From Halorubrum xinjiangense (GTDB lineage: Archaea > Halobacteriota > Halobacteria > Halobacteriales > Haloferacaceae), in the NCBI RefSeq assembly GCF_900102375.1, contig NZ_FNBO01000009.1, forward strand, positions 88,549 to 152,548: a DNA stretch of 64,000 nucleotides, in the 5' to 3' direction. Shown piece after piece: positions 1-64,000 of the stretch; the first letter of the stretch is position 1, and every line of letters starts with the position of its first letter. Position numbers and translations under genes: made by a program. The notes below the pieces were generated by a model. That model was given only the letters and a program-made list of their open reading frames with translations, had not been told where the DNA came from and ran no database searches.

Positions 1-747
1 ATCTCCAGCCCGCACGTCCGCGCCGACGCCGCGGTGCTGGACCCGACGCTCACTACGACGCTGCCGCCGGACCTCACGGCGAAGACCGCGATGGACGCGC
101 TCGGTCACGCGATCGAGGGGTACACCACCCACCGCTACGACGACCTCCTCCGCCCCGAGGACCCCGCAGATCGCCCCGTGTACGCCGGCCGCACCGGCTT
201 CACGGAGATGTTCAGCGAGAAGGCGATCGACCTGCTCTCCTCGAACGTGCGCCGCGTGGTCAACAACGGCGACGACATCGAGGCGCGCGGCGCGATGCTG
301 AAGGGCGCCCTGTTCGGCGCGATCGCCGGGCTCACCGCCGGCGCGAGCCTCGCGCACGCGATGGCGTACCCCGTCGGCAACAACTATCACACCTACCACG
401 GGGAGACCATCGCCGCGCTCACGCCCGCCAGCACCCTCGGCTACAACGTCGCCAGCGACCCGCCGCGGTTCGCGAGGGTGGCGGAGATGCTCGGCGCCGA
501 CACCTCGGGGATGAGCACCCGCGAGGCCGCCGACGAGGCCCGCGAGGAGTTCGTGCGGCTCCAGCGCGACCTCAACGTGCTCCCGAGCGGCCTCAACGAG
601 CTCGCGGGGATCACCGTCGACGACACCGGCGCGCTCGCCGAGAGCACCGTCGAGAGCCAGCAGCGACTGCTTCGGTGTAACCCGCGGCCCGTGACGAAGG
701 AGGACGTCGAGGCGGTGTTCCAGGACGCGCTGTACAACTGGGAGTAG
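1..747 (+). CDS. Iron-containing alcohol dehydrogenase, C-terminal part
   Basis: The reading frame is open from the first base, so the 5' part lies outside the window; about 248 codons are visible. The metal-binding half of a group III Fe-dependent dehydrogenase is recognisable: a GHAIEGYTTH block near the start, then GASLAHAMAYPVG and YHTYHGE, whose histidines match the metal ligands of this family. Such enzymes interconvert alcohols or hydroxyacids and carbonyls with NAD(P). The substrate cannot be told from this fragment; a hydroxyacid-oxoacid transhydrogenase is an alternative. A converging gene on the other strand begins its stop 34 bases downstream. Confidence 0.85.
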   Translation: MSSPHVRADAAVLDPTLTTTLPPDLTAKTAMDALGHAIEGYTTHRYDDLLRPEDPADRPVYAGRTGFTEMFSEKAIDLLSSNVRRVVNNGDDIEARGAMLKGALFGAIAGLTAGASLAHAMAYPVGNNYHTYHGETIAALTPASTLGYNVASDPPRFARVAEMLGADTSGMSTREAADEAREEFVRLQRDLNVLPSGLNELAGITVDDTGALAESTVESQQRLLRCNPRPVTKEDVEAVFQDALYNWE

Positions 748-781
748 CGCGCGGTCGGCTCGAACCGGTCGCGCGACCCGG

Positions 782-2065
782 TCAGTCCCGCAGGTGGTCG
801 ACGACCGCGTCGACGTCGTTCGGGACCGGCTCGGGGTCGCCGCCGGCCTCGTAGGCGGCGTCGGGATCTTTTAAAAGGTGGCCGGTCGTGAGGCAGACGA
901 CCCGCTCGTCGTCGTCGACGACGCCCGAGCGCCGGAGCTTCTTGAGGCCCGCGAGGCTCGCGGCGGAGGCGGGTTCGACGCCGACGCCCTCGCTGGCGAG
1001 GTGGCGCTGCGCCGCGGTAATCTCCGGGTCGCTGACGGCGACGGCGGTGCCGCCGGTGTTCCGAATTCCGGGGAGCGCCTTCGGCGCGTTAACCGGGTTG
1101 CCGATGCGGATCGCGGTCGCGCGCGTCTCGACCTCCTCCCAGCGACGGATCTCGTCGTTGCCTTCCTCGATCGCCTCGACCATCGGCGCTGCCCCCTCGG
1201 CCTGGACGCCGGTGAGCTTGGGCACGTCGTCGACGTCGAGCGCGCCCGACTGGACGAGTTCGCGGAATCCCTTATAAAGCGCCGAGGTGTTCCCCGCGTT
1301 GCCGACGGGGAGGACGATCCGGTCGGGGAACGTCCCGTAGTCGGCGTAGAACTCCTCTAAGATCTCGAAGCCGATCGTCTTCTGGCCCTCCAACCGGAAC
1401 GGGTTCAGCGAGTTGAGGAGGTACGCCTCGCCGCGGGCGGCCAGCGCCTGGACGATGTCGAGGCAGGCGTCGAAGTTGCCGTCGACCTCCAGGATGCGCG
1501 CGCCGTGGAGGCTCGCCTGCGCGACCTTCCCGGCCGCGACCTTCCCGGCGGGGAGGAGGACGAGCGTCTGCATCCCGCCGCGGCCGCCGTAGGCGGCGAG
1601 CGCGGCCGAGGTGTTGCCCGTCGAGGCGCACGCGAGCGCCCCGACGCCCAGTTCCTTCGCGACGCGGACGCCGACGGTCATCCCGCGGTCCTTGAACGAG
1701 CCGGTGGGGTTCATCCCCTCGTGTTTGATCCGGAGCGCCTCGACGCCGACCGACTCCTCGATGCGCGGGACGCGGTGGAGCGGCGTGTCGCCCTCGGGGA
1801 GGGTGACGCCGAGGTCGAACGGGAGCGCCTCGCGGTAGCGCCAGACGCCGCGCTCGGGCCCGTCGGAGGGCGCGCCCGCGCCGAACTCGTCGAACGTCGG
1901 CGGGTCGTCGTACCGCACTTCGAGCAGGCCGCCGCACTCGTCGCAGGTGTACCGGACGGCCTCGAAGGGGGCGAACGTCTCGTCGCACGCGATACACGCG
2001 AGCCACGTCCCGTCGTCGGCGCAGTCGGGCGCCGCCGGGGCCGGGGCGTCGATGGCGAAGTCCAT
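782..2065 (-). CDS. thrC: Threonine synthase
   Basis: A 427-residue PLP fold-type II enzyme converting O-phosphohomoserine to threonine. An N-terminal zinc ribbon is formed by Cys24, Cys27, Cys41 and Cys44. The PLP lysine is Lys125 in NPTGSFKDRG, followed by the ACASTGNTSAALAAYG substrate/phosphate loop and a late GNAGNTSALYKG motif. Length is normal for archaeal ThrC. The ATG at 2065 puts the zinc ribbon at the expected place. Aspartate kinase for the same pathway lies far away at 24.8-26.0 kb. Overlapping frames on both strands are high-GC shadows. Confidence 0.95.
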   Translation of the reverse strand: MDFAIDAPAPAAPDCADDGTWLACIACDETFAPFEAVRYTCDECGGLLEVRYDDPPTFDEFGAGAPSDGPERGVWRYREALPFDLGVTLPEGDTPLHRVPRIEESVGVEALRIKHEGMNPTGSFKDRGMTVGVRVAKELGVGALACASTGNTSAALAAYGGRGGMQTLVLLPAGKVAAGKVAQASLHGARILEVDGNFDACLDIVQALAARGEAYLLNSLNPFRLEGQKTIGFEILEEFYADYGTFPDRIVLPVGNAGNTSALYKGFRELVQSGALDVDDVPKLTGVQAEGAAPMVEAIEEGNDEIRRWEEVETRATAIRIGNPVNAPKALPGIRNTGGTAVAVSDPEITAAQRHLASEGVGVEPASAASLAGLKKLRRSGVVDDDERVVCLTTGHLLKDPDAAYEAGGDPEPVPNDVDAVVDHLRD

Positions 2066-2144
2066 TACGTCGGCGTCGGTTCCGGCGAGGCTTAAGACGG
2101 CCGGTCGGAACGGACGTTGCCGGCCGGAGCGAAGGTGTTCGGTC

Positions 2145-2360
2145 TCAGTCGACGATGATCTCGGAGCCCTCGTCGCTCCCGTCCCCGCCGGAGCCGAGGC
2201 GGTCCTGATAGCGCTGGATCCAGTCGGCGAAGCAGTCGGGACAGAGCCGCTGGGTGTCGATGTTCGCCCGGTCGACGCTCAGCCGGACGGTGCGCGCGAG
2301 CGCGTCCGTCGTGGGGTCGCCGCAGGCGTCGCAGGGCTCGGTCGTCGGCGCGTCGCTCAT
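2145..2360 (-). CDS. Small CxxC zinc-finger-like protein (71 aa)
   Basis: The protein has two CxxC pairs (CDACG near residue 10 and CPDCF near 40) separated by a conserved-looking ARTVRLSVDRANIDTQRL segment, then an acidic tail ending in EIIVD. The spacing suggests one structural zinc site. The protein is of the type common in haloarchaea; I cannot assign a function. It is on the same strand as upp (gap 87 bases upstream) and thrC. A T-rich TATA-like stretch lies just before its ATG. Confidence 0.75.
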   Translation of the reverse strand: MSDAPTTEPCDACGDPTTDALARTVRLSVDRANIDTQRLCPDCFADWIQRYQDRLGSGGDGSDEGSEIIVD

Positions 2361-2447
2361 GTCGTACCGGTCGCGGCGCCGGCTCTTAAAAGTACGTCGG
2401 CGGCGGGGAACGGACCCGGCGGCGGCGACGCAGTCGCCGTCCCGGGT

Positions 2448-3125
2448 TCACACCGTCCGGAACGCGCGGTCGCCGGCGTCACCGAGACCGGGGACGATGA
2501 ACCCGTCGTCGTCGAGCCGGTCGTCGATGGCGACCGTCAGCAGGTCCGCCTCGGGGACCGCCTCGCTCACGCGGACGAGGCCGGCGGGCGCGGAGACGGC
2601 GGAGAGGACGAACAGGTCCTCGAAGTCGTCGGCCTCCTCGAGGACGTGGTCGAGGACGGCGACCATCGTCGACCCCGTCGCAAGCATCGGATCGGCGACG
2701 ATGACGGTGTCTCCCGGTCGGATCTCCGGGAGCTTCACGTAGTCGATGGTGATCGGGAACTCGCCGTCCGCGGTCATCCCGGCCTCCTCGTCGCGGCCGG
2801 CGGAGATGACCCCCTGCTTCGCGCGGGGGAACGCCTTCAGGAGCCCCTCGACGAACGGGGTCGCGGCGCGGAGGACGTTGATGATCACCACATCGTCGAG
2901 GCCCTTCACGCGCTCGCCGGTGGTCTCCGCGAGGGGGGTCTCGACGGGGACGTACTCCGTCTCCATCGCGCCGTCGATGATCTCGTAGCCGCAGATGCGG
3001 CCGAGCTTCACCAGTCCCTTCCGGAACGCGACCTGCTCCGTCTCGACGTCACGCAGCCGAGAGAGGGTGTCCGTCGCCAGCGCGTGGGTGATGAGGTACG
3101 CGTCGTCGCGGTCTTCGATGGTCAT
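2448..3125 (-). CDS. upp: Uracil phosphoribosyltransferase
   Basis: A 225-residue enzyme making UMP from uracil and PRPP (pyrimidine salvage). The PRPP-binding loop appears as [20 protein letters not shown] near residues 140-160, and the uracil-binding C-terminal block [17 protein letters not shown] ends the protein, both diagnostic of UPRTase. The start at 3125 gives the usual N-terminus with a TATA-like ttaaaa about 25 bases upstream. Length is normal. Confidence 0.95.
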
Positions 3126-3236
3126 TGTCGGGAGAGGGGCCGCGTTCGGCTTAAAAGATGGCGGAAATCGCCGGTTCGAGGGAGCGCGTTCGGCGCGGAG
3201 GTCGGCGGCGCGGGAGCGGCGAGCACGCCGCCGCGG

Positions 3237-3473
3237 TCACCGCAACACGACGACGTACGTCAGCGCGAAGATGACGAGCGCGAGGGACGCGACGTTCGTC
3301 GCGGTGACCTCGGCGACGTCGAGCAGCTGGAGCCCCCAGAACGCGGTCCACGCGAACAGCCCGGAGAGGACGGCGTTCAGGAGCAACACCACCCGCGGGT
3401 CGCCCTGTGACCCCTCGACGCCCTCGCGGATCCCTTCGCGGTCCTCCCTCGTTTCTCGCTGATCGTCGCTCAT
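3237..3473 (-). CDS. Small two-helix membrane protein (78 aa)
   Basis: An acidic, charged N-terminus of about 27 residues (many E, D, R) is followed by two hydrophobic segments, roughly residues 28-46 and 55-77, ending at the C-terminus. No motif allows a function. It is divergent to the next membrane gene at 3568, with about 95 bases between the starts. Confidence 0.65.
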   Translation of the reverse strand: MSDDQRETREDREGIREGVEGSQGDPRVVLLLNAVLSGLFAWTAFWGLQLLDVAEVTATNVASLALVIFALTYVVVLR

Positions 3474-3567
3474 ACGCCTACGCCGGGCGGAGCGTCACTT
3501 AGCCTTTCGCCACAAGGCCCGCGACGTTTTGTTCGTCCGGACCGTAGTGACCCCCACGCCGATCGAG

Positions 3568-3882
3568 ATGCACGTTCACAACAAGCACGGCGACCGGATC
3601 GACCCCGTTCCCTTCCTCGTCACCGTCGGGCTCGCGTTCATGGTCGCGTTCTCCTTCGGCCCGATATACGGGCTCGCGTACGGGTTCGCGCTGCGGGCGG
3701 CGCTGGCGCTGTCGGGGGCGGCGTTCGTCGGCGCGACGACGCTCGCGTACCGCCAGTTGGTCCGGAGCGCGCCCGCGCTCGACGCCGGCCCCCTCCCGCC
3801 GGGACCGCGCGTCGAGCGGCTGTTCTACGGGGCGATCGGGCTGGTCGTCGTGCTGTCCGCGCTCACGGTCCCGCTGCTCTGA
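3568..3882 (+). CDS. Small membrane protein (104 aa)
   Basis: The frame is open from a TTG at 3529, but the ATG at 3568 (MHVHNKHGDRIDP) is the more likely start because the protein then begins directly before the first hydrophobic segment. Three hydrophobic stretches are visible (VPFLVTVGLAFMVAFSFG, the ALRAALALSGAAFVGATTLA region, and a C-terminal helix). There is no recognisable domain. Function unknown. Confidence 0.6.
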   Translation: MHVHNKHGDRIDPVPFLVTVGLAFMVAFSFGPIYGLAYGFALRAALALSGAAFVGATTLAYRQLVRSAPALDAGPLPPGPRVERLFYGAIGLVVVLSALTVPLL

Positions 3883-3991
3883 CGCGGATCGACCTCCCCG
3901 CCGCCGCGCCGCCACGCCGCCGGATCACGCTAATGCGTCACAATCGCACAGCAGCGGGAGAGTAAGGAACTAGCACGGCGTACCCCGTCGC

Positions 3992-4231
3992 ATGAGCGTC
4001 TTCGACAGGCTGTCGAACGCGTTGCGCGGGTCGACGCGGAGCGCGCCGGAGGTCGCCGGCGACGACGGCTCCGAGGGGTCGTACTGGTGCGACGACTGCG
4101 GCGTGCGCGTCCGCGACGTCGCCGTCGACGAGGAGGGGCTCGACCGCGACGACGAGGGGGTGCCGGCGTGCCCGGACTGCGGCGATGCCATGCGCTTTGA
4201 GCGCGCGAGCGGCCCCGGCTGCGCCTGCTGA
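3992..4231 (+). CDS. Zinc-ribbon small protein (79 aa)
   Basis: Two CxxC knuckles (YWCDDCGVRV and VPACPDCGDAM) separated by a short acidic linker form a likely rubredoxin-type zinc ribbon. The C-terminus is GPGCAC with two further cysteines. The N-terminal MSVFDRLSNALRG looks like an amphipathic helix. Function unknown. It converges on the cobW-like gene, and the tandem repeat described at 4261-4413 separates the two 3' ends. Confidence 0.7.
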   Translation: MSVFDRLSNALRGSTRSAPEVAGDDGSEGSYWCDDCGVRVRDVAVDEEGLDRDDEGVPACPDCGDAMRFERASGPGCAC

Positions 4232-4260
4232 GCGCTGTCACCTCGTTTTAGCACCAGATC

Positions 4261-4413
4261 AGGGCTCCCGGAGTACCCTCGACTCGCTCTCCCGATCGAT
4301 CAGGGCTCCCGGAGTACCCTCGACTCGCCCTCCCGATCGATCAGGGCTCCCGGAGTACCCTCGACTCGCCCTCCCGATCGATCAGGGCTCCCGGAGTACC
4401 CTCGACTCGCCCT
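4261..4413. repeat. Tandem 41-bp repeat, about 3.7 copies, made from the cobW-like gene 3' end
   Basis: Units begin at 4261, 4302, 4343 and 4384, exactly 41 bases apart, and are nearly identical (one T/C change in the first). The unit is agggctcccggagtaccctc plus gactcgccctcccgatcgatc. The last unit lies inside the cobW-like gene: read on the minus strand it encodes the final residues QGESRVLREP and the stop. The other three copies carry the same sequence beyond the stop, so the gene's 3' end was duplicated in tandem. No spacers, so not a CRISPR array. Confidence 0.95.
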
Positions 4414-5722
4414 GATCGGTCGGAAACGGCGCAGGATCGGCGTCGATGGGGTCGTCGCCGACGCCCGGGTCGCCGAGCGCCGCGAGCTCGTCGTCGGTTA
4501 GGAGCGCGTCGTCGAGCCGGTCGACGAGCGCGGCCTCGTCAATCCCCGTGCCGATGACGACGAACTCGGTCCGGCGGTCGCCGTGCTCGTCGTCCCACGC
4601 CAGGTCGGGGCGATTCGAGCGCAGCATGTCGCGCTCGACCGACGGGAGGCTCGCGATCCACGGCCCGAGCGCCTCGACGCGGACCGACCGCCCGGCCTGC
4701 CCGACCTGCTGGCGCTGGTCGGTGCCGGCCACCCACAGCGTCCCCTTCGACCGGACCACGTCGTCGGGGAGGTCCCGGAGGAGGGCGGCGATCCGGTCGG
4801 GGTGGAACGGTCGCCGGCGGCGGTAGGTGAAGGAGGTGACGCCGTACACCTCGTCGGGGTGGCGGTGGTCGTGAGCGTGCCCGGCTTCGTGGGCGTGTCC
4901 GTCGCCGTCGTGGGCGTGTCCGTCGTCGTGAGCGTGTCCATCGCCCGAATCGGCTTCCGGGTCGCCGTCGTCGACTTCCGCGAGCGCGCGCTTCCAGCCG
5001 GGGAGGTCGCCGAGTTCCCGCTCGTCGAACAGCCCGACGTCGAGGATCCGGTCCGGGTCGACCGCGGAGAACTCCGTGACGACCGTCTCCGCGTCGGGCT
5101 GGAGCGCGCCCACGAGGTCGACCGCCTCGTCGACCTCCGCATCGGTACAGAGGTCCGCCTTGTTACACACCACGAGGTTCGACACCTCGACCTGCTCGAC
5201 GAGGAGGTCCGAGAGCGGGCGGTCGGCGTCCTCGTCGCCCGCGTCGCCGCCGGTCGCGCCGCCCGCGTCCGGGTCGACGCGCCGCTCCGGCGCCTCGTCG
5301 CCCGCGAAGGCGTCGAGGAACTGCCGCGTGTCGATCACGGTCACCAGCGCGTCGACGCGATACCGGGCCGCCGCGCGCGACTCGGTCGTGAACAGCCGCG
5401 CGACCGGCGCGGGCTCGGAGATCCCCGAGGACTCGACGACCAGGGCGTCGAAGGAGCGCTGGTTGGCGAGCCGCACCACAGCGCTCTCGAGGTCGTCTTG
5501 CAGCTCACAGCAGATACAGCCGTTCGACAGCTCCGTGACCCCCTCGACGTCGACCTCGGACTCCTCGGCGATCAGGTCCGCGTCGACGTTCACGTCGCCC
5601 ATGTCGTTGACGAGGACCGCGACGTCGCGGTCGCCGGCGTTCCGGAGCAGGTGGTTCAGGAGCGTCGTCTTTCCCGCGCCGAGTCCCCCCGAGAGCACGG
5701 TCACCGGGATGCGGTCGTTCAT
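4382..5722 (-). CDS. CobW/COG0523-family GTP-dependent metallochaperone
   Basis: The 446-residue protein starts at the ATG at 5722 (MNDRIPVTVLSGGLGAGKTT); a long upstream open frame is non-coding. The Walker A motif is GGLGAGKTT, the family's metal motif is GCICC, and NKAD is the G4 motif. A histidine-rich stretch with repeated GHAH units sits before the C-terminal CobW_C domain, a feature of zinc-handling members. COG0523 proteins load metal (often Zn) into client proteins; the client here is unknown. Its last ten codons are part of the 41-bp tandem repeat downstream. Confidence 0.9.
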   Translation of the reverse strand: MNDRIPVTVLSGGLGAGKTTLLNHLLRNAGDRDVAVLVNDMGDVNVDADLIAEESEVDVEGVTELSNGCICCELQDDLESAVVRLANQRSFDALVVESSGISEPAPVARLFTTESRAAARYRVDALVTVIDTRQFLDAFAGDEAPERRVDPDAGGATGGDAGDEDADRPLSDLLVEQVEVSNLVVCNKADLCTDAEVDEAVDLVGALQPDAETVVTEFSAVDPDRILDVGLFDERELGDLPGWKRALAEVDDGDPEADSGDGHAHDDGHAHDGDGHAHEAGHAHDHRHPDEVYGVTSFTYRRRRPFHPDRIAALLRDLPDDVVRSKGTLWVAGTDQRQQVGQAGRSVRVEALGPWIASLPSVERDMLRSNRPDLAWDDEHGDRRTEFVVIGTGIDEAALVDRLDDALLTDDELAALGDPGVGDDPIDADPAPFPTDQGESRVLREP

Positions 5723-5845
5723 ACGCTCGGATTGGACACGACGCTCTTGAACCCCCGGGCGGCGCAGGAGCGGGCGAACGCCGTGACCCGCTTCGGACCG
5801 TCCCGAGCCGATACGTTGATAGGCTGCGGTCGTCGAACTCGCGGT

Positions 5846-6055
5846 ATGGTTCTGTCCGTCTCCGCCGTGTCGCTCGTCAGCGTCGCGGTGACCGTCCTGA
5901 TGGTCGCCGCGATGCTGTATCTCGTCTGGGGAGCGCTCGGCAGCGATATCCACACGCCGAGTCCCGATAACGGGGACCAACCGGAACTGGACGACGCCGA
6001 CGACGCCGAATCCGACGAGGCGTCGAGCGAACTCACCGACGGAAGCTCGGCCTGA
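5846..6055 (+). CDS. Small single-pass membrane protein (69 aa)
   Basis: The ATG at 5846 follows a TATA-like acgttgata about 30 bases upstream, consistent with a nearly leaderless transcript. One hydrophobic segment (about residues 4-30) is followed by a very acidic, flexible tail rich in D, E and S. Function unknown. It is divergent to the cobW-like gene (123 bases between starts). Confidence 0.6.
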   Translation: MVLSVSAVSLVSVAVTVLMVAAMLYLVWGALGSDIHTPSPDNGDQPELDDADDAESDEASSELTDGSSA

Positions 6056-6197
6056 CGCGCCGCACGCCGAGAGACCCGCACTCCGAGAGACCCGCGCGCC
6101 GAGAGGCCCGCGCGCTGAGGGACGCCCGACCGCGGGTCGGCGCCGCACCGACCCGGCCGCGACAGATTTTAACACGGCAGGGTTGTCATGAAGGACG

Positions 6198-6494
6198 ATG
6201 ACAGTAGCCGATCGGATCGAGCGGTTCCGGGCGGTCCTCGAGGAGTGGGCCCGAGGGCTGTACCACGGGATGATAACGCACCCGGCCTACGAGAAGATCG
6301 AGAAGGAGGCCGAGGACGCCGAAGACGAGTTCATGCTGGCGTGTTTCCCGGACGCCTTCGGGATCCCGTCGCCCGTCTCGTACTACACCGCCGAGCTGCT
6401 CCCGTACCTCGAAGACGAGTTCGAGGCGTGGGAGCGGCGGCTGTGGGACCGCGAGACGCTGATCGAGCGGAAGGGCCAGCAGTACCACTTCTGA
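6198..6494 (+). CDS. Conserved haloarchaeal protein, unknown function (98 aa)
   Basis: A soluble acidic protein beginning MTVADRIERFRAVLEEWARG, with a central EAEDAEDEFMLACFPDAFGIPSP-type block and a C-terminal aromatic-rich segment ending GQQYHF. There is no recognised domain. A TATA-like ttttaacac lies about 27 bases before the start. The ArsA-like ATPase gene follows 28 bases downstream on the same strand, so the two may be co-transcribed. Confidence 0.7.
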   Translation: MTVADRIERFRAVLEEWARGLYHGMITHPAYEKIEKEAEDAEDEFMLACFPDAFGIPSPVSYYTAELLPYLEDEFEAWERRLWDRETLIERKGQQYHF

Positions 6495-6522
6495 TGACCG
6501 GACGCCGATCTTCCGCCGACTG

Positions 6523-7476
6523 ATGGAGCGGTTCGTCTTCTTCGGCGGCAAGGGCGGGGTCGGGAAGACCACCGTCTCGTGTGCGTACGCCCACCGCTGC
6601 GCGCGCGACGGGCTCCGGACGCTCGTCGTCTCCACCGACCCGGCCCACTCCGTGTCGGACGTGTTCGACCAGCAGTTCGGCGACGAGCCGGAGTCGGTCG
6701 CGGGCGTCGACGGGCTGGACGCATTGGAGATCGACCCCGAAGACGAGATGCAGCGGCATCTCGACGAGATCCGCGAGTCGCTCTCCGAGCAGGTGTCTGC
6801 GGCGATGGTCTCGGAGATCAACCGCCAGCTGGAGATGTCCCACGGGACGCCCGGCGCGTACGAGGCAGCGCTGTTCGACGCGTTCGTCGACGTGATGCGT
6901 ACCGAGAGCGAGCCGTACGACCGCGTCGTCTTCGACACCGCGCCCACGGGCTCGACGCTCCGGCTGCTCGGGCTCCCGGAGTTCCTCGGCGACTGGATCG
7001 ACCGGCTGCTGTACAAACGCGAGCAGTCGATCGACCTGTTCGAGAAGGCGGCGATCGGCGACATGGAGCCGCGGCGCCTGCTTGAGGGCGACCCCGTGAT
7101 CGAGCGGCTCCGCGAGCGCAAGGAGTTCTTCGAGTACGCCGGCGAGACGATGCGGTCTGACGCCGCCTTCTTCCTCGTGTTCAACCCCGATCAGCTGTCC
7201 GTCAACGAGACGGCTCGGGCGATCGAGGGGTTCACCGACCGCGACCTGCGCGTCCGCGGCCTCGTGGCGAACAAGCTCACGCCGTCGCCCGACGAGGACG
7301 AGGAGGGGCGCGGCGCGCGCTACCTCCGGGAGAAGGTCGAGACCGAGCGCGACCGCCTCGCGCAGGTTCGCGAGGGGTTCGACCCGCCGCTCGTCGCCGA
7401 GATCGAGTCGCGCACGACGGAGGTCCGCGGCGACGTGCTCGCCGACGTCGCCGCCTCGCTCGACGTGGAGCCGTAA
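6523..7476 (+). CDS. ArsA/Get3 (TRC40)-family ATPase
   Basis: A 317-residue single-domain P-loop ATPase with the deviant Walker A FFGGKGGVGKTTVSCAYAHR at the N-terminus, the A-loop VVSTDPAHSVSDVF, and the switch-II-like VVFDTAPTGSTLRLLGLPE. Family members either energise arsenite export (ArsA, usually two fused halves) or target tail-anchored membrane proteins (Get3/TRC40). The single-domain form and absence of ars genes nearby favour the Get3-like role. I see no CxxC zinc motif. Confidence 0.88.
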   Translation: MERFVFFGGKGGVGKTTVSCAYAHRCARDGLRTLVVSTDPAHSVSDVFDQQFGDEPESVAGVDGLDALEIDPEDEMQRHLDEIRESLSEQVSAAMVSEINRQLEMSHGTPGAYEAALFDAFVDVMRTESEPYDRVVFDTAPTGSTLRLLGLPEFLGDWIDRLLYKREQSIDLFEKAAIGDMEPRRLLEGDPVIERLRERKEFFEYAGETMRSDAAFFLVFNPDQLSVNETARAIEGFTDRDLRVRGLVANKLTPSPDEDEEGRGARYLREKVETERDRLAQVREGFDPPLVAEIESRTTEVRGDVLADVAASLDVEP

Positions 7477-7708
7477 CGCGCGCCTCCGGAGGTAGCAACC
7501 CGGTCGCGACGGCCGACGGCTACATGTGCGGTCGCGGCGCCCCGCGGCGGAGCGGTCCGGGAGGAGCGCGGTGGAAGTCGCGCGCGAGGTCGATCGAGGG
7601 ATCGGCGGCACGAATTTTAGCTGGGAGGCGGGGAAAAAAACCGTCTCACGGCGACGACGCCGGGGCGGGTGGCAGATATTGTCGTTAACCATCATGAACG
7701 AAAGTAAC

Positions 7709-7716
7709 GTTTAAGT
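7709..7716 (+). promoter_or_regulatory. Probable TATA box for the cstA-like gene
   Basis: The sequence gtttaagt, preceded by an A/C-rich BRE-like aacg, lies about 40 bases before the ATG at 7754. This predicts a start point around 7738 and a short leader. The 277 bases from 7477 to here hold no convincing gene. Confidence 0.5.
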
Positions 7717-7753
7717 TGAACATAGTGAACCGATACCACGAGGCAGGGAACCT

Positions 7754-9610
7754 ATGACAAGTGTAATTTGGATCGTGGTTGCTGTGCTCGGCACGTTCAC
7801 CGTGGGGTATATGGGGTACTCGCGGTACCTCTCGCAGTTCGTCGAACTCGACGACGAGCGAGAGACGCCGGCGCACAAGTACGAGGACGGACAGGAGTAC
7901 GTACCGTCGAAGAAGCCGGTACTACTGGGGCATCACTTCTCAAGCATCGCGGGCGGCGCGCCGATCGTCGGCCCGATCACGGCGGGGGCGATCTGGGGAT
8001 GGGTCCCCGCGCTGTTGTGGGTCGCCATCGGGAACCCGCTGATGGGCGCGGTCCACGACTTCATCTCGCTGTCGAGCTCGATCCGCCACGAGGGGCGGTC
8101 GATCGGGTACATCGTCGGGGAGTACGTCGGGGAACGCGGGAAGAACCTGCTGTTGTGGTTCGCGTTCCTCACGATCATCCTCGTCGTCGCCGTGTTCGCG
8201 CTGGTCGTCGGGATCGTGTTGAACGCGTTCCCGTCGGCGGCGACCGCGAGCTTCGTGTACATCGCGCTCGCGGTCGTGTTCGGCGTCTACCTCTACCAGC
8301 TCGACGGGCCGTTCATCCCCGGGACCGTCGTGTTCGTCGCCGGCGTGTTCGCCGGCGTCTGGGTCGGTATCCAGTACCCGTTCGCGTTCTTCGAGCTGGC
8401 GGGCGAGGCCTCCCACACCGCGGGCACGTTCGTCCTCTTCGAGGGGAGCACGGGCTCGTGGGTTCCCGGCGCGGGCGCGCTCGGCGGTAACACCGCCGCC
8501 TGGGTGCCCGTCATCCTGATATACGCGGTGATCGCCAGCGCGCTTCCGGTCTGGACGCTGCTCCAGCCGCGCGACTACCTGTCGTCGTTCCTGCTGTACG
8601 CGGGGGTCGGCGGCGCGCTGATAGCGATCATCGTCGGGACGGTGCTCGGGACGTCCTCGCAGCCGCTCGTCGTCGACAGCAGCATCCAGCCGTTCCAAGG
8701 GTTCATGGGGGTCGACAGCCGGGCGCCGTACCCGCTTTTCCCCATGCTGTTCGTGACGATCGCCTGCGGGACGATCAGCGGCTTCCACTCGCTGGTCTCC
8801 TCGGGGACGACCGCCAAGCAGCTGAACAAGGAGAGCGACGCCCGGCTCATCGGCTACGGCGGCATGCTCGGTGAGGGGCTGCTCGCCGCGACGGCGCTGT
8901 CCGCGCTCGCGATCGCCGGGTTCGCGTCCGACGCCGCGGCCGGCGGCATCGGCGGCGCGCTGCCGAACTTCGCGACCGGCGGCGGGATCATCCTCACGAG
9001 CCTGAACATCCCCACCGCGTACGGCGCCCCCTTCATGGCGCTGGTGCTCGTGAGCTTCCTGCTCACCTCCACGGACACGGCCGCGCGGCTCGGCCGCTAC
9101 ATGATGGAGGAGATCGTCGGGACGAAGGGGACCCAGAGCGAGACCGGCTTCGCCGGCGGCGTCGGTTCGTTCGCCCGCGGCCGGTACACGAACCCGGTCA
9201 TTCAGGGGCTCATCGCGTACGCGCTGGTCATCTCCGGCGAGTGGGCGACCCTGTGGGCGCTGTTCGGGAGCGCGAACCAGCTGCTCGCCGCGCTCGCGCT
9301 GCTCACCGGAACGGTCTGGCTCGCCAACTGGGACGAGACGAAACAGCTCGTCAGCACGGGCGTGCCGATGGCGATCATGGTCGCGATCACCGTGATCGCC
9401 TTGGCCTTCCTGGCGGGGTATCAGTGGTTCTTCGTCAACCTGATCCAGGGCGGCGTCACCGGGATCGGCGGCCAGATATCGATGGTCGTGCGCATCGCGC
9501 TCGCGGTCGTCCTCGTCTACCTCGCGCTGTCGCTCGTGCGCATCGGCTACGGCAACATCACGAGCGTCCGCGGCGGCGACCGCCCCGCGGCGGAGCCGAG
9601 CGACGACTGA
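7754..9610 (+). CDS. cstA: CstA-family carbon starvation transporter
   Basis: A 618-residue polytopic membrane protein. The conserved N-terminal CstA block is clear (LLGHHFSSIAGGAPIVGP, then GAIWGWVPALLW and GAVHDF), followed by many hydrophobic helices and the FHSLVSSGTTAKQ signature. CstA proteins take up pyruvate or peptides, typically under carbon limitation. It stands alone, with its own promoter, and the length is normal for the shorter archaeal form. Confidence 0.92.
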   Translation: MTSVIWIVVAVLGTFTVGYMGYSRYLSQFVELDDERETPAHKYEDGQEYVPSKKPVLLGHHFSSIAGGAPIVGPITAGAIWGWVPALLWVAIGNPLMGAVHDFISLSSSIRHEGRSIGYIVGEYVGERGKNLLLWFAFLTIILVVAVFALVVGIVLNAFPSAATASFVYIALAVVFGVYLYQLDGPFIPGTVVFVAGVFAGVWVGIQYPFAFFELAGEASHTAGTFVLFEGSTGSWVPGAGALGGNTAAWVPVILIYAVIASALPVWTLLQPRDYLSSFLLYAGVGGALIAIIVGTVLGTSSQPLVVDSSIQPFQGFMGVDSRAPYPLFPMLFVTIACGTISGFHSLVSSGTTAKQLNKESDARLIGYGGMLGEGLLAATALSALAIAGFASDAAAGGIGGALPNFATGGGIILTSLNIPTAYGAPFMALVLVSFLLTSTDTAARLGRYMMEEIVGTKGTQSETGFAGGVGSFARGRYTNPVIQGLIAYALVISGEWATLWALFGSANQLLAALALLTGTVWLANWDETKQLVSTGVPMAIMVAITVIALAFLAGYQWFFVNLIQGGVTGIGGQISMVVRIALAVVLVYLALSLVRIGYGNITSVRGGDRPAAEPSDD

Positions 9611-9676
9611 CGCGGCCGACCGACCCCGCCGCCGCGCCCGCGCCCTCCGCGCTCATTTTTCGGTGCGCTCCGACCG

Positions 9677-10351
9677 TCAGTGCCAGAACCGCTTCGCGAG
9701 CCGCGAGAAGAACCCCTCGTCCGGCTCCGCGACCGGCTCCCAGAGGCGGAACGCGCCGGCGACGTCCGCGGCCTCGCTCGCGACCAGCTCCTCGCGGTCG
9801 GGCGCGACGACGACCAGGTTCACTTCGTAGTGGCCGTAGTAGCCGAACTTCAGGAGCGTCCGGTCGCGGAACCCGTCGACGAAGTCGGCGACCGCCTCCG
9901 GGACGCGGTCCGCGACGAGCACGACGGTGACATCCGTGCCGAAGTGTTCCTCGTCGCCCTCGACGCGGTCGTCGGCCACCCCGTGAGCGAACTCGACGAG
10001 CCGTTCGAGGTCGCCGACCGACGGGGTCGAGACCCGCCGCGCGAACAGGAACTCCATCATGTCGTGGTCCGCGTAGCTCAGCGCCGGGTGGAGGAACTGC
10101 TTCTGGTTGCGCACCCGCATCTCGGCGGTCAGCTCGAAGCGCTCGCCGTCGACGACGACGTCGCGGTCGAGGTCGTAGCTGTACATCAGCCGGTCGGAGA
10201 CCCGGTCGAGGTACTCGTCGTCGTAGTCCGGGACGGCCTCGCGGATCTCGGCCGGCAGCTCCTCGGGCGCCCGCCGGTCGTCCGCTCCCGCCGAGGTCGC
10301 GGCGTCGGCGACCGCCTCGTCGTCGGCCCCCGGGTCGGCGCGCTCACTCAT
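9677..10351 (-). CDS. Conserved haloarchaeal protein, unknown function (224 aa)
   Basis: After a disordered acidic N-terminus of about 30 residues comes a folded region with ELPAEIREAVPDYDDEYLD, a MYSYDLDRDVVVDGERFEL block and a C-terminal GYYGHYEVNLVVVAPDREE strand region, ending FFSRLAKRFWH. I do not recognise a characterised family. Its start overlaps the end of the cupin gene by 8 bases, so the two form an operon with the cupin first. Confidence 0.75.
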   Translation of the reverse strand: MSERADPGADDEAVADAATSAGADDRRAPEELPAEIREAVPDYDDEYLDRVSDRLMYSYDLDRDVVVDGERFELTAEMRVRNQKQFLHPALSYADHDMMEFLFARRVSTPSVGDLERLVEFAHGVADDRVEGDEEHFGTDVTVVLVADRVPEAVADFVDGFRDRTLLKFGYYGHYEVNLVVVAPDREELVASEAADVAGAFRLWEPVAEPDEGFFSRLAKRFWH

Positions 10352-10724
10352 CGGCCGGCTCGTACGCGACCGCGTCGCCGTCGGCCGGGGGCGCGCCGAT
10401 CGCGAGCACGGTCACCGGCCCGTCGGCGTCGGCCGGGTTGTACGCTCGCTGGGGGCTCTCCGGGTCGACGACGAACAGGTCGTCCGCGGGCACCTCGTAG
10501 GTCCGGTCCGGCGTCTCGACCGCGAGAGCGCCGTCGAGGACGTAGAACGCCTCCTGTTGCGTCTCGTGGAAGTGGTACGCGAGCGGGAGCTGCTCGCCGG
10601 GGTCGGCCCTGAATCGGTTGATCGCCGCGGCGTCGAGGCCGCCGGGATCGGACAGCTTTCGGCACTCGCACGGCCGGTCCGGCTCCGGGTCGACCGAGTC
10701 CACGTCGACGACGCGATATCCCAT
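10344..10724 (-). CDS. Cupin-domain protein (126 aa)
   Basis: The ATG at 10724 gives MGYRVVDVDSVDPEPDRPC. Cupin motif 1 is seen as YHFHETQQEAFYVLDGALAVE (metal His, His, Glu), and motif 2 near VPADDLFVVDPESPQRAYNP lacks an obvious final histidine. Three cysteines lie near the N-terminus. Small cupins bind metal or small ligands; no substrate can be named. First gene of a two-gene operon with the unknown gene that overlaps its 3' end. Confidence 0.85.
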   Translation of the reverse strand: MGYRVVDVDSVDPEPDRPCECRKLSDPGGLDAAAINRFRADPGEQLPLAYHFHETQQEAFYVLDGALAVETPDRTYEVPADDLFVVDPESPQRAYNPADADGPVTVLAIGAPPADGDAVAYEPADE

Positions 10725-10894
10725 GCCAACGAATTCCACGGAGGGATAAAAAGAGCGTCGGGAGCGGTGCCGTCGACGGAGCGGGGCGCCGAGACGGAAA
10801 CACGCGGCCGGCGGAGACAACGGGCGGAACAGGCGCGATCGAGGCCGAGGCACGGTTTTAAGGAGACGGGCGGCCTAACATGGGATGAGAGATC

Positions 10895-11155
10895 ATGACA
10901 GACGAGCGAGACCGGTCCGACGGGGACGACGGCGCGACCGAGGTCGAGGCCTGCGGCCGATGCTCGATGTCGACGGTCGTCGGGGCGGTGACGAAAGACC
11001 AGTCGCCCGAGGAGCGGGCCGAGCGCGACCCGTTCTCGGGCGAGCGGATCGAGGTCGACGAGTCGGCGGTCCGGCGCGTCTCGCCGGCCGGCTACTTCGG
11101 CGACATCAAGGCGCGGATCGACGCGGTCGCGCGCCGGATCGCGTACCGGAAGTAG
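10895..11155 (+). CDS. Conserved haloarchaeal protein, unknown function (86 aa)
   Basis: A charged N-terminus precedes a CGRC pair near residue 21 (EVEACGRCSMSTVVGAVTKD), then a basic C-terminus (FGDIKARIDAVARRIAYRK). One CxxC alone could bind metal only as a dimer. The ATG follows a TATA-like ttttaagg about 35 bases upstream. Function unknown. Confidence 0.65.
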   Translation: MTDERDRSDGDDGATEVEACGRCSMSTVVGAVTKDQSPEERAERDPFSGERIEVDESAVRRVSPAGYFGDIKARIDAVARRIAYRK

Positions 11156-11248
11156 CGGTCGCCGCGGGTCCGACCGGCGAGTCGCGCTCGGGGGGTCACG
11201 TCAGGTCGGAGAGACTTATACGCGTCCGTGTCGTAACGGGGGCAACCG

Positions 11249-11935
11249 ATGGAAGAGAGCATCTCCGGGTTCAAGGTGCGCGGCGACTGGGGCGACGTCG
11301 TCGAACACGGCGAGCGGATCGCCTTAGCCCTCCGGGAGGTCGGCGTCGACGGCGACGCCTACTACGAGTTCGACGAGTGGCGTCCCAAGACCCACGAGCG
11401 CATCGACGAGGACGTCTCGGAGAAAACCGCGGCGCAGGCCTCCGTCGACGAGGGCGAGGGGGAGCGCGCGGGGAAGTCGCCCGGCGACGACCTCCAGACG
11501 GCCGGCGAGAAGCTCACCGAGTCCTACGAGAAGGTCGAGGAGAACGACACCGAGAGCGCCCGCGAGAGCTGGGGGGAGTCGATCGAACACGTCGCCCGCG
11601 CGGCCGACTCGGCGAGCCGGAAGGCGCTCCGAAAGGTGGAGGACGCCGTCTACCGGAACGTGATGACCCAGATGGCGCCGTACTACTTCGACAACGAGCT
11701 GGTCAGCGCCAACATCCAGGAGGTCGCCCGCGCCGAGGACGGCGAGACGTTCATCTTCGAGGTGAACGTCAACGACGACGAGCTGAAAGGCGAGGTGTCA
11801 GACGTCTTGGGCGAGTACGAGTCCGAGATCGACCGCTGGCACGTCGAGACCGAGAAGCGGACCGACGACATCGCGGCCGCCGAGGGCGTCGAGCCGCCGG
11901 CCGAGGAGGGCGGGCCGGACTCGACGACGACGTGA
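11249..11935 (+). CDS. DUF5828-like conserved protein (228 aa)
   Basis: A soluble acidic protein opening MEESISGFKVRGDWGDVVEHG, with a helical middle (residues about 75-140) rich in E, K and A that could form a coiled coil and a C-terminal part including VYRNVMTQMAPYYFDNELVS and FEVNVNDDE. It resembles the haloarchaeal family I know as DUF5828. No catalytic motif is visible. A TATA-like cttatac lies about 30 bases before the ATG. Confidence 0.7.
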   Translation: MEESISGFKVRGDWGDVVEHGERIALALREVGVDGDAYYEFDEWRPKTHERIDEDVSEKTAAQASVDEGEGERAGKSPGDDLQTAGEKLTESYEKVEENDTESARESWGESIEHVARAADSASRKALRKVEDAVYRNVMTQMAPYYFDNELVSANIQEVARAEDGETFIFEVNVNDDELKGEVSDVLGEYESEIDRWHVETEKRTDDIAAAEGVEPPAEEGGPDSTTT

Positions 11936-12011
11936 GAGCGGGAGGGGAGGGCGGCCACGGGCGCGGAGCCACATCGGTCGCTTTTAACTCGCCGACCGTC
12001 GAATCGATCCC

Positions 12012-12251
12012 ATGAGCGAGGTACTCCGAGTCGAGGCGGGCGAGCTGTCAGTCGACGAGCTCATCGACGCGCTCAACGACGGCAGCCGCGTCCTCGTCGA
12101 CGTCGAGGTCGCCGGCGCCAGCCACGAGGTCGCCCTCCGCTACGACGGGGAGACGTACCACTGCGACACGCCGACGAACCTCCACCGGCACGCGGAGGAG
12201 TCGGGGATGCGGGGCTGTATCGACCAGATGGGGTACGCGGCGGACGAATGA
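12012..12251 (+). CDS. Small conserved protein, unknown function (79 aa)
   Basis: MSEVLRVEAGELSVDELIDA is followed by a predicted beta-rich part (VLVDVEVAGASHEVALRYDG) and a C-terminal HRHAEESGMRGCIDQMGYA block. A TATA-like ttttaac lies 25-30 bases upstream. There is no recognised domain. It precedes the winged-helix regulator gene by 55 bases, but each has its own TATA-like element. Confidence 0.65.
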   Translation: MSEVLRVEAGELSVDELIDALNDGSRVLVDVEVAGASHEVALRYDGETYHCDTPTNLHRHAEESGMRGCIDQMGYAADE

Positions 12252-12306
12252 TCGGGTCGACCCGCCGTCGCCGGTATTTAACAGCACCGCGCGCGAATCC
12301 GCCCGC

Positions 12307-12681
12307 ATGAGCGATCCCGAGATCGAGGACCTCGTCGGCGACACCTCCCCTTCCTTCGAACACGTCCTCTCTTGCGTCTTCGGCGTGCGCGACCACGAGA
12401 GCCGCGCGTACCTCGCGCTGTTGGAGTACCCGGGCAGCACCGTCTCGGAACTCGCCGACGCGCTCGACCGCGACCGGTCGAACGTGAACCGCTCGCTGTC
12501 GACGCTCCGGGAGAAGGGACTCGTCGAGCGCCGCCGCCGGCTGCTCGATTCCGGCGGCTACGTCTACCAGTACACCGCGATCCCGGTGCCGGAGGCCAAG
12601 CGCCGCCTCCACGACGCCCTCGACGAGTGGGTCGCGGACGTCCACGACGCCATCGACGGGTTCGAACCCCACGAGGCCTGA
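12307..12681 (+). CDS. Winged helix-turn-helix transcriptional regulator (124 aa)
   Basis: A TrmB/MarR-like winged helix covers most of the protein: ESRAYLALLEYPGSTVSELA, then DRDRSNVNRSLSTLREKGLV as the HTH recognition helix, and a wing ending YTAIPVPEAK. The C-terminal helix could dimerise. No effector domain is present, so it is a one-domain DNA-binding regulator. Targets are unknown. The S9 peptidase gene converges on it. Confidence 0.85.
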   Translation: MSDPEIEDLVGDTSPSFEHVLSCVFGVRDHESRAYLALLEYPGSTVSELADALDRDRSNVNRSLSTLREKGLVERRRRLLDSGGYVYQYTAIPVPEAKRRLHDALDEWVADVHDAIDGFEPHEA

Positions 12682-12710
12682 GTCGGGCGTGCTCAGCGAC
12701 GGGGCGCCGG

Positions 12711-14834
12711 TCAGGCGTCCTCGTCCGGCTCCTCGCCCGCGGTCAGCCCGTCGTCCTCGGGGCGGTTGAGCGCGCGGTCGGCGTCGTGGTGATCGGAGTA
12801 GCCGTCGAACCAGCGGACGATCCGCTCGATGCGGTCGACAATATGGGCCGGCTCGCCGGACCGGGAGAGCTCGTGGCCCTCGCGGGGGTACCTGACGAAC
12901 CGCGTGTCGACGCCGTTCTTGCGGAGGATCCGGTGGTACAGCTCCGCCGTACAGATCGGCGTCCGGGTGTCGTCCTCGGAGTGGATCAGGAGCGTTGGGG
13001 TGTCGACCGCGTCGGCGTGGCCGGTCGGCGACTGCTCCCAGAGCCACTCGGGCTCGTCGGACGGCACCGCGTCGAAGTCGCCCTCGACGAGCTTGTAGGC
13101 GGCGTCGGTCGAGCCGTAGAAGCCGGTGAGGTCGTAGACGCCGCGCTGGGAGACGGCCGCGCGGAAGTAGTCGGTCTGCCCGACCGCCCACGCGGTCATG
13201 AAGCCGCCGAAAGAGCCCCCGGTGACGAAGGCGTTCGACGCGTCGATCTCGGGGCGGTCGGCGACCGTCTCGACGCCTGCCATCACGTCGCGGAGGGTGA
13301 CCGCGCCCCAGTCGCGCTCGATCGCTTTCATGAACTCCTCGCCGTAGCCGGTCGACCCGCGCGGGTTCGACCAGAAGACGGCGTAGCCGCGGGCCGCGAG
13401 CGTCTGGAACTCGTGCCACATCGTCCCGGCCGTCGACCACATCGCGTGCGGGCCGCCGTGGATCTCGACCGCGAGGGGGTACGGCTCGTCCCCGTCGGCG
13501 GCGTCCGCGGAATCGGCGCCAGCCTCCGCCGGCGGCGTCAGCAGCCATCCCTGGATCTCGACGCCGTCGGACTCGAAGCTGAGCTCCTCCGGCTCGCCGA
13601 TCGCCCGCTCGGCGAGGTAGTCGGCGTTCAGCTCGGTCAGCCGGGTCGTCTCGTCGGCCGCGGCGTCGTAGACGAACGCGTCGCCCGGGTGGTCCCACTC
13701 GCTGGCGGCGTACGCGACGGCCACCGACTCGGGGCCCGCGCCGGCCTCGCCGCCGACGGTCGCGGCCGAGACGGTGCCGGGCCGGAGCAGGCGCTCGGGG
13801 TCGGCGCTCCCGTCGGCCGAGACGTGCCACAGCGCCGTCTTCCCCTCGTCGGGCGTCGCGAAGTAGATCGTCTCGTCGTCCGGCCCCCACTGCGGGGTCG
13901 TCCCCCGACCGAGCCCGCGGTCGAGGTCGCCGGTGAGGTCGGTGACGTCTCCGGACTCGACGTCGAGGACGCGGAGGTCCGTCGGTTGTATCGACACCTG
14001 CTCGGGCTCCGCGTGCGTGAACGCGACGCGGCCGTCCGCGGTCGCAGCGAGGTCGGCGCCCCAGCCGGTCGTGGTGTGGACGCGCTCCGCCTCGTCGGCC
14101 GCCAGATCGTGTGCGTAGATGGCGATGTCGACGGAGTCGTCCGGGTCCTCGCCGACCGCCTCGGTGTAGTACAGCGTGTCGGCGTCGCCCCACGACGGGG
14201 CGGCGAAGTCGGCGTCGCGGTCGGTGACGCGCGTGATCGCCCCCGACTCGGCCGGGTCGGGGTCGGTGACGCCCCCGACGGTCGCGTCCGCGTCGACGAC
14301 GTACACGCCGGGGCGCCGGCCGTCGAAGTAGCGCTCGGCGGCGCGGTAGACGGTCCGGTCGATGACGCGCGGGTCGGGGTGGTCGTCGGGCTCGTAATCG
14401 TCCGGCACCGCGAGGTCGCGGTCGGCCTCGCGGTCGTCGGCCGTCACCGACTGGACGAACGCTATCTGCTCGCCGTCGGGCGACCACGCGACCTGCGAGA
14501 CGCCGCCGACGACGTCGGTGACGCGGCGGGCCTCGCCCCCATCGAGCGGGAGGACCCACAGCTGCTGGCGGTCGTCGTCCGCCCCTCGGGTGGAGGTGAA
14601 GGCGATCCGGTCGCCGGAGGGGCTCCAGCGCGGTTCGGCGTCGGAGCCCTCGGCGAGCGTGAGTCGACGCGGGTCGCCCTCCCCCGCGGCGTCGACGAGG
14701 TACACCGTCGTCTCGTACTCTTCGTCGTCATTTGGCTGTCGGCGCACGAAGGCGACGCGGTCGCCGTCCGGCGAGATCCGGGGGTCGGACGGGACGGCGA
14801 TGTCGTGGTAGTCGGCCGCGGTGACGCGCTCCAT
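12711..14834 (-). CDS. S9 family prolyl oligopeptidase / acylaminoacyl-peptidase
   Basis: The ATG at 14834 (MERVTAADYHDIAVPSDPRI) gives 707 residues; an in-frame upstream extension is low quality. The N-terminal half is a beta-propeller with TolB-like PRWSPSGDRIAFTS repeats. The C-terminal alpha/beta hydrolase has the nucleophile in TGGSFGGFMTAWAV (Ser near 540), Asp near 620 in HSEDDTRTPI and His near 653 in REGHELSR. It cleaves short peptides or acylated N-termini in the cytoplasm. Long open frames in other phases of this region are shadows. Confidence 0.93.
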   Translation of the reverse strand: MERVTAADYHDIAVPSDPRISPDGDRVAFVRRQPNDDEEYETTVYLVDAAGEGDPRRLTLAEGSDAEPRWSPSGDRIAFTSTRGADDDRQQLWVLPLDGGEARRVTDVVGGVSQVAWSPDGEQIAFVQSVTADDREADRDLAVPDDYEPDDHPDPRVIDRTVYRAAERYFDGRRPGVYVVDADATVGGVTDPDPAESGAITRVTDRDADFAAPSWGDADTLYYTEAVGEDPDDSVDIAIYAHDLAADEAERVHTTTGWGADLAATADGRVAFTHAEPEQVSIQPTDLRVLDVESGDVTDLTGDLDRGLGRGTTPQWGPDDETIYFATPDEGKTALWHVSADGSADPERLLRPGTVSAATVGGEAGAGPESVAVAYAASEWDHPGDAFVYDAAADETTRLTELNADYLAERAIGEPEELSFESDGVEIQGWLLTPPAEAGADSADAADGDEPYPLAVEIHGGPHAMWSTAGTMWHEFQTLAARGYAVFWSNPRGSTGYGEEFMKAIERDWGAVTLRDVMAGVETVADRPEIDASNAFVTGGSFGGFMTAWAVGQTDYFRAAVSQRGVYDLTGFYGSTDAAYKLVEGDFDAVPSDEPEWLWEQSPTGHADAVDTPTLLIHSEDDTRTPICTAELYHRILRKNGVDTRFVRYPREGHELSRSGEPAHIVDRIERIVRWFDGYSDHHDADRALNRPEDDGLTAGEEPDEDA

Positions 14835-14922
14835 GCGCGTCAGTCGGACGGGGGAGGCAAAAGGCGTCGGGAGGCGGAAAGGCGGGCGGCCGCTTCCGGT
14901 GGCCCCCGTTCCGCTCGACCAG

Positions 14923-15516
14923 TCAGTCGTCGCCGTTGTCGAACGCGAGCGAGACGCCGTCGCCGTCGACGGTCGCGCCCGCGGCACAGACCGGGTGTTC
15001 GAGGTCGGCGCCGAGCAGTTCGGTCGCGACCGATTCGGCGTCGCTCGCGGTCAGGTCGTACGGCTCCGGCGAGTCCGTCTCGTAAGTCGCGACCACGGTG
15101 GGCTCGTCGACGGCCTCGACGAGCAGCGCGTCGCGGCGGACGACGCCGATCGTCGCCGCGTCGGCGCCGACGACGCCGGCGACGCGGGGCGTGTCGTAGT
15201 CGTCCTTCTCGTAGTCGAGCGCGAGCAGCGCCGACGCGAGCGCGTCGCGGGCGGGGTAGCCGCGCTCCAACTTCTCCGCGATCGGGTCGACGTGCGAGCC
15301 GTTACCGAGGGCGGCCAGCGGCTCCCCGGTCGGGGCCTCGACCGCCCGCGCGCAGTTGTACGAGACGTACGGGTTGTCGGTCTCGGGTGCGTCCGGGGTC
15401 GGGCCGACGGTGAGCGTCTCGCCGCGGTCGCGGACGCGGCGGTTCGGGAACGAGCGCGAGGAGACGCGGTAGCCGCCGATGCCGGGCGCGACGACGACGA
15501 ATCGTCCGACGTACAT
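14923..15516 (-). CDS. purO: Archaeal IMP cyclohydrolase PurO
   Basis: A 197-residue enzyme that closes FAICAR to IMP, the last step of purine synthesis in many archaea, replacing the bacterial PurH cyclohydrolase. The family's N-terminus ([20 protein letters not shown]), RSFPNR, and the [10 protein letters not shown] and GNGSHVDPI blocks are all present. Length is normal. It lies 88 bases upstream of the S9 peptidase gene on the same strand. Confidence 0.92.
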
Positions 15517-15711
15517 ACAGCTTCGTGCGTATTCTCTCGATTAAAGCGCGTCGATGTACGCACGAACGCGATCCCGCGAGCGGGGTTCGCCGCCGTCGCC
15601 GCCGCGGTCCTCTCGCCTCGGCGTCAGCGATGCGACGCCACCGTCAACGGATCGCACGGCGGCCGCGACGCGCAACGCTTACAAACACGTACTGGTTATC
15701 GGAGAGTGCGC

Positions 15712-15784
15712 AGTCCATTGGGGTAGTGGCCAATCCTGTTGCCTTCTGGGGGCAACGACCCTGGTTCGAATCCAGGATGGACTA
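15712..15784 (+). tRNA. tRNA-Gln (CTG anticodon)
   Basis: A full cloverleaf: acceptor AGTCCAT pairs with ATGGACT, the anticodon stem is TTGCC/GGCAA with loop TTCTGGG (anticodon CTG), and the T arm is CCTGG-TTCGAAT-CCAGG. The discriminator base is A and no CCA is encoded. No intron is seen. A TATA-like cttacaaac lies about 35 bases upstream. Confidence 0.95.
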
Positions 15785-15800
15785 CTTTTCCGCGCCTCGC

Positions 15801-15861
15801 TTCGACTGGAACGGAGCGGCGTCTCCGTCTCCGGGTTTCCAGTCGAAACGAAGGGGTTCGG
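15801..15861. other. Inverted repeat downstream of tRNA-Gln containing an ORB-like box
   Basis: TTCGACTGGAA (15801-15811) and TTCCAGTCGAA (15837-15847) are an exact 11-base inverted repeat. The right arm continues as gtttccagtcgaaacgaagg then ggttcgg, which matches the layout of the origin recognition boxes near orc1 (TCCA..GAAAC..GGGGT). It could be a terminator-like hairpin or a stray ORB. Confidence 0.5.
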
Positions 15862-15883
15862 TCGGCGGCCCGGGAACCCGCGG

Positions 15884-16516
15884 TCACTTCTCGACGTCTA
15901 GCAGCGCGACGCGCTCGCGGACGATGTCGGCGAGGGTGCCGTTCGTCGCGGCGAGTTCGCGGTCGGTGACGCCGTAGAACTCGCGGACGCGACTCCCGTC
16001 GAACGCGCAGTCGAGCGCGTCGTCGTCAGGGATTTCGGTCGAATCGGTCGAATCAGTCGCGAGGTCTCGAAGCGCCTCGGCCGCCCCGTCGAGGTCGGCG
16101 GGCGGGTTGTCGGCGCGGGCGACACCGCCGAAGTCCGCGGCGAGGACGACCGCGGGGCGCTCGCCCTCCGAGACGCCGAGGTCGAGGGCACGGTCTATCT
16201 GCCTGCGTCCGGCCGCGTACAACAGGATCTCGACGCCGGGGTCGCGCGCGACCGCCTCGCCGCGAGCGACGGCACGCGCCGCGAGCCGCGCCGCCTCGCG
16301 GAGCTGCGTCGCGGAGACGATGAGGTCGGCGTCGAACGCCTGGACGACGGCGTCGGTCGCCGTGGCGATCCCGTCGAGGTCGGCGAGGAACCCGTCGAGG
16401 TCGTCGATCGTGAAGGTGCCGCGAACGAGGCGGACCGGGGGGTCGGGCGCCGGTTCTCTCTCCGCATCGGCCGTCGGCTCCGCGTCGCCGTCGGCGCCGG
16501 CCGCGGAGTCGGTCAT
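15884..16516 (-). CDS. cgi121: KEOPS complex subunit Cgi121
   Basis: After a 28-residue acidic, disordered start comes the Cgi121 fold: [20 protein letters not shown], then [20 protein letters not shown], which matches the tRNA-binding face of the family. KEOPS makes the t6A37 base of ANN-decoding tRNAs; Cgi121 recruits the tRNA. The 4-base ATGA overlap with hel308 means both are on one transcript with hel308 first. Confidence 0.85.
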
Positions 16517-18975
16517 CCGAAATCACCCAGGCTCGCCTGTCCGTCGCCGTCGCCGTCGGCGTCCGCGCCGGCGGTCGCCGCGGCGGAGGCCGAGCGGTCG
16601 GGGTCGACGCCGTCGAGCGAGGGGTCCTCGCGGCCGGCGTTCTCCAGGATGCGCTCGGCGGTGCGCTCGCGGCCGCGGAGCGCGCCCAGCACGACCGCCT
16701 TGTCGGCCTCCCGGAGATCCGCGCGGCTTTCGATGCCGGCCTCGTAGAGCCGGCGGGCGCGCTTACGGCCGACGTTGCGGACGCCGGCGAGGTCGAGCAG
16801 CTCCTCGCGGACGCCGTACTCCAGCCGCTTGCGGGCCTCCCGGACCTGAACGACGACGTCGCCGTCGATACCCTCCACGTCGCGAGCGAGCGTCTCCGCG
16901 GCCCGGAGGAGCCACTCGGCAGTGTCGACCTTGCCGCGGATGTCGCCGGGGCCGACGCCGTACCGCTCCGCGATCCGGTCTTCGTCGACCTCGTTCGCCC
17001 AGTCCTCCAGCAGGCGCGCCGTCTTCAGCGCGGCGAGCCAGTCCTCGAAGCGCACGTCCTCGTACTCGGAGGGGACGTCGCCGAGGAACTCCGTCTCGCG
17101 CTCGTAGCAGACCTCCGTGTACTCCTCGCGGTCGCCGGACTTGAGGTACAGCTCGTAGGTGTCCGGCGTCCGGCTGACGAGGTGATAGAGGCCGAGCGGG
17201 GTGACGGCGGGGGGCTCCGATTGGGTCGCTTCGTTCGACTCCGCACCGGCATCGCGCTCTTCGTCGTCCGCCCGCGTGTACGTCGTGAACCCCGGCTCGT
17301 CGCCGTCGGCGCCGGGGTCCGCGTCGGCGCCGTCCGCCGGAACGAACGCGCCGTCCGCGGCGTCGGCGCCCGCGTCCGCGCCGTCCGCCACAGTCCGGAG
17401 GCCGTCGAGTATCTCGGCCGCGCTCATCGGGTCGAGGTAGAGCCGCGAGACGGTGTGGCCGATGCCGGTGGCCGCGAGGCTCTCGCTCCCGCCCTCGCGG
17501 TCGCGGTCGACGAAGCCGTTGACCTCGAGGTAGTCGAGGACGGTGTCGGTGACCGCGGCGAGGCGCCCCTCGTCGTCGGTCTGGGTCGCGTAGAGGGTGT
17601 TATCGAGGAAGGAGAGCAGCCCCTCGCGGGTGGCGGCGAAGCCGGACGCGACCGTCGCGAGGACGTGGGTCCGGAGCGCGGGTTCGGCCGCCAGCTTCGA
17701 GCGGACCGGCTCGGCCTCGGCCCAGACGTAGCGGTCGAACAGCTCCTCGCGGGTGTCGGCGTCGTTCGCGAGCAGCACCGCCTCGCCGTAGGGGTCGAGG
17801 CCGGGGCGCCCCGCGCGGCCGCACATCTGGTGGACTTCGAGGACGTCGAGGGGTTTCATCCCGCCGAACTCGCCGTCGTAGCGGCGCCAGTCGCGGACGA
17901 TCACCCGGCGCGCAGGAGTGTTGACGCCCGCCGCGAGCGTCGGCGTCGCGGAGACGCACTTGATCAGGCGGTCGCGGAACGCGTCCTCGATCAGGCTGCG
18001 GTGTTCGCTCGCGAGGCCGGCGTGGTGGAACGCCGAGCCCTGCTCGACCGCGTCCGCGAGGTCCTCGGAGGTGTCGGTGTCGGAGACGCCGCGGATCTCC
18101 TCGGCCAGTTCGCGGAGGCGGTCGCGCTCGTCGCCGGTGAGCCGCGGCGCGGTGACCTCGCCCAGCTTGCGGGCCGACGACTCCGCGTTGCGCCGGGAGT
18201 TGACGAACACGAGCGAGGAGCCGCCCTGTCCGTCCTCCTCGGTGTCTAAGGCGTCGGCGACGAGCCGCGCGGTCTGGTCTTCGCCGCGCTCGACGGGCAC
18301 CTCGCGCTGGCTCCCGTCGTCGAAGTTGATCGCGTTGCCGAAGTGGACGCCCGTCCGGAGTTCGATGGGTCGCCAGTCGGACTCGACGAGCTCGGCGTCG
18401 AGCCAGTTGGCGATGACGTCGGCGTTGCCGACGGTCGCGGAGAGCGCGACCGTCTGGAGGCCGGGGTTCACCTTGCGGAGCTTCGCGAGGGTGACTTCGA
18501 GGGTGGGGCCGCGGTGCGAGTCGTCGACGAGGTGGACCTCGTCGCTGACGACGCAGGTGAGGTCGTCGATCCACGGGGCGCCGTTCCGGATGAGCGAGTC
18601 CACCTTCTCGGAGGTGGCGACGATGATGTCGCGGCTCGCGAGCCACTCGCCATCGGAGTCGTAGTTGCCCGTGGAGACGCCGACCGTGACGCCAAACTCC
18701 TCCCAGCGCTCGAACTCGGCCTTCTTCTCGCTGGCGAGCGCGCGCAGCGGAACGATGTACAGGGCCTTGCCGCCGCGCTCGATCGAGGAGAGCATCGCCA
18801 GCTCGGCGATCAGCGTCTTCCCCGAGGCGGTCGGCACGGCCGCGACGAGGCTCTCGCCGTCGACGACGCCCGCGTCGACCGCCGCCTCCTGTGGCGGGTA
18901 CAGCTCCGCGACGCCCTCCGCTTCGAGCGCCTCGCCGACGCCCGCGGGGAGCCCGGAGAGCGAACTCGGTTCCAT
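16513..18975 (-). CDS. hel308: Hel308 superfamily 2 DNA helicase
   Basis: An 820-residue ATP-dependent 3'-5' DNA helicase of stalled-fork repair. Motif I is [11 protein letters not shown] (residues 44-54), motif II is DEVH at 145-148, motif III appears as ALSATVGN, and motif VI as [10 protein letters not shown]. The ratchet and a C-terminal helix-hairpin-helix-like region ([20 protein letters not shown]) are present. An acidic, Ala/Asp-rich insert around residues 530-580 looks haloarchaea-specific. The start at 18975 fits the [11 protein letters not shown]-terminus. Cgi121 overlaps its end. Confidence 0.95.
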
Positions 18976-19071
18976 TACCGGAGTCTGGGCCCCGACCCGA
19001 TTTAAACCGTCGGAAGACCGCGATGAAGGGAGACGGAGGGCGCGGCCGCGACCGCCGAAACCGAGGTACCC

Positions 19072-19375
19072 TTATAAATAGATCCGCGGTGGCGCGTGCC
19101 TGCGAGGCCGCATCGCGGCCGAGCAGCACGCGCGAGGGAGTCGGCCGGCCGGAGCGAAGCGGGGGCCGGCCGACGAGGCTGGGGAGGCGTGAGGTGCGGG
19201 GCTGTGCGGTCGGGGTGGGACTCAAAGGGGCAGCCGTGAGGAGGGCGCAGGCGATGTAAGCACTGGAAGGAGCGAACGAAGTGAGCGACTGAAGCGCGCA
19301 ACGAGCGTGCGCCCTCCTCACGGCTGGGGCTTTGGAGGTGTTCTCCGCCGATCCGTTTTCAGTCATTTATAAATA
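19072..19375 (+). ncRNA. Structured repeat element, copy 1 (candidate noncoding RNA)
   Basis: It fills the 488-base gap between hel308 and the methyltransferase gene. It opens with TTATAAATA (19072-19080), a TATA-like box, and closes with the same nine bases at 19367-19375. Hairpin A is near 19093-19133. Hairpin B has an exact 11-bp stem (19140-19150 with 19164-19174) and a GGAGCGAAGCGG loop. A 17-bp exact stem pairs 19232-19248 with 19309-19325, enclosed by TCAAAG (19222-19227) and CTTTGG (19330-19335). Invariant blocks such as GAGGCTGGGGAGG are shared with three other copies. I do not recognise the family. Confidence 0.7.
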
Positions 19376-19463
19376 TGTGGCTGTGTCTTCGGAGACGGTC
19401 GCCGCAGCAACGAATACTTATAAAAAGAGAAACCGGGCGACGACGATCGTACATGGGTATACG

Positions 19464-20141
19464 TCAGGGTGCCACGCCGACCGTCAACAGCGTCCCCCAC
19501 GTCCGGTAGCGGTCGACCATCGCCTCGCGTGTCTCGTACCCCTCAGTGGGAAACGCCGACGCGTCCGGAATCTCCACCTCCCGGTCCGGGATCGCGTCCT
19601 GCTCGGCGACGTACAGGCCCGCCTCGCGGAACGCCTCGCGGTACTCTCCGCGCGACCAGAGCGTCATGTCGACGGAGATGTGCTCCTGCCACGCGTGGGT
19701 CGTCTCGCTCTCCTCGAAGTAGTTGACGGCGCAGTAGAAGGTGCCGCCCGGCTTCAGCACGCGACGGACCTCTTCGAGCGTGTGGACCGGGTCGGCCGCG
19801 TAGTAGAACGCCTCCATCGAGAACACGTGGTCGAGCGAGTCGTCGGCGAACGGGAGCTCGTCGAAGTCGCCGACGAGGTAGCCGACCGCGTCATCGTCGG
19901 TGTACCCGCGGGCGTTGCGCGCCATCTCCGGGGCGCCGTCGAGGCCGTAGCCGCGCCCAATTCCCCGCTCGCGGAGCGCGCGGAGCGCGTAGCCGGAGCC
20001 GGTGCCTAAATCGAGGACGGCGTCGCCTTCCTCGGCCGGCATCCGCGCTAAGACGTGTTTCGCGGTGTGCCAGTGGCGGTCCTCCATGCCGCGGTCCTTC
20101 CCGCTCGCCGCCCACTCGTCGAACTCCTCGCGAACGCTCAT
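19464..20141 (-). CDS. Class I SAM-dependent methyltransferase (225 aa)
   Basis: The ATG at 20141 gives MSVREEFDEWAASGKDRGME; the longer open frame upstream is not needed. Motif I is VLDLGTGSGYALRAL, followed by GLDGAPEMARNARG and the post-motif block FSMEAFYYAADPVHTLEEVRRVLKPGGTFY. It is a Methyltransf_11-type small-molecule methyltransferase, close to UbiE/arsenite methyltransferase-like folds; the substrate is not evident. A T-rich tract (cttttt on the minus strand) about 45 bases after the stop may terminate it. Confidence 0.88.
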   Translation of the reverse strand: MSVREEFDEWAASGKDRGMEDRHWHTAKHVLARMPAEEGDAVLDLGTGSGYALRALRERGIGRGYGLDGAPEMARNARGYTDDDAVGYLVGDFDELPFADDSLDHVFSMEAFYYAADPVHTLEEVRRVLKPGGTFYCAVNYFEESETTHAWQEHISVDMTLWSRGEYREAFREAGLYVAEQDAIPDREVEIPDASAFPTEGYETREAMVDRYRTWGTLLTVGVAP

Positions 20142-20264
20142 ACGGGCCGCGAGGGGCGGGCGGGTGAAAATGCGTTCGGAGCGGGGCGGCGGCGAAGGCT
20201 CCCACCCGTCGGCGCCGACCGCGAAGCGGCGACGTTTTATTCGCGCCGGGCGCGTGGAGGAGGT

Positions 20265-20708
20265 ATGAAGCGGCCGAAGGGGCTCCGCCGTCCGACGTAC
20301 CGGCTGGCGGACTCCGCCCAGCAGGCCGTCGGGGGGTTCCTGCTCGCCGGGCCGTTCGTCGTCACCGAGGAGGTGTGGGTGCTGGCGGCCGGCATGCACT
20401 GGATCCAGGGCGTGGCGACCGCCGGGGTCGTCGCCCTGATCGGCTATGCCGCGCTCTATCGCGCCGACACGGACCGGGACCCGGACGGCGAACAGGAGAT
20501 CGCCGGCGTCCCCGCGCGGTTCCTCTCGCTGATGATCGTCGCCTTCGGGTCGGTGCTGCTGCTGGCGCTCCTCTTTGACGCGCCGGCCACGTTCCTCATC
20601 GATCAGGGAATCGCCGGGCGGGAGCTGTGGGAGACGACGCTCAAGGCCGTCGCCGTCAGCGCGGTGTTCAGCGTCGTCGGCGCGGCGACCGCCGACAGCG
20701 TGTTCTGA
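20265..20708 (+). CDS. DUF2391-like integral membrane protein (147 aa)
   Basis: The ATG at 20265 follows a purine-rich ggaggaggt. The protein begins MKRPKGLRRPTYRLADSAQQ and has about four hydrophobic segments, including AVGGFLLAGPFVVTEEVWVL, which resembles the DUF2391 (TIGR02587) membrane family. Function unknown. A TATA-like gttttatt lies about 25-30 bases upstream. Confidence 0.75.
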   Translation: MKRPKGLRRPTYRLADSAQQAVGGFLLAGPFVVTEEVWVLAAGMHWIQGVATAGVVALIGYAALYRADTDRDPDGEQEIAGVPARFLSLMIVAFGSVLLLALLFDAPATFLIDQGIAGRELWETTLKAVAVSAVFSVVGAATADSVF

Positions 20709-20743
20709 ACGCGACCGGTTCGTATCCCGCCTTCCGCGCCGGT

Positions 20744-21319
20744 TCACAGCACGACCGAGACGACCGCGAAGAGGATCAACACGCCGGCGATGTCACAGAG
20801 GTTCGTCACCACGGGGATCGTCGTGTCGTCGGGGTTGAGCCCGACGCGGTAGGAGACCTCGACGGCGGCGACGCTGGCGACGACGACGAGGACGGCGAGA
20901 CAGAGCCCGGAGACCAGAGAGATAAGCAGCACCCGGCCGAGCGCGAGCGACCCGCCGAGCGCGAGGCCGATCCCCCACGCGGCGATCCCCACCGCGCCGA
21001 AGACGGTCGCCGCGAGGGCGAACACCGCGCCCGCGTTCGCCCGGAGCGCGGGGTTCGAGGGGCTGAGCTCGTAGGTCCCCAGGTACAGCTGGGTGGTGAG
21101 CCGCGAGCAAGTGATCGACGCGAGGTTGCCGGCCGTGCCGATCTGGACGGGTACCAAGACGAGGAGCGCCGGGTACCGCAGAAGGACCGCCTCGTAGGTC
21201 TCAAGTACGGTCCCGGAGACGAGCTGAAGCACCGACAGCGCGGCCAGAAGCGGGATCATCGTCCGGACGATGCGCCATATCGACCACTCGTCGACGGCGG
21301 TCGACTGAGGGTCCGTCAC
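20744..21319 (-). CDS. MgtE-like divalent cation transporter half, second gene
   Basis: The GTG at 21319 overlaps the upstream gene's TGA (GTGA), which fixes the start and indicates translational coupling. The 191-residue protein has about five hydrophobic helices and the MgtE/SLC41 membrane-domain signatures PVQIGTAGNLASI and LNPDDTTIPVVTNLCD. The cytoplasmic N and CBS domains of MgtE are absent. Together with its neighbour it probably forms a two-subunit Mg2+ channel or transporter. Confidence 0.85.
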   Translation of the reverse strand: MTDPQSTAVDEWSIWRIVRTMIPLLAALSVLQLVSGTVLETYEAVLLRYPALLVLVPVQIGTAGNLASITCSRLTTQLYLGTYELSPSNPALRANAGAVFALAATVFGAVGIAAWGIGLALGGSLALGRVLLISLVSGLCLAVLVVVASVAAVEVSYRVGLNPDDTTIPVVTNLCDIAGVLILFAVVSVVL

Positions 21320-21888
21320 GACACCGCCCCCACGACGGCGACCCCGACGAGGAGGAAGAACACCCCGAACACGTCCCCGAGCGTCGTGACGACCGGCCCG
21401 ATGACGTTGTCGGGGTCGAGGCCGCGCCGGTAGCCGACGAAGATGACCGCGATCAGGACGGTGATCATCAGCACCGCCGAGAGGAACCCGGCGACGACCA
21501 TCACGCCGACCAGCTGGAAGAGGCTCCCGCCGTCGCCGAAGAGGACGAGCGTCGCGTAGGTGACGACCGCGATGAACACGGAGACGGTCATCCCGTTGAG
21601 GAAGGAGGCCACGACCGCGTTCGTGAGCCGGCGGTCGAGCCGGAACCGCGGCTCGATGATCCCCTGGTGGAGCCCCGTCGAGAGCCGGGCGCCGAGCGAG
21701 CCGTACACCCCCCCGCGGGTGGCGAGGAACGCAGGCAGAAGGAGGAGGAGGCCGGGGACCTCCGCGATGTTCGCGCGCATGGTGTCGGAGGCGAGTATCG
21801 TCCCTGCGAACAGCCCGGCGAGCAGACTGACGCCGATCACCGGAAGCGCCTGCCGGTAGATGTCGCGCGCGGAGTCGTGCCCGGGCAT
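21316..21888 (-). CDS. MgtE-like divalent cation transporter half, first gene
   Basis: The 190-residue protein starts at the ATG at 21888 (MPGHDSARDIYRQALPVIGV). It has the membrane-domain signatures PAFLATRGGVYGSLGARLST and LDPDNVIGPVVTTLGD, equivalent to those in the following gene but in diverged sequence. There is no CBS domain. Two membrane-only paralogues in tandem suggest a heterodimer replacing the homodimeric bacterial MgtE, and loss of the usual cytosolic Mg2+ gate. Mg2+ is the likely ion. Confidence 0.85.
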   Translation of the reverse strand: MPGHDSARDIYRQALPVIGVSLLAGLFAGTILASDTMRANIAEVPGLLLLLPAFLATRGGVYGSLGARLSTGLHQGIIEPRFRLDRRLTNAVVASFLNGMTVSVFIAVVTYATLVLFGDGGSLFQLVGVMVVAGFLSAVLMITVLIAVIFVGYRRGLDPDNVIGPVVTTLGDVFGVFFLLVGVAVVGAVS

Positions 21889-22096
21889 CGAACGCACCGA
21901 GGGCGGGCGGGGCAAAAAAACCGACCGGCGCGGGGACGGCCGGCGCACACCTATCGGGATCTCCAGACGAAACGGTGGTGGGTCGCGGCGAAGCGGGCGC
22001 GGCGGCCGCCGCGAGCGGCGATCGACCCGACGGGGTCGGTCGGTCTCGGAGCGACCCGTCCCGCATCGTTAAGTCGGTCGGGCGATTGCCGATCCC

Positions 22097-22675
22097 ATGG
22101 ACTACACGCTCGCCGTCGAGAACGGGCCGGAAACGATACCGGGCGGGACCGGGCTCCTCCTCGTCCACCCGAGCATCGGCGAGACGGACCGGATCGACAC
22201 GGACTTCTTAAAAACTGACACCGACGCCTTCCTCGTCGTCTCGACCCGGACCACCGCGCGCGAGGTCGAGCAGAAACTGGAGTACTACGACGTCGACGAG
22301 ACGAAGGCGACCATCCTCGACACGCTCTCCGTCGAGCGCGGCTACTCGCGGCGCACTGCTGACGACGTCTACTACGTCTCCGCGCCGGACGACCTCGACG
22401 GGGTCGTCGACCGCGTGGAGCGGTTCCTCACCGAGAGCGATGGGAAGCGGCGCGTCTCGGTCGACTCGCTCACCGAGATGGCCTACTACGCCGACGACGA
22501 CGCGGTGTACGAGGCGGCCGCCGAGATCCTCGACCTCCTCGATGAACACGACGCGGTCGGCATCTTCCACCTCTCCGAGGAGGTCCACGAGGTGGCGACG
22601 CTCGACCGGTTCCGCGACCTGTTCGACGGCGTCATCGACCTCGACGAGGACGGAAACGTCGTCGTCGACATCTGA
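22097..22675 (+). CDS. Conserved haloarchaeal protein, RecA/KaiC-like remnant fold (192 aa)
   Basis: MDYTLAVENGPETIPGGTGL opens a protein that resembles the core of RecA-superfamily proteins without a Walker A lysine motif: VHPSIGETDRIDTDF, DAFLVVSTRTTAREVEQKLE and a late DLDEDGNVVVDI. Such haloarchaeal families are annotated DUF7090 or RecA-like. Function unknown; nucleotide binding is doubtful because no GKT/S loop is visible. It converges on the gene at 22723. Confidence 0.7.
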   Translation: MDYTLAVENGPETIPGGTGLLLVHPSIGETDRIDTDFLKTDTDAFLVVSTRTTAREVEQKLEYYDVDETKATILDTLSVERGYSRRTADDVYYVSAPDDLDGVVDRVERFLTESDGKRRVSVDSLTEMAYYADDDAVYEAAAEILDLLDEHDAVGIFHLSEEVHEVATLDRFRDLFDGVIDLDEDGNVVVDI

Positions 22676-22722
22676 AACGGGGTTCCGCCGCGGGTGTCCT
22701 AGTTCTCGGGGAGGGTGCTCTG

Positions 22723-23640
22723 TCACTCCTCGTCGCCGACGAGCGCCGCGAACGTCTTCTCCGCCCACGCGACGGCGTAGGCCGCCCCTCGGTCTCGGTA
22801 GGCCGTGGTGTCGAGCGCGCCGTACGGCGCCGGGAGGTCGAGGTCGTGTTTCACCGCCGAGCAGGCGTACTCCGTCGCGCTCGGGAACTCCGTGTCGCCG
22901 CGCGCGACCTCGCCGGAGAGGTCGCCCAGCCGACCGGAGAGCCGCTCGCCGGCGTCGATCCACGCGTCGAACAGCCGAGGGTGCTCACCCTCCCACGAGG
23001 CGAACGCGTCTCGGGTGTGGAGCCCGACCCACGCGTCGAACAGCGCGTTCGCGACCTGGAAGACGTCGGTCGGGCCGAACCCGGTCGTCGATTCGCCCGT
23101 GTCCGGGTCCGGACGGCGGATCGCCGCGTCGAGGTCGCGGTAGCGGTCGCCGAAGAAGGGGAAGAACGACTCGGGGAGCCCGGGGGAACTGCCGCCGTTC
23201 GAGGCACCACCGTTCGACGCGCCGGAGTTCGCGGCGGCGGCGTCGCCCACGACGGCACTCGGCGCCGGCTCGCAGTCGATCTGGACCAGTCGCTCGGCGA
23301 CGAGGAAGGCGAGGAAGTCGTCCGGGGTCCCCTCCGCGCGCCGCTTGACGAGGACGGCCGACGGCTCGGTCTGCGTCGTCCGGACGACGGTCCCGTCGCC
23401 CGGTAACCCAATGGTGAACGCCGGCCCGGCGTGCTTCCGGAGCAGGTCCGGGACCGCCTCCGGGAGCCACTCGGCGGGGTACGACGCGGGGGCGAGCGCG
23501 TCGACGAAGAGCCCGAGATCCTCCGCGGCGGCCGGCGGGAGCGTCTCGAAGTCTGACTCGACGTCGAGGACGGGCGATCCCGGCGCGTAGCGGTCGCGGA
23601 CCGCCGCGAGGTCGTCGTCGAGCGGCCGGGTCGAGAACAT
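22723..23640 (-). CDS. Conserved haloarchaeal protein, unknown function (305 aa)
   Basis: The ATG at 23640 gives MFSTRPLDDDLAAVRDRYAP. The protein is soluble and acidic, with an Asn/Gly/Ser-rich linker around residues 150-165 (repeated SNGG units) that splits it in two. The C-terminal half contains ATEYACSAVKHDLDLPAPYG. I recognise no characterised domain. Its start codon overlaps the stop of the 29-residue gene upstream (TGATG), so the two are coupled. Confidence 0.7.
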   Translation of the reverse strand: MFSTRPLDDDLAAVRDRYAPGSPVLDVESDFETLPPAAAEDLGLFVDALAPASYPAEWLPEAVPDLLRKHAGPAFTIGLPGDGTVVRTTQTEPSAVLVKRRAEGTPDDFLAFLVAERLVQIDCEPAPSAVVGDAAAANSGASNGGASNGGSSPGLPESFFPFFGDRYRDLDAAIRRPDPDTGESTTGFGPTDVFQVANALFDAWVGLHTRDAFASWEGEHPRLFDAWIDAGERLSGRLGDLSGEVARGDTEFPSATEYACSAVKHDLDLPAPYGALDTTAYRDRGAAYAVAWAEKTFAALVGDEE

Positions 23641-23729
23641 CAGCCGAGGACGTACGAGAGGATGATGAGCACCGAGAGGACGGCCGAGATGCCGACCGTT
23701 CCGACCACGATCTTCGTTGATTTGGACAT
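23640..23729 (-). CDS. 29-residue membrane microprotein
   Basis: An ATG at 23729 opens a 30-codon frame reading MSKSTKIVVGTVGISAVLSV then LIILSYVLG. A basic N-terminus precedes one hydrophobic helix, a plausible single-pass peptide. The stop overlaps the start of the next gene as TGATG, typical of coupled haloarchaeal operons, which supports real translation. The promoter-like gttaaaat about 25 bases upstream fits. Function unknown. Confidence 0.6.
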   Translation of the reverse strand: MSKSTKIVVGTVGISAVLSVLIILSYVLG

Positions 23730-23818
23730 GCGCGTCCGTGCGTCCGCCGGTCGTTAAAATCATCCGGTCCGCGGCAGGCGTGCGGCGATTTTATGTCGTC
23801 CGGCGAGAGTGCGAAGGT

Positions 23819-24292
23819 ATGCGAGTTCGCGACGCGGTCGAGGCCGACGCCGCGGCCCTGGGGTCGATGACTGGCCGGCCCGAAGGCGTCGTCCGCGACA
23901 TGATCCACGACCGGTCGGTGCGCGTCGCGGTGACCGACGGAGCGGCCGACCGCGACGGCGCCGGCGACGAGAGAGAGTCGGCGAGTCGGAGCGCCGACGA
24001 CGGCGCCGACACCCCGGTCGACGCGGTCGACGGGTTCGTCGCGTTCGACGTGCGCGACGGCGTCGTCCACGTGACGAACGTCGAGGGGAGCTCCGACGCG
24101 GTCCGGCGGCTGTTCGAGGAGCCGGTTCGGTTCGGGACCCGGGAGGGGATGCCCGTCGAGGCTGTCCTCCCGACCGACGGGAGCGCCGGGAACGCGGCCG
24201 AAGCCGTCGGGTTCGCGGCGGTCGGCTCGGGGCCCCGGATCGACGGCGCGTCGACGACGCGGTACCGGTTCGACCCGGAAGAGAGCGACTGA
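23819..24292 (+). CDS. GNAT-like acetyltransferase (157 aa)
   Basis: It begins MRVRDAVEADAAALGSMTGR, the usual first strand and helix of a GNAT fold, then a low-complexity acidic insert (about residues 45-65), a central FDVRDGVVHVTNVEGSS strand pair and a C-terminal substrate/CoA part (AAEAVGFAAVGSGPRIDG). The pyrophosphate-binding Q/RxxGxG/A loop is weak, so activity is uncertain. A TATA-like gattttatg lies about 30 bases upstream. Confidence 0.65.
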   Translation: MRVRDAVEADAAALGSMTGRPEGVVRDMIHDRSVRVAVTDGAADRDGAGDERESASRSADDGADTPVDAVDGFVAFDVRDGVVHVTNVEGSSDAVRRLFEEPVRFGTREGMPVEAVLPTDGSAGNAAEAVGFAAVGSGPRIDGASTTRYRFDPEESD

Positions 24293-24497
24293 GGGTCGGA
24301 GCGGACTGAACGCCGATCTCGGTACTCTGGTGAGATCCGTCGCTGATGACGCATTCCGGCAGGAACGCCGAGTACAGCGCACATATCACTCGACAGACTA
24401 CTTCCACCGGAATGTGAATAATTAACACACTGTGTGAGAGAGGAAAAGCGGGTCGGTTGTCGTCGAGTTGCCGCTCAAGATCGGCGGGTGAGCAAAC

Positions 24498-24707
24498 ATG
24501 GGATCAAATCGCAGCTCCGAATCGGAGTTATCCGACACCCAGCAGGCACTCCTCCAGAGTGCCGTACAGAACTGTTATTTCGAAATACCACGGGGGATTT
24601 CGACAACCGAACTGGCCGAAGCGAACGGACTGTCAAGCCGGGAAGCGAGCGAGGAGATGACCCGCGCTCTCGGTATCGTCTTGCGTGACGCCGGCTTCGA
24701 TGGGTGA
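24498..24707 (+). CDS. Small HTH-10 (Bat-type) DNA-binding protein (69 aa)
   Basis: The protein is almost only the HTH-10 domain found at the C-terminus of bacterio-opsin-activator-like regulators: LSDTQQALLQSAVQNCYFEI, then RGISTTELAEANGLSSREAS. It lacks any PAS, GAF or other sensor part. Its region (24293-24790) is more AT-rich than the surroundings, and its stop TGA is the first three bases of an IS200/IS605-like terminal palindrome. It may therefore be passenger DNA or a gene fused to a transposon end. Regulatory target unknown. Confidence 0.75.
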   Translation: MGSNRSSESELSDTQQALLQSAVQNCYFEIPRGISTTELAEANGLSSREASEEMTRALGIVLRDAGFDG

Positions 24708-24740
24708 CATCCTCCCCGCCCTTCAGGGCGGGATTTTTCC
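24705..24740 (+). mobile_element. IS200/IS605-type terminal palindrome (orphan end)
   Basis: TGACATCCTCCCCGCCC continues into a loop TTCA and GGGCGGG (exact 7-bp stem, 24715-24721 with 24726-24732), then atttttcc. This closely resembles the right-end hairpin that follows tnpB genes in haloarchaea and cyanobacteria. No tnpA or tnpB is nearby, so it is a remnant or a non-autonomous element. It could equally serve as a transcription terminator. A second hairpin, TAGCGC-ttgag-GCGCTA, is at 24767-24783. Confidence 0.55.
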
Positions 24741-24798
24741 CTTGTGAATTCGGCGGGATCGAATTCTAGCGCTTGAGGCGCTAAAACAGACGTTCGAC

Positions 24799-25980
24799 TC
24801 AGTCGAACCGATCTTGAACGATTTCGAGCGCCTCCTCGCGGTCGTCCCAGTCGACGAACACCGCGACGGAGGTCGCGCTCGTGATCAGGTCGATGATGTT
24901 GATGCCGGCCTCCGCGATGGGCGCGATGATGTCCTGAATGACGCCCGACTGGTTGGGGAGCTCGCCGCCCGTGACGCGGATCACGGCGATGGGGTCGGCG
25001 ACGGTGACCGAGGAGAGCGCCTCGTCGGTGACGACCGTCTCGTGGAGCAGCGCCTCGGCGGTCTCCGCGACGTCGACGTCGACGTAGAAGGTGACCGAGT
25101 CCATCCCGGAGGCGACCGCGTCGATATTGATCTCCTCGGCGCGGAGCGCGTTCGTCAGCTCGGAGAGGATCCCCGGCCGGTTGCGGATCGCCCGGCCCGC
25201 GATGGTGAGACACGCCAGCGGCTCCTCGCGCATGTCGATCAGGCTCTCGAACTCGCCTTCGATCCGGGTGCCGCCCCGGAGCAGGTCGCCGTGCTGGTAG
25301 TGGACGACCCGGACCGCGAGGTCCTCGTCCTTGTACGAGAGCGCGGAGGGCGCGACCACCTCGGCGCCGCGGAAGGAGAGGTTCCGCAGCTCGTCGACGG
25401 TGATCTGCCCGACGTTGCGCGCCCCCTCGACAACCCGCGGGTCGCCCGTCATCACGCCCTCGACGTCGGTAACGATCACGACCTCGTCGGCGTCCATGTA
25501 GTTGCCGAGCATGACCGCGGTCGTGTCCGACCCGCCACGCCCGAGCGTGGTGACGTTGCCGTCGTGGTCCTCGGCGAGGAATCCCGTGATGATCGGGACG
25601 ACGCCGTCCATGTCGGCGGCGATCTCCCGCGCCCGGCGCTTCGTCTCCGCGACGTCGACCTCGCCGCGCTCGTCCGTGATGACCGGCCAGTCGGGGTGCC
25701 CGGGTTCGAGGAAGACCGCGTCGACGTCGCGGACGGATAGCGCGGCCTTCAGCATACGGACGCTGGTGCGCTCGCCCATCGAGACGATCTCCGCGCGGTC
25801 GGCGTCGTCCGTCTCGAAGGTGATGTCGTCGAGGAGATCGTCCGTTGTCGACCCCATCGCGCTCGCGACGACCGCGATCTCGTGGCCGGCCGCGACCGCG
25901 CTCGCCACCGAGTCGGCCGCGCGCTCGATCCGGTCCCCGCTTCCGAGGCTCGTGCCGCCGAACTTCGCGACTACGCGCAT
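24799..25980 (-). CDS. lysC: Aspartate kinase
   Basis: A 393-residue enzyme phosphorylating aspartate, the first step to threonine, methionine and lysine. The ATG at 25980 gives MRVVAKFGGTSLGSGDRIER with the KFGGTS signature. The kinase core includes GRGGSDTTAVMLGNYMDADE and TDVEGVMTGDPR. Two ACT regulatory domains follow (NRPGILSELTNALRAEEINI and NQSGVIQDIIAPIAEAGINI), so feedback inhibition is likely. Length is normal. No TATA box is obvious close to the start. Confidence 0.94.
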   Translation of the reverse strand: MRVVAKFGGTSLGSGDRIERAADSVASAVAAGHEIAVVASAMGSTTDDLLDDITFETDDADRAEIVSMGERTSVRMLKAALSVRDVDAVFLEPGHPDWPVITDERGEVDVAETKRRAREIAADMDGVVPIITGFLAEDHDGNVTTLGRGGSDTTAVMLGNYMDADEVVIVTDVEGVMTGDPRVVEGARNVGQITVDELRNLSFRGAEVVAPSALSYKDEDLAVRVVHYQHGDLLRGGTRIEGEFESLIDMREEPLACLTIAGRAIRNRPGILSELTNALRAEEINIDAVASGMDSVTFYVDVDVAETAEALLHETVVTDEALSSVTVADPIAVIRVTGGELPNQSGVIQDIIAPIAEAGINIIDLITSATSVAVFVDWDDREEALEIVQDRFD

Positions 25981-26335
25981 GCGGCTACCCCGTTGCGAGT
26001 CCGGGACGGTCGGTCGCTGGCGGACGGTCGCGCCGGTCGCTTTCCGGCGGGTTGTCGGCGGCGAGCGGGCGAAACGGCGCGGTCCGGACCGAGGCCGGAG
26101 TCCCGGCTCGGTCGACGGCGATCGGTAAACATGCGACTCCGTAGCGGAGGAAGCCGGATAACAGTATCTTCTTCGACAAGGGTCGCCCGAATCACAGAAC
26201 CGCACGAAGTGGCGGCCGCGAGGGGATGAAAACGGAACGAACGATCACCGAAGTGAGAGATCGCGGGCGCGAGAAGAAAAAAACGACGCCACGCTCGCGT
26301 CACCGAGCGGGCGTTACGGACCGGGGAGGACGGCG
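25981..26335. other. 355-base intergenic stretch without a gene
   Basis: Between oapC and the aspartate kinase gene, both on the minus strand. Frames here have poor composition and no plausible product. An A-rich tract (gaagaaaaaaacg, near 26272) reads on the minus strand as a T-rich tract shortly after the oapC stop and may terminate that transcript. The remainder presumably holds the promoter of the kinase gene. Confidence 0.5.
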
Positions 26336-27037
26336 CTACTCGTCTTGAATCCCCCACGCGTCGGGCATCTCGATGACGTAGCGGCCGTCCTCCTGGAGGG
26401 AGATGATGTACTCCTGTCTGTCGTACAGCTCCATCAGGTTGAGCTCGTACTGCCCGGGGCTGACGATGCGGATGCTCTCGAACTGGTCGTTCAGCTCGTC
26501 GCGGAGCGCGTCGATGCCCGGCTGCGGCTCCTCCTCGGCCGGCGGCGTCTCGGCGGGGTCGACGTCGCGGCTCGCGCGGTCGAGCTCGTCCGGGGACACC
26601 ACCTCGGAGCGCGCGCTCGCCTGCGCGGTGTCCTCGTCGCTCCGGTCCGCGATCTGCTCCGTGCCGTCGGCCTCGGTCGGGGAGTCGGCGCTCGCGGCGG
26701 CGTCGCTCGACGCCGACTCGACCTGATCGCTCGGCGTCGCGTCCGCGGAATCGGCCGGACGGCGGTCGACCGAGCCCTCGTCCGGAGTCGGTGCCGCCTG
26801 ATCGCCGGTCGGCGTCGTCCGATCGGACGGTTCGGCGGCGGCCCCGGACGCGTCGGCGGCAGAGTCGGGCGAGTCGGGGGCAGATCCGGACGGCTGGCCG
26901 ACCTCGTCGGCGTGGTTGTCCGTCGCGCCGGCGGGCTTGAACTGGAACTTGTTCCCGCCGCAGTCGGGACAGCCCGACAGCATCTCCTTGGAGCCGTCGG
27001 GGAACGTCCGCCCGCAGGAGGTACACTGGTGGGGCAT
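26336..27037 (-). CDS. oapC: OapC/ArvC-family zinc-ribbon protein
   Basis: The 233-residue protein starts MPHQCTSCGRTFPDGSKEML with a zinc ribbon (CTSC and CPDC). A long acidic, disordered middle (about residues 45-170) follows. A conserved C-terminal part (FESIRIVSPGQYELNLMELY and RYVIEMPDAWG) completes it. This is the layout of OapC. The gene abuts oapB directly, with no spacer, in an oapA-oapB-oapC operon. The family has been linked to the haloarchaeal replication-origin neighbourhood and to the ArvA Rab-like GTPase; the molecular role is unknown. Confidence 0.88.
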   Translation of the reverse strand: MPHQCTSCGRTFPDGSKEMLSGCPDCGGNKFQFKPAGATDNHADEVGQPSGSAPDSPDSAADASGAAAEPSDRTTPTGDQAAPTPDEGSVDRRPADSADATPSDQVESASSDAAASADSPTEADGTEQIADRSDEDTAQASARSEVVSPDELDRASRDVDPAETPPAEEEPQPGIDALRDELNDQFESIRIVSPGQYELNLMELYDRQEYIISLQEDGRYVIEMPDAWGIQDE

Positions 27038-27451
27038 CTACTTGCGGGAGACGAGCGTGCTGATGAGGTTCTCGTCTTTGTGGAGGGTCTCGATGCGGTT
27101 CGCCGGGCCGATCACCGTGAGCTTCTGGGTCGACTCCCGACCCATCAGCTTGTCGAGGAAGCTCTGGTCGCCCGCCTCGGCCTTCGGGTACGTCTCTATC
27201 TCGATGCCGGTGAAGTCGTCGGGGCTGATCTCGGTCATCGTCACCTCGATGAGCCGCGACTCCTCGTCCGGGGAGAGCCCCTCTTCGAGGATGACGATGT
27301 TGCCGTCGCGGACGCCGTCGAGGATGAGGCGGATCTTCTCCATGGTCGTGAGCCCCTCCATCCGCGCGCCGCTTATCATGTCGATCCGGACGCCGTCGTC
27401 GCCGTCGTCCGGGTCGTCCGCGGCGTCGACGTTGGCTTTCGGGCCGGGCAT
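27038..27451 (-). CDS. oapB: OapB/ArvB family protein (DUF2073)
   Basis: A 137-residue protein with a short disordered start, then DGVRIDMISGARMEGLTTME, RDGNIVILEEGLSPDEESRL and a C-terminal KLTVIGPANRIETLHKDENL. These blocks match the DUF2073 family, a probable partner of the Era-like GTPase encoded just upstream, where the oapA stop overlaps this start by one base. No enzymatic motif is visible. Confidence 0.88.
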   Translation of the reverse strand: MPGPKANVDAADDPDDGDDGVRIDMISGARMEGLTTMEKIRLILDGVRDGNIVILEEGLSPDEESRLIEVTMTEISPDDFTGIEIETYPKAEAGDQSFLDKLMGRESTQKLTVIGPANRIETLHKDENLISTLVSRK

Positions 27452-28092
27452 CAGCCGAAGTACTCCGCTATCTTGGTGTACACTTCGTCCATGTTGTCGC
27501 CCTCCAGCGCGGACAGCGGAATCGTCTCGTGTTGCGGGAAGGCGTTCGCGATCTGCTGGACGTCCGACCCCGGCAGGTCCGTCTTGTTCGCGAGGATGAG
27601 CGCGGGGAGGTCCTGCGACTCGATGATCCCGATCAGCATCGTGTTCACCTGCGTGAACGGGTCCGTCGTGGAGTCGAGCACGTAGATGACGCCGTCGACG
27701 TCCTCGCGGAGCCAGTGCATCGCCTCCGCGACGCCCTCGGTCGCCTCGCGCGACCGGCGGACGGCGTCGTCCTTCTCCATGTCGTGGTCTAAGAACTCCT
27801 TGTAGTCGACCTTCGTCGTCACCCCGGGGGTGTCGACGATGTCGATGGTTACCTTGCGCCCGTTGCGCTCGATCTCCACGTTCTCCTTCCGGCGGGCCCG
27901 GCGAGTCTCGTGCGGGATGTGGCTCTCGGGCCCGACGGCGTCACCCGTCCAGTCGCGTGCGATCCGGTTTGCGAGGGTCGTTTTGCCGGCGTTCGGCGGT
28001 CCGTAGATCCCGATCCGCTTGGGCTCGTCGGCCGCGAACAGGCCGTCCGTGACCCGCGATATGCTGTCTCTGAGATTCGTGAGCAGTCCCAT
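27451..28092 (-). CDS. oapA: Era-like small GTPase OapA/ArvA
   Basis: The ATG at 28092 gives 213 residues beginning MGLLTNLRDSISRVTDGLFA. G1 is GIYGPPNAGKTTLANRIARD, G3 is DIVDTPGV and G4 is LANKTDLPG. An amphipathic N-terminal helix precedes the G domain and may contact the membrane. Archaeal ArvA proteins are related to Rab GTPases and have been connected with cell polarity and motility in Haloferax. First gene of the oapABC operon. Confidence 0.9.
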   Translation of the reverse strand: MGLLTNLRDSISRVTDGLFAADEPKRIGIYGPPNAGKTTLANRIARDWTGDAVGPESHIPHETRRARRKENVEIERNGRKVTIDIVDTPGVTTKVDYKEFLDHDMEKDDAVRRSREATEGVAEAMHWLREDVDGVIYVLDSTTDPFTQVNTMLIGIIESQDLPALILANKTDLPGSDVQQIANAFPQHETIPLSALEGDNMDEVYTKIAEYFG

Positions 28093-28286
28093 CCTGGCCT
28101 CCAATCCGTGTGGTTTACCCGAACACCGCGGTCGTTTCGCGACGCCGTTCGATCCGAGCGCTCGACGCCCGTTCGGGGAATTACGGTAGCCTCCACGCCG
28201 CGGTCACTTAAGAACTGCGTCAGACATCGCCGATCCGGAGCGTCGGCGCCGGACGAACCCGAAATGCGGAAGTGGGGTAGTTCGAG

Positions 28287-28748
28287 TCAGTTCTCGTCGC
28301 CGTCGCTCTCCCCGTCACCGTTGCTCTCCCCGTCGCCCTCGCTCGCGGCGTCGAGGAAGACGATTGCGCCGCCGAGCAGGGCGAGGTTCTTCAGGAAGTT
28401 GATCTTGTTCCCCTGCCGCTCTTTGCTCTCCATCGTCCAGAAGTCGTGGATCGCGGGCGTCGTCCCGAGGAAGAAGACGACGAGCGCGCCCGCAGCCGCC
28501 CGCGGGAGCCGCCAGAGGACGATGCCGAGGTTGGCGACCAACAGCATCCCGGTGACGAACGGGACGAGGACGTCGGGCATCGGGACGCCCTTCTCCTCGG
28601 CGACGGCGACGCGCTTGTCGTTGTTTTTGAACCCGTCGACGGCCATGTACGCGAGGACGCCGCCGTACAGCGAGCGGCCGAGCAGCGACGGCGCGTCGCG
28701 ACCCCGGTCCGCCTCCGACTCGTCGGGAGAATCAGTCTCGCCCGCCAT
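28287..28748 (-). CDS. DoxX-like membrane protein (153 aa)
   Basis: The acidic N-terminus (about 25 residues) is followed by RSLYGGVLAYMAVDGFKNND, VPFVTGMLLVANLGIVLWRL, GALVVFFLGTTPAIHDFWTM and a last hydrophobic LKNLALLGGAIVFLDA, four helices in the DoxX pattern. The C-terminus is a repetitive D/G/E tail. Its ATG is immediately next to the stop of the BNR-repeat gene, so they share a transcript that starts at the operator at 29842. Confidence 0.8.
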   Translation of the reverse strand: MAGETDSPDESEADRGRDAPSLLGRSLYGGVLAYMAVDGFKNNDKRVAVAEEKGVPMPDVLVPFVTGMLLVANLGIVLWRLPRAAAGALVVFFLGTTPAIHDFWTMESKERQGNKINFLKNLALLGGAIVFLDAASEGDGESNGDGESDGDEN

Positions 28749-29810
28749 TCAGACCACCTCGATCCGGCTGACGTTCGCGTCGACGCGCCCGACCGTCTCG
28801 TAGGTCGGCCCCTCGTCGGCCTCGCCGCCGAGGCGCCGCATGATCCGGCCCTCCACGTCGTCGCGCTCGTCGGGGACGTCGAAGAGCCCGGAGCCGCAGA
28901 CCACGTCGCCGTCGTGGACCGCCCACGTCTCGATGATCTCGTGGGGCTCGCCGGGGAAGTCGACGCGCTCGAAGTCGCGGCCGAAGTTCGTCGACTCGAA
29001 GAGGGCGACCCCGTGGTCGTCGTTCACCCACGCCGGGGGCGCCTCCTCGCCGCCGCAGAAGATCACCCGGCCGTCGTGGACGAACACCCGACGGATATAC
29101 GAGAAGTCGTTGCCGACGTCGACTCGGTCCCACGATTTGCCGGCGTCGGTCGTCCGCCACAGGCCGCCCTCGCCGACCGCGTGGCCGAGGCCGAGGTTCT
29201 CTAAGTCGTGGTCGAGGTAGCCCGTCGCCGCCAGCCAGACGTCCTCCGAGATCGGGAGGATCTGGTGGACGTCGTCGACGATGGCGTCGCGGTGGTCGGA
29301 CCACGTCCGGCCGCCGTCGCGGCTGACGTGAATCCCGCCCGCCTCGACGCCCGCGATCAGGTGGTCGGGGCGGCCGGGGACCGCCTCGAGCGCACGAAGG
29401 CGGGCGTAATGCGGGTCGATCGGCGACTCCCAGTGGCCGCGCGAGGGGAGCTCGCGGAACCCCTTCTGTTCGGTCCACGTCTCGCCGCCGTCGACCGAGC
29501 GGAAGACGTACGGGTCGTTGGTGCCGGCGTACAGCGCGCCGTCCGCTGTCGCGAGGATCGACCACACCTCGCTTTGCCCCGCGTGCCAGAAGCGGTCGCC
29601 GAGGGGGACCTCGAGGTCGGTCCACGTCTCGCCGCCGTCGAGCGAGCGGTACGCGCCCGTCGAGGAGGCGACGAAGACGCCCTCGGTGTGGTCCCACGAC
29701 TTCACCGCGGTGACGACCCCGCAGTCGAGGACGGGGTCGAGGTCGCCGCGCTCGAAGGGGACGTCGTCGGTTCGGTACAGCCCGGAGTCTGTCCCGATCA
29801 ACAGTGTCAT
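28749..29810 (-). CDS. BNR/Asp-box repeat beta-propeller protein (353 aa)
   Basis: The ATG at 29810 gives MTLLIGTDSGLYRTDDVPFE. At least four Asp-box (SxDxGxTW-like) turns are visible: RSLDGGETWTD, RSVDGGETWTE, HVSRDGGRTWSD and RTTDAGKSWDR. This indicates a sialidase-like or photosystem-assembly-like beta-propeller. There is no signal peptide, so it is cytoplasmic. No catalytic residues of sialidases are evident. Divergent to the TatD-like gene, with a palindromic operator between them. Confidence 0.85.
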   Translation of the reverse strand: MTLLIGTDSGLYRTDDVPFERGDLDPVLDCGVVTAVKSWDHTEGVFVASSTGAYRSLDGGETWTDLEVPLGDRFWHAGQSEVWSILATADGALYAGTNDPYVFRSVDGGETWTEQKGFRELPSRGHWESPIDPHYARLRALEAVPGRPDHLIAGVEAGGIHVSRDGGRTWSDHRDAIVDDVHQILPISEDVWLAATGYLDHDLENLGLGHAVGEGGLWRTTDAGKSWDRVDVGNDFSYIRRVFVHDGRVIFCGGEEAPPAWVNDDHGVALFESTNFGRDFERVDFPGEPHEIIETWAVHDGDVVCGSGLFDVPDERDDVEGRIMRRLGGEADEGPTYETVGRVDANVSRIEVV

Positions 29811-29841
29811 ATCCGTGAGTGAGTCGGGCGCATAATAAAGT

Positions 29842-29857
29842 TTTACCAATCTGTAAA
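29842..29857. promoter_or_regulatory. Palindromic operator, site 1 (TTTACC-AATC-TGTAAA)
   Basis: A 16-base site that differs at one arm position from the perfect palindromes at 33752 and 37526 (TTTACC-N4-GGTAAA). The inverted repeat extends one base each side. It sits between the divergent BNR and TatD-like genes, 31-32 bases from both starts. On the minus strand it directly precedes a TATA-like ctttattatg. Binding here would block both promoters. The likely binder is the TetR protein at 33841. Confidence 0.65.
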
Positions 29858-29889
29858 ACGCTAAGTGGCCGGGGCACGATGGAGAATCC

Positions 29890-30897
29890 ATGCCCGCGCC
29901 CCACGCCACGGTCCGCCCGACTGACGCCGATTACGTGGACGAGTCGGCCGCCGACCTCCCGACCGAACTGCTGAACGTTCCGTGGATCGACCCGCACAAC
30001 CACGCGCACACGCTCTCGTGGGAGGACCGCGAGCGGTACGCGCTCTCCGGCTGCCGCTCGATGGTGATGGTGTCGTCGGGGTACCACTGGACCCCCTACA
30101 AGCCAGTGGAGGCGAGCGACATCCGATTCCTGTGGGACGACGCGGTCAACCGTCGGCAAGCGATCGAGCGCAACCACTTCTTCGAGGCGAAGCTGAGCCT
30201 CGGCGTCCACACCGGCGTTCGGATCGAGAACCTCGATGAGCTGCTGGCCGCGATGGGCGACTACTGCGCGCTCGACGAGGTCGTCGCCGTCGGCGAGACG
30301 GGCGTCACGCCGAGCCAGCACGTCGAGCGCTGGGACATCGACGAACAGCAGGCGGTCGTCCAGGCGCAGATGGAGCTGGCCGCCGACCACCGCCTCCCCG
30401 TCCTGCTCCACACGCCGAACACCTCGCCCGAGGCGAAACGGGAGTACCGCGACGACCTCGGCGTCACCCCCGGCTACGAGAAGAACGCCGGACTCGGCAC
30501 GGAGCCGGTCCTCGACGGCGAGAACCCGGCGCTGGAAGCAGTAAAGCGCGACGTCGAGGCCGCGCACGACGCCGGACTCGACGAGGAGCGCGTCGTCGCC
30601 TCGCACGCGGACGCGAACAACACTGCGTACCTGGTGGAAGAGACTGACTGCTACCTGAGCTACACCATCGGCCACTCGTGGCTCGTGGGCGTCGACGCCG
30701 CCGACGTGGCGAACGCCATCGACGAGTACGGCCCCGAGCGAGTCATGATCGACACCGACACCGCGAACGTGCTGCGCACGGACCCGTACGCCGTGAAGCG
30801 CGCGATATTCGAGCTGTACCGCTACGGCATCGACGTCGACGACATCCGCACCGTCGTGTACGAGAACCCGCGGGACGTGTTCGGGCTGGCGGAGTAG
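29890..30897 (+). CDS. TatD-like / amidohydrolase-superfamily metal hydrolase (335 aa)
   Basis: A TIM-barrel hydrolase with the first metal motif WIDPHNHAHTLSWEDRER, then AVGETGVTPSQHVERW, PVLLHTPNTSPEAKREYRDD, VASHADANNTAYLVEET and a late Asp in RVMIDTDTANVL. The order HxH-E-H-H-D matches TatD and related barrels. The substrate is unknown; the company of an FAH-family hydrolase, an amidohydrolase, a thiolase-fold enzyme and a CoA transferase suggests breakdown of a cyclic or aromatic-type compound. Its promoter is overlapped by operator site 1. Confidence 0.82.
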   Translation: MPAPHATVRPTDADYVDESAADLPTELLNVPWIDPHNHAHTLSWEDRERYALSGCRSMVMVSSGYHWTPYKPVEASDIRFLWDDAVNRRQAIERNHFFEAKLSLGVHTGVRIENLDELLAAMGDYCALDEVVAVGETGVTPSQHVERWDIDEQQAVVQAQMELAADHRLPVLLHTPNTSPEAKREYRDDLGVTPGYEKNAGLGTEPVLDGENPALEAVKRDVEAAHDAGLDEERVVASHADANNTAYLVEETDCYLSYTIGHSWLVGVDAADVANAIDEYGPERVMIDTDTANVLRTDPYAVKRAIFELYRYGIDVDDIRTVVYENPRDVFGLAE

Positions 30898-30900
30898 ACT

Positions 30901-31320
30901 ATTTAAATCGATCCGTGCGGTGCGGTGGCGCGTGCCTCCGAGTGGCCGCCGCAGGCGGCCGCGAGGAGCACGCGCGAGGGAGTCGGCGGTCCGGAGCGAA
31001 GCGGAGGACCGCCGACGAGGCTGGGGAGGCGTGAGGTGCGGTTGCTGTGCGGGGTGGGACTCAAAGGGGCAGGCGCGAGGCCGCCGTAGGCGACGTAAGT
31101 ACCGCAGGGAGGGAGCGCCAGCGACCGACTGAGGAACGCAGCGAGCGTACGGCGGCCTCGCGGCTGGGGCTTTGGAGGTGTTTGTGGTCGATCTACTGTC
31201 AGCAACTTATAAGCGAGCAACTGGGGCTTTGGAGGTGTTCGTCGCCGATCCGGTATCAGCCATTTATAACGGGTGACTGAGGACTTTGAAGGATTCGCTA
31301 TGCCGGCTCTATTTATAAAC
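30901..31320 (+). ncRNA. Structured repeat element, copy 2, with amplified 3' tail
   Basis: It starts at an atttaaat TATA-like box four bases after the TatD-like gene's stop and fills the 441-base gap. Hairpin A is near 30929-30974. Hairpin B has an exact 11-bp stem (30982-30992 with 31006-31016) around GGAGCGAAGCGG. A 17-bp stem with one mismatch pairs 31072-31088 with 31148-31164, enclosed by TCAAAG (31061-31066) and CTTTGG (31170-31175). The stems differ in sequence from copy 1 yet still pair. The 3' tail is repeated (see 31164-31320). Confidence 0.7.
31164..31320 (+). repeat. Three tandem copies of the RNA element's 3' tail module (56-57 bp)
   Basis: Modules start at 31164, 31221 and 31277. 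Each has CTGGGGCTTTGGAGGTGTT (degenerate in the third: ctgaggactttgaaggatt), then a variable part with a CGATC-like core, then TCAGC-like bases and a closing TTATAA or TTTATAA box. Copy 1 carries one such module at 19324-19375. The tail is thus a separable unit. Confidence 0.75.
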
Positions 31321-31338
31321 TCCGACGACCCAAGGGTC

Positions 31339-32265
31339 CTACTCCGTCTCGAACTCGGTCGTCAGTTCGCCGACGCCCTCGACGCCGACGGTGACGGTGT
31401 CGCCGTCGCCGAGCAGCACCGGGGGCTCGCGGTAGACGCCGACGCCGGGTGGCGTCCCGGTAAACACCAGGTCGCCGGGTTCGAGGGTGAACGCCTGACT
31501 ACAGAAGGAGATCAGCTCGTCGACGCCGAAGATCAGGTTCTCGGTCGACGACTCCTGGAGGCGCTCGCCGTTGATCTCGGCGAAGATCTCGAGGTCGTGG
31601 GGGTCGTCCACCTCGTCGGTCGTGACGAGGTCCGGACCGGTCGGCGCAAAGGTGTCGAGGCTCTTCCCGCGGACCCACTGGCCGTCGCCGTGCTGGAGGT
31701 CGCGCGCGGAGACGTCGTTGCCGACGGTGAAGCCCGCGACGTGTTCCATGGCCTCGTCGGGGTCGACGCGGCGGGCACGCTCGCCGATCACGGCGACGAG
31801 TTCGGCCTCGTAGTCGACCTTCTCGGTGTACTCGGGGTCCCAGCGGACCGCGTCCTCGGGACCGACGACCGACGTGGGGAACTTCGAAAAGAGGACCGGC
31901 TCGTCCGGGATGGGGTTGTCGCCCTCCTCGGCGTGGTCGCGGTAGTTCAGCCCGACGCAGACGACCTTCTGCGGGTCGTCGACGGGCGCGGCGCGGTCGA
32001 GGTCGGCGGGGTCGCGGAGGCCGACGCCGGTCGACGCGGCGTACTCGACCGCGAGGTCGGCCTTGCGGCGCCACTCCCAGTCGGCGAGGAGGTCGGTCGT
32101 CTTCGGGCCGATGTCGACGCCGGCGGCCGCGCCGGCGGTCGCGAGGTCGACGACGCCGTCGTCGGTGGCGACGCCGACCCAGGGGTCGGCCGTGGATGTG
32201 CTGTCGGTCGGGGCTGTGCCGTCGGTTCGCGTTGTGTCGCTGTCGGTGTATTGTCCGATTCGCAT
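31339..32265 (-). CDS. Fumarylacetoacetate hydrolase (FAH) family protein (308 aa)
   Basis: The FAH-fold C-terminal domain is clear: VVCVGLNYRDHAEEGDNPIP, the metal-binding EAELVAVIGERARRVDPDEA, GFTVGNDVSARDLQ, and GDLVFTGTPPGVGVYREPP. The family hydrolyses or decarboxylates 2-oxo/1,3-diketo acids such as the products of aromatic ring cleavage. The first 30 residues include a Thr/Ser/Asp-rich linker. It is 96 bases downstream of the amidohydrolase gene and probably co-transcribed with it. Confidence 0.9.
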   Translation of the reverse strand: MRIGQYTDSDTTRTDGTAPTDSTSTADPWVGVATDDGVVDLATAGAAAGVDIGPKTTDLLADWEWRRKADLAVEYAASTGVGLRDPADLDRAAPVDDPQKVVCVGLNYRDHAEEGDNPIPDEPVLFSKFPTSVVGPEDAVRWDPEYTEKVDYEAELVAVIGERARRVDPDEAMEHVAGFTVGNDVSARDLQHGDGQWVRGKSLDTFAPTGPDLVTTDEVDDPHDLEIFAEINGERLQESSTENLIFGVDELISFCSQAFTLEPGDLVFTGTPPGVGVYREPPVLLGDGDTVTVGVEGVGELTTEFETE

Positions 32266-32361
32266 TGGGTGTCGTGTGCGTTGTCGTCGGATTGGTGGCT
32301 CGGAAGGTTCGTTAGGGGCGATTGCGGTGGACCCGAAACGGAGGGGGCGGCTCTGTGCGGG

Positions 32362-33717
32362 TTACGCGTCGATGCCGGCCTCGTCGAGCAGTCGCTCGCC
32401 GGAGGCGACGAACCGGTCGAACTCCGCGTCGACCTTCGGGTTCGTCAGCTCGCCGTCGCGCTTGACGACCTCGCCGTCGACGAGGACGGTGTCGATGTGC
32501 GAGGGGTCAGACTGGAACACGACGGTTTGGATCGGGTTGTGGCAGGGAGCGGTCAGGAAGTCGTCGGCGTCGAACAAGACGAGGTCGGCGCGCTTGCCGG
32601 GCGTGATCGTCCCGATCTCGTCGTCGAGGCCGAGCGCCCTCGCGCCCTCGATGGTCGCCATCTCCAGGGTGTCGCGCGCGGAGATGCTCACCTCGGTGAC
32701 CTCCTCGTCGCCCTCTAAGACCGCCTGATTGTCGAACATGCGCTGGAGCTGCATCCCGATACGCATCTGGCTCCCCATGTCGCCGCTGACGTTCGAGCAG
32801 ACGTCGACGCCCCACGTCGGGCGCCCGCCCGCTTCGAGCACCTTGCCGGTGACGGGGATGCCGTGGCCCATCTGCATCTCGACCTCCGGGGTCGACGAGA
32901 AGGAGACCCCCTGCTCGACGGCGTGGTCGATGTCCTCCTGTGAGAAGTGGTTCCCGTGGGCAACGTTGACGTCCGGGCCGAGCATGTCCTCGATGGCGCC
33001 GAAGCCCTGGTAGTCGTCGCCGTACTCGGAGGACGGCCACAGCGCGGCGCCCATGTGGATCGTCGAGAGGGCGCCGAGGTCGCGCGCCAGTTCGAGGTCC
33101 GCGCGGGCGGTCCCGTCGGTACAGAAGTCCGGGCCGCGGAGCCCGAGCGCGAGGCTGAGCAGGTCGTCGTCGCGGATTTTCTCCTCGTGGAGTTCGCGGA
33201 CGTTCTCCTCGGGGAGCCCCACGTCGCTCTCGTACCACCACTTCGCCGCGTCGTCGCCCGGCGGGCCGTAGGTGTACACCGCGCGCAGGCCGGCGTCCTG
33301 CAGCGCGTCGACCGCGCGTTCGCCGTGTTCGAGCGTGTTGGGGTACGACCAGTCGAGGGCCGTCGTCGTCCCGGTGTAGAGCTTCTCGAACGCGCCGAAG
33401 AGGCCGCCGAGATACATGTCCTCGGGCCGGTAGAGCCCGGTGATGTTCCCGAGCATGTGGTCGAAGTACTCGCCCATGAGCGACCAGTCGCCGGCGATCC
33501 CGCGTACCTGCGTCTGCGCGAGGTGGATGTGCGAGTCGACGAAGCCGGGGACGACGATCTTCCCGGCGGCGTCGATCTCCTCGGCGTTCGACGCCGACAG
33601 CCCGGTGCCGACCTCGAGTATCTCGCCGTCCTCGATCAGGACGTCCGCCTCGTCGAACTCCCCCACGTCCGGGTCGAGCGAGACCACGGTCCCGTTTCGC
33701 ACGATCGTTTGTGTCAT
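32362..33717 (-). CDS. Amidohydrolase / cytosine-deaminase-like metal hydrolase (451 aa)
   Basis: The protein belongs to the TrzN/AtzB/S-adenosylhomocysteine-deaminase-like branch. PGFVDSHIHLAQTQVRGIAG carries the HxH metal site, followed by STIHMGAALWPSS, VAHGNHFSQEDID and GVDVCSNVSGDMG (Asp), with a composite beta-sandwich made from both ends (IGTITPGKRADLVLFDADD). Such enzymes deaminate or hydrolyse purine-, pyrimidine- or triazine-like rings. Operator site 2 lies just upstream of its TATA-like ttttaacc on the minus strand. Substrate unknown. Confidence 0.88.
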   Translation of the reverse strand: MTQTIVRNGTVVSLDPDVGEFDEADVLIEDGEILEVGTGLSASNAEEIDAAGKIVVPGFVDSHIHLAQTQVRGIAGDWSLMGEYFDHMLGNITGLYRPEDMYLGGLFGAFEKLYTGTTTALDWSYPNTLEHGERAVDALQDAGLRAVYTYGPPGDDAAKWWYESDVGLPEENVRELHEEKIRDDDLLSLALGLRGPDFCTDGTARADLELARDLGALSTIHMGAALWPSSEYGDDYQGFGAIEDMLGPDVNVAHGNHFSQEDIDHAVEQGVSFSSTPEVEMQMGHGIPVTGKVLEAGGRPTWGVDVCSNVSGDMGSQMRIGMQLQRMFDNQAVLEGDEEVTEVSISARDTLEMATIEGARALGLDDEIGTITPGKRADLVLFDADDFLTAPCHNPIQTVVFQSDPSHIDTVLVDGEVVKRDGELTNPKVDAEFDRFVASGERLLDEAGIDA

Positions 33718-33751
33718 GTTCGATAATAGGGTTTGACCAAGAGGTTAAAAG

Positions 33752-33767
33752 TTTACCGGGCGGTAAA
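33752..33767. promoter_or_regulatory. Palindromic operator, site 2 (TTTACCGGGCGGTAAA)
   Basis: The arms TTTACC and GGTAAA form a perfect 6-bp inverted repeat with a 4-base spacer. It lies between the amidohydrolase and TetR genes, 35 bases upstream of the amidohydrolase start and immediately upstream of that gene's TATA-like element (cttttaacc on the minus strand), i.e. over its BRE. It matches the site upstream of the CaiB-type gene in all but one spacer base. Confidence 0.75.
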
Positions 33768-33840
33768 TGAGAGCGGATCGGAGTATGGGGAGAAGGAGGA
33801 GGAGCAATCGTATTATGTACCTCACACGTAGAGTGTGGGT

Positions 33841-34572
33841 ATGAGCGAATTACACGGCGGATCGGCGAGCGAACCCGCCGAGTCCCCGACCGACGACGCC
33901 GACACCGGCGACCCCAACACGGGCGATGCCGACACAGGCGACGCCAACACGGGCGACGCCGACACAGGCGACGAGACGGTGTCCTCCAAGAACACGAAGG
34001 AGGTGATCATGGAGGCGACGTTCCGCGCGCTGAGCAAGCACGGGTACAAGGACCTTCGGATGCGCGACATCGGCGAGGAGATGGACCTCACGCGGCAGGT
34101 GATCCACTACCACTTCGACGGGAAGTACGACCTCATATCCTCGTTCCTCGAACACATCATCGACCAGTACGAGGGGAGCGTGGTCGTCGAGGGCGACGCG
34201 GACCCGCGGACCGAGCTTCGCGCCCGCGTCGACCAGTGCCTGTTCGGCCCCGAGTTCGAGGAGTTCAGCCACTGGGACCGGATGAAGGTGTACCACGAGC
34301 TGTACACGCACGCGCAAAACGACGGCGAACACCGCGAGCTGTTCAACGACCACTACGAGCGCATCCGCGGCAGCATCGTCGAGGTCGTCGAGGAGGGGAT
34401 CGAGGAGGGCGTCTTCCGCGACGTCGACGCGGAGCGCATGGGCCAGCTGGTGACCGACGTCATCCACGCCGCCCGCGGGCGCCGGATCTCGCTCGGTCAC
34501 GAGGACGCGCCCGAGGAGGCTCGGAAGGCGATGGACGAGTTCATCTTCGAGTCGCTCGAACGGACGGAGTAG
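33841..34572 (+). CDS. TetR/AcrR-family transcriptional regulator (243 aa)
   Basis: The ATG at 33841 is preferred over the in-frame GTG six bases upstream; the TATA-like tattatgta at 33811 predicts a leaderless or nearly leaderless message. A 45-residue, repetitive TGD-rich acidic start is followed by a classic TetR N-terminal domain: KEVIMEATFRALSKHGYKDL, RMRDIGEEMDLTRQVIHYHF and DGKYDLISSFLEHIID. The ligand domain is of the TetR_C type. It is the natural candidate to bind the three nearby TTTACC-N4-GGTAAA sites and repress the surrounding catabolic genes. An imperfect CACAC-N5-GTGTG palindrome lies just before the start. Confidence 0.9.
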   Translation: MSELHGGSASEPAESPTDDADTGDPNTGDADTGDANTGDADTGDETVSSKNTKEVIMEATFRALSKHGYKDLRMRDIGEEMDLTRQVIHYHFDGKYDLISSFLEHIIDQYEGSVVVEGDADPRTELRARVDQCLFGPEFEEFSHWDRMKVYHELYTHAQNDGEHRELFNDHYERIRGSIVEVVEEGIEEGVFRDVDAERMGQLVTDVIHAARGRRISLGHEDAPEEARKAMDEFIFESLERTE

Positions 34573-34628
34573 GTCTGAAACGGTCGGAACCAGTTGAATC
34601 AGGAGTCACGGCGGCGTTTTTACGATCG

Positions 34629-35006
34629 TTACGGCTCGTCAATCGCGACGAGCCGCGGGTCGGTCCGCTCGCGCCCGTCGCGAAGCCGATGGGAGCCGTC
34701 GAATCGAACGCGATCGCCGGGAGACAGCTCGCCGTCGGCCGCCTGCGCGATCAGTTGAACCTCGTCGAACCGGACCAGCGCGAGGTGGTTCGGGGCGCGG
34801 ACGTCCGGCGGCGTAGTCTCGACCGTCGACGTCGCGACGACCGCCCCGGTTTCGAGTCGAACCGTCGCGGCGTCCGCCGACGAGCGGCCGCAGTCCGGGC
34901 AGCGGCGCCGGTCGTAGTACCAGCGTCGATCGCAGTCAGGGCAGGCGAAGGCGCGGTCCGCGGGGAGATCGCGGTCCTCAGATGTCTCTCCCTTCGGACC
35001 CGTCAC
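34629..35006 (-). CDS. DUF35 (zinc ribbon + OB fold) protein, thiolase partner (125 aa)
   Basis: The GTG at 35006 overlaps the thiolase-fold gene's TGA (GTGA), fixing the start. A zinc ribbon (FACPDCDRRWYYDRRRCPDC) precedes an OB-fold domain (GAVVATSTVETTPPDVRAPN, then HLALVRFDE). DUF35 proteins form complexes with thiolase-fold partners, as in the archaeal mevalonate pathway enzymes and in steroid side-chain retro-aldolases. It is the last gene of the CaiB-thiolase-DUF35 operon. Confidence 0.88.
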   Translation of the reverse strand: MTGPKGETSEDRDLPADRAFACPDCDRRWYYDRRRCPDCGRSSADAATVRLETGAVVATSTVETTPPDVRAPNHLALVRFDEVQLIAQAADGELSPGDRVRFDGSHRLRDGRERTDPRLVAIDEP

Positions 35007-36205
35007 GCGCGCAACACCGTACAGACGCTGTTGTTGCCGAACCCGGCGACGTTGATCGCGAAACCCGTCTCCGCGCCGTCGACGCGGCGGTCCGCAGGGA
35101 GGTCGCCGCGCAGCTGCCACACGAGCTCGACGATCTGCGAGAGTCCGGTCGCGCCGAGCGGGTGGCCGCGGGCCTTGAGCCCGCCGCCGGGGTTGACCGG
35201 GAGGTCGCCGTCGAGCGCGGTGTCGCCGTCGAGCGTCGCCTCCCACGCGGTTCCGGGCTCGTAGAACCCCAGCTCTTCGAGTTCGATCAGTTCGAGGACC
35301 GTGAACGCGTCGTGGATACAGGCGACGTCGACGTCGTCCGGGCGGATCCCGGCGCGGTCGAAGACGCGCTCGCCCGCGGTCCGGACGGAGTCGATAGAGA
35401 GGGGGTCCGGACGCTCGGCGACGGCGTGGGTGCCCGTCGCGCTCGCGATACCTGCGACGCGCGGGGCGGGAGCGGCTTCGGTCCCGCGGTCCGTGGCGGG
35501 CTCACCCCCGTCTGTCCGCGTCAGGACGACCGCCGCGGCGCCGTCGGACATCGGACAGCAGTCGTACAGTCGGAGCGGCGCGGCGACGATCGGGGAGTCG
35601 AGCGCGTCCTCGACGTCGACCGGCTTGCGGAACTGCGCGACGGGGTTGTCGACCGCGTTCCCGTGGTTCTTCGCGGCGACCGCGGCGAGCGCCTCGCGGG
35701 GCGCGTCGTGGCGGTCGAGGTAGGCGCCCGCGGCGAGCCCGCCGAAGGAGGGGAGGGTGATCCCCTGCGCGTACTCGCGCCGGTGGACGAGCCGGCTGAT
35801 CGCCTCGGTGACGCTCCGCGTGTCGCCCGCCGACATCTTCTCGGCGCCGACGACGAGCGCGACGTCGGTGCGGTCGCTCCCGGCGCCTCCCGCGGCGCGG
35901 CTCCCGATGCCCTCGACGCCGCGGTGAAACGCGCTCGCGCCGGTCGCGCTCGTGTTCTCGATCCGGTCCGCGGACGCGCCGTCGAGGCCGAGAGCGGCCG
36001 CCAGCGCGTTCGCGAGCCCCGCGCTATCGTCGAGCGCCTCGGCGAGGGCGTTGCCGAAGTGGAGCGCGTCGACGGCCGCAGGATCGACTGCGGCGTCCGC
36101 GAGGGCCTCCTCGGCGGCCGCGGCGGCGAGGTCGACGAGCGACCGGCCGGAGTCGCTCTCGAACGGAGTCATGCCGACGCCGCCGACGCGGACTTCAGTC
36201 GTCAT
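35003..36205 (-). CDS. Thiolase-fold enzyme lacking the catalytic cysteine (400 aa)
   Basis: The ATG at 36205 gives MTTEVRVGGVGMTPFESDSG, a normal SCP2-thiolase N-terminus. The C-terminal half has VACIHDAFTVLELIELEELG, GGGLKARGHPLGATGLSQIV (catalytic His) and NVAGFGNNSVCTVLRA. At the nucleophile the sequence reads RIENTSATGASAFHRGVEGI: the usual Cys of NxCxxG is a serine (codon AGC). Thiolytic activity is therefore doubtful. Cysteine-less SCP2-thiolases with DUF35 partners include steroid retro-aldolases, a plausible analogue. It overlaps both neighbours in the operon. Confidence 0.87.
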   Translation of the reverse strand: MTTEVRVGGVGMTPFESDSGRSLVDLAAAAAEEALADAAVDPAAVDALHFGNALAEALDDSAGLANALAAALGLDGASADRIENTSATGASAFHRGVEGIGSRAAGGAGSDRTDVALVVGAEKMSAGDTRSVTEAISRLVHRREYAQGITLPSFGGLAAGAYLDRHDAPREALAAVAAKNHGNAVDNPVAQFRKPVDVEDALDSPIVAAPLRLYDCCPMSDGAAAVVLTRTDGGEPATDRGTEAAPAPRVAGIASATGTHAVAERPDPLSIDSVRTAGERVFDRAGIRPDDVDVACIHDAFTVLELIELEELGFYEPGTAWEATLDGDTALDGDLPVNPGGGLKARGHPLGATGLSQIVELVWQLRGDLPADRRVDGAETGFAINVAGFGNNSVCTVLRA

Positions 36206-37472
36206 TCCCGTCGGCGGTCGTGTCGTCGGCGTCGCCCTCATCGCCGAACACGCCCAGCTCCGAGAGGCGGTCGATCTCGGCCTCCGAGTAGCCGTGCTCG
36301 CGGAACACCTCACGGTTGTGTTCGCCGAGCAGCGGCGGCGGGAGCTCGAAGCCGCTCTCGGCGTTGCGGAACTTCAGCGGGTGTTCGATCACGGGCACCT
36401 CGCCGAGTTCGGGGTGTTCGATCTCGGTGATGGTGCCGCGGGCCTCGATCTGCGGGCTGTCGAGGGCCTCCTCGACGCTGTACACCGGCCCGGCGGGGAC
36501 GCCGGCGTCCTCGGCGATGACCTCGATCCACTCGTCGGTCGTCTTGTCTGCGAGGGTGGCCTCGATCTCGGCTTCGAGCTCGTCGAGGTGCTCCACGCGG
36601 TCCGCGTTCATCTCGAAGCGGTCGTCCGCGGGGAGGTCCGGCCGGTCGAGCGCCTCGCAGAGCTCGCCCCAGAGCTTCTCGTTGAGGATACAGATGTTGA
36701 TGAACCCGTCTTTCGTCTCGAACGTCTGGTACGGGGCGAGGACGGGGTCTTTCGTCCCCATGCGCTTTGTCTCCTCGCCCGCGAACACCATTCCGGCCTG
36801 CTTGGTGAGCCACGGCAGGGTGGCCTCGAGCATGCCGAGGTCGATATACTCGCCCTCACCGGTGCGCTCTCTGCGGTAGAGTGCCGTCGTCGCCCCGAAG
36901 GCGGCCCACATCGCCGTGATCAGGTCCGTCATCGGCAGGCCGACCTTCGCCGGTTGGCGGTCCGCCTCGCCGGTGACGCTCATGATTCCACTCATCCCCT
37001 GGATGAGGAGGTCGTAGCCGGAGCGCTCGCGCCACGGCCCGGTCTGTCCGAACGCCGAGATCGCGAGATAGATCAGGTCCTCGTTGTGGTCGGTGAGCGT
37101 GTCGTAGTCGACGTCAAGCCGCTCCGCGGTCCCCGGCCGGAAGTTCTGGATGAAGATGTCCGCCTCCTCGACGAGCTCGTATAACGCCTCTTTCGCGTCG
37201 TCGTTTTTCAAGTCGAGCTCGAGGCTCTTCTTCCCGTAGCTCAGCGTCCAGTAATACGGGGACTCGCCCTTGATGAACGGCGGCCCGGAGTGGCGGACGG
37301 CGTCGCCGTAGCCGGGCTGTTCGATCTTGACGACCTCGGCGCCCTGGTTCGCCAGCATCGCCGAGCAGAAGCCGCCGGTGACGAACGTCGAGAGGTCGAG
37401 GACGGTGACCCCGTCCAGGATCCTCCCGCCGATCCCGGACTCATCAGTTCCCGTGTCGTCGGTGGCGTTCAT
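36195..37472 (-). CDS. CaiB/BaiF-family CoA transferase (425 aa)
   Basis: A family III CoA transferase: GVTVLDLSTFVTGGFCSAML, LANQGAEVVKIEQPGYGDAV, LDLKNDDAKEALYELV, and FIQNFRPGTAERLDVDYDTL are hallmark blocks, and MSVTGEADRQPAKVG follows. These enzymes move CoA between carboxylic acids (here probably activating the pathway substrate). The catalytic aspartate is probably the one in YIDLGMLEATL. First gene of an operon with the thiolase-fold gene (11-base overlap) and the DUF35 gene. Operator site 3 lies 54-69 bases upstream. Confidence 0.92.
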   Translation of the reverse strand: MNATDDTGTDESGIGGRILDGVTVLDLSTFVTGGFCSAMLANQGAEVVKIEQPGYGDAVRHSGPPFIKGESPYYWTLSYGKKSLELDLKNDDAKEALYELVEEADIFIQNFRPGTAERLDVDYDTLTDHNEDLIYLAISAFGQTGPWRERSGYDLLIQGMSGIMSVTGEADRQPAKVGLPMTDLITAMWAAFGATTALYRRERTGEGEYIDLGMLEATLPWLTKQAGMVFAGEETKRMGTKDPVLAPYQTFETKDGFINICILNEKLWGELCEALDRPDLPADDRFEMNADRVEHLDELEAEIEATLADKTTDEWIEVIAEDAGVPAGPVYSVEEALDSPQIEARGTITEIEHPELGEVPVIEHPLKFRNAESGFELPPPLLGEHNREVFREHGYSEAEIDRLSELGVFGDEGDADDTTADGNDD

Positions 37473-37525
37473 CGGACCACCTCGTCCTGCGTGGGGAGTC
37501 GTCTCATGGATGTGTGTACGGTTTG

Positions 37526-37541
37526 TTTACCGGGTGGTAAA
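37526..37541. promoter_or_regulatory. Palindromic operator, site 3 (TTTACCGGGTGGTAAA)
   Basis: A perfect 6-bp inverted repeat with spacer GGGT, nearly identical to site 2 (spacer GGGC). It is in the promoter region of the CaiB-thiolase-DUF35 operon. A second palindrome, ACACTC-TACC-GAGTGT, lies further upstream at 37629-37644. Confidence 0.75.
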
Positions 37542-37654
37542 ACTATCGGCGTCGACCGTGATACTCGTTAGTCAGGCCCGTATCGATACGGACCGGTTGT
37601 TGGTTCAGGACCATCGGCCGGGGCGGTTACACTCTACCGAGTGTCGATCGGGAG

Positions 37655-37683
37655 CCCCCCACCCCTTCGTTTCGGGTGGAACC
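37655..37683 (-). other. Origin recognition box, ORB1 (inverted)
   Basis: On the minus strand it reads GGTTCCACCCGAAACGAAGG then GGTGGGGGG. This matches the haloarchaeal ORB pattern of a TCCA..GAAAC dyad followed by a G-string. It faces ORB2 across the AT-rich stretch. Confidence 0.85.
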
Positions 37684-37887
37684 ACGGAGTGCGGTGGGGT
37701 GGTTGGTGGATGGTGGTGGACGGTTTGGATGCCGAGAGATTATTCTACAAACGTTCTCTGATAAAATAATACTATAACAACAAATATAATCTGTGAGGGA
37801 TTGTCGAGGGTACTGTTGTATGAATAGTGTATTAAAACCACCGGTATATAAGTACAGCCTCACCACCCTCTCCCCCACCCGTTCACC

Positions 37888-37916
37888 GTTCCACACGAAA
37901 CAAAGGGGTGTGGGGG
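37888..37916 (+). other. Origin recognition box, ORB2
   Basis: GTTCCACACGAAACAAAGGG continues into GTGTGGGGG: the dyad and G-string are both intact. It is the mirror partner of ORB1 on the far side of the AT-rich element. Confidence 0.85.
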
Positions 37917-38346
37917 TCCACCCGATTACATCGACCTGGCGGAGCGAGGAACCACGAGAGAAAACCGACGAGACGGAGGCGGGGACTTGAACTAACAGGC
38001 TAGTTATGGATTATTGAGACGACACCACGAGAATCACAAATTGGCCTTAAAGGCGACTTCAAACCGGAATAGCGGCGAATTATCGAGGAAAGTCACGCCG
38101 TTTTCTGGTTGCTATCGATATCTACTCCGCGTTTCGACAGGTCTAATTGTCTCATCTTTCGACGCAACCCACCATGGTGATGACCCGTCACCCCATACGA
38201 GAGGGACGTTTCAACTCCAGAGAGGAACACTTTTGTACCGTCTCTTCATCTGGTTCGAGTGTATCAACTGGACGTGGTCGCCCACGGATCCGACCACGAA
38301 TCCGTATTTCCGACCGGAGACGGCGTCTGAAGCGACTTACGCGACC

Positions 38347-38373
38347 GTCTCCACCTGAAACAGAGGGGTTCAC
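38347..38373 (+). other. Origin recognition box, ORB3, in the orc1 leader
   Basis: GTCTCCACCTGAAACAGAGG continues as GGTTCAC and ends at the base before the orc1 ATG. Orc1 bound here would cover its own translation start region, which suggests autoregulation as well as origin binding. Confidence 0.8.
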
Positions 38374-40266
38374 ATGGACGAAGGCGATCACACACCGCGG
38401 GCCGACGGCGGTATCGACCCGGACGACGGCGACGAACCGGACCATAGCAGCGACTCCGAGGGTTCCGAGACTGACCGCTCTAACAGCGAGGGCTCCGAGG
38501 GCGAGGACTCCGGGGGCGAGGACTCCGATACCGAAGCCTCCGAACCTGAGGCCTCCGTGGTCGAGAGTTCCGAAGCTGACGACACCGACATCAACGGATT
38601 CGACCCCGACGTCCCGATCGAGACCGACCCTGACGGTGACCTCGACGCCGATACGAACCTCGGGACCTCGGAGACGAGCCCCCTCGAATCGAGTACGGAC
38701 CCCGTCGAACCGAGTACCGACTCCGTCGAACCGGATTCCGACACCGCGTCCCGTCCGACGGGCGCTCGACCCGAAACGGCGGGGCTCGACAACGGCGGCC
38801 GCGACCGCTCGTCGCCCGACGTCGACTTCGACGGCGTCGTCCTCGATGACGACGAGGACAACCAGGGCCTGTTCGACGACCTCCTCTCGGGCGAGCCGAT
38901 CTTCGAGAACAAGGAGGTCCTCCGCCCCTCCTACACCCCGCACGAGCTCCCCCACCGCAACGACCAGATCAACCGGATGGCGACGATCCTCGTCTCCGCG
39001 CTCCGCGGCGAGACCCCCTCGAACATCCTCATCTACGGGAAGACGGGGACGGGGAAGACCGCCTCGGCGAAGTTCGTCTCGCAGGAGCTCGAGTCCACTT
39101 CCCAGAAGTACGACGTCCCCTGCGAGGTCGAGTACATCAACTGCGAGGTGACCGACACCCAGTACCGCGTCCTCGCCCAGCTCGCGAACACGTTCATCGA
39201 GGAGAACCAGGCGGTGATCGCGGACCGTCTGGAGCGCCTCGAAGCCCTCCGCGAGGACGCGACCGCCGCCGCAGAAGCGGCCGGCCGCGACGCCGCCGCC
39301 GCCCTCGCCGAGACCGAGTTCCAATCCGTCGACGAGCTCGACGACCGCATCGAGTCGCTGGAGGACGACGCCGACGAGATGGAGGAGGTGCCGATGACGG
39401 GGTGGCCCACCGACCGCGTCTACTCGACGTTCTTCGAGGCGGTCGACTACCACGAGCGCGTGGTCGTGATCATGCTCGACGAGATCGACAAGCTCGTCGA
39501 GAAGAGCGGCGACGACACCCTCTATAACCTCTCCCGGATGAACTCCGAGCTCGACCGCTCGCGCATCTCGATCATGGGGATCTCGAACGACCTGAAGTTC
39601 ACCGACTTCCTCGACCCCCGCGTGAAGTCGAGCCTCGGCGAGGAGGAGATCGTCTTCCCGCCGTACGACGCCAACCAGCTCCGCGACATCCTCCAGCACC
39701 GCGCCGACACCGCGTTCAAGCCCGACGCGCTCACCGACGACGTGATCCCGCTCTGCGCCGCCTTCGCCGCACAGGAACACGGCGACGCGCGCCGCGCGCT
39801 CGACCTCCTCCGCACCGCCGGCGAACTCGCCGAGCGCTCGCAGGCGGAGATCGTTGCGGAGAAACACGTCCGACAGGCCCAAGACAAGATCGAACTCGAC
39901 CGCGTCGTCGAGGTCGTCCGCACCCTCCCCACCCAGAGCAAGATCGTGCTGTTCGCGGTCATCCTCCTCGAAAAGAACGGCGTCCACAACATCAACACCG
40001 GCGAGGTGTTCAACATCTACAAGCGCCTCTGCGAGGAGATCGACGCCGACGTCTTAACCCAGCGGCGCGTCACAGACCTCATCAGCGAGCTCGACATGCT
40101 GGGGATCGTCAACGCCGTCGTCGTCTCGAAGGGCCGCTACGGCCGAACGAAGGAGATGGGCCTCTCCGTGCCGGTCGAGGAGACCGAGGCGGTCCTTCTC
40201 TCGGACTCGCGGCTCGGCGATATCGAGAACGCACAGCCGTTCGTCCAGGCGCGGTTCGACAACTGA
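38374..40266 (+). CDS. orc1: Orc1/Cdc6 origin-binding initiator (630 aa)
   Basis: AAA+ initiator that binds ORBs and loads MCM. Walker A is YGKTGTGKTA (residues 221-230), Walker B is VVVIMLDEIDKL, and the sensor-like MGISNDLKFTDFLDPRVKSS follows; the C-terminal winged helix is represented by VLTQRRVTDLISELDMLGIV. An unusually long acidic, S/E/D-rich region of about 160 residues precedes the conserved part, and a long Ala/Glu coiled-coil-like insert lies around residues 275-345. The ATG at 38374 sits directly after ORB3. It is adjacent to the origin it presumably serves. Confidence 0.95.
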   Translation: MDEGDHTPRADGGIDPDDGDEPDHSSDSEGSETDRSNSEGSEGEDSGGEDSDTEASEPEASVVESSEADDTDINGFDPDVPIETDPDGDLDADTNLGTSETSPLESSTDPVEPSTDSVEPDSDTASRPTGARPETAGLDNGGRDRSSPDVDFDGVVLDDDEDNQGLFDDLLSGEPIFENKEVLRPSYTPHELPHRNDQINRMATILVSALRGETPSNILIYGKTGTGKTASAKFVSQELESTSQKYDVPCEVEYINCEVTDTQYRVLAQLANTFIEENQAVIADRLERLEALREDATAAAEAAGRDAAAALAETEFQSVDELDDRIESLEDDADEMEEVPMTGWPTDRVYSTFFEAVDYHERVVVIMLDEIDKLVEKSGDDTLYNLSRMNSELDRSRISIMGISNDLKFTDFLDPRVKSSLGEEEIVFPPYDANQLRDILQHRADTAFKPDALTDDVIPLCAAFAAQEHGDARRALDLLRTAGELAERSQAEIVAEKHVRQAQDKIELDRVVEVVRTLPTQSKIVLFAVILLEKNGVHNINTGEVFNIYKRLCEEIDADVLTQRRVTDLISELDMLGIVNAVVVSKGRYGRTKEMGLSVPVEETEAVLLSDSRLGDIENAQPFVQARFDN

Positions 40267-40288
40267 CGCCGCGCCGGCGAGTCGCGCA

Positions 40289-41488
40289 TCACGCCGCCGG
40301 AGCGGACGCACCGGGTGCCGGACTCGCCGTCGGAAGGGCGCTCCCAATCGCCCCCGATATCGCCTCGTTCAGCTCCACTTGCCCCGTCGCGATCAGGCGA
40401 ATGTATCCGAGGTACGGGACGCGGACACGCGCCACCCCGTTCACCCATTCGGCTCTGACCGGGGGCGAGAGCCCGCTGGCTTGGTCGTAGGCCCCGTTGT
40501 TGTCTCCAAGCGTGACGTATCCGTCGTGGGGCGCCGGGCAGTTGGCGAGCGATTCGCAGTCGACGGCGTTGTGATACTCCTCGTCGGCGCGGTCGTACCA
40601 GTTCTCGCCCTCGGTAACGTGAAACATGGCCCGGTGGATGATCGGCGATCCGGTCCGCCCCGGGGGCGTGTATATCACGACCGAGCCGTAGGACCCGAAC
40701 GACCGGTAGTCGACCGCTTGGCCCACCTCGTGAGTAACGACACCGATGCCGTTTTCGGCCGCGTCCGGAGCGAACTGTCCGGGCTCGGTGACGAACACGA
40801 GGTCGCCGACCTGCATGTTCGGCTCCATGCTCCCCGACTCGACGGCGACCATGGGCGGCCACACGCCGCTGACGCCGAACAGCAGCAGGCCGATCAGGAG
40901 GACGACGGCGACGCTCGTCAGCATCTCCCGGATCCACATCAGCGCGCCGTCCCGGTCGTGGCGAAACCGGTACCACAGCGACTCGTCGCTGCCGGACTGC
41001 GCCGCCCCCGGCGCCTCCGACCACCCTTCGCCGACCGCGTCTCCTTTTTCTGTGGTTTCTCCCTCGGCGTCGGCGCGACCGTCGCCGGCACGGGACCGAG
41101 CGTCCGCCGTCGTCGGGTTCTCCACTGCGGACGGGAATTCCTCCGCTGATTCCGGTCCACGACGGTCCTCGTTCGCAGCGCCGGATTCGTCCGAGTGCTC
41201 CGACTCAGGTCGCGGACCGACCTCGCTTTCGCTGTCGGAGGTGTCATCGCTCGACCCATCAGGAGCGTCGCTGTCCGACTCCGCAGAAATCTCTTCATCC
41301 GACTCCGCAGGAACCTCCTCATTCGACTCCGCAGGAACCTCCTCAGCCGACTCCGCAGGAAGCTCCTCAGCTGACGCATCGGTATCTGCTCCCTTCGACC
41401 CGTCTGGAGGACCCGAAGATTCGCGTTCGTTCCGCTCGTCTCGATCGGCCGACCCGTCCGTATCCGTCGGCCGATCCGATTCATCCAT
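40289..41488 (-). CDS. Signal peptidase I (S26B, archaeal/ER type)
   Basis: A 399-residue protein. About 170 acidic, disordered residues come first, including near-tandem AES-EEVP units. Then a transmembrane helix (LTSVAVVLLIGLLLFGVSGV) and the protease domain with Ser in VESGSMEPNM, His instead of Lys in SPIIHRAMFHV, and Asp in GYVTLGDNNGAYD. These are the Ser/His/Asp residues of the archaeal type. It removes signal peptides at the outer face of the membrane. It converges on orc1 and is divergent to the PolD small-subunit gene. Confidence 0.93.
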   Translation of the reverse strand: MDESDRPTDTDGSADRDERNERESSGPPDGSKGADTDASAEELPAESAEEVPAESNEEVPAESDEEISAESDSDAPDGSSDDTSDSESEVGPRPESEHSDESGAANEDRRGPESAEEFPSAVENPTTADARSRAGDGRADAEGETTEKGDAVGEGWSEAPGAAQSGSDESLWYRFRHDRDGALMWIREMLTSVAVVLLIGLLLFGVSGVWPPMVAVESGSMEPNMQVGDLVFVTEPGQFAPDAAENGIGVVTHEVGQAVDYRSFGSYGSVVIYTPPGRTGSPIIHRAMFHVTEGENWYDRADEEYHNAVDCESLANCPAPHDGYVTLGDNNGAYDQASGLSPPVRAEWVNGVARVRVPYLGYIRLIATGQVELNEAISGAIGSALPTASPAPGASAPAA

Positions 41489-41620
41489 TACGTCGCCTTT
41501 GGGGGGTTCCGTTCATAAGCTTCCGGGTGACGGGACTTCGGCCTCGTCCCCCGAGTCCGGCCGCCGGCCCCATCCAACCGCTCCGGAACGGTTTTGCCCG
41601 AGACCCTCTTTTCGGGTATC

Positions 41621-43255
41621 GTGCCGCTGGAGTCGAACGCGCGGATCGCCAAAGCCCTCGCGGAGCGCGGCTACAACGCCGAGCGCGAGGCGGTCACCCT
41701 GCTCGCGGGCGCGACGGACCCGGCCGCCGCCGTCGCGGCCGCCGTCGACTGCGCCCCCGACGACGCCCTCCGGATCACCGCGGACCACGTCCGCGAGGCG
41801 ATCGCCGACACCGACGAATCCGCCGCCTCCCCGGACGAACCCGGACAATCTCCAGTCGAAACGGAGGGGTCTGGGGACACCGGGGCCGGAGGGACCAAGG
41901 CGGTCTCCGGCGCCGCGACGACCGACGCTATCGACTCCACGACAGCAGATTCCGCAATCGCCGACTCCACGACAGCCGGATCCCCACCTGCCGACTCCGG
42001 GACGGCCAACGCCTCGTCTGCCGACGGTGACCGCGCTCGAGGCTCTGACCTGCGCGAGTTGGAGGTCGGCAACGACATGACCGGTCGCAGCACCGGGACC
42101 GGCGAGTACACCGACTTCGTCACGACGTTCCGCGACCGCTACGAACGGCTCTCGAAGATTCTCCGCGGACGCGTCAACCACCGGCCGGCCGAGGCGATCG
42201 CTGACATGCCCGGCGGGAGCGACGCCGCGATGATCGGCCTCGTCAACGACGTCCGCTCCACCAAGTCCGGCCACTGGCTGATCGAGTTAGAGGACACCAC
42301 CGGGACGTTCCCCGCCTTGGTGATGAAGGACAAGGGCCTCGCCGACGTCGTCGACGAGATACTGATGGACGAGTGTGTCGCCGTCGAGGGGACGCTCGCT
42401 GACGACGCCGGCATCCTCTTCGCGGACTCGCTCCACTTCCCGGACGTCCCCCGCACGCACCGCCCCGGCGGGGCCGACCGCCACGTCCAGGCCGCGCTGA
42501 TCTCCGACGTCCACGTCGGCAGCGACGAGTTCATGGCCGACGCGTGGCACAGCTTTACCGACTGGCTCCACACGCCCGAGGCCGACCCCGTGGAGTACCT
42601 GCTGCTCGCGGGCGACATGGTCGAGGGCGTCGGCGTCTACCCCGACCAAGACGAGGAGCTGGAGATCGTCGACATCTACGAGCAGTACGAGGCCTTCGCG
42701 GAACACCTCAAGGAGGTGCCCGCGGACACCGAGGTCGTGATGATCCCGGGCAACCACGACGCGGTCCGGCTCGCCGAGCCGCAGCCCGGGTTCAACGACG
42801 AGATCCGGGAGATTTTGGACGTCCACGACGCGCAGATCGTTTCGAATCCGGCCACCGTCTCCGTCGAGGGCGTCGAAGTGCTGATGTACCACGGCGTCTC
42901 GCTCGACGAGGTGATCGCGGAGCTGCCCGAGGAGAAGGCGAGCTACGACGAGCCGCACAAGGCGATGTACCAGCTGTTAAAGAAGCGTCACGTCGCGCCG
43001 CAGTTCGGCGGGCACACCCGCGTCGCGCCCGAGGAGCGCGACTACCTCGTCATCGAGGACGTGCCCGACGTGTTCCACACCGGCCACGTCCACAAGCTCG
43101 GCTGGGGGAAGTACCACAACGTGCTCTCGGTCAACTCCGGCTGCTGGCAGGCCCAGACCGACTTCCAGAAGTCCGTCAACATCGACCCCGACGCCGGCTA
43201 CGCCCCCATTCTCGACCTCGACACCCTCGACATGACGGTCCGCAAGTTCTCGTAG
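41621..43255 (+). CDS. polD1: DNA polymerase D small subunit (DP1)
   Basis: The proofreading subunit of archaeal replicative PolD. The frame is open from a TTG at 41594, but GTG at 41621 gives MPLESNARIAKALAERGYNA, the usual DP1 start, and 544 residues. After a variable S/T/D-rich linker (about residues 75-155) come the OB fold and the calcineurin-like phosphoesterase: ISDVHVGSDEF, LLAGDMVEGVGVY, MIPGNHDAVR and FHTGHVHKLGWGKYHNVLS supply the metal ligands of the 3'-5' exonuclease. The large subunit is not in the window. Confidence 0.94.
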   Translation: MPLESNARIAKALAERGYNAEREAVTLLAGATDPAAAVAAAVDCAPDDALRITADHVREAIADTDESAASPDEPGQSPVETEGSGDTGAGGTKAVSGAATTDAIDSTTADSAIADSTTAGSPPADSGTANASSADGDRARGSDLRELEVGNDMTGRSTGTGEYTDFVTTFRDRYERLSKILRGRVNHRPAEAIADMPGGSDAAMIGLVNDVRSTKSGHWLIELEDTTGTFPALVMKDKGLADVVDEILMDECVAVEGTLADDAGILFADSLHFPDVPRTHRPGGADRHVQAALISDVHVGSDEFMADAWHSFTDWLHTPEADPVEYLLLAGDMVEGVGVYPDQDEELEIVDIYEQYEAFAEHLKEVPADTEVVMIPGNHDAVRLAEPQPGFNDEIREILDVHDAQIVSNPATVSVEGVEVLMYHGVSLDEVIAELPEEKASYDEPHKAMYQLLKKRHVAPQFGGHTRVAPEERDYLVIEDVPDVFHTGHVHKLGWGKYHNVLSVNSGCWQAQTDFQKSVNIDPDAGYAPILDLDTLDMTVRKFS

Positions 43256-43293
43256 CTCGACCGTCGAGCCGGCGGCTGTGCCGTTCGAGCGCG

Positions 43294-43926
43294 TCAGCGC
43301 TCTATCTCCACCCGCCCGCTCGTCGCGTCGTTGAGGCGCTCGCGGAGCGCCTCGACCTCTTCGACCGGCACCCGGAGGTCGAACCGGACCCGTTCGCCGT
43401 AGTCCGCGTCGAACTCGACGCCCGTCGACTCGATCACGCCCCGCACCGTCCCCGAGTCGTCGTACTCGGTCTCGACGCCGAGAGTGCGGTGCGGGCGCTC
43501 CTCGACCACGCCGGCCGCGTCGACGCCTTCCTTCACCGCGCGCGAGTAAGCGCGCGCGAGCCCCCCGACCCCGAGGTTCGTTCCGCCGTAGTACCGCGTC
43601 ACCACCGCGGCGACGTTCCGGACCTCGCGCTGCTGGAGGACGTTCAGCGCGGGCTTTCCAGCGGAGCCGGTCGGCTCCCCGTCGTCCGACGAGTACTCCC
43701 TGAGCATCGGCTCCGAGCTCGGGGCGCGTTCGGACGGCTCGCCCGCTGGCACCCGGTACGCGGGCACGTTGTGGGTCGCGTCGGCGTACTCGCCCCGGAC
43801 CTCCTCGACGAACGCCTCCGCCGCCTCGACCGTGTCGACGGGCGCGACGTGGCCGAGGAACTCCGAGCCCTGGACCTCGAACCGGGCGGTCACGCGCTCG
43901 GCCACCGTCCGGTACGCGTCGGTCAC
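43294..43926 (-). CDS. YigZ/IMPACT family protein (210 aa)
   Basis: The GTG at 43926 overlaps the upstream gene's TGA (GTGA). The UPF0029 core is present: SEFLGHVAPVDTVEAAEAFV, ATHNVPAYRV, SSDDGEPTGSAGKPALNVLQ and VAAVVTRYYGGTNLGVGGLA, followed by a ferredoxin-like C-terminal part. Bacterial YigZ and eukaryotic IMPACT bind RNA or ribosome-linked factors; the archaeal role is unknown. Confidence 0.9.
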   Translation of the reverse strand: MTDAYRTVAERVTARFEVQGSEFLGHVAPVDTVEAAEAFVEEVRGEYADATHNVPAYRVPAGEPSERAPSSEPMLREYSSDDGEPTGSAGKPALNVLQQREVRNVAAVVTRYYGGTNLGVGGLARAYSRAVKEGVDAAGVVEERPHRTLGVETEYDDSGTVRGVIESTGVEFDADYGERVRFDLRVPVEEVEALRERLNDATSGRVEIER

Positions 43927-44414
43927 GACGGCCCCTCCTCGGCTTCGCTCCCTCCCCTCTCGTCCGGTTCGTCCTCTCGTCGACGCTCGACGGCGACGCT
44001 CGTCGGGGGCGCGAGCCGGTACAGCGCGAGGAAGGAACCGACCCCGACGACCTCGACGATCACCGCCACGACGGCCAGCGGCTCCGCCGCGAGCGCCGCG
44101 GCCGCGTCCGTCCCGTGCCACGCGGGGAACCCGCCGAGGAACGCCGCGAGCGTCCCCGCGCCGAGCGCGTACAGCCGCCGGTACTCGCCGGCCCGCAGCG
44201 TCGCGACGGCGACCGCCACCGCCAGCGCGCTCCCGGCGAGGAAGAAGTAGGGACGCGCGTCCGGCGGCGACCCGAGCCGCGGCCACGCCCACAGCAGGTG
44301 GACCGCCGCGGCGACGGCCGTCGTCTGGGCGGCGACGCCGCGGAGCAGGCGCTTCTTCGGAGCGTTTCTACCTACCGCGTCCGACCCGCGATCGAGGTCC
44401 GCCTCGTCGCTCAT
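43923..44414 (-). CDS. Four-helix membrane protein (163 aa)
   Basis: The ATG at 44414 gives MSDEADLDRGSDAVGRNAPK. Four hydrophobic segments follow, approximately at residues 26-45, 55-70, 78-95 and 105-130, with PFAM-like features absent. The C-terminus is charged. It is translationally coupled to the YigZ-type gene through a GTGA overlap. Function unknown. Confidence 0.7.
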   Translation of the reverse strand: MSDEADLDRGSDAVGRNAPKKRLLRGVAAQTTAVAAAVHLLWAWPRLGSPPDARPYFFLAGSALAVAVAVATLRAGEYRRLYALGAGTLAAFLGGFPAWHGTDAAAALAAEPLAVVAVIVEVVGVGSFLALYRLAPPTSVAVERRREDEPDERGGSEAEEGPS

Positions 44415-44446
44415 CGGATCACCCTCGGCTCGCGGGTCACTCTCAT

Positions 44447-45052
44447 TTACTCCCACGGGTGGTTCCCGGGCGCGTCGGGCCACAGCGGGTACCAGTACGA
44501 CTCGTCGTCCTCCAAGCCGAGCTCGCCGTCGAGGACCGACTGGAGCTTGAACTCGATCCGCTGGTTCCGGTCGCTCGTTCCCCGCGGCGCGAACGGGTAG
44601 TAGGCGCCGCGCCGGAACGAGTAGATCCAGTAGACCGGCCCGTCGTCGTTCTCGAAGCCGAACACGGCCGCGAGCAGCCGCGAGCCGAACCCCTCCTCGA
44701 TGAACTGGTCGGCCGCGAAGTGGACGCTCGTCACCAGGTCCTCGGGGTCGTCGTCCTCCAAGACGAACCACTGGTAGCCGTGGTCGTCCTCGTGGCGGTG
44801 GAAGCCGGTACCGGTGTCGATCTCGCCGGCCTCGAGGATGGCCTCGACGGTTTCGACCGCCTCGTCGAAGCGGGTGCTGTCCATGCCGGAGAAGCAGAGC
44901 GCGGCCTCGCCGCAGTGGTCGTAGCGGAGGTCCGCCTCCATCGTCATGTACGCGGTCGACATCCCGAAGAGGTCCTCGGGGTCCGCCTCGCGGGTCGCGT
45001 CGGTCTCGGCGCTCGTCCCGAGCACGGCCCGGATCGTGTCGAAGATGCCCAT
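44447..45052 (-). CDS. PspAB-like protein (201 aa)
   Basis: MGIFDTIRAVLGTSAETDAT is followed by DLFGMSTAYMTMEADLRYDH, GYQWFVLEDDDPEDLVTSVH, and AADQFIEEGFGSRLLAAVFG, blocks I associate with the PspA-associated protein PspAB found with HtpX or PspA in haloarchaea and actinobacteria. It may take part in a membrane-stress response. No PspA or HtpX gene is adjacent here. It lies 32 bases upstream of the four-helix membrane gene, probably the same transcript. Confidence 0.78.
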   Translation of the reverse strand: MGIFDTIRAVLGTSAETDATREADPEDLFGMSTAYMTMEADLRYDHCGEAALCFSGMDSTRFDEAVETVEAILEAGEIDTGTGFHRHEDDHGYQWFVLEDDDPEDLVTSVHFAADQFIEEGFGSRLLAAVFGFENDDGPVYWIYSFRRGAYYPFAPRGTSDRNQRIEFKLQSVLDGELGLEDDESYWYPLWPDAPGNHPWE

Positions 45053-45145
45053 CTAGGCGGGCCTACGGGCGGCGGGGTTTAGGGCGTTTCTCTCGGCGGG
45101 TCCGCCGCCCCGCCGCGTCTCGCCGGCGAGTTCCCCGTCGTCAAG

Positions 45146-46060
45146 TCACTCCTCGTCGCCGACGCGATCGAGGTACGTCAACACGCCACGCGTGTTCAGG
45201 CTCGTGTTCGCCTTGGCGCGCTCTGGGTTCCAGTAGTCGATGTCGCGGCTTGCCGCCTCGAAGTGCTCGACGACCGCCTCGTCGTCGCCGAGCTCGGCGC
45301 GCTTCTGCCGGACCCGCTCGACCCACTCGACGTACGCCCGCTTCGCCTCGCCGATCAGGTCCGCGTCGCAGTCGCGCGGGCCGAAGTGGCCGAAACAGAC
45401 CGTGTCGGGGTCGAGCTCCTCGATCAGCCGGATGTCGTCGAGGCACTGCTCGAAGTCGAACTGCGGCGGCGGCGTGGTCGGCGTCACGGCGTCGATCTCG
45501 GGGACGTAGATGCCGGCGGCGTCGGCGGCGAACACGACGTCTGCGTCGGGGTCGTGGTAAACGGCGTGGTGGGGAGCGTGGCCGGGCGCGTCGTGAACGA
45601 CGAGCTCGCGGTCGCCGAGGTCGATCCGGTCGCCCTCGGCGACGCCCTCGATCCGGCCGTCCGGTATCGGCTCCGGCTCCGCGTAGTACTCCCACTGCTC
45701 CTCGACCGCTGACTTGGTGCCGGCGACGAGCGCTCCGGGATCGACGAGGTGCCGAACTCCTTTCTCGGGGACCCGTACCTCGGCGTTCGGGTAGCGCTCC
45801 GCGAGGTAGCCCGCGCCCCCGGCGTGGTCGAGGTGAGCGTGGGTCGGCAGGATCCACGCGAGCTCCTCGCGGGAGATTCCGATCTCCTCGATCGTCTCGA
45901 AGAGGGCCTCCCGGTTCGCCCCCGTCCCGGTGTCGATCACGATCGGGCGCTCGGCGTCGTACACGTAGACGGCGCCGTACTCGTCGGTGTCGAACATGCC
46001 GGTGTCGTGGACGTACAGGTCCTCGACGCCGCGGACCGGTTCGAACTCGCCAGCGCGCAT
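45146..46060 (-). CDS. MBL-fold metallo-hydrolase (304 aa)
   Basis: The ATG at 46060 gives MRAGEFEPVRGVEDLYVHDT. The metal site HxHxDH is LPTHAHLDHAGG; further ligands are in DAPGHAPHHAVYHD, VVFAADAAGIYVP and CFGHFGPRDCD. It resembles glyoxalase II-like or quorum-lactonase-like members; the substrate is not evident. An in-frame upstream extension is repeat-like (AVVTSAGGR) and was not used. It ends 93 bases upstream of pspAB on the same strand. Confidence 0.88.
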   Translation of the reverse strand: MRAGEFEPVRGVEDLYVHDTGMFDTDEYGAVYVYDAERPIVIDTGTGANREALFETIEEIGISREELAWILPTHAHLDHAGGAGYLAERYPNAEVRVPEKGVRHLVDPGALVAGTKSAVEEQWEYYAEPEPIPDGRIEGVAEGDRIDLGDRELVVHDAPGHAPHHAVYHDPDADVVFAADAAGIYVPEIDAVTPTTPPPQFDFEQCLDDIRLIEELDPDTVCFGHFGPRDCDADLIGEAKRAYVEWVERVRQKRAELGDDEAVVEHFEAASRDIDYWNPERAKANTSLNTRGVLTYLDRVGDEE

Positions 46061-46218
46061 ACCGGACGAGGGACCCGGGGGCACTTCTAGCGATCGGTCC
46101 GCGACCCTCCCTCCAGCGCTCGTGACGGCCCTCCCTCCAGCGCTCGTGACGACCGCAGCCCCGGCTAGGAGCACCCGTCCGGGCCGGGGCTTATGGTCGC
46201 GCCGCCCGTGGGGACGGT

Positions 46219-47163
46219 ATGCGAGTGCTCGTCACCGGTGCGACCGGCTTCGTCGGGAGCCGGCTCGTCCCGACGCTCCGTTCTCGCGGCCACGACGTGG
46301 TCGCGCTCGTCCGCGACGCCGACGGCTACGACGCGCCCGAGGGCGTCGCCGTCGTCGAGGGCGACCTCTTGGAGCCCGACACGCTGCCGCCGGCGTTCGA
46401 ACTCGACGGCGAGACGGTCGACGCCGCGTACTACCTCGTCCACTCGATGGACGGCGGCCCGGGGTACGAGGAGCGCGACCGAAACTGCGCGACCAACTTC
46501 GCCGCGGCCGCGTCGGACGCGGGAGTCGACCGGATCGTCTACCTCGGGGGGCTCGGCGAGGACCGCGACGACCTCTCCGAACACCTCCGATCCCGGCGCG
46601 AGGTCGAACGGATCCTCGGCGACGGCGACCCGGCGCTCACGACGCTCCGGGCCGCTATCATCATCGGCGCCGGCAGCGCCAGCTTCGAAGTGATCGCCGG
46701 CCTCGCGCGGCGGCTCCCGGTGATGGTCACCCCGAAGTGGGTCGACACGCTGTGTCAGCCGATCGCGATAGCCGACGTGGTCGCCTACCTCGCGGGCGTC
46801 CTCGACGTCCCCGAAACAGCGGGCGAGACGTACGAGATCGGCGGTCCGGAGGTGTTGACCTACGCCGAGATCCTCCGCCGGACTAGGCGGCAGCTCGGCG
46901 GCGGCCTCCGTATCGTCAGGGTCCCGGTGTTGAGCCCCGAGCTGTCCGCTCGGTGGCTCCGACTCGTCACCGACGTGAACCCCTACCTCGCCCGCTCGCT
47001 GGTCGAGGGGCTCCGCAACACCGTGATCGTCGAGGACGACCGGATCCGCGACACCGTCCCCGTCGAGCGCACCCCCTTCGAACTCGCGGTCGCGCGGGCG
47101 CTGACCGAGTCGCGGAACGCGGCTGAATCCCGACTGAGCGCGCTCCCCGGGGTCTCGTCGTGA
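46219..47163 (+). CDS. NAD(P)-binding atypical SDR / epimerase-like protein (314 aa)
   Basis: A Rossmann fold begins MRVLVTGATGFVGSRLVPTL with the TGxxGxxG motif of atypical SDRs. AAYYLVHSMDGG and VDRIVYLGGLGEDRDDLSEH resemble the YLVHSM family found near DUF2867-type proteins. The catalytic Tyr/Lys pair is not clear. It overlaps the next gene by 4 bases (GTGA), indicating coupling to a membrane protein. Confidence 0.87.
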   Translation: MRVLVTGATGFVGSRLVPTLRSRGHDVVALVRDADGYDAPEGVAVVEGDLLEPDTLPPAFELDGETVDAAYYLVHSMDGGPGYEERDRNCATNFAAAASDAGVDRIVYLGGLGEDRDDLSEHLRSRREVERILGDGDPALTTLRAAIIIGAGSASFEVIAGLARRLPVMVTPKWVDTLCQPIAIADVVAYLAGVLDVPETAGETYEIGGPEVLTYAEILRRTRRQLGGGLRIVRVPVLSPELSARWLRLVTDVNPYLARSLVEGLRNTVIVEDDRIRDTVPVERTPFELAVARALTESRNAAESRLSALPGVSS

Positions 47164-47840
47164 GCCGCGAGTACGGGGAGACGTGGGTGTACGAGAGCCT
47201 CGTCGGCGGCATTCCGGGCCTCGGGATCTCGCGGACGCTTGCGGTCGCGCTCCAGTTCGCCATCTTCGAGGTGGGCGTGGTGGGGCTCGGCTGGTACTAC
47301 GGGACGTGGGACGCCGTGGCGGCCGGGACGGTGGCGGTCGTCGTCGCGGCGGTCGGCAGCGTCGAGATGCACCGGCTGGGCGCGAAGAACCGGCTGCTCG
47401 GGACCCCGCCGGAACACAAGCGGCTGCTGTTCGGGTCGAGCATCGAGATCGTGTTGGGCGTGCTGGCGTTCATCGCGCTGGTGACGTACCTCTTCGCGTG
47501 GGACGCGGCCGCGGGGCCGACGCTCATCGACCGGCTGTTCGGCCCGGAGCCGCCGCTCCCCGTCGTCTACCTCACCCTGCTCGTCCTCTGGGACCTCACG
47601 TACCGCATCGGTACCTCCTGGTGGAGCGCCGTTGTCGCGCTGTGGCGCGCGGTCCACGTCGACCTCCCGCCCGACGAGCGCGCGACGGTCAGGCGGCTCG
47701 ACGCCGAGAACATCGGCTTCTCCGCCGTCCAGCTCGCCCTCGTCCCGTTCCTGCTCACGGAGCCCGTGCTGCTCGGCGCGGTGGTCGGGCACGTGATCGC
47801 GGTCGCGGTCGTCTGTTCGGCCGCGATCTGGCTCACGTGA
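47160..47840 (+). CDS. Multi-pass membrane protein (226 aa)
   Basis: The GTG start at 47160 overlaps the SDR gene's TGA. After MSREYGETWVYESLVGGIPG there are six or so hydrophobic segments, with a conserved-looking VEMHRLGAKNRLLGTPPEHK loop between the second and third, and TYRIGTSWWSAVVALWRAVH further on. Haloarchaeal family of unknown function. Probably works with the SDR protein, judging only by coupling. Confidence 0.75.
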   Translation: MSREYGETWVYESLVGGIPGLGISRTLAVALQFAIFEVGVVGLGWYYGTWDAVAAGTVAVVVAAVGSVEMHRLGAKNRLLGTPPEHKRLLFGSSIEIVLGVLAFIALVTYLFAWDAAAGPTLIDRLFGPEPPLPVVYLTLLVLWDLTYRIGTSWWSAVVALWRAVHVDLPPDERATVRRLDAENIGFSAVQLALVPFLLTEPVLLGAVVGHVIAVAVVCSAAIWLT

Positions 47841-47960
47841 GCCTCCGGCTCCGTTCGGCTCCGTCGCCGTCGGGACCGTACCCGCTGCTATCGGGAACAA
47901 GAGCTGCCGCTATCGGCGTTCGAGAACGGAATTAAAAGACGCGTCGTCGCCGCGGCCGCG

Positions 47961-48134
47961 TCACTTCCCCTGGAGCTCTTCGAACTTGTCGAGGAGTGCC
48001 TCCGCGGAGTCGCCCGAGTCGTAGGTCAGTGACCCGGAGTACTCGGGGCGCTCCGCGTCGAAGTCCGCGTCGACTTCGCTGGTCTTCTTCTCGCGACGCT
48101 CGTGTTCGGCCTCGTCATAGGCACCCATTGACAT
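47961..48134 (-). CDS. DUF5786 family protein (57 aa)
   Basis: The ATG at 48134 gives MSMGAYDEAEHERREKKTSE, then YDSGDSAEALLDKFEELQGK, the full length of the DUF5786 family. An alternative longer frame from 48215 is rejected because it would cross the promoter. An operator-like palindrome lies at 48165-48180. Function unknown. It is divergent to a DUF5784 gene. Confidence 0.85.
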   Translation of the reverse strand: MSMGAYDEAEHERREKKTSEVDADFDAERPEYSGSLTYDSGDSAEALLDKFEELQGK

Positions 48135-48164
48135 GGTACACCCACACTTGGCCGTTTCCTGTAA

Positions 48165-48180
48165 TATACCTGTCGGTAAA
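48165..48180. promoter_or_regulatory. Operator-like palindrome (TATACC-TGTC-GGTAAA)
   Basis: It matches the TTTACC-N4-GGTAAA operator at 11 of 12 arm positions, with the same spacer length. It lies 31 bases upstream of the DUF5786 start and overlaps a TATA-like tatatta on the minus strand. It is far from the TetR cluster, so the match may be chance. Confidence 0.4.
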
Positions 48181-48253
48181 CGTATCATAAACCGTGAACG
48201 TTCGGTCCCGTCCACCGGAATGAATTAACCCCGCGGTGTGATACCGAACGCAC

Positions 48254-49303
48254 GTGGCACAACCGCTCCGCTTCAGGCGCTCGCCCGGCCGCTGGACCGC
48301 GGACCGCGTCCGGTCGCAGATCGGCCGCCCGCTCGACGAGAACCTCGGAGCGACCGCCGGCGACCCGTGGTTCGCGCCGCCGCCGGACTACGAGGCGCGT
48401 CGGTTCGACATGGCGGACGGGTCGTTCGCGCTGTTCTGCTGGACCGACGACGACGCCGACCCTCCGGCGGGCGCCGACGGCGGCCCGGTCGGGTACTGGC
48501 TGGGCAACACCGAGACGCCGAGCGAGCTCTGGCGGACGGACAAGTACGGGTTCGACGAGGCGCCGTACCCGGTCTCGCGGTGGGCGCAGCGGGAGCTGCT
48601 CGCCGGGCTCCACGACGACGAGCCGTGGCTGGCCGACTACCCGCACGTCTCGTGGTACTTCCTGCCCGTGTTCTGCTCGAAGGACGGCGCGGAGACGAGC
48701 CGGGCGTTCTTCCGCGACCACGCGGCCGGGTTCCCGGACGCGACCCGCGAGGCGGGGACCGGCTTCGTCGAGGAGACGCTCCGGCCGGGGACGCTCGACG
48801 ACTACCGCGAGGTCATGGCTGGGAAGCTCGGCACCTCCGCATCGCGCGATCTCGTCCGGATGAGCGCGGCGATAGCCGAGTTCACCGCGGCCCGGATCCT
48901 CACGGACGCGGGGTACGAGGTCACCCCGGAGATCGAGGTGACGACGGGCCACTCGCTCGACTACCGCGCGACGGACCCCGAGACGGGCGCCGGACACCTC
49001 GTCGAGGTGACGCGCCCGCAGCCGACGGCGGGGCGCTCCGCGAACGACCCGGTCGCCGCCGTCCGCGACACCGCCGAGACGAAGACGAGCGGCCAGCTTG
49101 CGGCCCACGCCGGCGGCGTCACGCTGTTCGTCGACTGCTCGTCGTTCCCCGCCGACGAGTGGGCCGCCGTGCGCGCGGCCGAGCCCGCGGTCCGTCACAA
49201 GCCCGCGGTCGTGTACCGCGCCGAGCCGGACGGGTCGATCGAGGGGTACCGGAAGGGGTCGGTCCCGATCGACCTCTCCGAAGTCGTCGCCGGGCTCCCG
49301 TAG
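48254..49303 (+). CDS. DUF5784 family protein (349 aa)
   Basis: The GTG at 48254 gives MAQPLRFRRSPGRWTADRVR. The second half (EFTAARILTDAGYEVTPEIE, then DYRATDPETGAGHLVEVTRP) looks like a restriction-endonuclease-fold core with an acidic residue and an E-x-T/K-like element, but I cannot confirm catalysis. The family is haloarchaeal. A TATA-like gaattaac lies about 30 bases before the start. Function unknown. Confidence 0.78.
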   Translation: MAQPLRFRRSPGRWTADRVRSQIGRPLDENLGATAGDPWFAPPPDYEARRFDMADGSFALFCWTDDDADPPAGADGGPVGYWLGNTETPSELWRTDKYGFDEAPYPVSRWAQRELLAGLHDDEPWLADYPHVSWYFLPVFCSKDGAETSRAFFRDHAAGFPDATREAGTGFVEETLRPGTLDDYREVMAGKLGTSASRDLVRMSAAIAEFTAARILTDAGYEVTPEIEVTTGHSLDYRATDPETGAGHLVEVTRPQPTAGRSANDPVAAVRDTAETKTSGQLAAHAGGVTLFVDCSSFPADEWAAVRAAEPAVRHKPAVVYRAEPDGSIEGYRKGSVPIDLSEVVAGLP

Positions 49304-49439
49304 CCTCGCGGCTCGACGGTGCCGTCGACGGTGCCCGCGAGGCTCTCCGGCGACGTGCGCGCGTTCGTTCTCAACGTATCGGCGGCGCTCCGCGGTCGAG
49401 GGTCGAAAAAGGGGTACGGACTCCGTGCGGTTCGGCGCG

Positions 49440-49724
49440 TCAGAACGAGACCGGCGAGGGCCCGTCTTCCGCGTCGGTGGTCGGGTCGCGGTCCGAGTAG
49501 AACCGGCGACCAACGCCGCGGTGACAGACGCCGGCCCGGAGCGTGGTGAACACGTCGTCCGCGTCCTCGAACGTCTGGTCGCCGAACCGCTCTAAGACGT
49601 CGCCGAGCCGCTCGGACCCGTTCGCGAGCTCTACGGTCGCGTTGCCGTGAGCCGCGATGATCTCCTCAGAGGTGGTCGGGTACTGGTGCCGTTCGAGTCG
49701 GTCGTCGACGCCGTTCAAGCGCAT
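49440..49724 (-). CDS. DUF5789 family protein (94 aa)
   Basis: The ATG at 49724 gives MRLNGVDDRLERHQYPTTSE, then NATVELANGSERLGDVLERF, and the usual GRRFYSDRDPT and PVSF-like C-terminus of the DUF5789 family. A longer in-frame ORF upstream is not supported. The TATA box is likely in the cgatataagg repeats on the minus strand near 49790-49807 or in a nearer AT-rich stretch. Function unknown. Confidence 0.83.
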   Translation of the reverse strand: MRLNGVDDRLERHQYPTTSEEIIAAHGNATVELANGSERLGDVLERFGDQTFEDADDVFTTLRAGVCHRGVGRRFYSDRDPTTDAEDGPSPVSF

Positions 49725-49871
49725 CAACAGATGAAAACCGCCGATGGTTCTTAATGATTGTCCATGTACGACCTTAGTCGGGGGGGATACCTTATATCGC
49801 CTTATATCGCTCTCACTCCGGTGGTTCCCGGAACCACCGCGGCTTAGTGGCGGGCGCAATTACTCGCCTCT

Positions 49872-50789
49872 ATGCCCGCTGATTCCGCCGACTCCGCTGA
49901 ATCTTCCGATTCCGCCGATCCCCCCGACTCCAGCGATCCGGTCGTCGCCGACCTCCACGCCCACACGGACGTCTCCGACGGCACGCTGGCGCTCGAGGAG
50001 GTGCCCGCGGCCGCCCGCGAGGCGGGCGTCGACTGGGTCGCCGTCACCGACCACGACCGGATCCACCCCGGGCTCGACGCGCCGGTCGTCGAGCGCGACG
50101 GCGTCCGGATCGTCCGGGGGATCGAGCTCCGCGTCGACGCCGGCTTCGAGCGCCTCGACCTCCTCGGCTACGGCGTCGAACACACCGACGCGCTCGACGC
50201 CGAGATCGAACGCCTCCAGCGAGACCGCCGCGAGCGCGGCGCCGCCATCCTCGACGCGGTCGAGGGGCGACTCGGGGTCGACCTCGACGTGGAGCCGCGC
50301 GCCGGGCTGGGACGGCCGCACATCGCGCGAGCGATCGACGAGTCGGACGCCCCCTACGACTATGCCGGGGCGTTCGACGAGCTGATCGGAAACGACGGCC
50401 CCTGCTACGTCGCGCGTGACGTGACGCCGCTCGACGAGGGGATCGACCTGCTCGCGGACGCCTGCGCGCTCGTCGGGCTCGCGCACCCGTTCCGGTACGA
50501 GCGCGTCGACGAGGCGCTCGACGTCGCCCGCGAGTCGGCCTCGATCGGGGCGATCGAGCGCTTCTACCCGTACGGCCGCCCCGTCGACGACGCACGGATC
50601 GACCGCGTCGCCGCCGAGAGCGACCTACTCAGGACGGGCGGGACGGACGCGCACGAGCGGACGCTCGGGGTCGCGGGCCTGACGGCGTCGGCGTTCGAAC
50701 CCGTCCGCGAACGACTGCCCGAACCGGTCTCGGTCGAGGAGTTCCCGGCCGCGGACTCCCCCGGTGCGGCCCCCGACGAACAGCATTAA
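49872..50789 (+). CDS. PHP-domain phosphoesterase (305 aa)
   Basis: After a 22-residue Ala/Asp/Ser repeat comes VADLHAHTDVSDGTLALEEV (HxH of the PHP domain), DWVAVTDHDRIHPGLDAPVV, IVRGIELRV, LVGLAHPFRYERVDEAL and a final RTGGTDAHERTLGVAGL. This is a full set of metal-binding motifs. Members hydrolyse phosphate esters such as AMP-like 3',5'-bisphosphates or histidinol phosphate; the substrate is unknown. Confidence 0.9.
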   Translation: MPADSADSAESSDSADPPDSSDPVVADLHAHTDVSDGTLALEEVPAAAREAGVDWVAVTDHDRIHPGLDAPVVERDGVRIVRGIELRVDAGFERLDLLGYGVEHTDALDAEIERLQRDRRERGAAILDAVEGRLGVDLDVEPRAGLGRPHIARAIDESDAPYDYAGAFDELIGNDGPCYVARDVTPLDEGIDLLADACALVGLAHPFRYERVDEALDVARESASIGAIERFYPYGRPVDDARIDRVAAESDLLRTGGTDAHERTLGVAGLTASAFEPVRERLPEPVSVEEFPAADSPGAAPDEQH

Positions 50790-50814
50790 GCCCGCGCCGG
50801 ACGGAGTAGAGTAT

Positions 50815-50979
50815 ATGCGGTGTCACTACTGCGACCGGGAGGCCACGTACGAGGCGGAGCAGGGCGGCGTGGTCGTCGGGCTCTGCGAGTCCCACTTCAA
50901 ACAGCGCGTCGAGGAGCTCGCCGAGTCGGACGAGCTCGCGGCGCTCCGCGACCGGATCGACATCGAGTCCTCCGAGTAG
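50815..50979 (+). CDS. Small zinc-finger-like protein, DUF6757-like (54 aa)
   Basis: The ATG at 50815 gives MRCHYCDREATYEAEQGGVV, then LCESHFKQRVEELAESDE. CxxC plus CxxH forms a plausible zinc site. The ribosome binding site is not evident; a TATA-like cattaag lies about 30 bases upstream, suggesting a leaderless transcript. 76 bases upstream of hemB. Function unknown. Confidence 0.78.
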   Translation: MRCHYCDREATYEAEQGGVVVGLCESHFKQRVEELAESDELAALRDRIDIESSE

Positions 50980-51055
50980 TCGCGGCGGCCCCCTTCTGCC
51001 GAAGCGCCGCGACCGAGACGAACGGTAAAAGGCCGCGCGGGGCCAACCCGTCGGT

Positions 51056-52036
51056 ATGGACCTCACGGACCGGCCTCGCCGCCTCCGGACCGACGGCGTT
51101 CGCCCGCTCGTCGCCGAGACAGACCTCTCCGCGTCGGACCTCGTCGCGCCCGTCTTCGTCGACGCGACGACCGACGAGCGCGTGCCCATCGAGACGATGC
51201 CGGGCCACGAGCGCGTCCCGGTCGACGAGGCGACCGACCGCGTCGCCGAGATCCGCGAGACCGGCGTCGAGGCCGTGATCCTCTTCGGCGTCCCCGAGTC
51301 GAAGGACGCGTCCGGGAGCCGGGCGTACGCCGACGACGGCGTCGTCCAGCGCGCAATCCGGCGGATTTCCGCGGAGACCGACGTCACCGTGATCGGCGAC
51401 GTCTGCCTCTGTGAGTACACCGACCACGGCCACTGCGGCGTCATCGAGGAGACCGCCGAGTCGGACCCGACGCTCACCGTCAAGAACGACGAGACGCTCG
51501 ACCTGCTCGCGCGCACCGCGGTCTCGCAGGCCGAGGCGGGCGCGGACGTGGTCGCTCCCTCGGCGATGAGTGACGGGCAGGTGGGAGCGATCCGCGAGGC
51601 GCTCGACGCCGCAGGGCACGAGGACGTCGCGATCCTGAGCTACGCCGCGAAGTACGAGTCCGCCTTCTACGGCCCCTTCCGCGACGCGGCCGACGGCGCG
51701 CCCGCGTTCGGCGACCGCCGGCACTACCAGATGGACCCGGCGAACCGCCGCGAGGCGCTTCGCGAGGCCCGCCTCGACGCCGAGCAGGGCGCCGACGTGT
51801 TGATGGTGAAACCCGGGCTCCCGTACCTCGACATCGTGGGTGATCTCCGGCGGGAGTTCGACCGGCCCATCGCCGCGTACAACGTCTCCGGCGAGTACGC
51901 GATGCTCCACGCCGCCGCGGAGAAGGGGTGGCTCGAGCTCGAGGCGACCGCGCTGGAGTCGCTCACGGCGCTCAAACGCGCGGGCGCGGACCTCATCATC
52001 ACGTACTTCGCCGAGGATGTTGCCGAACACTTATAA
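51056..52036 (+). CDS. hemB: Porphobilinogen synthase (delta-aminolevulinic acid dehydratase)
   Basis: A 326-residue enzyme joining two 5-aminolevulinates to porphobilinogen for heme and cobamide synthesis. The catalytic zinc cysteines Cys117, Cys119 and Cys127 lie in GDVCLCEYTDHGHCG. The Schiff-base lysines are Lys199 in LSYAAKYES and the later one in VLMVKPGLPYLD. Length is normal. Its stop codon TAA lies inside the TTATAAATA box that opens repeat element copy 3. Confidence 0.96.
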   Translation: MDLTDRPRRLRTDGVRPLVAETDLSASDLVAPVFVDATTDERVPIETMPGHERVPVDEATDRVAEIRETGVEAVILFGVPESKDASGSRAYADDGVVQRAIRRISAETDVTVIGDVCLCEYTDHGHCGVIEETAESDPTLTVKNDETLDLLARTAVSQAEAGADVVAPSAMSDGQVGAIREALDAAGHEDVAILSYAAKYESAFYGPFRDAADGAPAFGDRRHYQMDPANRREALREARLDAEQGADVLMVKPGLPYLDIVGDLRREFDRPIAAYNVSGEYAMLHAAAEKGWLELEATALESLTALKRAGADLIITYFAEDVAEHL

Positions 52037-52347
52037 ATAGAATCGGGCGGGAGTCGACGCGCTTCTTCAACTGTCCACCATGGCGCGCGCCTCCGAGCGC
52101 CCGTCGGGCGCGAGGAGCGCGTGCGAGGGAGTCAGTCGCCGGAGCGAAGCGGAGGCGACTGACGAGGCTGGGGAGGTGTGAGGTGCGGTGCGGGGCGGGA
52201 ATCGAAGGGGCGGACGGGAGGCGGGCGCAGGCGACGTAAGCACCGCAGCGAGCGGAGCGAGCGAGGAGCGCAACGAGCGTGCGCCCGCCTCCCGGCCGGG
52301 GCTTCGGTGGCGTTCGCCCGGGTCGATACACCAGCTCTGATTTATAA
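52031..52347 (+). ncRNA. Structured repeat element, copy 3
   Basis: It fills the 337-base gap after hemB and its opening TTATAAATA (52031-52039) includes the hemB stop. Hairpin A is near 52083-52124. Hairpin B is a 10-bp exact stem (52131-52140 with 52154-52163) with the GGAGCGAAGCGG loop. The 17-bp stem pairs 52212-52228 with 52281-52297 (one mismatch). The outer helix is TCGAAG (52202-52207) with CTTCGG (52302-52307), a compensatory A-T to G-C change relative to the other copies. It ends in TTTATAA (52341-52347). Confidence 0.7.
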
Positions 52348-52373
52348 GCAACCAATCGAGCGACCGGATCCGC

Positions 52374-52616
52374 TCACACCACCTGTTCGCCGTCGTCGTC
52401 GTACACCTCGATGGCGTCGACCGGGCAGACCCGGGCCGCGAACTTCGCGTCGAACTCCTCGCCGTCGGGCACCTCGACGACGAACAGGTCCTCCTTCTCC
52501 TCGCTGCTCCCGTTCAAATCGGCCTTCCCGTCGTTCAGGTTCTTCTCGAAGGCGTCCCACTCGGCGACGCACTGGTACATCCCGACGCAGGTGTCGCGGT
52601 CAAACTCGACGTACAT
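52374..52616 (-). CDS. Ferredoxin with three visible cluster cysteines (80 aa)
   Basis: The protein begins MYVEFDRDTCVGMYQCVAEW and ends with FAARVCPVDAIEVYDDDGEQ. Cysteines lie at residues 10, 16 and 64; the usual central Cys of CxxCxxC is Met13. This pattern (Cx5C ... CP) occurs in [3Fe-4S] or labile [4Fe-4S] ferredoxins such as those serving cytochromes P450. The segment between holds an acidic N/D/E-rich insert. A single-gene unit between repeat copies 3 and 4. Confidence 0.88.
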   Translation of the reverse strand: MYVEFDRDTCVGMYQCVAEWDAFEKNLNDGKADLNGSSEEKEDLFVVEVPDGEEFDAKFAARVCPVDAIEVYDDDGEQVV

Positions 52617-52680
52617 AGCACCTGGTTAGACGAGACGGTACAAAGCCATGGCGACGAGAGGTGTGAGATTCCAGCGACTC

Positions 52681-53090
52681 CGAAACCGGATCGGCAGTGA
52701 CCTCCTCCAAAGCCCCAGCCACGAGGGCGACGCACGCTCGCTGCGCGCTTCACTCGCTCGCGGTGCTCGCTCTTTCCAGTGCTTACGTCGTCATCAGAAC
52801 GCCTCGCGTTCTGATTGGCTCACGAGAGCTCTGCTCTCGTGAACGCCTGCGTCGCCCTCGCGACTGCCCCTTTGAGTCCCACCCCGACCGCACAGCACCG
52901 CCGGAAGACGGTCCTGCTCGCTCACTGCGTTCGCTGCGCGGGCTGCGACTTCCGTGCTCCCGCTCGCGTTGCTCGCGGGACCGCAGCCTCACGCCTCCCC
53001 AGCCTCGTCGCTGGCGCCGCGGGCGCCAGCGACTCCCTCGCGCGTGCGACTCACAGCCTGACGGCTGTTCGTCGGCACGCGCCACCGCGA
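52681..53090 (-). ncRNA. Structured repeat element, copy 4 (opposite strand, enlarged)
   Basis: It fills most of the 557-base gap between the ferredoxin gene and the gene at 53174. In minus-strand terms hairpin B is a 12-bp exact stem (53033-53022 with 53018-53007) with a short loop. The long stem is 17 bp with two G-U pairs (52864-52848 with 52734-52718). The outer helix is TCAAAG (52875-52870) with CTTTGG (52712-52707). Extra hairpins are inserted, for example TCACGAGAGC-aga-GCTCTCGTGA. G-U rather than C-A pairs only on this strand support minus-strand RNA. A 243-residue ORF across it is spurious. Confidence 0.7.
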
Positions 53091-53173
53091 TCGCTCTCCG
53101 AAATCGATCTCTGCCGTCAGTTTCCCACAGCGCGACCGTCCTTTTTAAGCGTCGCAGGCACCCATCGCCGCGT

Positions 53174-53428
53174 ATGACCACGGTCTGGCTCGTCGACCGA
53201 CAGTTCGACTCGAAGGGACTCGTGCGGCTCACCTACGCCACGGAGGACGGCGAGCGGATGCACACGAAAGAGCTGGCCGAACAGCGGCTCGTCACGGGCG
53301 ACGGGATCACCGCCGGCCGGGAGGTCGAAGAGAACGCGCTGGGCGAGAGTCCGGCAGACGAGGTTGAGCGGTTCGCGTCCGAGGCGTCGAAGATGGCGGC
53401 CGAACACGACCTCGACGACACGGTATAA
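53174..53428 (+). CDS. Small conserved protein, unknown function (84 aa)
   Basis: MTTVWLVDRQFDSKGLVRLT, then YATEDGERMHTKELAEQRLV and an acidic helical C-terminus ending HDLDDTV. The TATA-like tttttaag at 53142-53149 is 25-30 bases upstream, giving a leaderless message. There is no recognised domain. It precedes valS by 96 bases on the same strand. Confidence 0.72.
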   Translation: MTTVWLVDRQFDSKGLVRLTYATEDGERMHTKELAEQRLVTGDGITAGREVEENALGESPADEVERFASEASKMAAEHDLDDTV

Positions 53429-53524
53429 CGCCTCTCGACGACACGGTCTGACGGCCGCTGGCCGCGCCCTCGCACCGCGTCGCCCCGCACAACCGAGGCC
53501 GTTAAGGGGGAACCGGCGGAACGT

Positions 53525-56224
53525 GTGACCGAAATGCCCAGTGGTGAGTACGACCCCGACGCCGTCGAGCCGCGCTGGCAGCGGCGCTGGGTCGACGAGG
53601 AGACGTACGCCTACGACGCCGACGACCCGGTCGATCCGAACACCGTCTTCTCCATCGACACGCCCCCGCCGACGGTATCGGGGAGCCTCCACATGGGCCA
53701 CCTGTACGGGTTCACCCTCCAGGACTTCGTCGCGCGCTTCGAGCGCATGAACGGCGGGGAGACGTTCTTCCCGTTCGGCTACGACGACAACGGCATCGCC
53801 TCCGAGCGCCTGACGGAAGACGAGCTCGACATCCGCCACCAGGAGTTCGAGCGCCGGGAGTTCCAGGCGAAGTGCCGCGAGGTCTGTGCCAACTACGAGG
53901 AGCAGTTCACCGAGAACGTCCAGTCGCTCGGCGTCTCCGTCGACTGGAACCACACGTACCAGACGATCGAGCCGCGCGTCCAGCGCGTCTCGCAGCTGTC
54001 GTTCGTCGACCTCTACGAGCAGGGCCGTGAGTACCGCGAGAAGGCCCCCGCAATCTGGTGTCCCGAGTGCGAGACCGCCATCTCGCAGGTCGAGACCGAA
54101 GACGACGAGCAGGCCAGCCACTTCAACGATATCGCCTTCACCGTCGCCGGGAGCGGCGGTGACGGCGGCGACCCCGAAGAGTTCGTCATCTCGACGACGC
54201 GCCCCGAGCTCCTCCCGGCCTGTGTCGCCGTCTTCGTCCACCCGGACGACGACGAGAACCAGCCCCTCGTCGGCGAGTCCGCCGAGGTCCCGCTGTTTGG
54301 CCACGAGGTGCCGATCATCGCGGACGAGCGCGTCGACATGGAGACGGGCTCCGGGGTCGTGATGTGCTGTACGTTCGGCGACCAGAACGACATCGAGTGG
54401 TACCAGGTCCACGACCTGGACCTCCGGGTCGCCATCGACGAGTCCGGGCACATGACCGACGTCGCGGAGACGTACGAGGGGCTCCACGCCGACGAGGCCG
54501 GCGAGGCCATCGTCGAGGACCTCGACGAGGCGGGCGCACTCTTAGACCGCCGCGACATCACCCACACCGTCAACGTCCACGAGCGCTGCGGGACGAGCGT
54601 CGAGTTCCTCGTCACCGAGCAGTGGTACATCGAGATGCTCGACAAGACGGACGAGTACCTCGAGGTCGGCCGGGAGATGGAGTGGTCGCCCGAGAAGATG
54701 TTCACCCGGTACGAACACTGGGTCGAGGGGCTCCAGTGGGACTGGCTCATCTCCCGGCAGCGCTCCTCCGGCATCCCGTTCCCGGTGTGGTACTGCGAGG
54801 ACTGCGGCGAGGAGATCATCGCCGAGAAGGCCGACCTGCCCGTCGACCCCCTCTCCGACGACCCGCCGGTCGACGCCTGCCCCGAGTGCGGCCACGACGC
54901 GTTCGAGCCCGAGGACGACGTGCTCGACACGTGGGCGACGTCCAGCCTAACCCCCCTTATCAACGCCGGCTGGGACTGGGACGAGACGGCCGAGGAGTTC
55001 ACGATGGAGCACCCGGAGCTGTACCGGTTCGACCTCCGACCGCAGGGCCACGACATCATCAGCTTCTGGCTGTTCCACACGCTCGTCAAGTGTTACGAGC
55101 ACACCGGCGAGGTCCCGTTCGAGGAGACGATGATCAACGGGCACGTCCTCGACGAGAACCGAGAGAAGATGTCGAAGTCCGTCGGCAACGTCGTCGAGCC
55201 CGAGGCGGTCCTCGAGGAGTTCCCGGTCGACGCCACGCGCTACTGGGCGGCCGGCACCGCCGTCGGCGACGACTTCCCGTTCAAGGAGAAGGACCTCCGC
55301 GCGGGCGAGAAGCTGATCCGGAAGCTGTGGAACGCCTCGAAGCTCGTCGAGTCGCTCGCGCCGGAGCCGTTCCCGGCCGAGCCCGAGGGCGGCCTCCGCG
55401 AGCTCGACCGCTGGCTCCTCGCCGAACTCGACGCCGAAATCGAGCGGCTCACCGAGCTCCTCGACGACCGGGCGTTCTCGAAGGCGCGCGACGAGCTCCG
55501 GAGCTTCTTCTGGAACACGTTCTGTGACGACTACCTCGAGATCGCGAAACAGCGCGAGGACGACGCGGCCGCGTACACCCTCCGGACCGCGCATCGCCGG
55601 TTCCTGAAGCTGTTCGCGCCCCTCCTCGCGCACGTGACCGAGGAGCTGTGGCACGATATGTACGCGGACGCCGTGCCCGACGCGACTGCCGGCGCTTCCG
55701 AGGCCGAGGGGACCGCCCTCGCCGACGGCGCGAGCGAGTCGATCCACCTCGCCGACTGGCCCGAACCGCTCGGGGTCGAGGCCGACCGCGACGCCGGGAC
55801 CGCCGCGACCGCCGTCGTCGGCGCCCTCCGGAAGTACAAAAGCGAAAACCAGCTCCCGCTCACCGCCGCGCTCGACGCGGTGGAGGTGTACGCCGACGTG
55901 CGCGGCTTCGAGGACGACATCACCGGCGTGATGCACGTCGACGACCTCGCGGTCCACCCCGACGGCGACGCGCCCGTCGAGACGGTGATCACGGGTATCG
56001 ACCTCGATTACGCCACCGTCGGCCCGAAATACGGCGACCAGGTCGGCGACATCGAGGCCGCCATCGCCCAAGAGGAGTACGAGCTCGACGGCGACGAACT
56101 CCGCGTCGCGGACGTCACGCTCGTGGGCGACGAGTTCGCGGTCGAAGAGGAACGGCAGTATCAGGGCGAGGGCGAGCTGCTTCAGGCGGACGACGTCGTC
56201 GTCATCGTCCGCAACGACGCGTAG
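53525..56224 (+). CDS. valS: Valyl-tRNA synthetase
   Basis: An 899-residue class I synthetase charging tRNA-Val. HMGH is at residues 56-59 in TVSGSLHMGHLYGFT, and KMSKS near 547 in NREKMSKSVGN. The CP1 editing domain (ISTTRPELLPACVAVFVHPD) lies between, along with zinc-knuckle-like CPECGHDAFEPEDDVLDTWA. The C-terminal anticodon-binding domain and a degenerate tail follow. GTG at 53525 or ATG at 53534 can both serve as start; GTG gives a TATA-like gttaagg at the correct distance. Confidence 0.96.
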   Translation: MTEMPSGEYDPDAVEPRWQRRWVDEETYAYDADDPVDPNTVFSIDTPPPTVSGSLHMGHLYGFTLQDFVARFERMNGGETFFPFGYDDNGIASERLTEDELDIRHQEFERREFQAKCREVCANYEEQFTENVQSLGVSVDWNHTYQTIEPRVQRVSQLSFVDLYEQGREYREKAPAIWCPECETAISQVETEDDEQASHFNDIAFTVAGSGGDGGDPEEFVISTTRPELLPACVAVFVHPDDDENQPLVGESAEVPLFGHEVPIIADERVDMETGSGVVMCCTFGDQNDIEWYQVHDLDLRVAIDESGHMTDVAETYEGLHADEAGEAIVEDLDEAGALLDRRDITHTVNVHERCGTSVEFLVTEQWYIEMLDKTDEYLEVGREMEWSPEKMFTRYEHWVEGLQWDWLISRQRSSGIPFPVWYCEDCGEEIIAEKADLPVDPLSDDPPVDACPECGHDAFEPEDDVLDTWATSSLTPLINAGWDWDETAEEFTMEHPELYRFDLRPQGHDIISFWLFHTLVKCYEHTGEVPFEETMINGHVLDENREKMSKSVGNVVEPEAVLEEFPVDATRYWAAGTAVGDDFPFKEKDLRAGEKLIRKLWNASKLVESLAPEPFPAEPEGGLRELDRWLLAELDAEIERLTELLDDRAFSKARDELRSFFWNTFCDDYLEIAKQREDDAAAYTLRTAHRRFLKLFAPLLAHVTEELWHDMYADAVPDATAGASEAEGTALADGASESIHLADWPEPLGVEADRDAGTAATAVVGALRKYKSENQLPLTAALDAVEVYADVRGFEDDITGVMHVDDLAVHPDGDAPVETVITGIDLDYATVGPKYGDQVGDIEAAIAQEEYELDGDELRVADVTLVGDEFAVEEERQYQGEGELLQADDVVVIVRNDA

Positions 56225-56254
56225 GTCGTTTCTTCTTCCCGATTTCCGACTCTG

Positions 56255-57310
56255 TCACAGGTCCGCGCCGACCGCCTCGTCGACCGAGTCGAACCCGTCG
56301 CGTTCGAGCAGTTCGAGGAGCCCCCCGTTGACGTCGCGCGCGAGCCCCGGCCCCTCGTAAACCAGTCCCGTGTACAGCTGGACCAGCGAGGCGCCCGCCC
56401 GTATCTTCTCGTAGGCGCCCGCGGCGTCGGAGATTCCGCCCACACCGATCACCGGGACGTCCGTGCGCTCCGCGACGAAGCGTACCCGCTCCGTCGAGAG
56501 CGATTCGATCGGCTTCCCCGAGAGGCCGCCCCGTTCGGCTCTGTTGTGGCTCCGCAGCGAGTCTGGGCGCGACGTGGTCGTGTTGGTCGCGATGACGCCG
56601 TCGAGGTCGAGGTCGTCGACGACCCCGAGCGCGTCTTCGACCGCCGGCTCCGGGAGGTCCGGGGAAAGCTTCACCAGCAGCGGGTCGGCGCCGGCGTCGG
56701 CAAGCGTCCCGAGGATGCGCTCCAAGGCGTCGCGGTTCTGGAGCTCGCGGAGGCCCGGCGTGTTGGGGCTGGAGACGTTGACGACGAAGTAGTCGCCCGC
56801 GTCCGCGACGCGCTCGTACGTGTACAGGTAGTCGTCCGGCGCCTCGTCCAGCGGCGTCGACTTCGATTTCCCGATGTTGATCCCGACCGGCACGTCGGGC
56901 AGGGGGTCGCGATCGAGGCGCTCGCCCACCCTGTCTGCCCCTTCGTTGTTGAACCCCATCCGGTTGACGAGCGCTTCGTCCTCCCGCAGTCGGAACAGTC
57001 GCGGGCGCGAGTTCCCGGGCTGTCGCTCGGCGGTGACGCCGCCGACCTCGACGTGACCGAATCCGAGCGACGCCAGCGCTCGCGGCACGTGCGCGTTCTT
57101 GTCGAACCCGGCGGCGACGCCCACGGGGTTCGGGAACGCCGACCCGAACGCGTCGACCGCGAGGCGCTCGTCGTCGACGGCGTAGCGATCGGCGAGCACC
57201 GAGCCGACCGGGGTCCCCTGAACGCCGTCGAGCAGTCGATGAATCAGTCCGTGTGCGGTCTCCGGCGGCAGTCGAAACAGCGCCGGTTTCAACAGGTCGT
57301 ACGCGCCCAT
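56255..57310 (-). CDS. pyrD: Dihydroorotate dehydrogenase, class 2 (quinone-dependent)
   Basis: The ATG at 57310 gives MGAYDLLKPALFRLPPETAH, the amphipathic N-terminus typical of class 2 enzymes, which dock on the membrane and pass electrons to quinone. NPVGVAAGFDKNAHV (FMN), the base Ser in FVVNVSSPNTPGLRELQ, TNTTTSRP and GVGGISDAAGAYEKIRAGAS are all present. A serine base confirms class 2. It makes orotate for UMP synthesis. 351 residues, normal. Confidence 0.95.
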   Translation of the reverse strand: MGAYDLLKPALFRLPPETAHGLIHRLLDGVQGTPVGSVLADRYAVDDERLAVDAFGSAFPNPVGVAAGFDKNAHVPRALASLGFGHVEVGGVTAERQPGNSRPRLFRLREDEALVNRMGFNNEGADRVGERLDRDPLPDVPVGINIGKSKSTPLDEAPDDYLYTYERVADAGDYFVVNVSSPNTPGLRELQNRDALERILGTLADAGADPLLVKLSPDLPEPAVEDALGVVDDLDLDGVIATNTTTSRPDSLRSHNRAERGGLSGKPIESLSTERVRFVAERTDVPVIGVGGISDAAGAYEKIRAGASLVQLYTGLVYEGPGLARDVNGGLLELLERDGFDSVDEAVGADL

Positions 57311-57407
57311 CGTCTGGACCTCGTCACGAGCGACAATCAATCCGCCGACCGCGGTGCGCGTCGCGGTCGCTCGCGGGAATCGCTTCGGTGGAACCCGGCG
57401 GTCCGTT

Positions 57408-57611
57408 TCAGAAGTCGTGTTCGAGCTGTTCCGGGTTGGCGTCAGCCTTCTGGATAATTATCTTCCCGTCTCGGACCCGGACGAACACCTCGTCGCCGAT
57501 CTCCATGCCGGCGACGGCGAGCTCGTCTTCGTGGAGGTTCACGTGGACGTTGTGATACTCCCCCTCGTCGTCCTTAGCGCCACTGGGGCTGAGCTTCTTT
57601 TTACGGACCAT
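57408..57611 (-). CDS. AbrB/SpoVT-like small protein (67 aa)
   Basis: The ATG at 57611 gives MVRKKKLSPSGAKDDEGEYH, then ELAVAGMEIGDEVFVRVRDG and KIIIQKADANPEQLEHDF. The GDEV-V-RDGKIIIQ pattern resembles swapped-hairpin AbrB-type DNA-binding proteins, with a basic N-terminus. I cannot tell whether it binds DNA or is only structurally similar. Single gene. Confidence 0.72.
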   Translation of the reverse strand: MVRKKKLSPSGAKDDEGEYHNVHVNLHEDELAVAGMEIGDEVFVRVRDGKIIIQKADANPEQLEHDF

Positions 57612-57905
57612 CGCGGGTGTACTTGTCGCACTTCGCCATAGCAGACACATAAGTGTTGTTTACGCGCATTCGTCCTCCGGTGAGTCGCGCGTATGCGCGT
57701 CGCGTCGAGGAAATCGGTAGCGGCCGATCCGCGAGTGACTGGCGGGCAGAACTCTTCCTCGCGAACCCGAATCGACGTGTCGCGCGAGCTGAACGATCAC
57801 GCGAATCGCCGAGGATCGGCGGCTTCGCTCTCGCTATCGACCTCAAACCGCCAGCCGCCGTCGAGGTAGTATATAAAAATTGTGCCGTACAGCTTTCATT
57901 TCCCC

Positions 57906-57946
57906 GATATATTTATTACACACTGTGTGCTGGTGTCACACGGAGG
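57906..57946 (+). promoter_or_regulatory. MC1 promoter and ribosome binding site
   Basis: A strong TATA region gatatatttatt (57906-57917) is followed by CACACTGTGTG (57919-57929), a palindrome, and then GGAGG at 57942-57946, seven bases before the ATG. A leadered transcript with Shine-Dalgarno is less common in haloarchaea and fits a highly expressed chromatin protein. The preceding 57612-57900 has no convincing gene. It contains another AT-rich stretch near 57870-57882 (agtatataaaaat). Confidence 0.7.
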
Positions 57947-57953
57947 CAAAACC

Positions 57954-58283
57954 ATGGTACGTGAAGACGGTAAGCGAAACTTTGCCCTTCGGGAAGAAGA
58001 CGGATCGGAACCGAGTGAGTTCTCGGGCAACATGCCGCGTCAGGCGGCCCTCAAGGCGGCTCGAACCCTCGAACCGGCGCCCTCGGAAGAGGAGGCGGAT
58101 CGAACGACACTCCGTCTCCGCGAAAAGGGGACCCAGAAAGTCCACGAGTACGAGGGGTGGGCCTGGAAAGACAGCGCCCCCGAAGTCGACGAGGCGGACG
58201 ACAACTTCTGGCTCAACGATCTCGACGACATCACCAAGGCCAACGTCTCGAAGCAGGGCATCGAGTACCTCGACGAAGAGTAG
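57954..58283 (+). CDS. Non-histone chromosomal protein MC1
   Basis: A 109-residue DNA-bending chromatin protein. MVREDGKRNFALREEDGSEP, then GNMPRQAALKAARTLEPAPS, RLREKGTQKVHEYEGWAWKD and NDLDDITKANVSKQGIEYLD match the MC1 family along its whole length. It coats and bends DNA, and in haloarchaea is abundant (sometimes called HMC1). Own strong promoter; directly upstream of the rRNA operon promoter region. Confidence 0.94.
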   Translation: MVREDGKRNFALREEDGSEPSEFSGNMPRQAALKAARTLEPAPSEEEADRTTLRLREKGTQKVHEYEGWAWKDSAPEVDEADDNFWLNDLDDITKANVSKQGIEYLDEE

Positions 58284-58796
58284 CTCCTCGGACGCTCCGA
58301 TCCAGATCTCTCGTTTTCACCCTTGCTCGGCCGAGAGGCTTCAGGGTTGATCACCCTGTCGCGACAGAGCTACCGTCCCGGACAGACTCGTCTCCGCTTC
58401 GCTCCGATACGGTCAGTTGTCTCGTTTCTCTCGGCATGAAATCGCATGACGTGGCGCAGATGGTTCGACGGGGTTAAGTACAACCCGGGCATTCGAAGAA
58501 ATGCGAAGAACGCATCGCGGACTCGGGCCGTTCAACTCGGCCCGGTTTCGCTGGACCCGTACCGTTCCGATGGGTTTATGACCCGTCGTCCGGTACGTTC
58601 AGGTCCGCGAAGGATGAGGATCACGCCCCCTGCGCTCCGGCGTAAGCGGTGATCTGATGTGAGCCGTGGTCGTTCGGTGCCATCCAAGCCGTTGGGTGCC
58701 CGGACACCACACAGACCAATGCAATGGTGTGTCAACAGCATCGTTGACACCCGCCAACACCCCCTTCAGGCCGGGAATCAGGCCTGAAGGATATTC
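58284..58796 (+). promoter_or_regulatory. rRNA operon promoter region and 16S leader
   Basis: No plausible gene. TATA-like elements are TTAAGTA (58474-58480) and TTTATGA (58575-58581), as expected of the multiple promoters of haloarchaeal rrn operons. The leader contains the left arm of the pre-16S processing stem (58683-58726), a hairpin GTGTCAAC-agcatc-GTTGACAC (58729-58750), and CCTTCAGGCC-gggaatca-GGCCTGAAGG (58763-58790) just before the mature 5' end. Confidence 0.7.
58683..58726 (+). other. Pre-16S rRNA processing stem, 5' arm
   Basis: The sequence from tccaagccgttgggtg to ccaatgcaatg is complementary, with small bulges, to 60329-60369 (cattcgcattgg to ccggcttgga). The stem brackets the whole 16S gene, as in archaeal precursors cleaved at bulge-helix-bulge sites. 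Confidence 0.75.
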
Positions 58797-60266
<1,470 letters not shown>

Positions 60267-60328
60267 CCGACCCGAGACCTCCCTTTGGGAGGCTCACCTT
60301 ACGACCGTCACCACGACGGTCACTACTC

Positions 60329-60369
60329 ATTCGCATTGGACTGTGTCGTCCGCCACCCACCGGCTTGGA
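60329..60369 (+). other. Pre-16S rRNA processing stem, 3' arm
   Basis: It pairs with 58683-58726. The rest of the 16S-to-tRNA-Ala spacer (60267-60429) holds short hairpins (GACCTCCC..GGGAGGCTC; GACCGTC..GACGGTC) and no other gene. Confidence 0.75.
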
Positions 60370-60429
60370 CACTTTAGAACGACCACGGCTCACACACATC
60401 ACACACCAGACCTTCCCGCTAGGGAAGGT

Positions 60430-60501
60430 GGGCTCATAGCTCAGCGGTAGAGTGCCTCCCTTGCAAGGAGGATGCCCTGGGTTCGAATCCCAGTGAGTCC
60501 A
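60430..60501 (+). tRNA. tRNA-Ala (TGC anticodon) in the rRNA spacer
   Basis: Acceptor GGGCTCA pairs with TGAGTCC (one G-U), anticodon stem CCTCC/GGAGG with loop CTTGCAA (anticodon TGC), T arm CTGGG-TTCGAAT-CCCAG. Discriminator A, no encoded CCA. The 16S-23S spacer tRNA-Ala is typical of euryarchaeal operons. Confidence 0.97.
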
Positions 60502-60639
60502 TGTCCGTTCGGACCGAATCCGTCCCCTTAAGTGGGAGACGCGACTCGGTTCGAACACGACGACCGATGCACCATCCCGGGAAACCGCGGATGGGAAGGG
60601 TTCGACGAACGCCCCGTCACACCCGGGGCGATTCAATGA

Positions 60640-60663
60640 CAACCGTGTATACGTGCGATCCAG
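60640..60663 (+). other. Pre-23S rRNA processing stem, 5' arm
   Basis: CAACCGTGTA, a 2-base bulge, then CGTGCGATCCAG is complementary to CTGGATCGCACG, a 3-base bulge and TACACGGTTG at 63727-63751. The stem brackets the 23S gene and the opposing bulges resemble a bulge-helix-bulge endonuclease site. Confidence 0.8.
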
Positions 60664-60775
60664 ACGTCCACTGAACTCATCCGAGTTCGTGGAACGTCAG
60701 TGAACCATATACAGTCGGGTGACACTATGTCACTTGACACCGTCAGCACTCTCTTCGGAGAGTTGGCTGACACAC

Positions 60776-63682
<2,907 letters not shown>

Positions 63683-63726
63683 CATTGGCGCTGACGCGCC
63701 ACGACTCGCATGAGTTCAGGCGGTAT

Positions 63727-63751
63727 CTGGATCGCACGATTTACACGGTTG
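63727..63751 (+). other. Pre-23S rRNA processing stem, 3' arm
   Basis: It pairs with 60640-60663. The remaining 23S-5S spacer (63683-63840) contains a hairpin-forming gtccgtcacgagtgacgg and gagtctcggttcgactccgag, probably 5S processing signals. Confidence 0.8.
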
Positions 63752-63840
63752 GTATCGAACCAGACCGACACAGGCATCTCGCTTCGTCCGTCACGAGTGA
63801 CGGTTCGAAGAGAGTCTCGGTTCGACTCCGAGAGTCGGCG

Positions 63841-63962
63841 TAAAGGCGGCCAGAGCGGTGGGGGAACACCCGTACCCATTCCGAACACGGAAGTTAAGCC
63901 CACCAGCGTATCGTGAAGTACTGGAGTGAGCGATCCTCTGGGAACCACGAGTCGCCGCCTGC
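63841..63962 (+). rRNA. rrf: 5S ribosomal RNA
   Basis: TAAAGGCGGCCAGAGCGGTG opens and GTCGCCGCCTGCC closes a 122-base 5S gene. The CCGTACCCATTCCGAACACG and GAAGTTAAGCCCACCAGCG blocks are standard archaeal 5S. The tail to 64000 has no complete gene; any following tRNA-Cys is not in the window. Confidence 0.96.
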
Positions 63963-64000
63963 CCACTCATACGGGAGCCAACTCCCATCCAGCCCACGGA

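What the first reader, a model, noticed from the sequence alone, without database searches (positions are those of the whole stretch)
19072..53090. A dispersed family of structured RNA-like elements with compensatory base changes (four copies)
Four intergenic elements (19072-19375, 30901-31320, 52031-52347 plus strand; 52681-53090 minus strand) share short invariant blocks (GAGGCTGGGGAGG, GGCGAYGTAAG, GGGACTCAAAGGGG, CTGGGGCTTTGGAGG). Their long helices differ in sequence but remain paired in each copy. Hairpin B is GTCGGCCGGCC, GTCGGCGGTCC, GTCAGTCGCC and GTCGCTGGCGCC on the 5' side, each with an exact complement. The 17-bp stem is rewritten in each copy. The outer TCAAAG/CTTTGG helix becomes TCGAAG/CTTCGG in copy 3, a true double change. 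In copy 4 the pairing works with G-U only on the minus strand. This is strong in-window evidence for selection on RNA structure. I do not recognise the family.
Basis: seen in the sequence. Interest (0 to 1): 0.88.

Follow-up and report, generated by a model that had tools for sequence, protein, structure and literature searches.

The report
Dispersed one-strand-folding haloarchaeal repeat elements
This salt-loving archaeon carries about 150 scattered copies of a hairpin-forming element, with relatives in many other haloarchaea, whose folded shape is kept while its letters change; it likely works as folded single-stranded DNA rather than as a transcribed RNA gene.

Summary
In detail: the four elements exist, pair as described, and match no Rfam family. 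They are part of something larger. A covariance model of the 3' domain gives 149 matches in this genome (149 of 150 scored candidates, a lower bound), 140 in a congener's single contig, and matches in 199 of 293 genomes of the order. A tree-based covariation test on 134 copies from other haloarchaea gives 14 significant column pairs, all nested in one hairpin. In the main stem, G-T mismatches outnumber A-C 66 to 14, so the fold is favoured on one strand, in single-stranded form. That it is RNA is not shown: solo copies outside the genus lack TATA-like hexamers at promoter distance (2 of 97), orientation relative to genes is inconsistent, a third of copies have an inverted partner close upstream, and the 3'-domain tips are mostly GNA triloops (85 of 140; GNRA/UNCG 0), a motif known for hyperstable DNA hairpins. 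Best reading: a large REP/REPIN-like repeat acting through folded single-stranded DNA (0.45); main rival: an RNA family (0.3). No partner enzyme, insertion junction or transcript was found.

The parts
19072..19372 (+). Copy 1, full-length element with flanking TTATAA boxes (19072-19077 and 19367-19372)
19092..19133 (+). Copy 1, 5' domain: P1 helix (19092-19099 with 19126-19133) around hairpin A with CGAG/CGAG tandem G-A motif
   Evidence: covariation of the hairpin-A base pairs
19140..19174 (+). Copy 1, hairpin B (arms 19140-19150 and 19164-19174, GCGAAGC tip)
19175..19187 (+). Copy 1, conserved block GAGGCTGGGGAGG
19217..19338 (+). Copy 1, 3' domain: GGGACTCAAAGGGGC, long stem S1, conserved inner motif, apical GNA hairpin, GGGGCTTTGGAGG
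   Evidence: model R1 match
30902..31212 (+). Copy 2, full-length element from TTTAAA box to first tail TTATAA
31213..31269 (+). Copy 2, second tandem tail unit ending in TTATAA
52031..52347 (+). Copy 3, full-length element between the hemB-like gene and the ferredoxin-like gene; TTATAA at 52031-52036 overlaps the stop of the upstream gene
   Evidence: gene names are my reading, not a domain search
52681..53095 (-). Copy 4, full-length element on the minus strand with extra inserts
52793..52842 (-). Copy 4, two palindromic hairpin inserts inside the 3' domain
52893..52987 (-). Copy 4, insert at the junction of the two domains (approximate ends); a similar insert is in L093

Best explanation
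The four elements are copies of one dispersed intergenic repeat family whose hairpin fold is preserved with one strand favoured, and which most likely acts as folded single-stranded DNA, like an unusually large archaeal REP/REPIN, rather than as a transcribed RNA gene. Shown: the fold, its covariation, the strand preference, the copy number, the spread over haloarchaeal genera, and persistence at some sites. Inferred: when one strand is exposed (replication, repair, or transposition by a strand-specific enzyme), the plus strand folds into the 3' hairpin (outer helix, G-rich internal loop, long stem, conserved inner motif, GNA-capped tip) and is bound by a protein. That binding would have spread the family and would keep copies intact, while recombination between copies swaps hairpin versions. 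The binding protein or enzyme is unknown.
For: Covariation: 14 nested pairs. Strand preference in stem S1, disjoint sets: G-T 30 vs A-C 9 (genus, p 0.001) and 36 vs 5 (class, p 8e-7). No TATA-like hexamer at -50..-36 in 95 of 97 solo class copies; 58 of 175 class copies have an inverted partner within 150 nt upstream, 43 of them with a 25-35 nt spacer. Orientation relative to genes inconsistent between sets. 3'-domain tips: GNA triloops 85, other triloops 40, GNYA 5, GNRA 0, UNCG 0 of 140; GNA/GNNA mini-hairpin DNA is described as extraordinarily stable (PMC4686876, passages). G-U share of S1 pairs 2.0-2.7% against 7.7% in 16S helices. Copies with the inner loop inverted between the arms show DNA-level recombination. 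Site persistence: 9 of 14 comparable slots filled in a congener, all in the same orientation.
Against: No mobilising enzyme: none of 30 Y1-transposase loci (99 kb) holds a copy, and three congeners have no Y1 hit. No target duplication and no readable insertion junction. The strand bias and the conserved unpaired motifs fit RNA equally well; in the genus set 11 of the 30 G-T cells are at one position. In one search hairpin B (5 vs 2) and P1 (10 vs 3) show no significant bias, and GNA tips are a minority in hairpin B (18 of 73) and hairpin A (13 of 42). Many Halorubrum copies do have a TTATAA box upstream, and class copies have a weak AT-rich bump at about -44 to -37 and a preferred A at -13 and C at -11.
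Confidence: 0.45

Rival explanations
1. A multi-copy family of structured non-coding RNAs: each copy would be transcribed, in Halorubrum from the upstream TTATAA box, and the RNA would act in trans, probably bound to a protein.
For: Covariation and G-U-type strand bias; conserved internal motifs; TTATAA upstream of many Halorubrum copies; weak AT-rich bump and preferred A at -13 in class copies.
Against: The usual TATA-to-start spacing (recalled, about 25 nt) would place the start inside P1. TATA-like hexamers at promoter distance are missing in 95 of 97 solo class copies. Inverted pairs 25-35 nt apart leave little room for two promoters. GNA tips rather than GNRA/UNCG; low G-U share.
Confidence: 0.3
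2. A cis-acting element of transcripts (terminator or UTR structure) that is read through from neighbouring genes.
For: In the class set, copies between two same-direction genes face the same way 36 times and the other way 18 times; in the genus set 24 of 60 placed copies lie between convergent genes, against 33 of 159 gaps over 100 bp of all kinds.
Against: The two sets show different preferences; 48 of 103 class copies and 23 of 60 genus copies have no same-direction gene upstream. Flanking genes are of mixed families.
Confidence: 0.1
3. A double-stranded DNA or cruciform landmark (nucleoid or supercoiling site), with arms kept matched by template switching rather than by selection on a single strand.
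For: Spread over the contigs without clustering; near-perfect arms; inner-loop inversions between arms.
Against: Such models predict equal G-T and A-C mismatches; observed 66 vs 14 in S1. They do not explain the conserved unpaired motifs.
Confidence: 0.1

Closest known systems
REP / REPIN / BIME repeats of bacteria (PMC3733652, passages; PMC12306157, passages; PMC3116915 and PMC2817692, listings only)
   Same: Dispersed, intergenic, more than 100 per genome in Halorubrum, hairpin-forming, single and as inverted pairs with a set spacer; REP transposases act on single-stranded REP DNA (PMC3733652, passage).
   Different: 120-300 nt with several helices and conserved inner motifs instead of 20-50 nt; no GTAG or CGTC foot in the consensus; no Y1/RAYT gene beside copies in 30 loci; neither paper's main text holds a word starting with Halo.
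PATEs and SMRs of Haloquadratum (PMC3119063, passages)
   Same: Haloarchaeal, non-coding, multi-copy, palindromic; PATEs and SMRs leave no target duplication.
   Different: PATEs share ends with IS605-type transposons and show strain-specific insertions; neither could be shown here. Their sequences were not compared.
sotRNA / omega RNA of haloarchaeal IS200/IS605 (RF02656, RF02657; PMC12558985, passages)
   Same: Structured, haloarchaeal, linked to mobile DNA.
   Different: No Rfam match on the elements; TnpB is not among the 25 families listed (of 105 matched) for 81 flanking genes.

Membership tests
REP/REPIN | More than about 100 dispersed intergenic copies per genome | tested here: met
   149 matches in the own genome and 140 in G027; 60 of 73 genus copies placed between called genes, 8 inside an ORF call, 5 at an edge
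REP/REPIN | Short (20-50 nt) palindrome with a GTAG or CGTC foot | tested here: not met
   Consensus; the 3' domain alone is about 120 nt and has no such foot
REP/REPIN | Inverted pairs with a set spacer | tested here: met
   58 of 175 class copies have an inverted partner upstream; 43 with a 25-35 nt spacer. In the genus set this was not counted
REP/REPIN | Associated tyrosine (Y1/HUH) transposase gene flanked by copies | tested here: not met
   No copy in 30 loci (99 kb) around Y1_Tnp genes; no Y1_Tnp in G002, G004, G005, which carry the family
PATE / IS605-derived element | Insertion polymorphism with defined ends and no target duplication | tested here: inconclusive
   5 of 14 comparable slots lack a detectable copy, but in the three aligned the whole spacer differs; no duplication seen
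PATE / IS605-derived element | End sequences shared with an IS605-type transposon | not tested
   No PATE or IS605 end sequences were fetched
Known Rfam RNA family | Score above the curated threshold | tested here: not met
   window; four copies, E<=5
Structured non-coding RNA | Covariation in a structure-blind alignment beyond a phylogenetic null | tested here: met
   14 pairs; does not separate RNA from single-stranded DNA
Structured non-coding RNA | Conserved promoter at transcription distance | tested here: not met
   2 of 97 solo class copies have a TATA-like hexamer at -50..-36; a weak AT-rich bump exists; Halorubrum boxes lie too close to the fold
Structured non-coding RNA | Detected transcript | not testable with these tools
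   No RNA-seq reads are held

The most novel reading that the evidence does not exclude
A haloarchaea-wide family of natural single-stranded-DNA structures: a roughly 120-nt plus-strand hairpin capped by a GNA mini-hairpin, with a conserved protein-docking core and a G-rich internal loop, multiplied to about 150 copies in Halorubrum and used by the cell as a dispersed ssDNA landmark for replication, repair or gene transfer, with its own unknown binding protein.
Probability: 0.25. Interest if true: 0.88.

Novelty: new variant of a known kind. Interest (0 to 1): 0.7.

Why it matters
A conserved structured element occurring about every 20 kb in this genome, and found in most sampled genera of its order, has no Rfam entry. 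If it acts as folded single-stranded DNA it would be an archaeal counterpart of REP/REPIN repeats with far richer structure, and a handle on ssDNA-binding machinery at molar salt. If it is RNA, it is an abundant unannotated archaeal RNA family. One strand-specific RNA-seq or pull-down experiment would separate the two.

Tried and rejected
Rfam, also at permissive thresholds: nothing on the elements; the sot0042 match in L005 (1834-2032, minus) lies beside a copy, not on it. Virus carriage: no match with one exact 20-base pattern in IMG/VR and none with two queries in the phage records. RAYT/REPtron link: not found. Target-site duplication at TTATAA: same-copy similarity 10.0 of 31 against 9.6 between copies, rejected. 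Cis-regulation of one gene class: flanking genes are mixed; tRNA-intron endonuclease appears in 3 of 81 and these are one orthologous site. An idea that the tail mimics the complement of the 16S 3' end was not tested and was dropped because the tail letters vary. A possible G-quadruplex from the conserved G tracts was considered and not tested. Promoter inside head-to-head spacers: none seen in those printed. Folding energy: the plus strand beats the minus strand in 30 of 30 copies with RNA and with DNA parameters, so it does not discriminate. Paper searches that showed no description of the family: (listings; passages read only where cited; most subscription papers are not held).

Limits. One search scored 40 of 229 candidates; one search stopped at 150 scored; one search scored 11 per genome with stricter filters, and weak hits may be only the simple GAGCGAA-type apical hairpin; a few matches are partial, and two in G027 overlap on opposite strands. 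The 12 genomes were picked because they had hits. One search's genus and class sets overlapped through loose anchors; one search repeats the S1 test on disjoint sets and replaces its S1 numbers. Sequences failing a minimum-pairing filter were dropped: 3 of 122 and 30 of 178; 4 of 47 (hairpin B) and 30 of 42 (hairpin A). In one search one copy with an inverted loop was dropped. One search's 100 matches include a few that may not be elements. Genes were called by GC3, not by an annotation program. Copies are related and recombine, so p-values overstate independence.

Full report
What is there. The window lies in a 3.26-Mb archaeal genome; all 34 same-genus genomes searched carry the element. Each full copy has a 5' domain (helix GCGCGYGC/GCRCGCGC around hairpin A, which has a CGAG/CGAG tandem G-A motif at its base, then hairpin B and GAGGCTGGGGAGG) and a 3' domain (GGGACTCAAAGGGGC, a long stem, a conserved inner motif and an apical hairpin, GGGGCTTTGGAGG), followed by a tail that ends in TTATAA. 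The tail is repeated in tandem in several copies.

How many and where. A covariance model of the 3' domain (R1, 46 sequences) gives 149 matches among 150 scored candidates in the own genome at E<=0.01 and 140 of 150 at E<=0.001 in G027, a single-contig congener. At E<=1e-4 it matches 199 of 293 genomes and 66 of 87 genera of the order, with at most 11 candidates scored per genome. Twelve genomes with hits, scored more deeply, hold 4-74 copies at E<=1e-6. Named hosts include Haloarcula, Natrinema, Natronococcus, Halobaculum, Halorussus, Haladaptatus and Haloglomus. Outside the genus, 97 of 117 solo class copies have no 5'-domain motif CTGGGGAGG in the 90 nt upstream, and 20 have it; loci of G134, G092 and G058 show the 5' domain. 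An exact 20-base pattern finds nothing in IMG/VR and two queries find nothing in phage records. Plasmids hold few: 2 records match copy 1 and 32 match a class copy.

Is structure under selection? For 134 class copies aligned without structure information, a test against alignments re-evolved on the tree gives 14 pairs at E<0.05, all nested in one hairpin from the outer helix to the apical hairpin. In 66 full-length genus copies 10 pairs pass: 9 canonical ones in the 3' stem, its inner and apical helices and hairpin A, and one non-canonical neighbour of a hairpin-A pair; none in hairpin B or P1. At one site kept between species (L126, L127 which equals L164 Natrinema mahii, L178 Natrinema limicola, L185 Haloterrigena sp. 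H1, L241), flanks are 80-90% identical and elements 72-85%, and the stem is rewritten while pairing is kept. The downstream gene there is a tRNA-intron endonuclease in the three loci tested. The four window copies by themselves are weaker evidence than they look: hairpin B versions recur in different slots, and G017 carries the same hairpin A in two slots, which I read as exchange of whole hairpins between copies.

One strand or both? In stem S1, on disjoint sets, G-T mismatches outnumber A-C 30 to 9 (genus, 119 of 122 distinct sequences) and 36 to 5 (class, 148 of 178), pooled 66 to 14. A cruciform or template-switch origin predicts equality, so the plus strand is the one that folds, as RNA or as single-stranded DNA. 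One position holds 11 of the 30 genus cells. Hairpin B (5 vs 2) and P1 (10 vs 3) are not significant on their own; hairpin A is 7 vs 0 in 12 of 42 usable sequences.

RNA or DNA? For DNA: only 2 of 97 solo class copies have a TATA-like hexamer at -50..-36; 58 of 175 class copies have an inverted partner upstream, 43 of them 25-35 nt away. Orientation relative to genes differs between the sets: class 36/30/19/18 for >E>>, <E>>, >E><, <E>< (103 placed of 118; 12 inside an ORF call, 3 at an edge), genus 13/8/24/15 (60 placed of 73; 8 inside, 5 at an edge). 3'-domain tips are GNA in 85, other triloops in 40, GNYA in 5 and GNRA or UNCG in 0 of 140, and a library paper describes GNA/GNNA mini-hairpins with G-C pairs as extraordinarily stable DNA (PMC4686876, passages). 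The G-U share in S1 is 2.0-2.7% against 7.7% in 16S helices of this organism (16 G-U, 191 Watson-Crick and 2 A-C of 219 pairs). For RNA: the same G-T bias, the conserved unpaired motifs, TTATAA upstream of many Halorubrum copies, and in class copies a weak AT-rich bump at about -44 to -37 with a preferred A at -13. Against the DNA argument: GNA tips are a minority in hairpins A and B (13 of 42, 18 of 73). Plus-strand folding beats minus-strand in 30 of 30 copies with both parameter sets. None of this is decisive; I put folded ssDNA at 0.45 and an RNA gene family at 0.3.

Movement. Of 41 own sites, 14 could be placed with both flanks in 875 kb of congener G016 (21 were not in the sample, 6 had one flank): 9 filled, all in the same orientation, and 5 without a detectable copy. 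In the three empty sites aligned, the whole spacer between the genes differs, so no insertion point can be read. The slot after the hemB-like gene is filled in several congeners and empty in G008 and G018. The 40 scored hits in the own genome are at most 89% identical to copy 1, itself aside, so no recent burst involves that copy. No copy lies in 30 loci around Y1 transposase genes, and three congeners lack a Y1 hit. The family looks old and largely inherited in place, with gain or loss and inter-copy exchange; active transposition is not shown.

Verdict. A real, abundant, widely distributed structured repeat family, not in Rfam, whose single-strand fold is selected. It works like a large REP/REPIN in several respects but fails two REP hallmarks (short tagged palindrome, associated Y1 transposase), so I do not file it as a REP.

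Noticed in passing
L070:2634-2768 (+), L093:2766-2900 (+), L005 hairpin B: The inner loop is inverted between the two stem arms, as if recombination or template switching had flipped it.
   Followed up: partly
window 31213-31269; many loci: The 3' tail (about 57 bp, GCGAGCGGCTGGGGCTTTGG...TTATAA) is tandemly repeated after the element in several copies.
   Followed up: partly
window 52793-52842; L030; L063, L066, L072, L073: Short double-palindrome inserts of different letters but similar two-hairpin architecture sit inside elements, like a second nested repeat family.
   Followed up: no
window about 52893-52987 and L093: A similar insert of about 90 bp lies at the junction of the two domains in copy 4 and in a copy at the slot-2 position of G013.
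   Followed up: no
L126, L127, L164, L178, L185, L241: A 3'-domain copy is kept at one orthologous site across Natrinema, Haloterrigena and relatives; the downstream gene is a tRNA-intron endonuclease in the three loci tested.
   Followed up: partly
L098 (congener G015, slot 2): A copy has lost its 3' domain, apparently by deletion between the two GGCTGGGG repeats.
   Followed up: no
window 58797-63963: A complete rRNA operon (16S, tRNA, 23S, 5S) lies downstream of copy 4.
   Followed up: no
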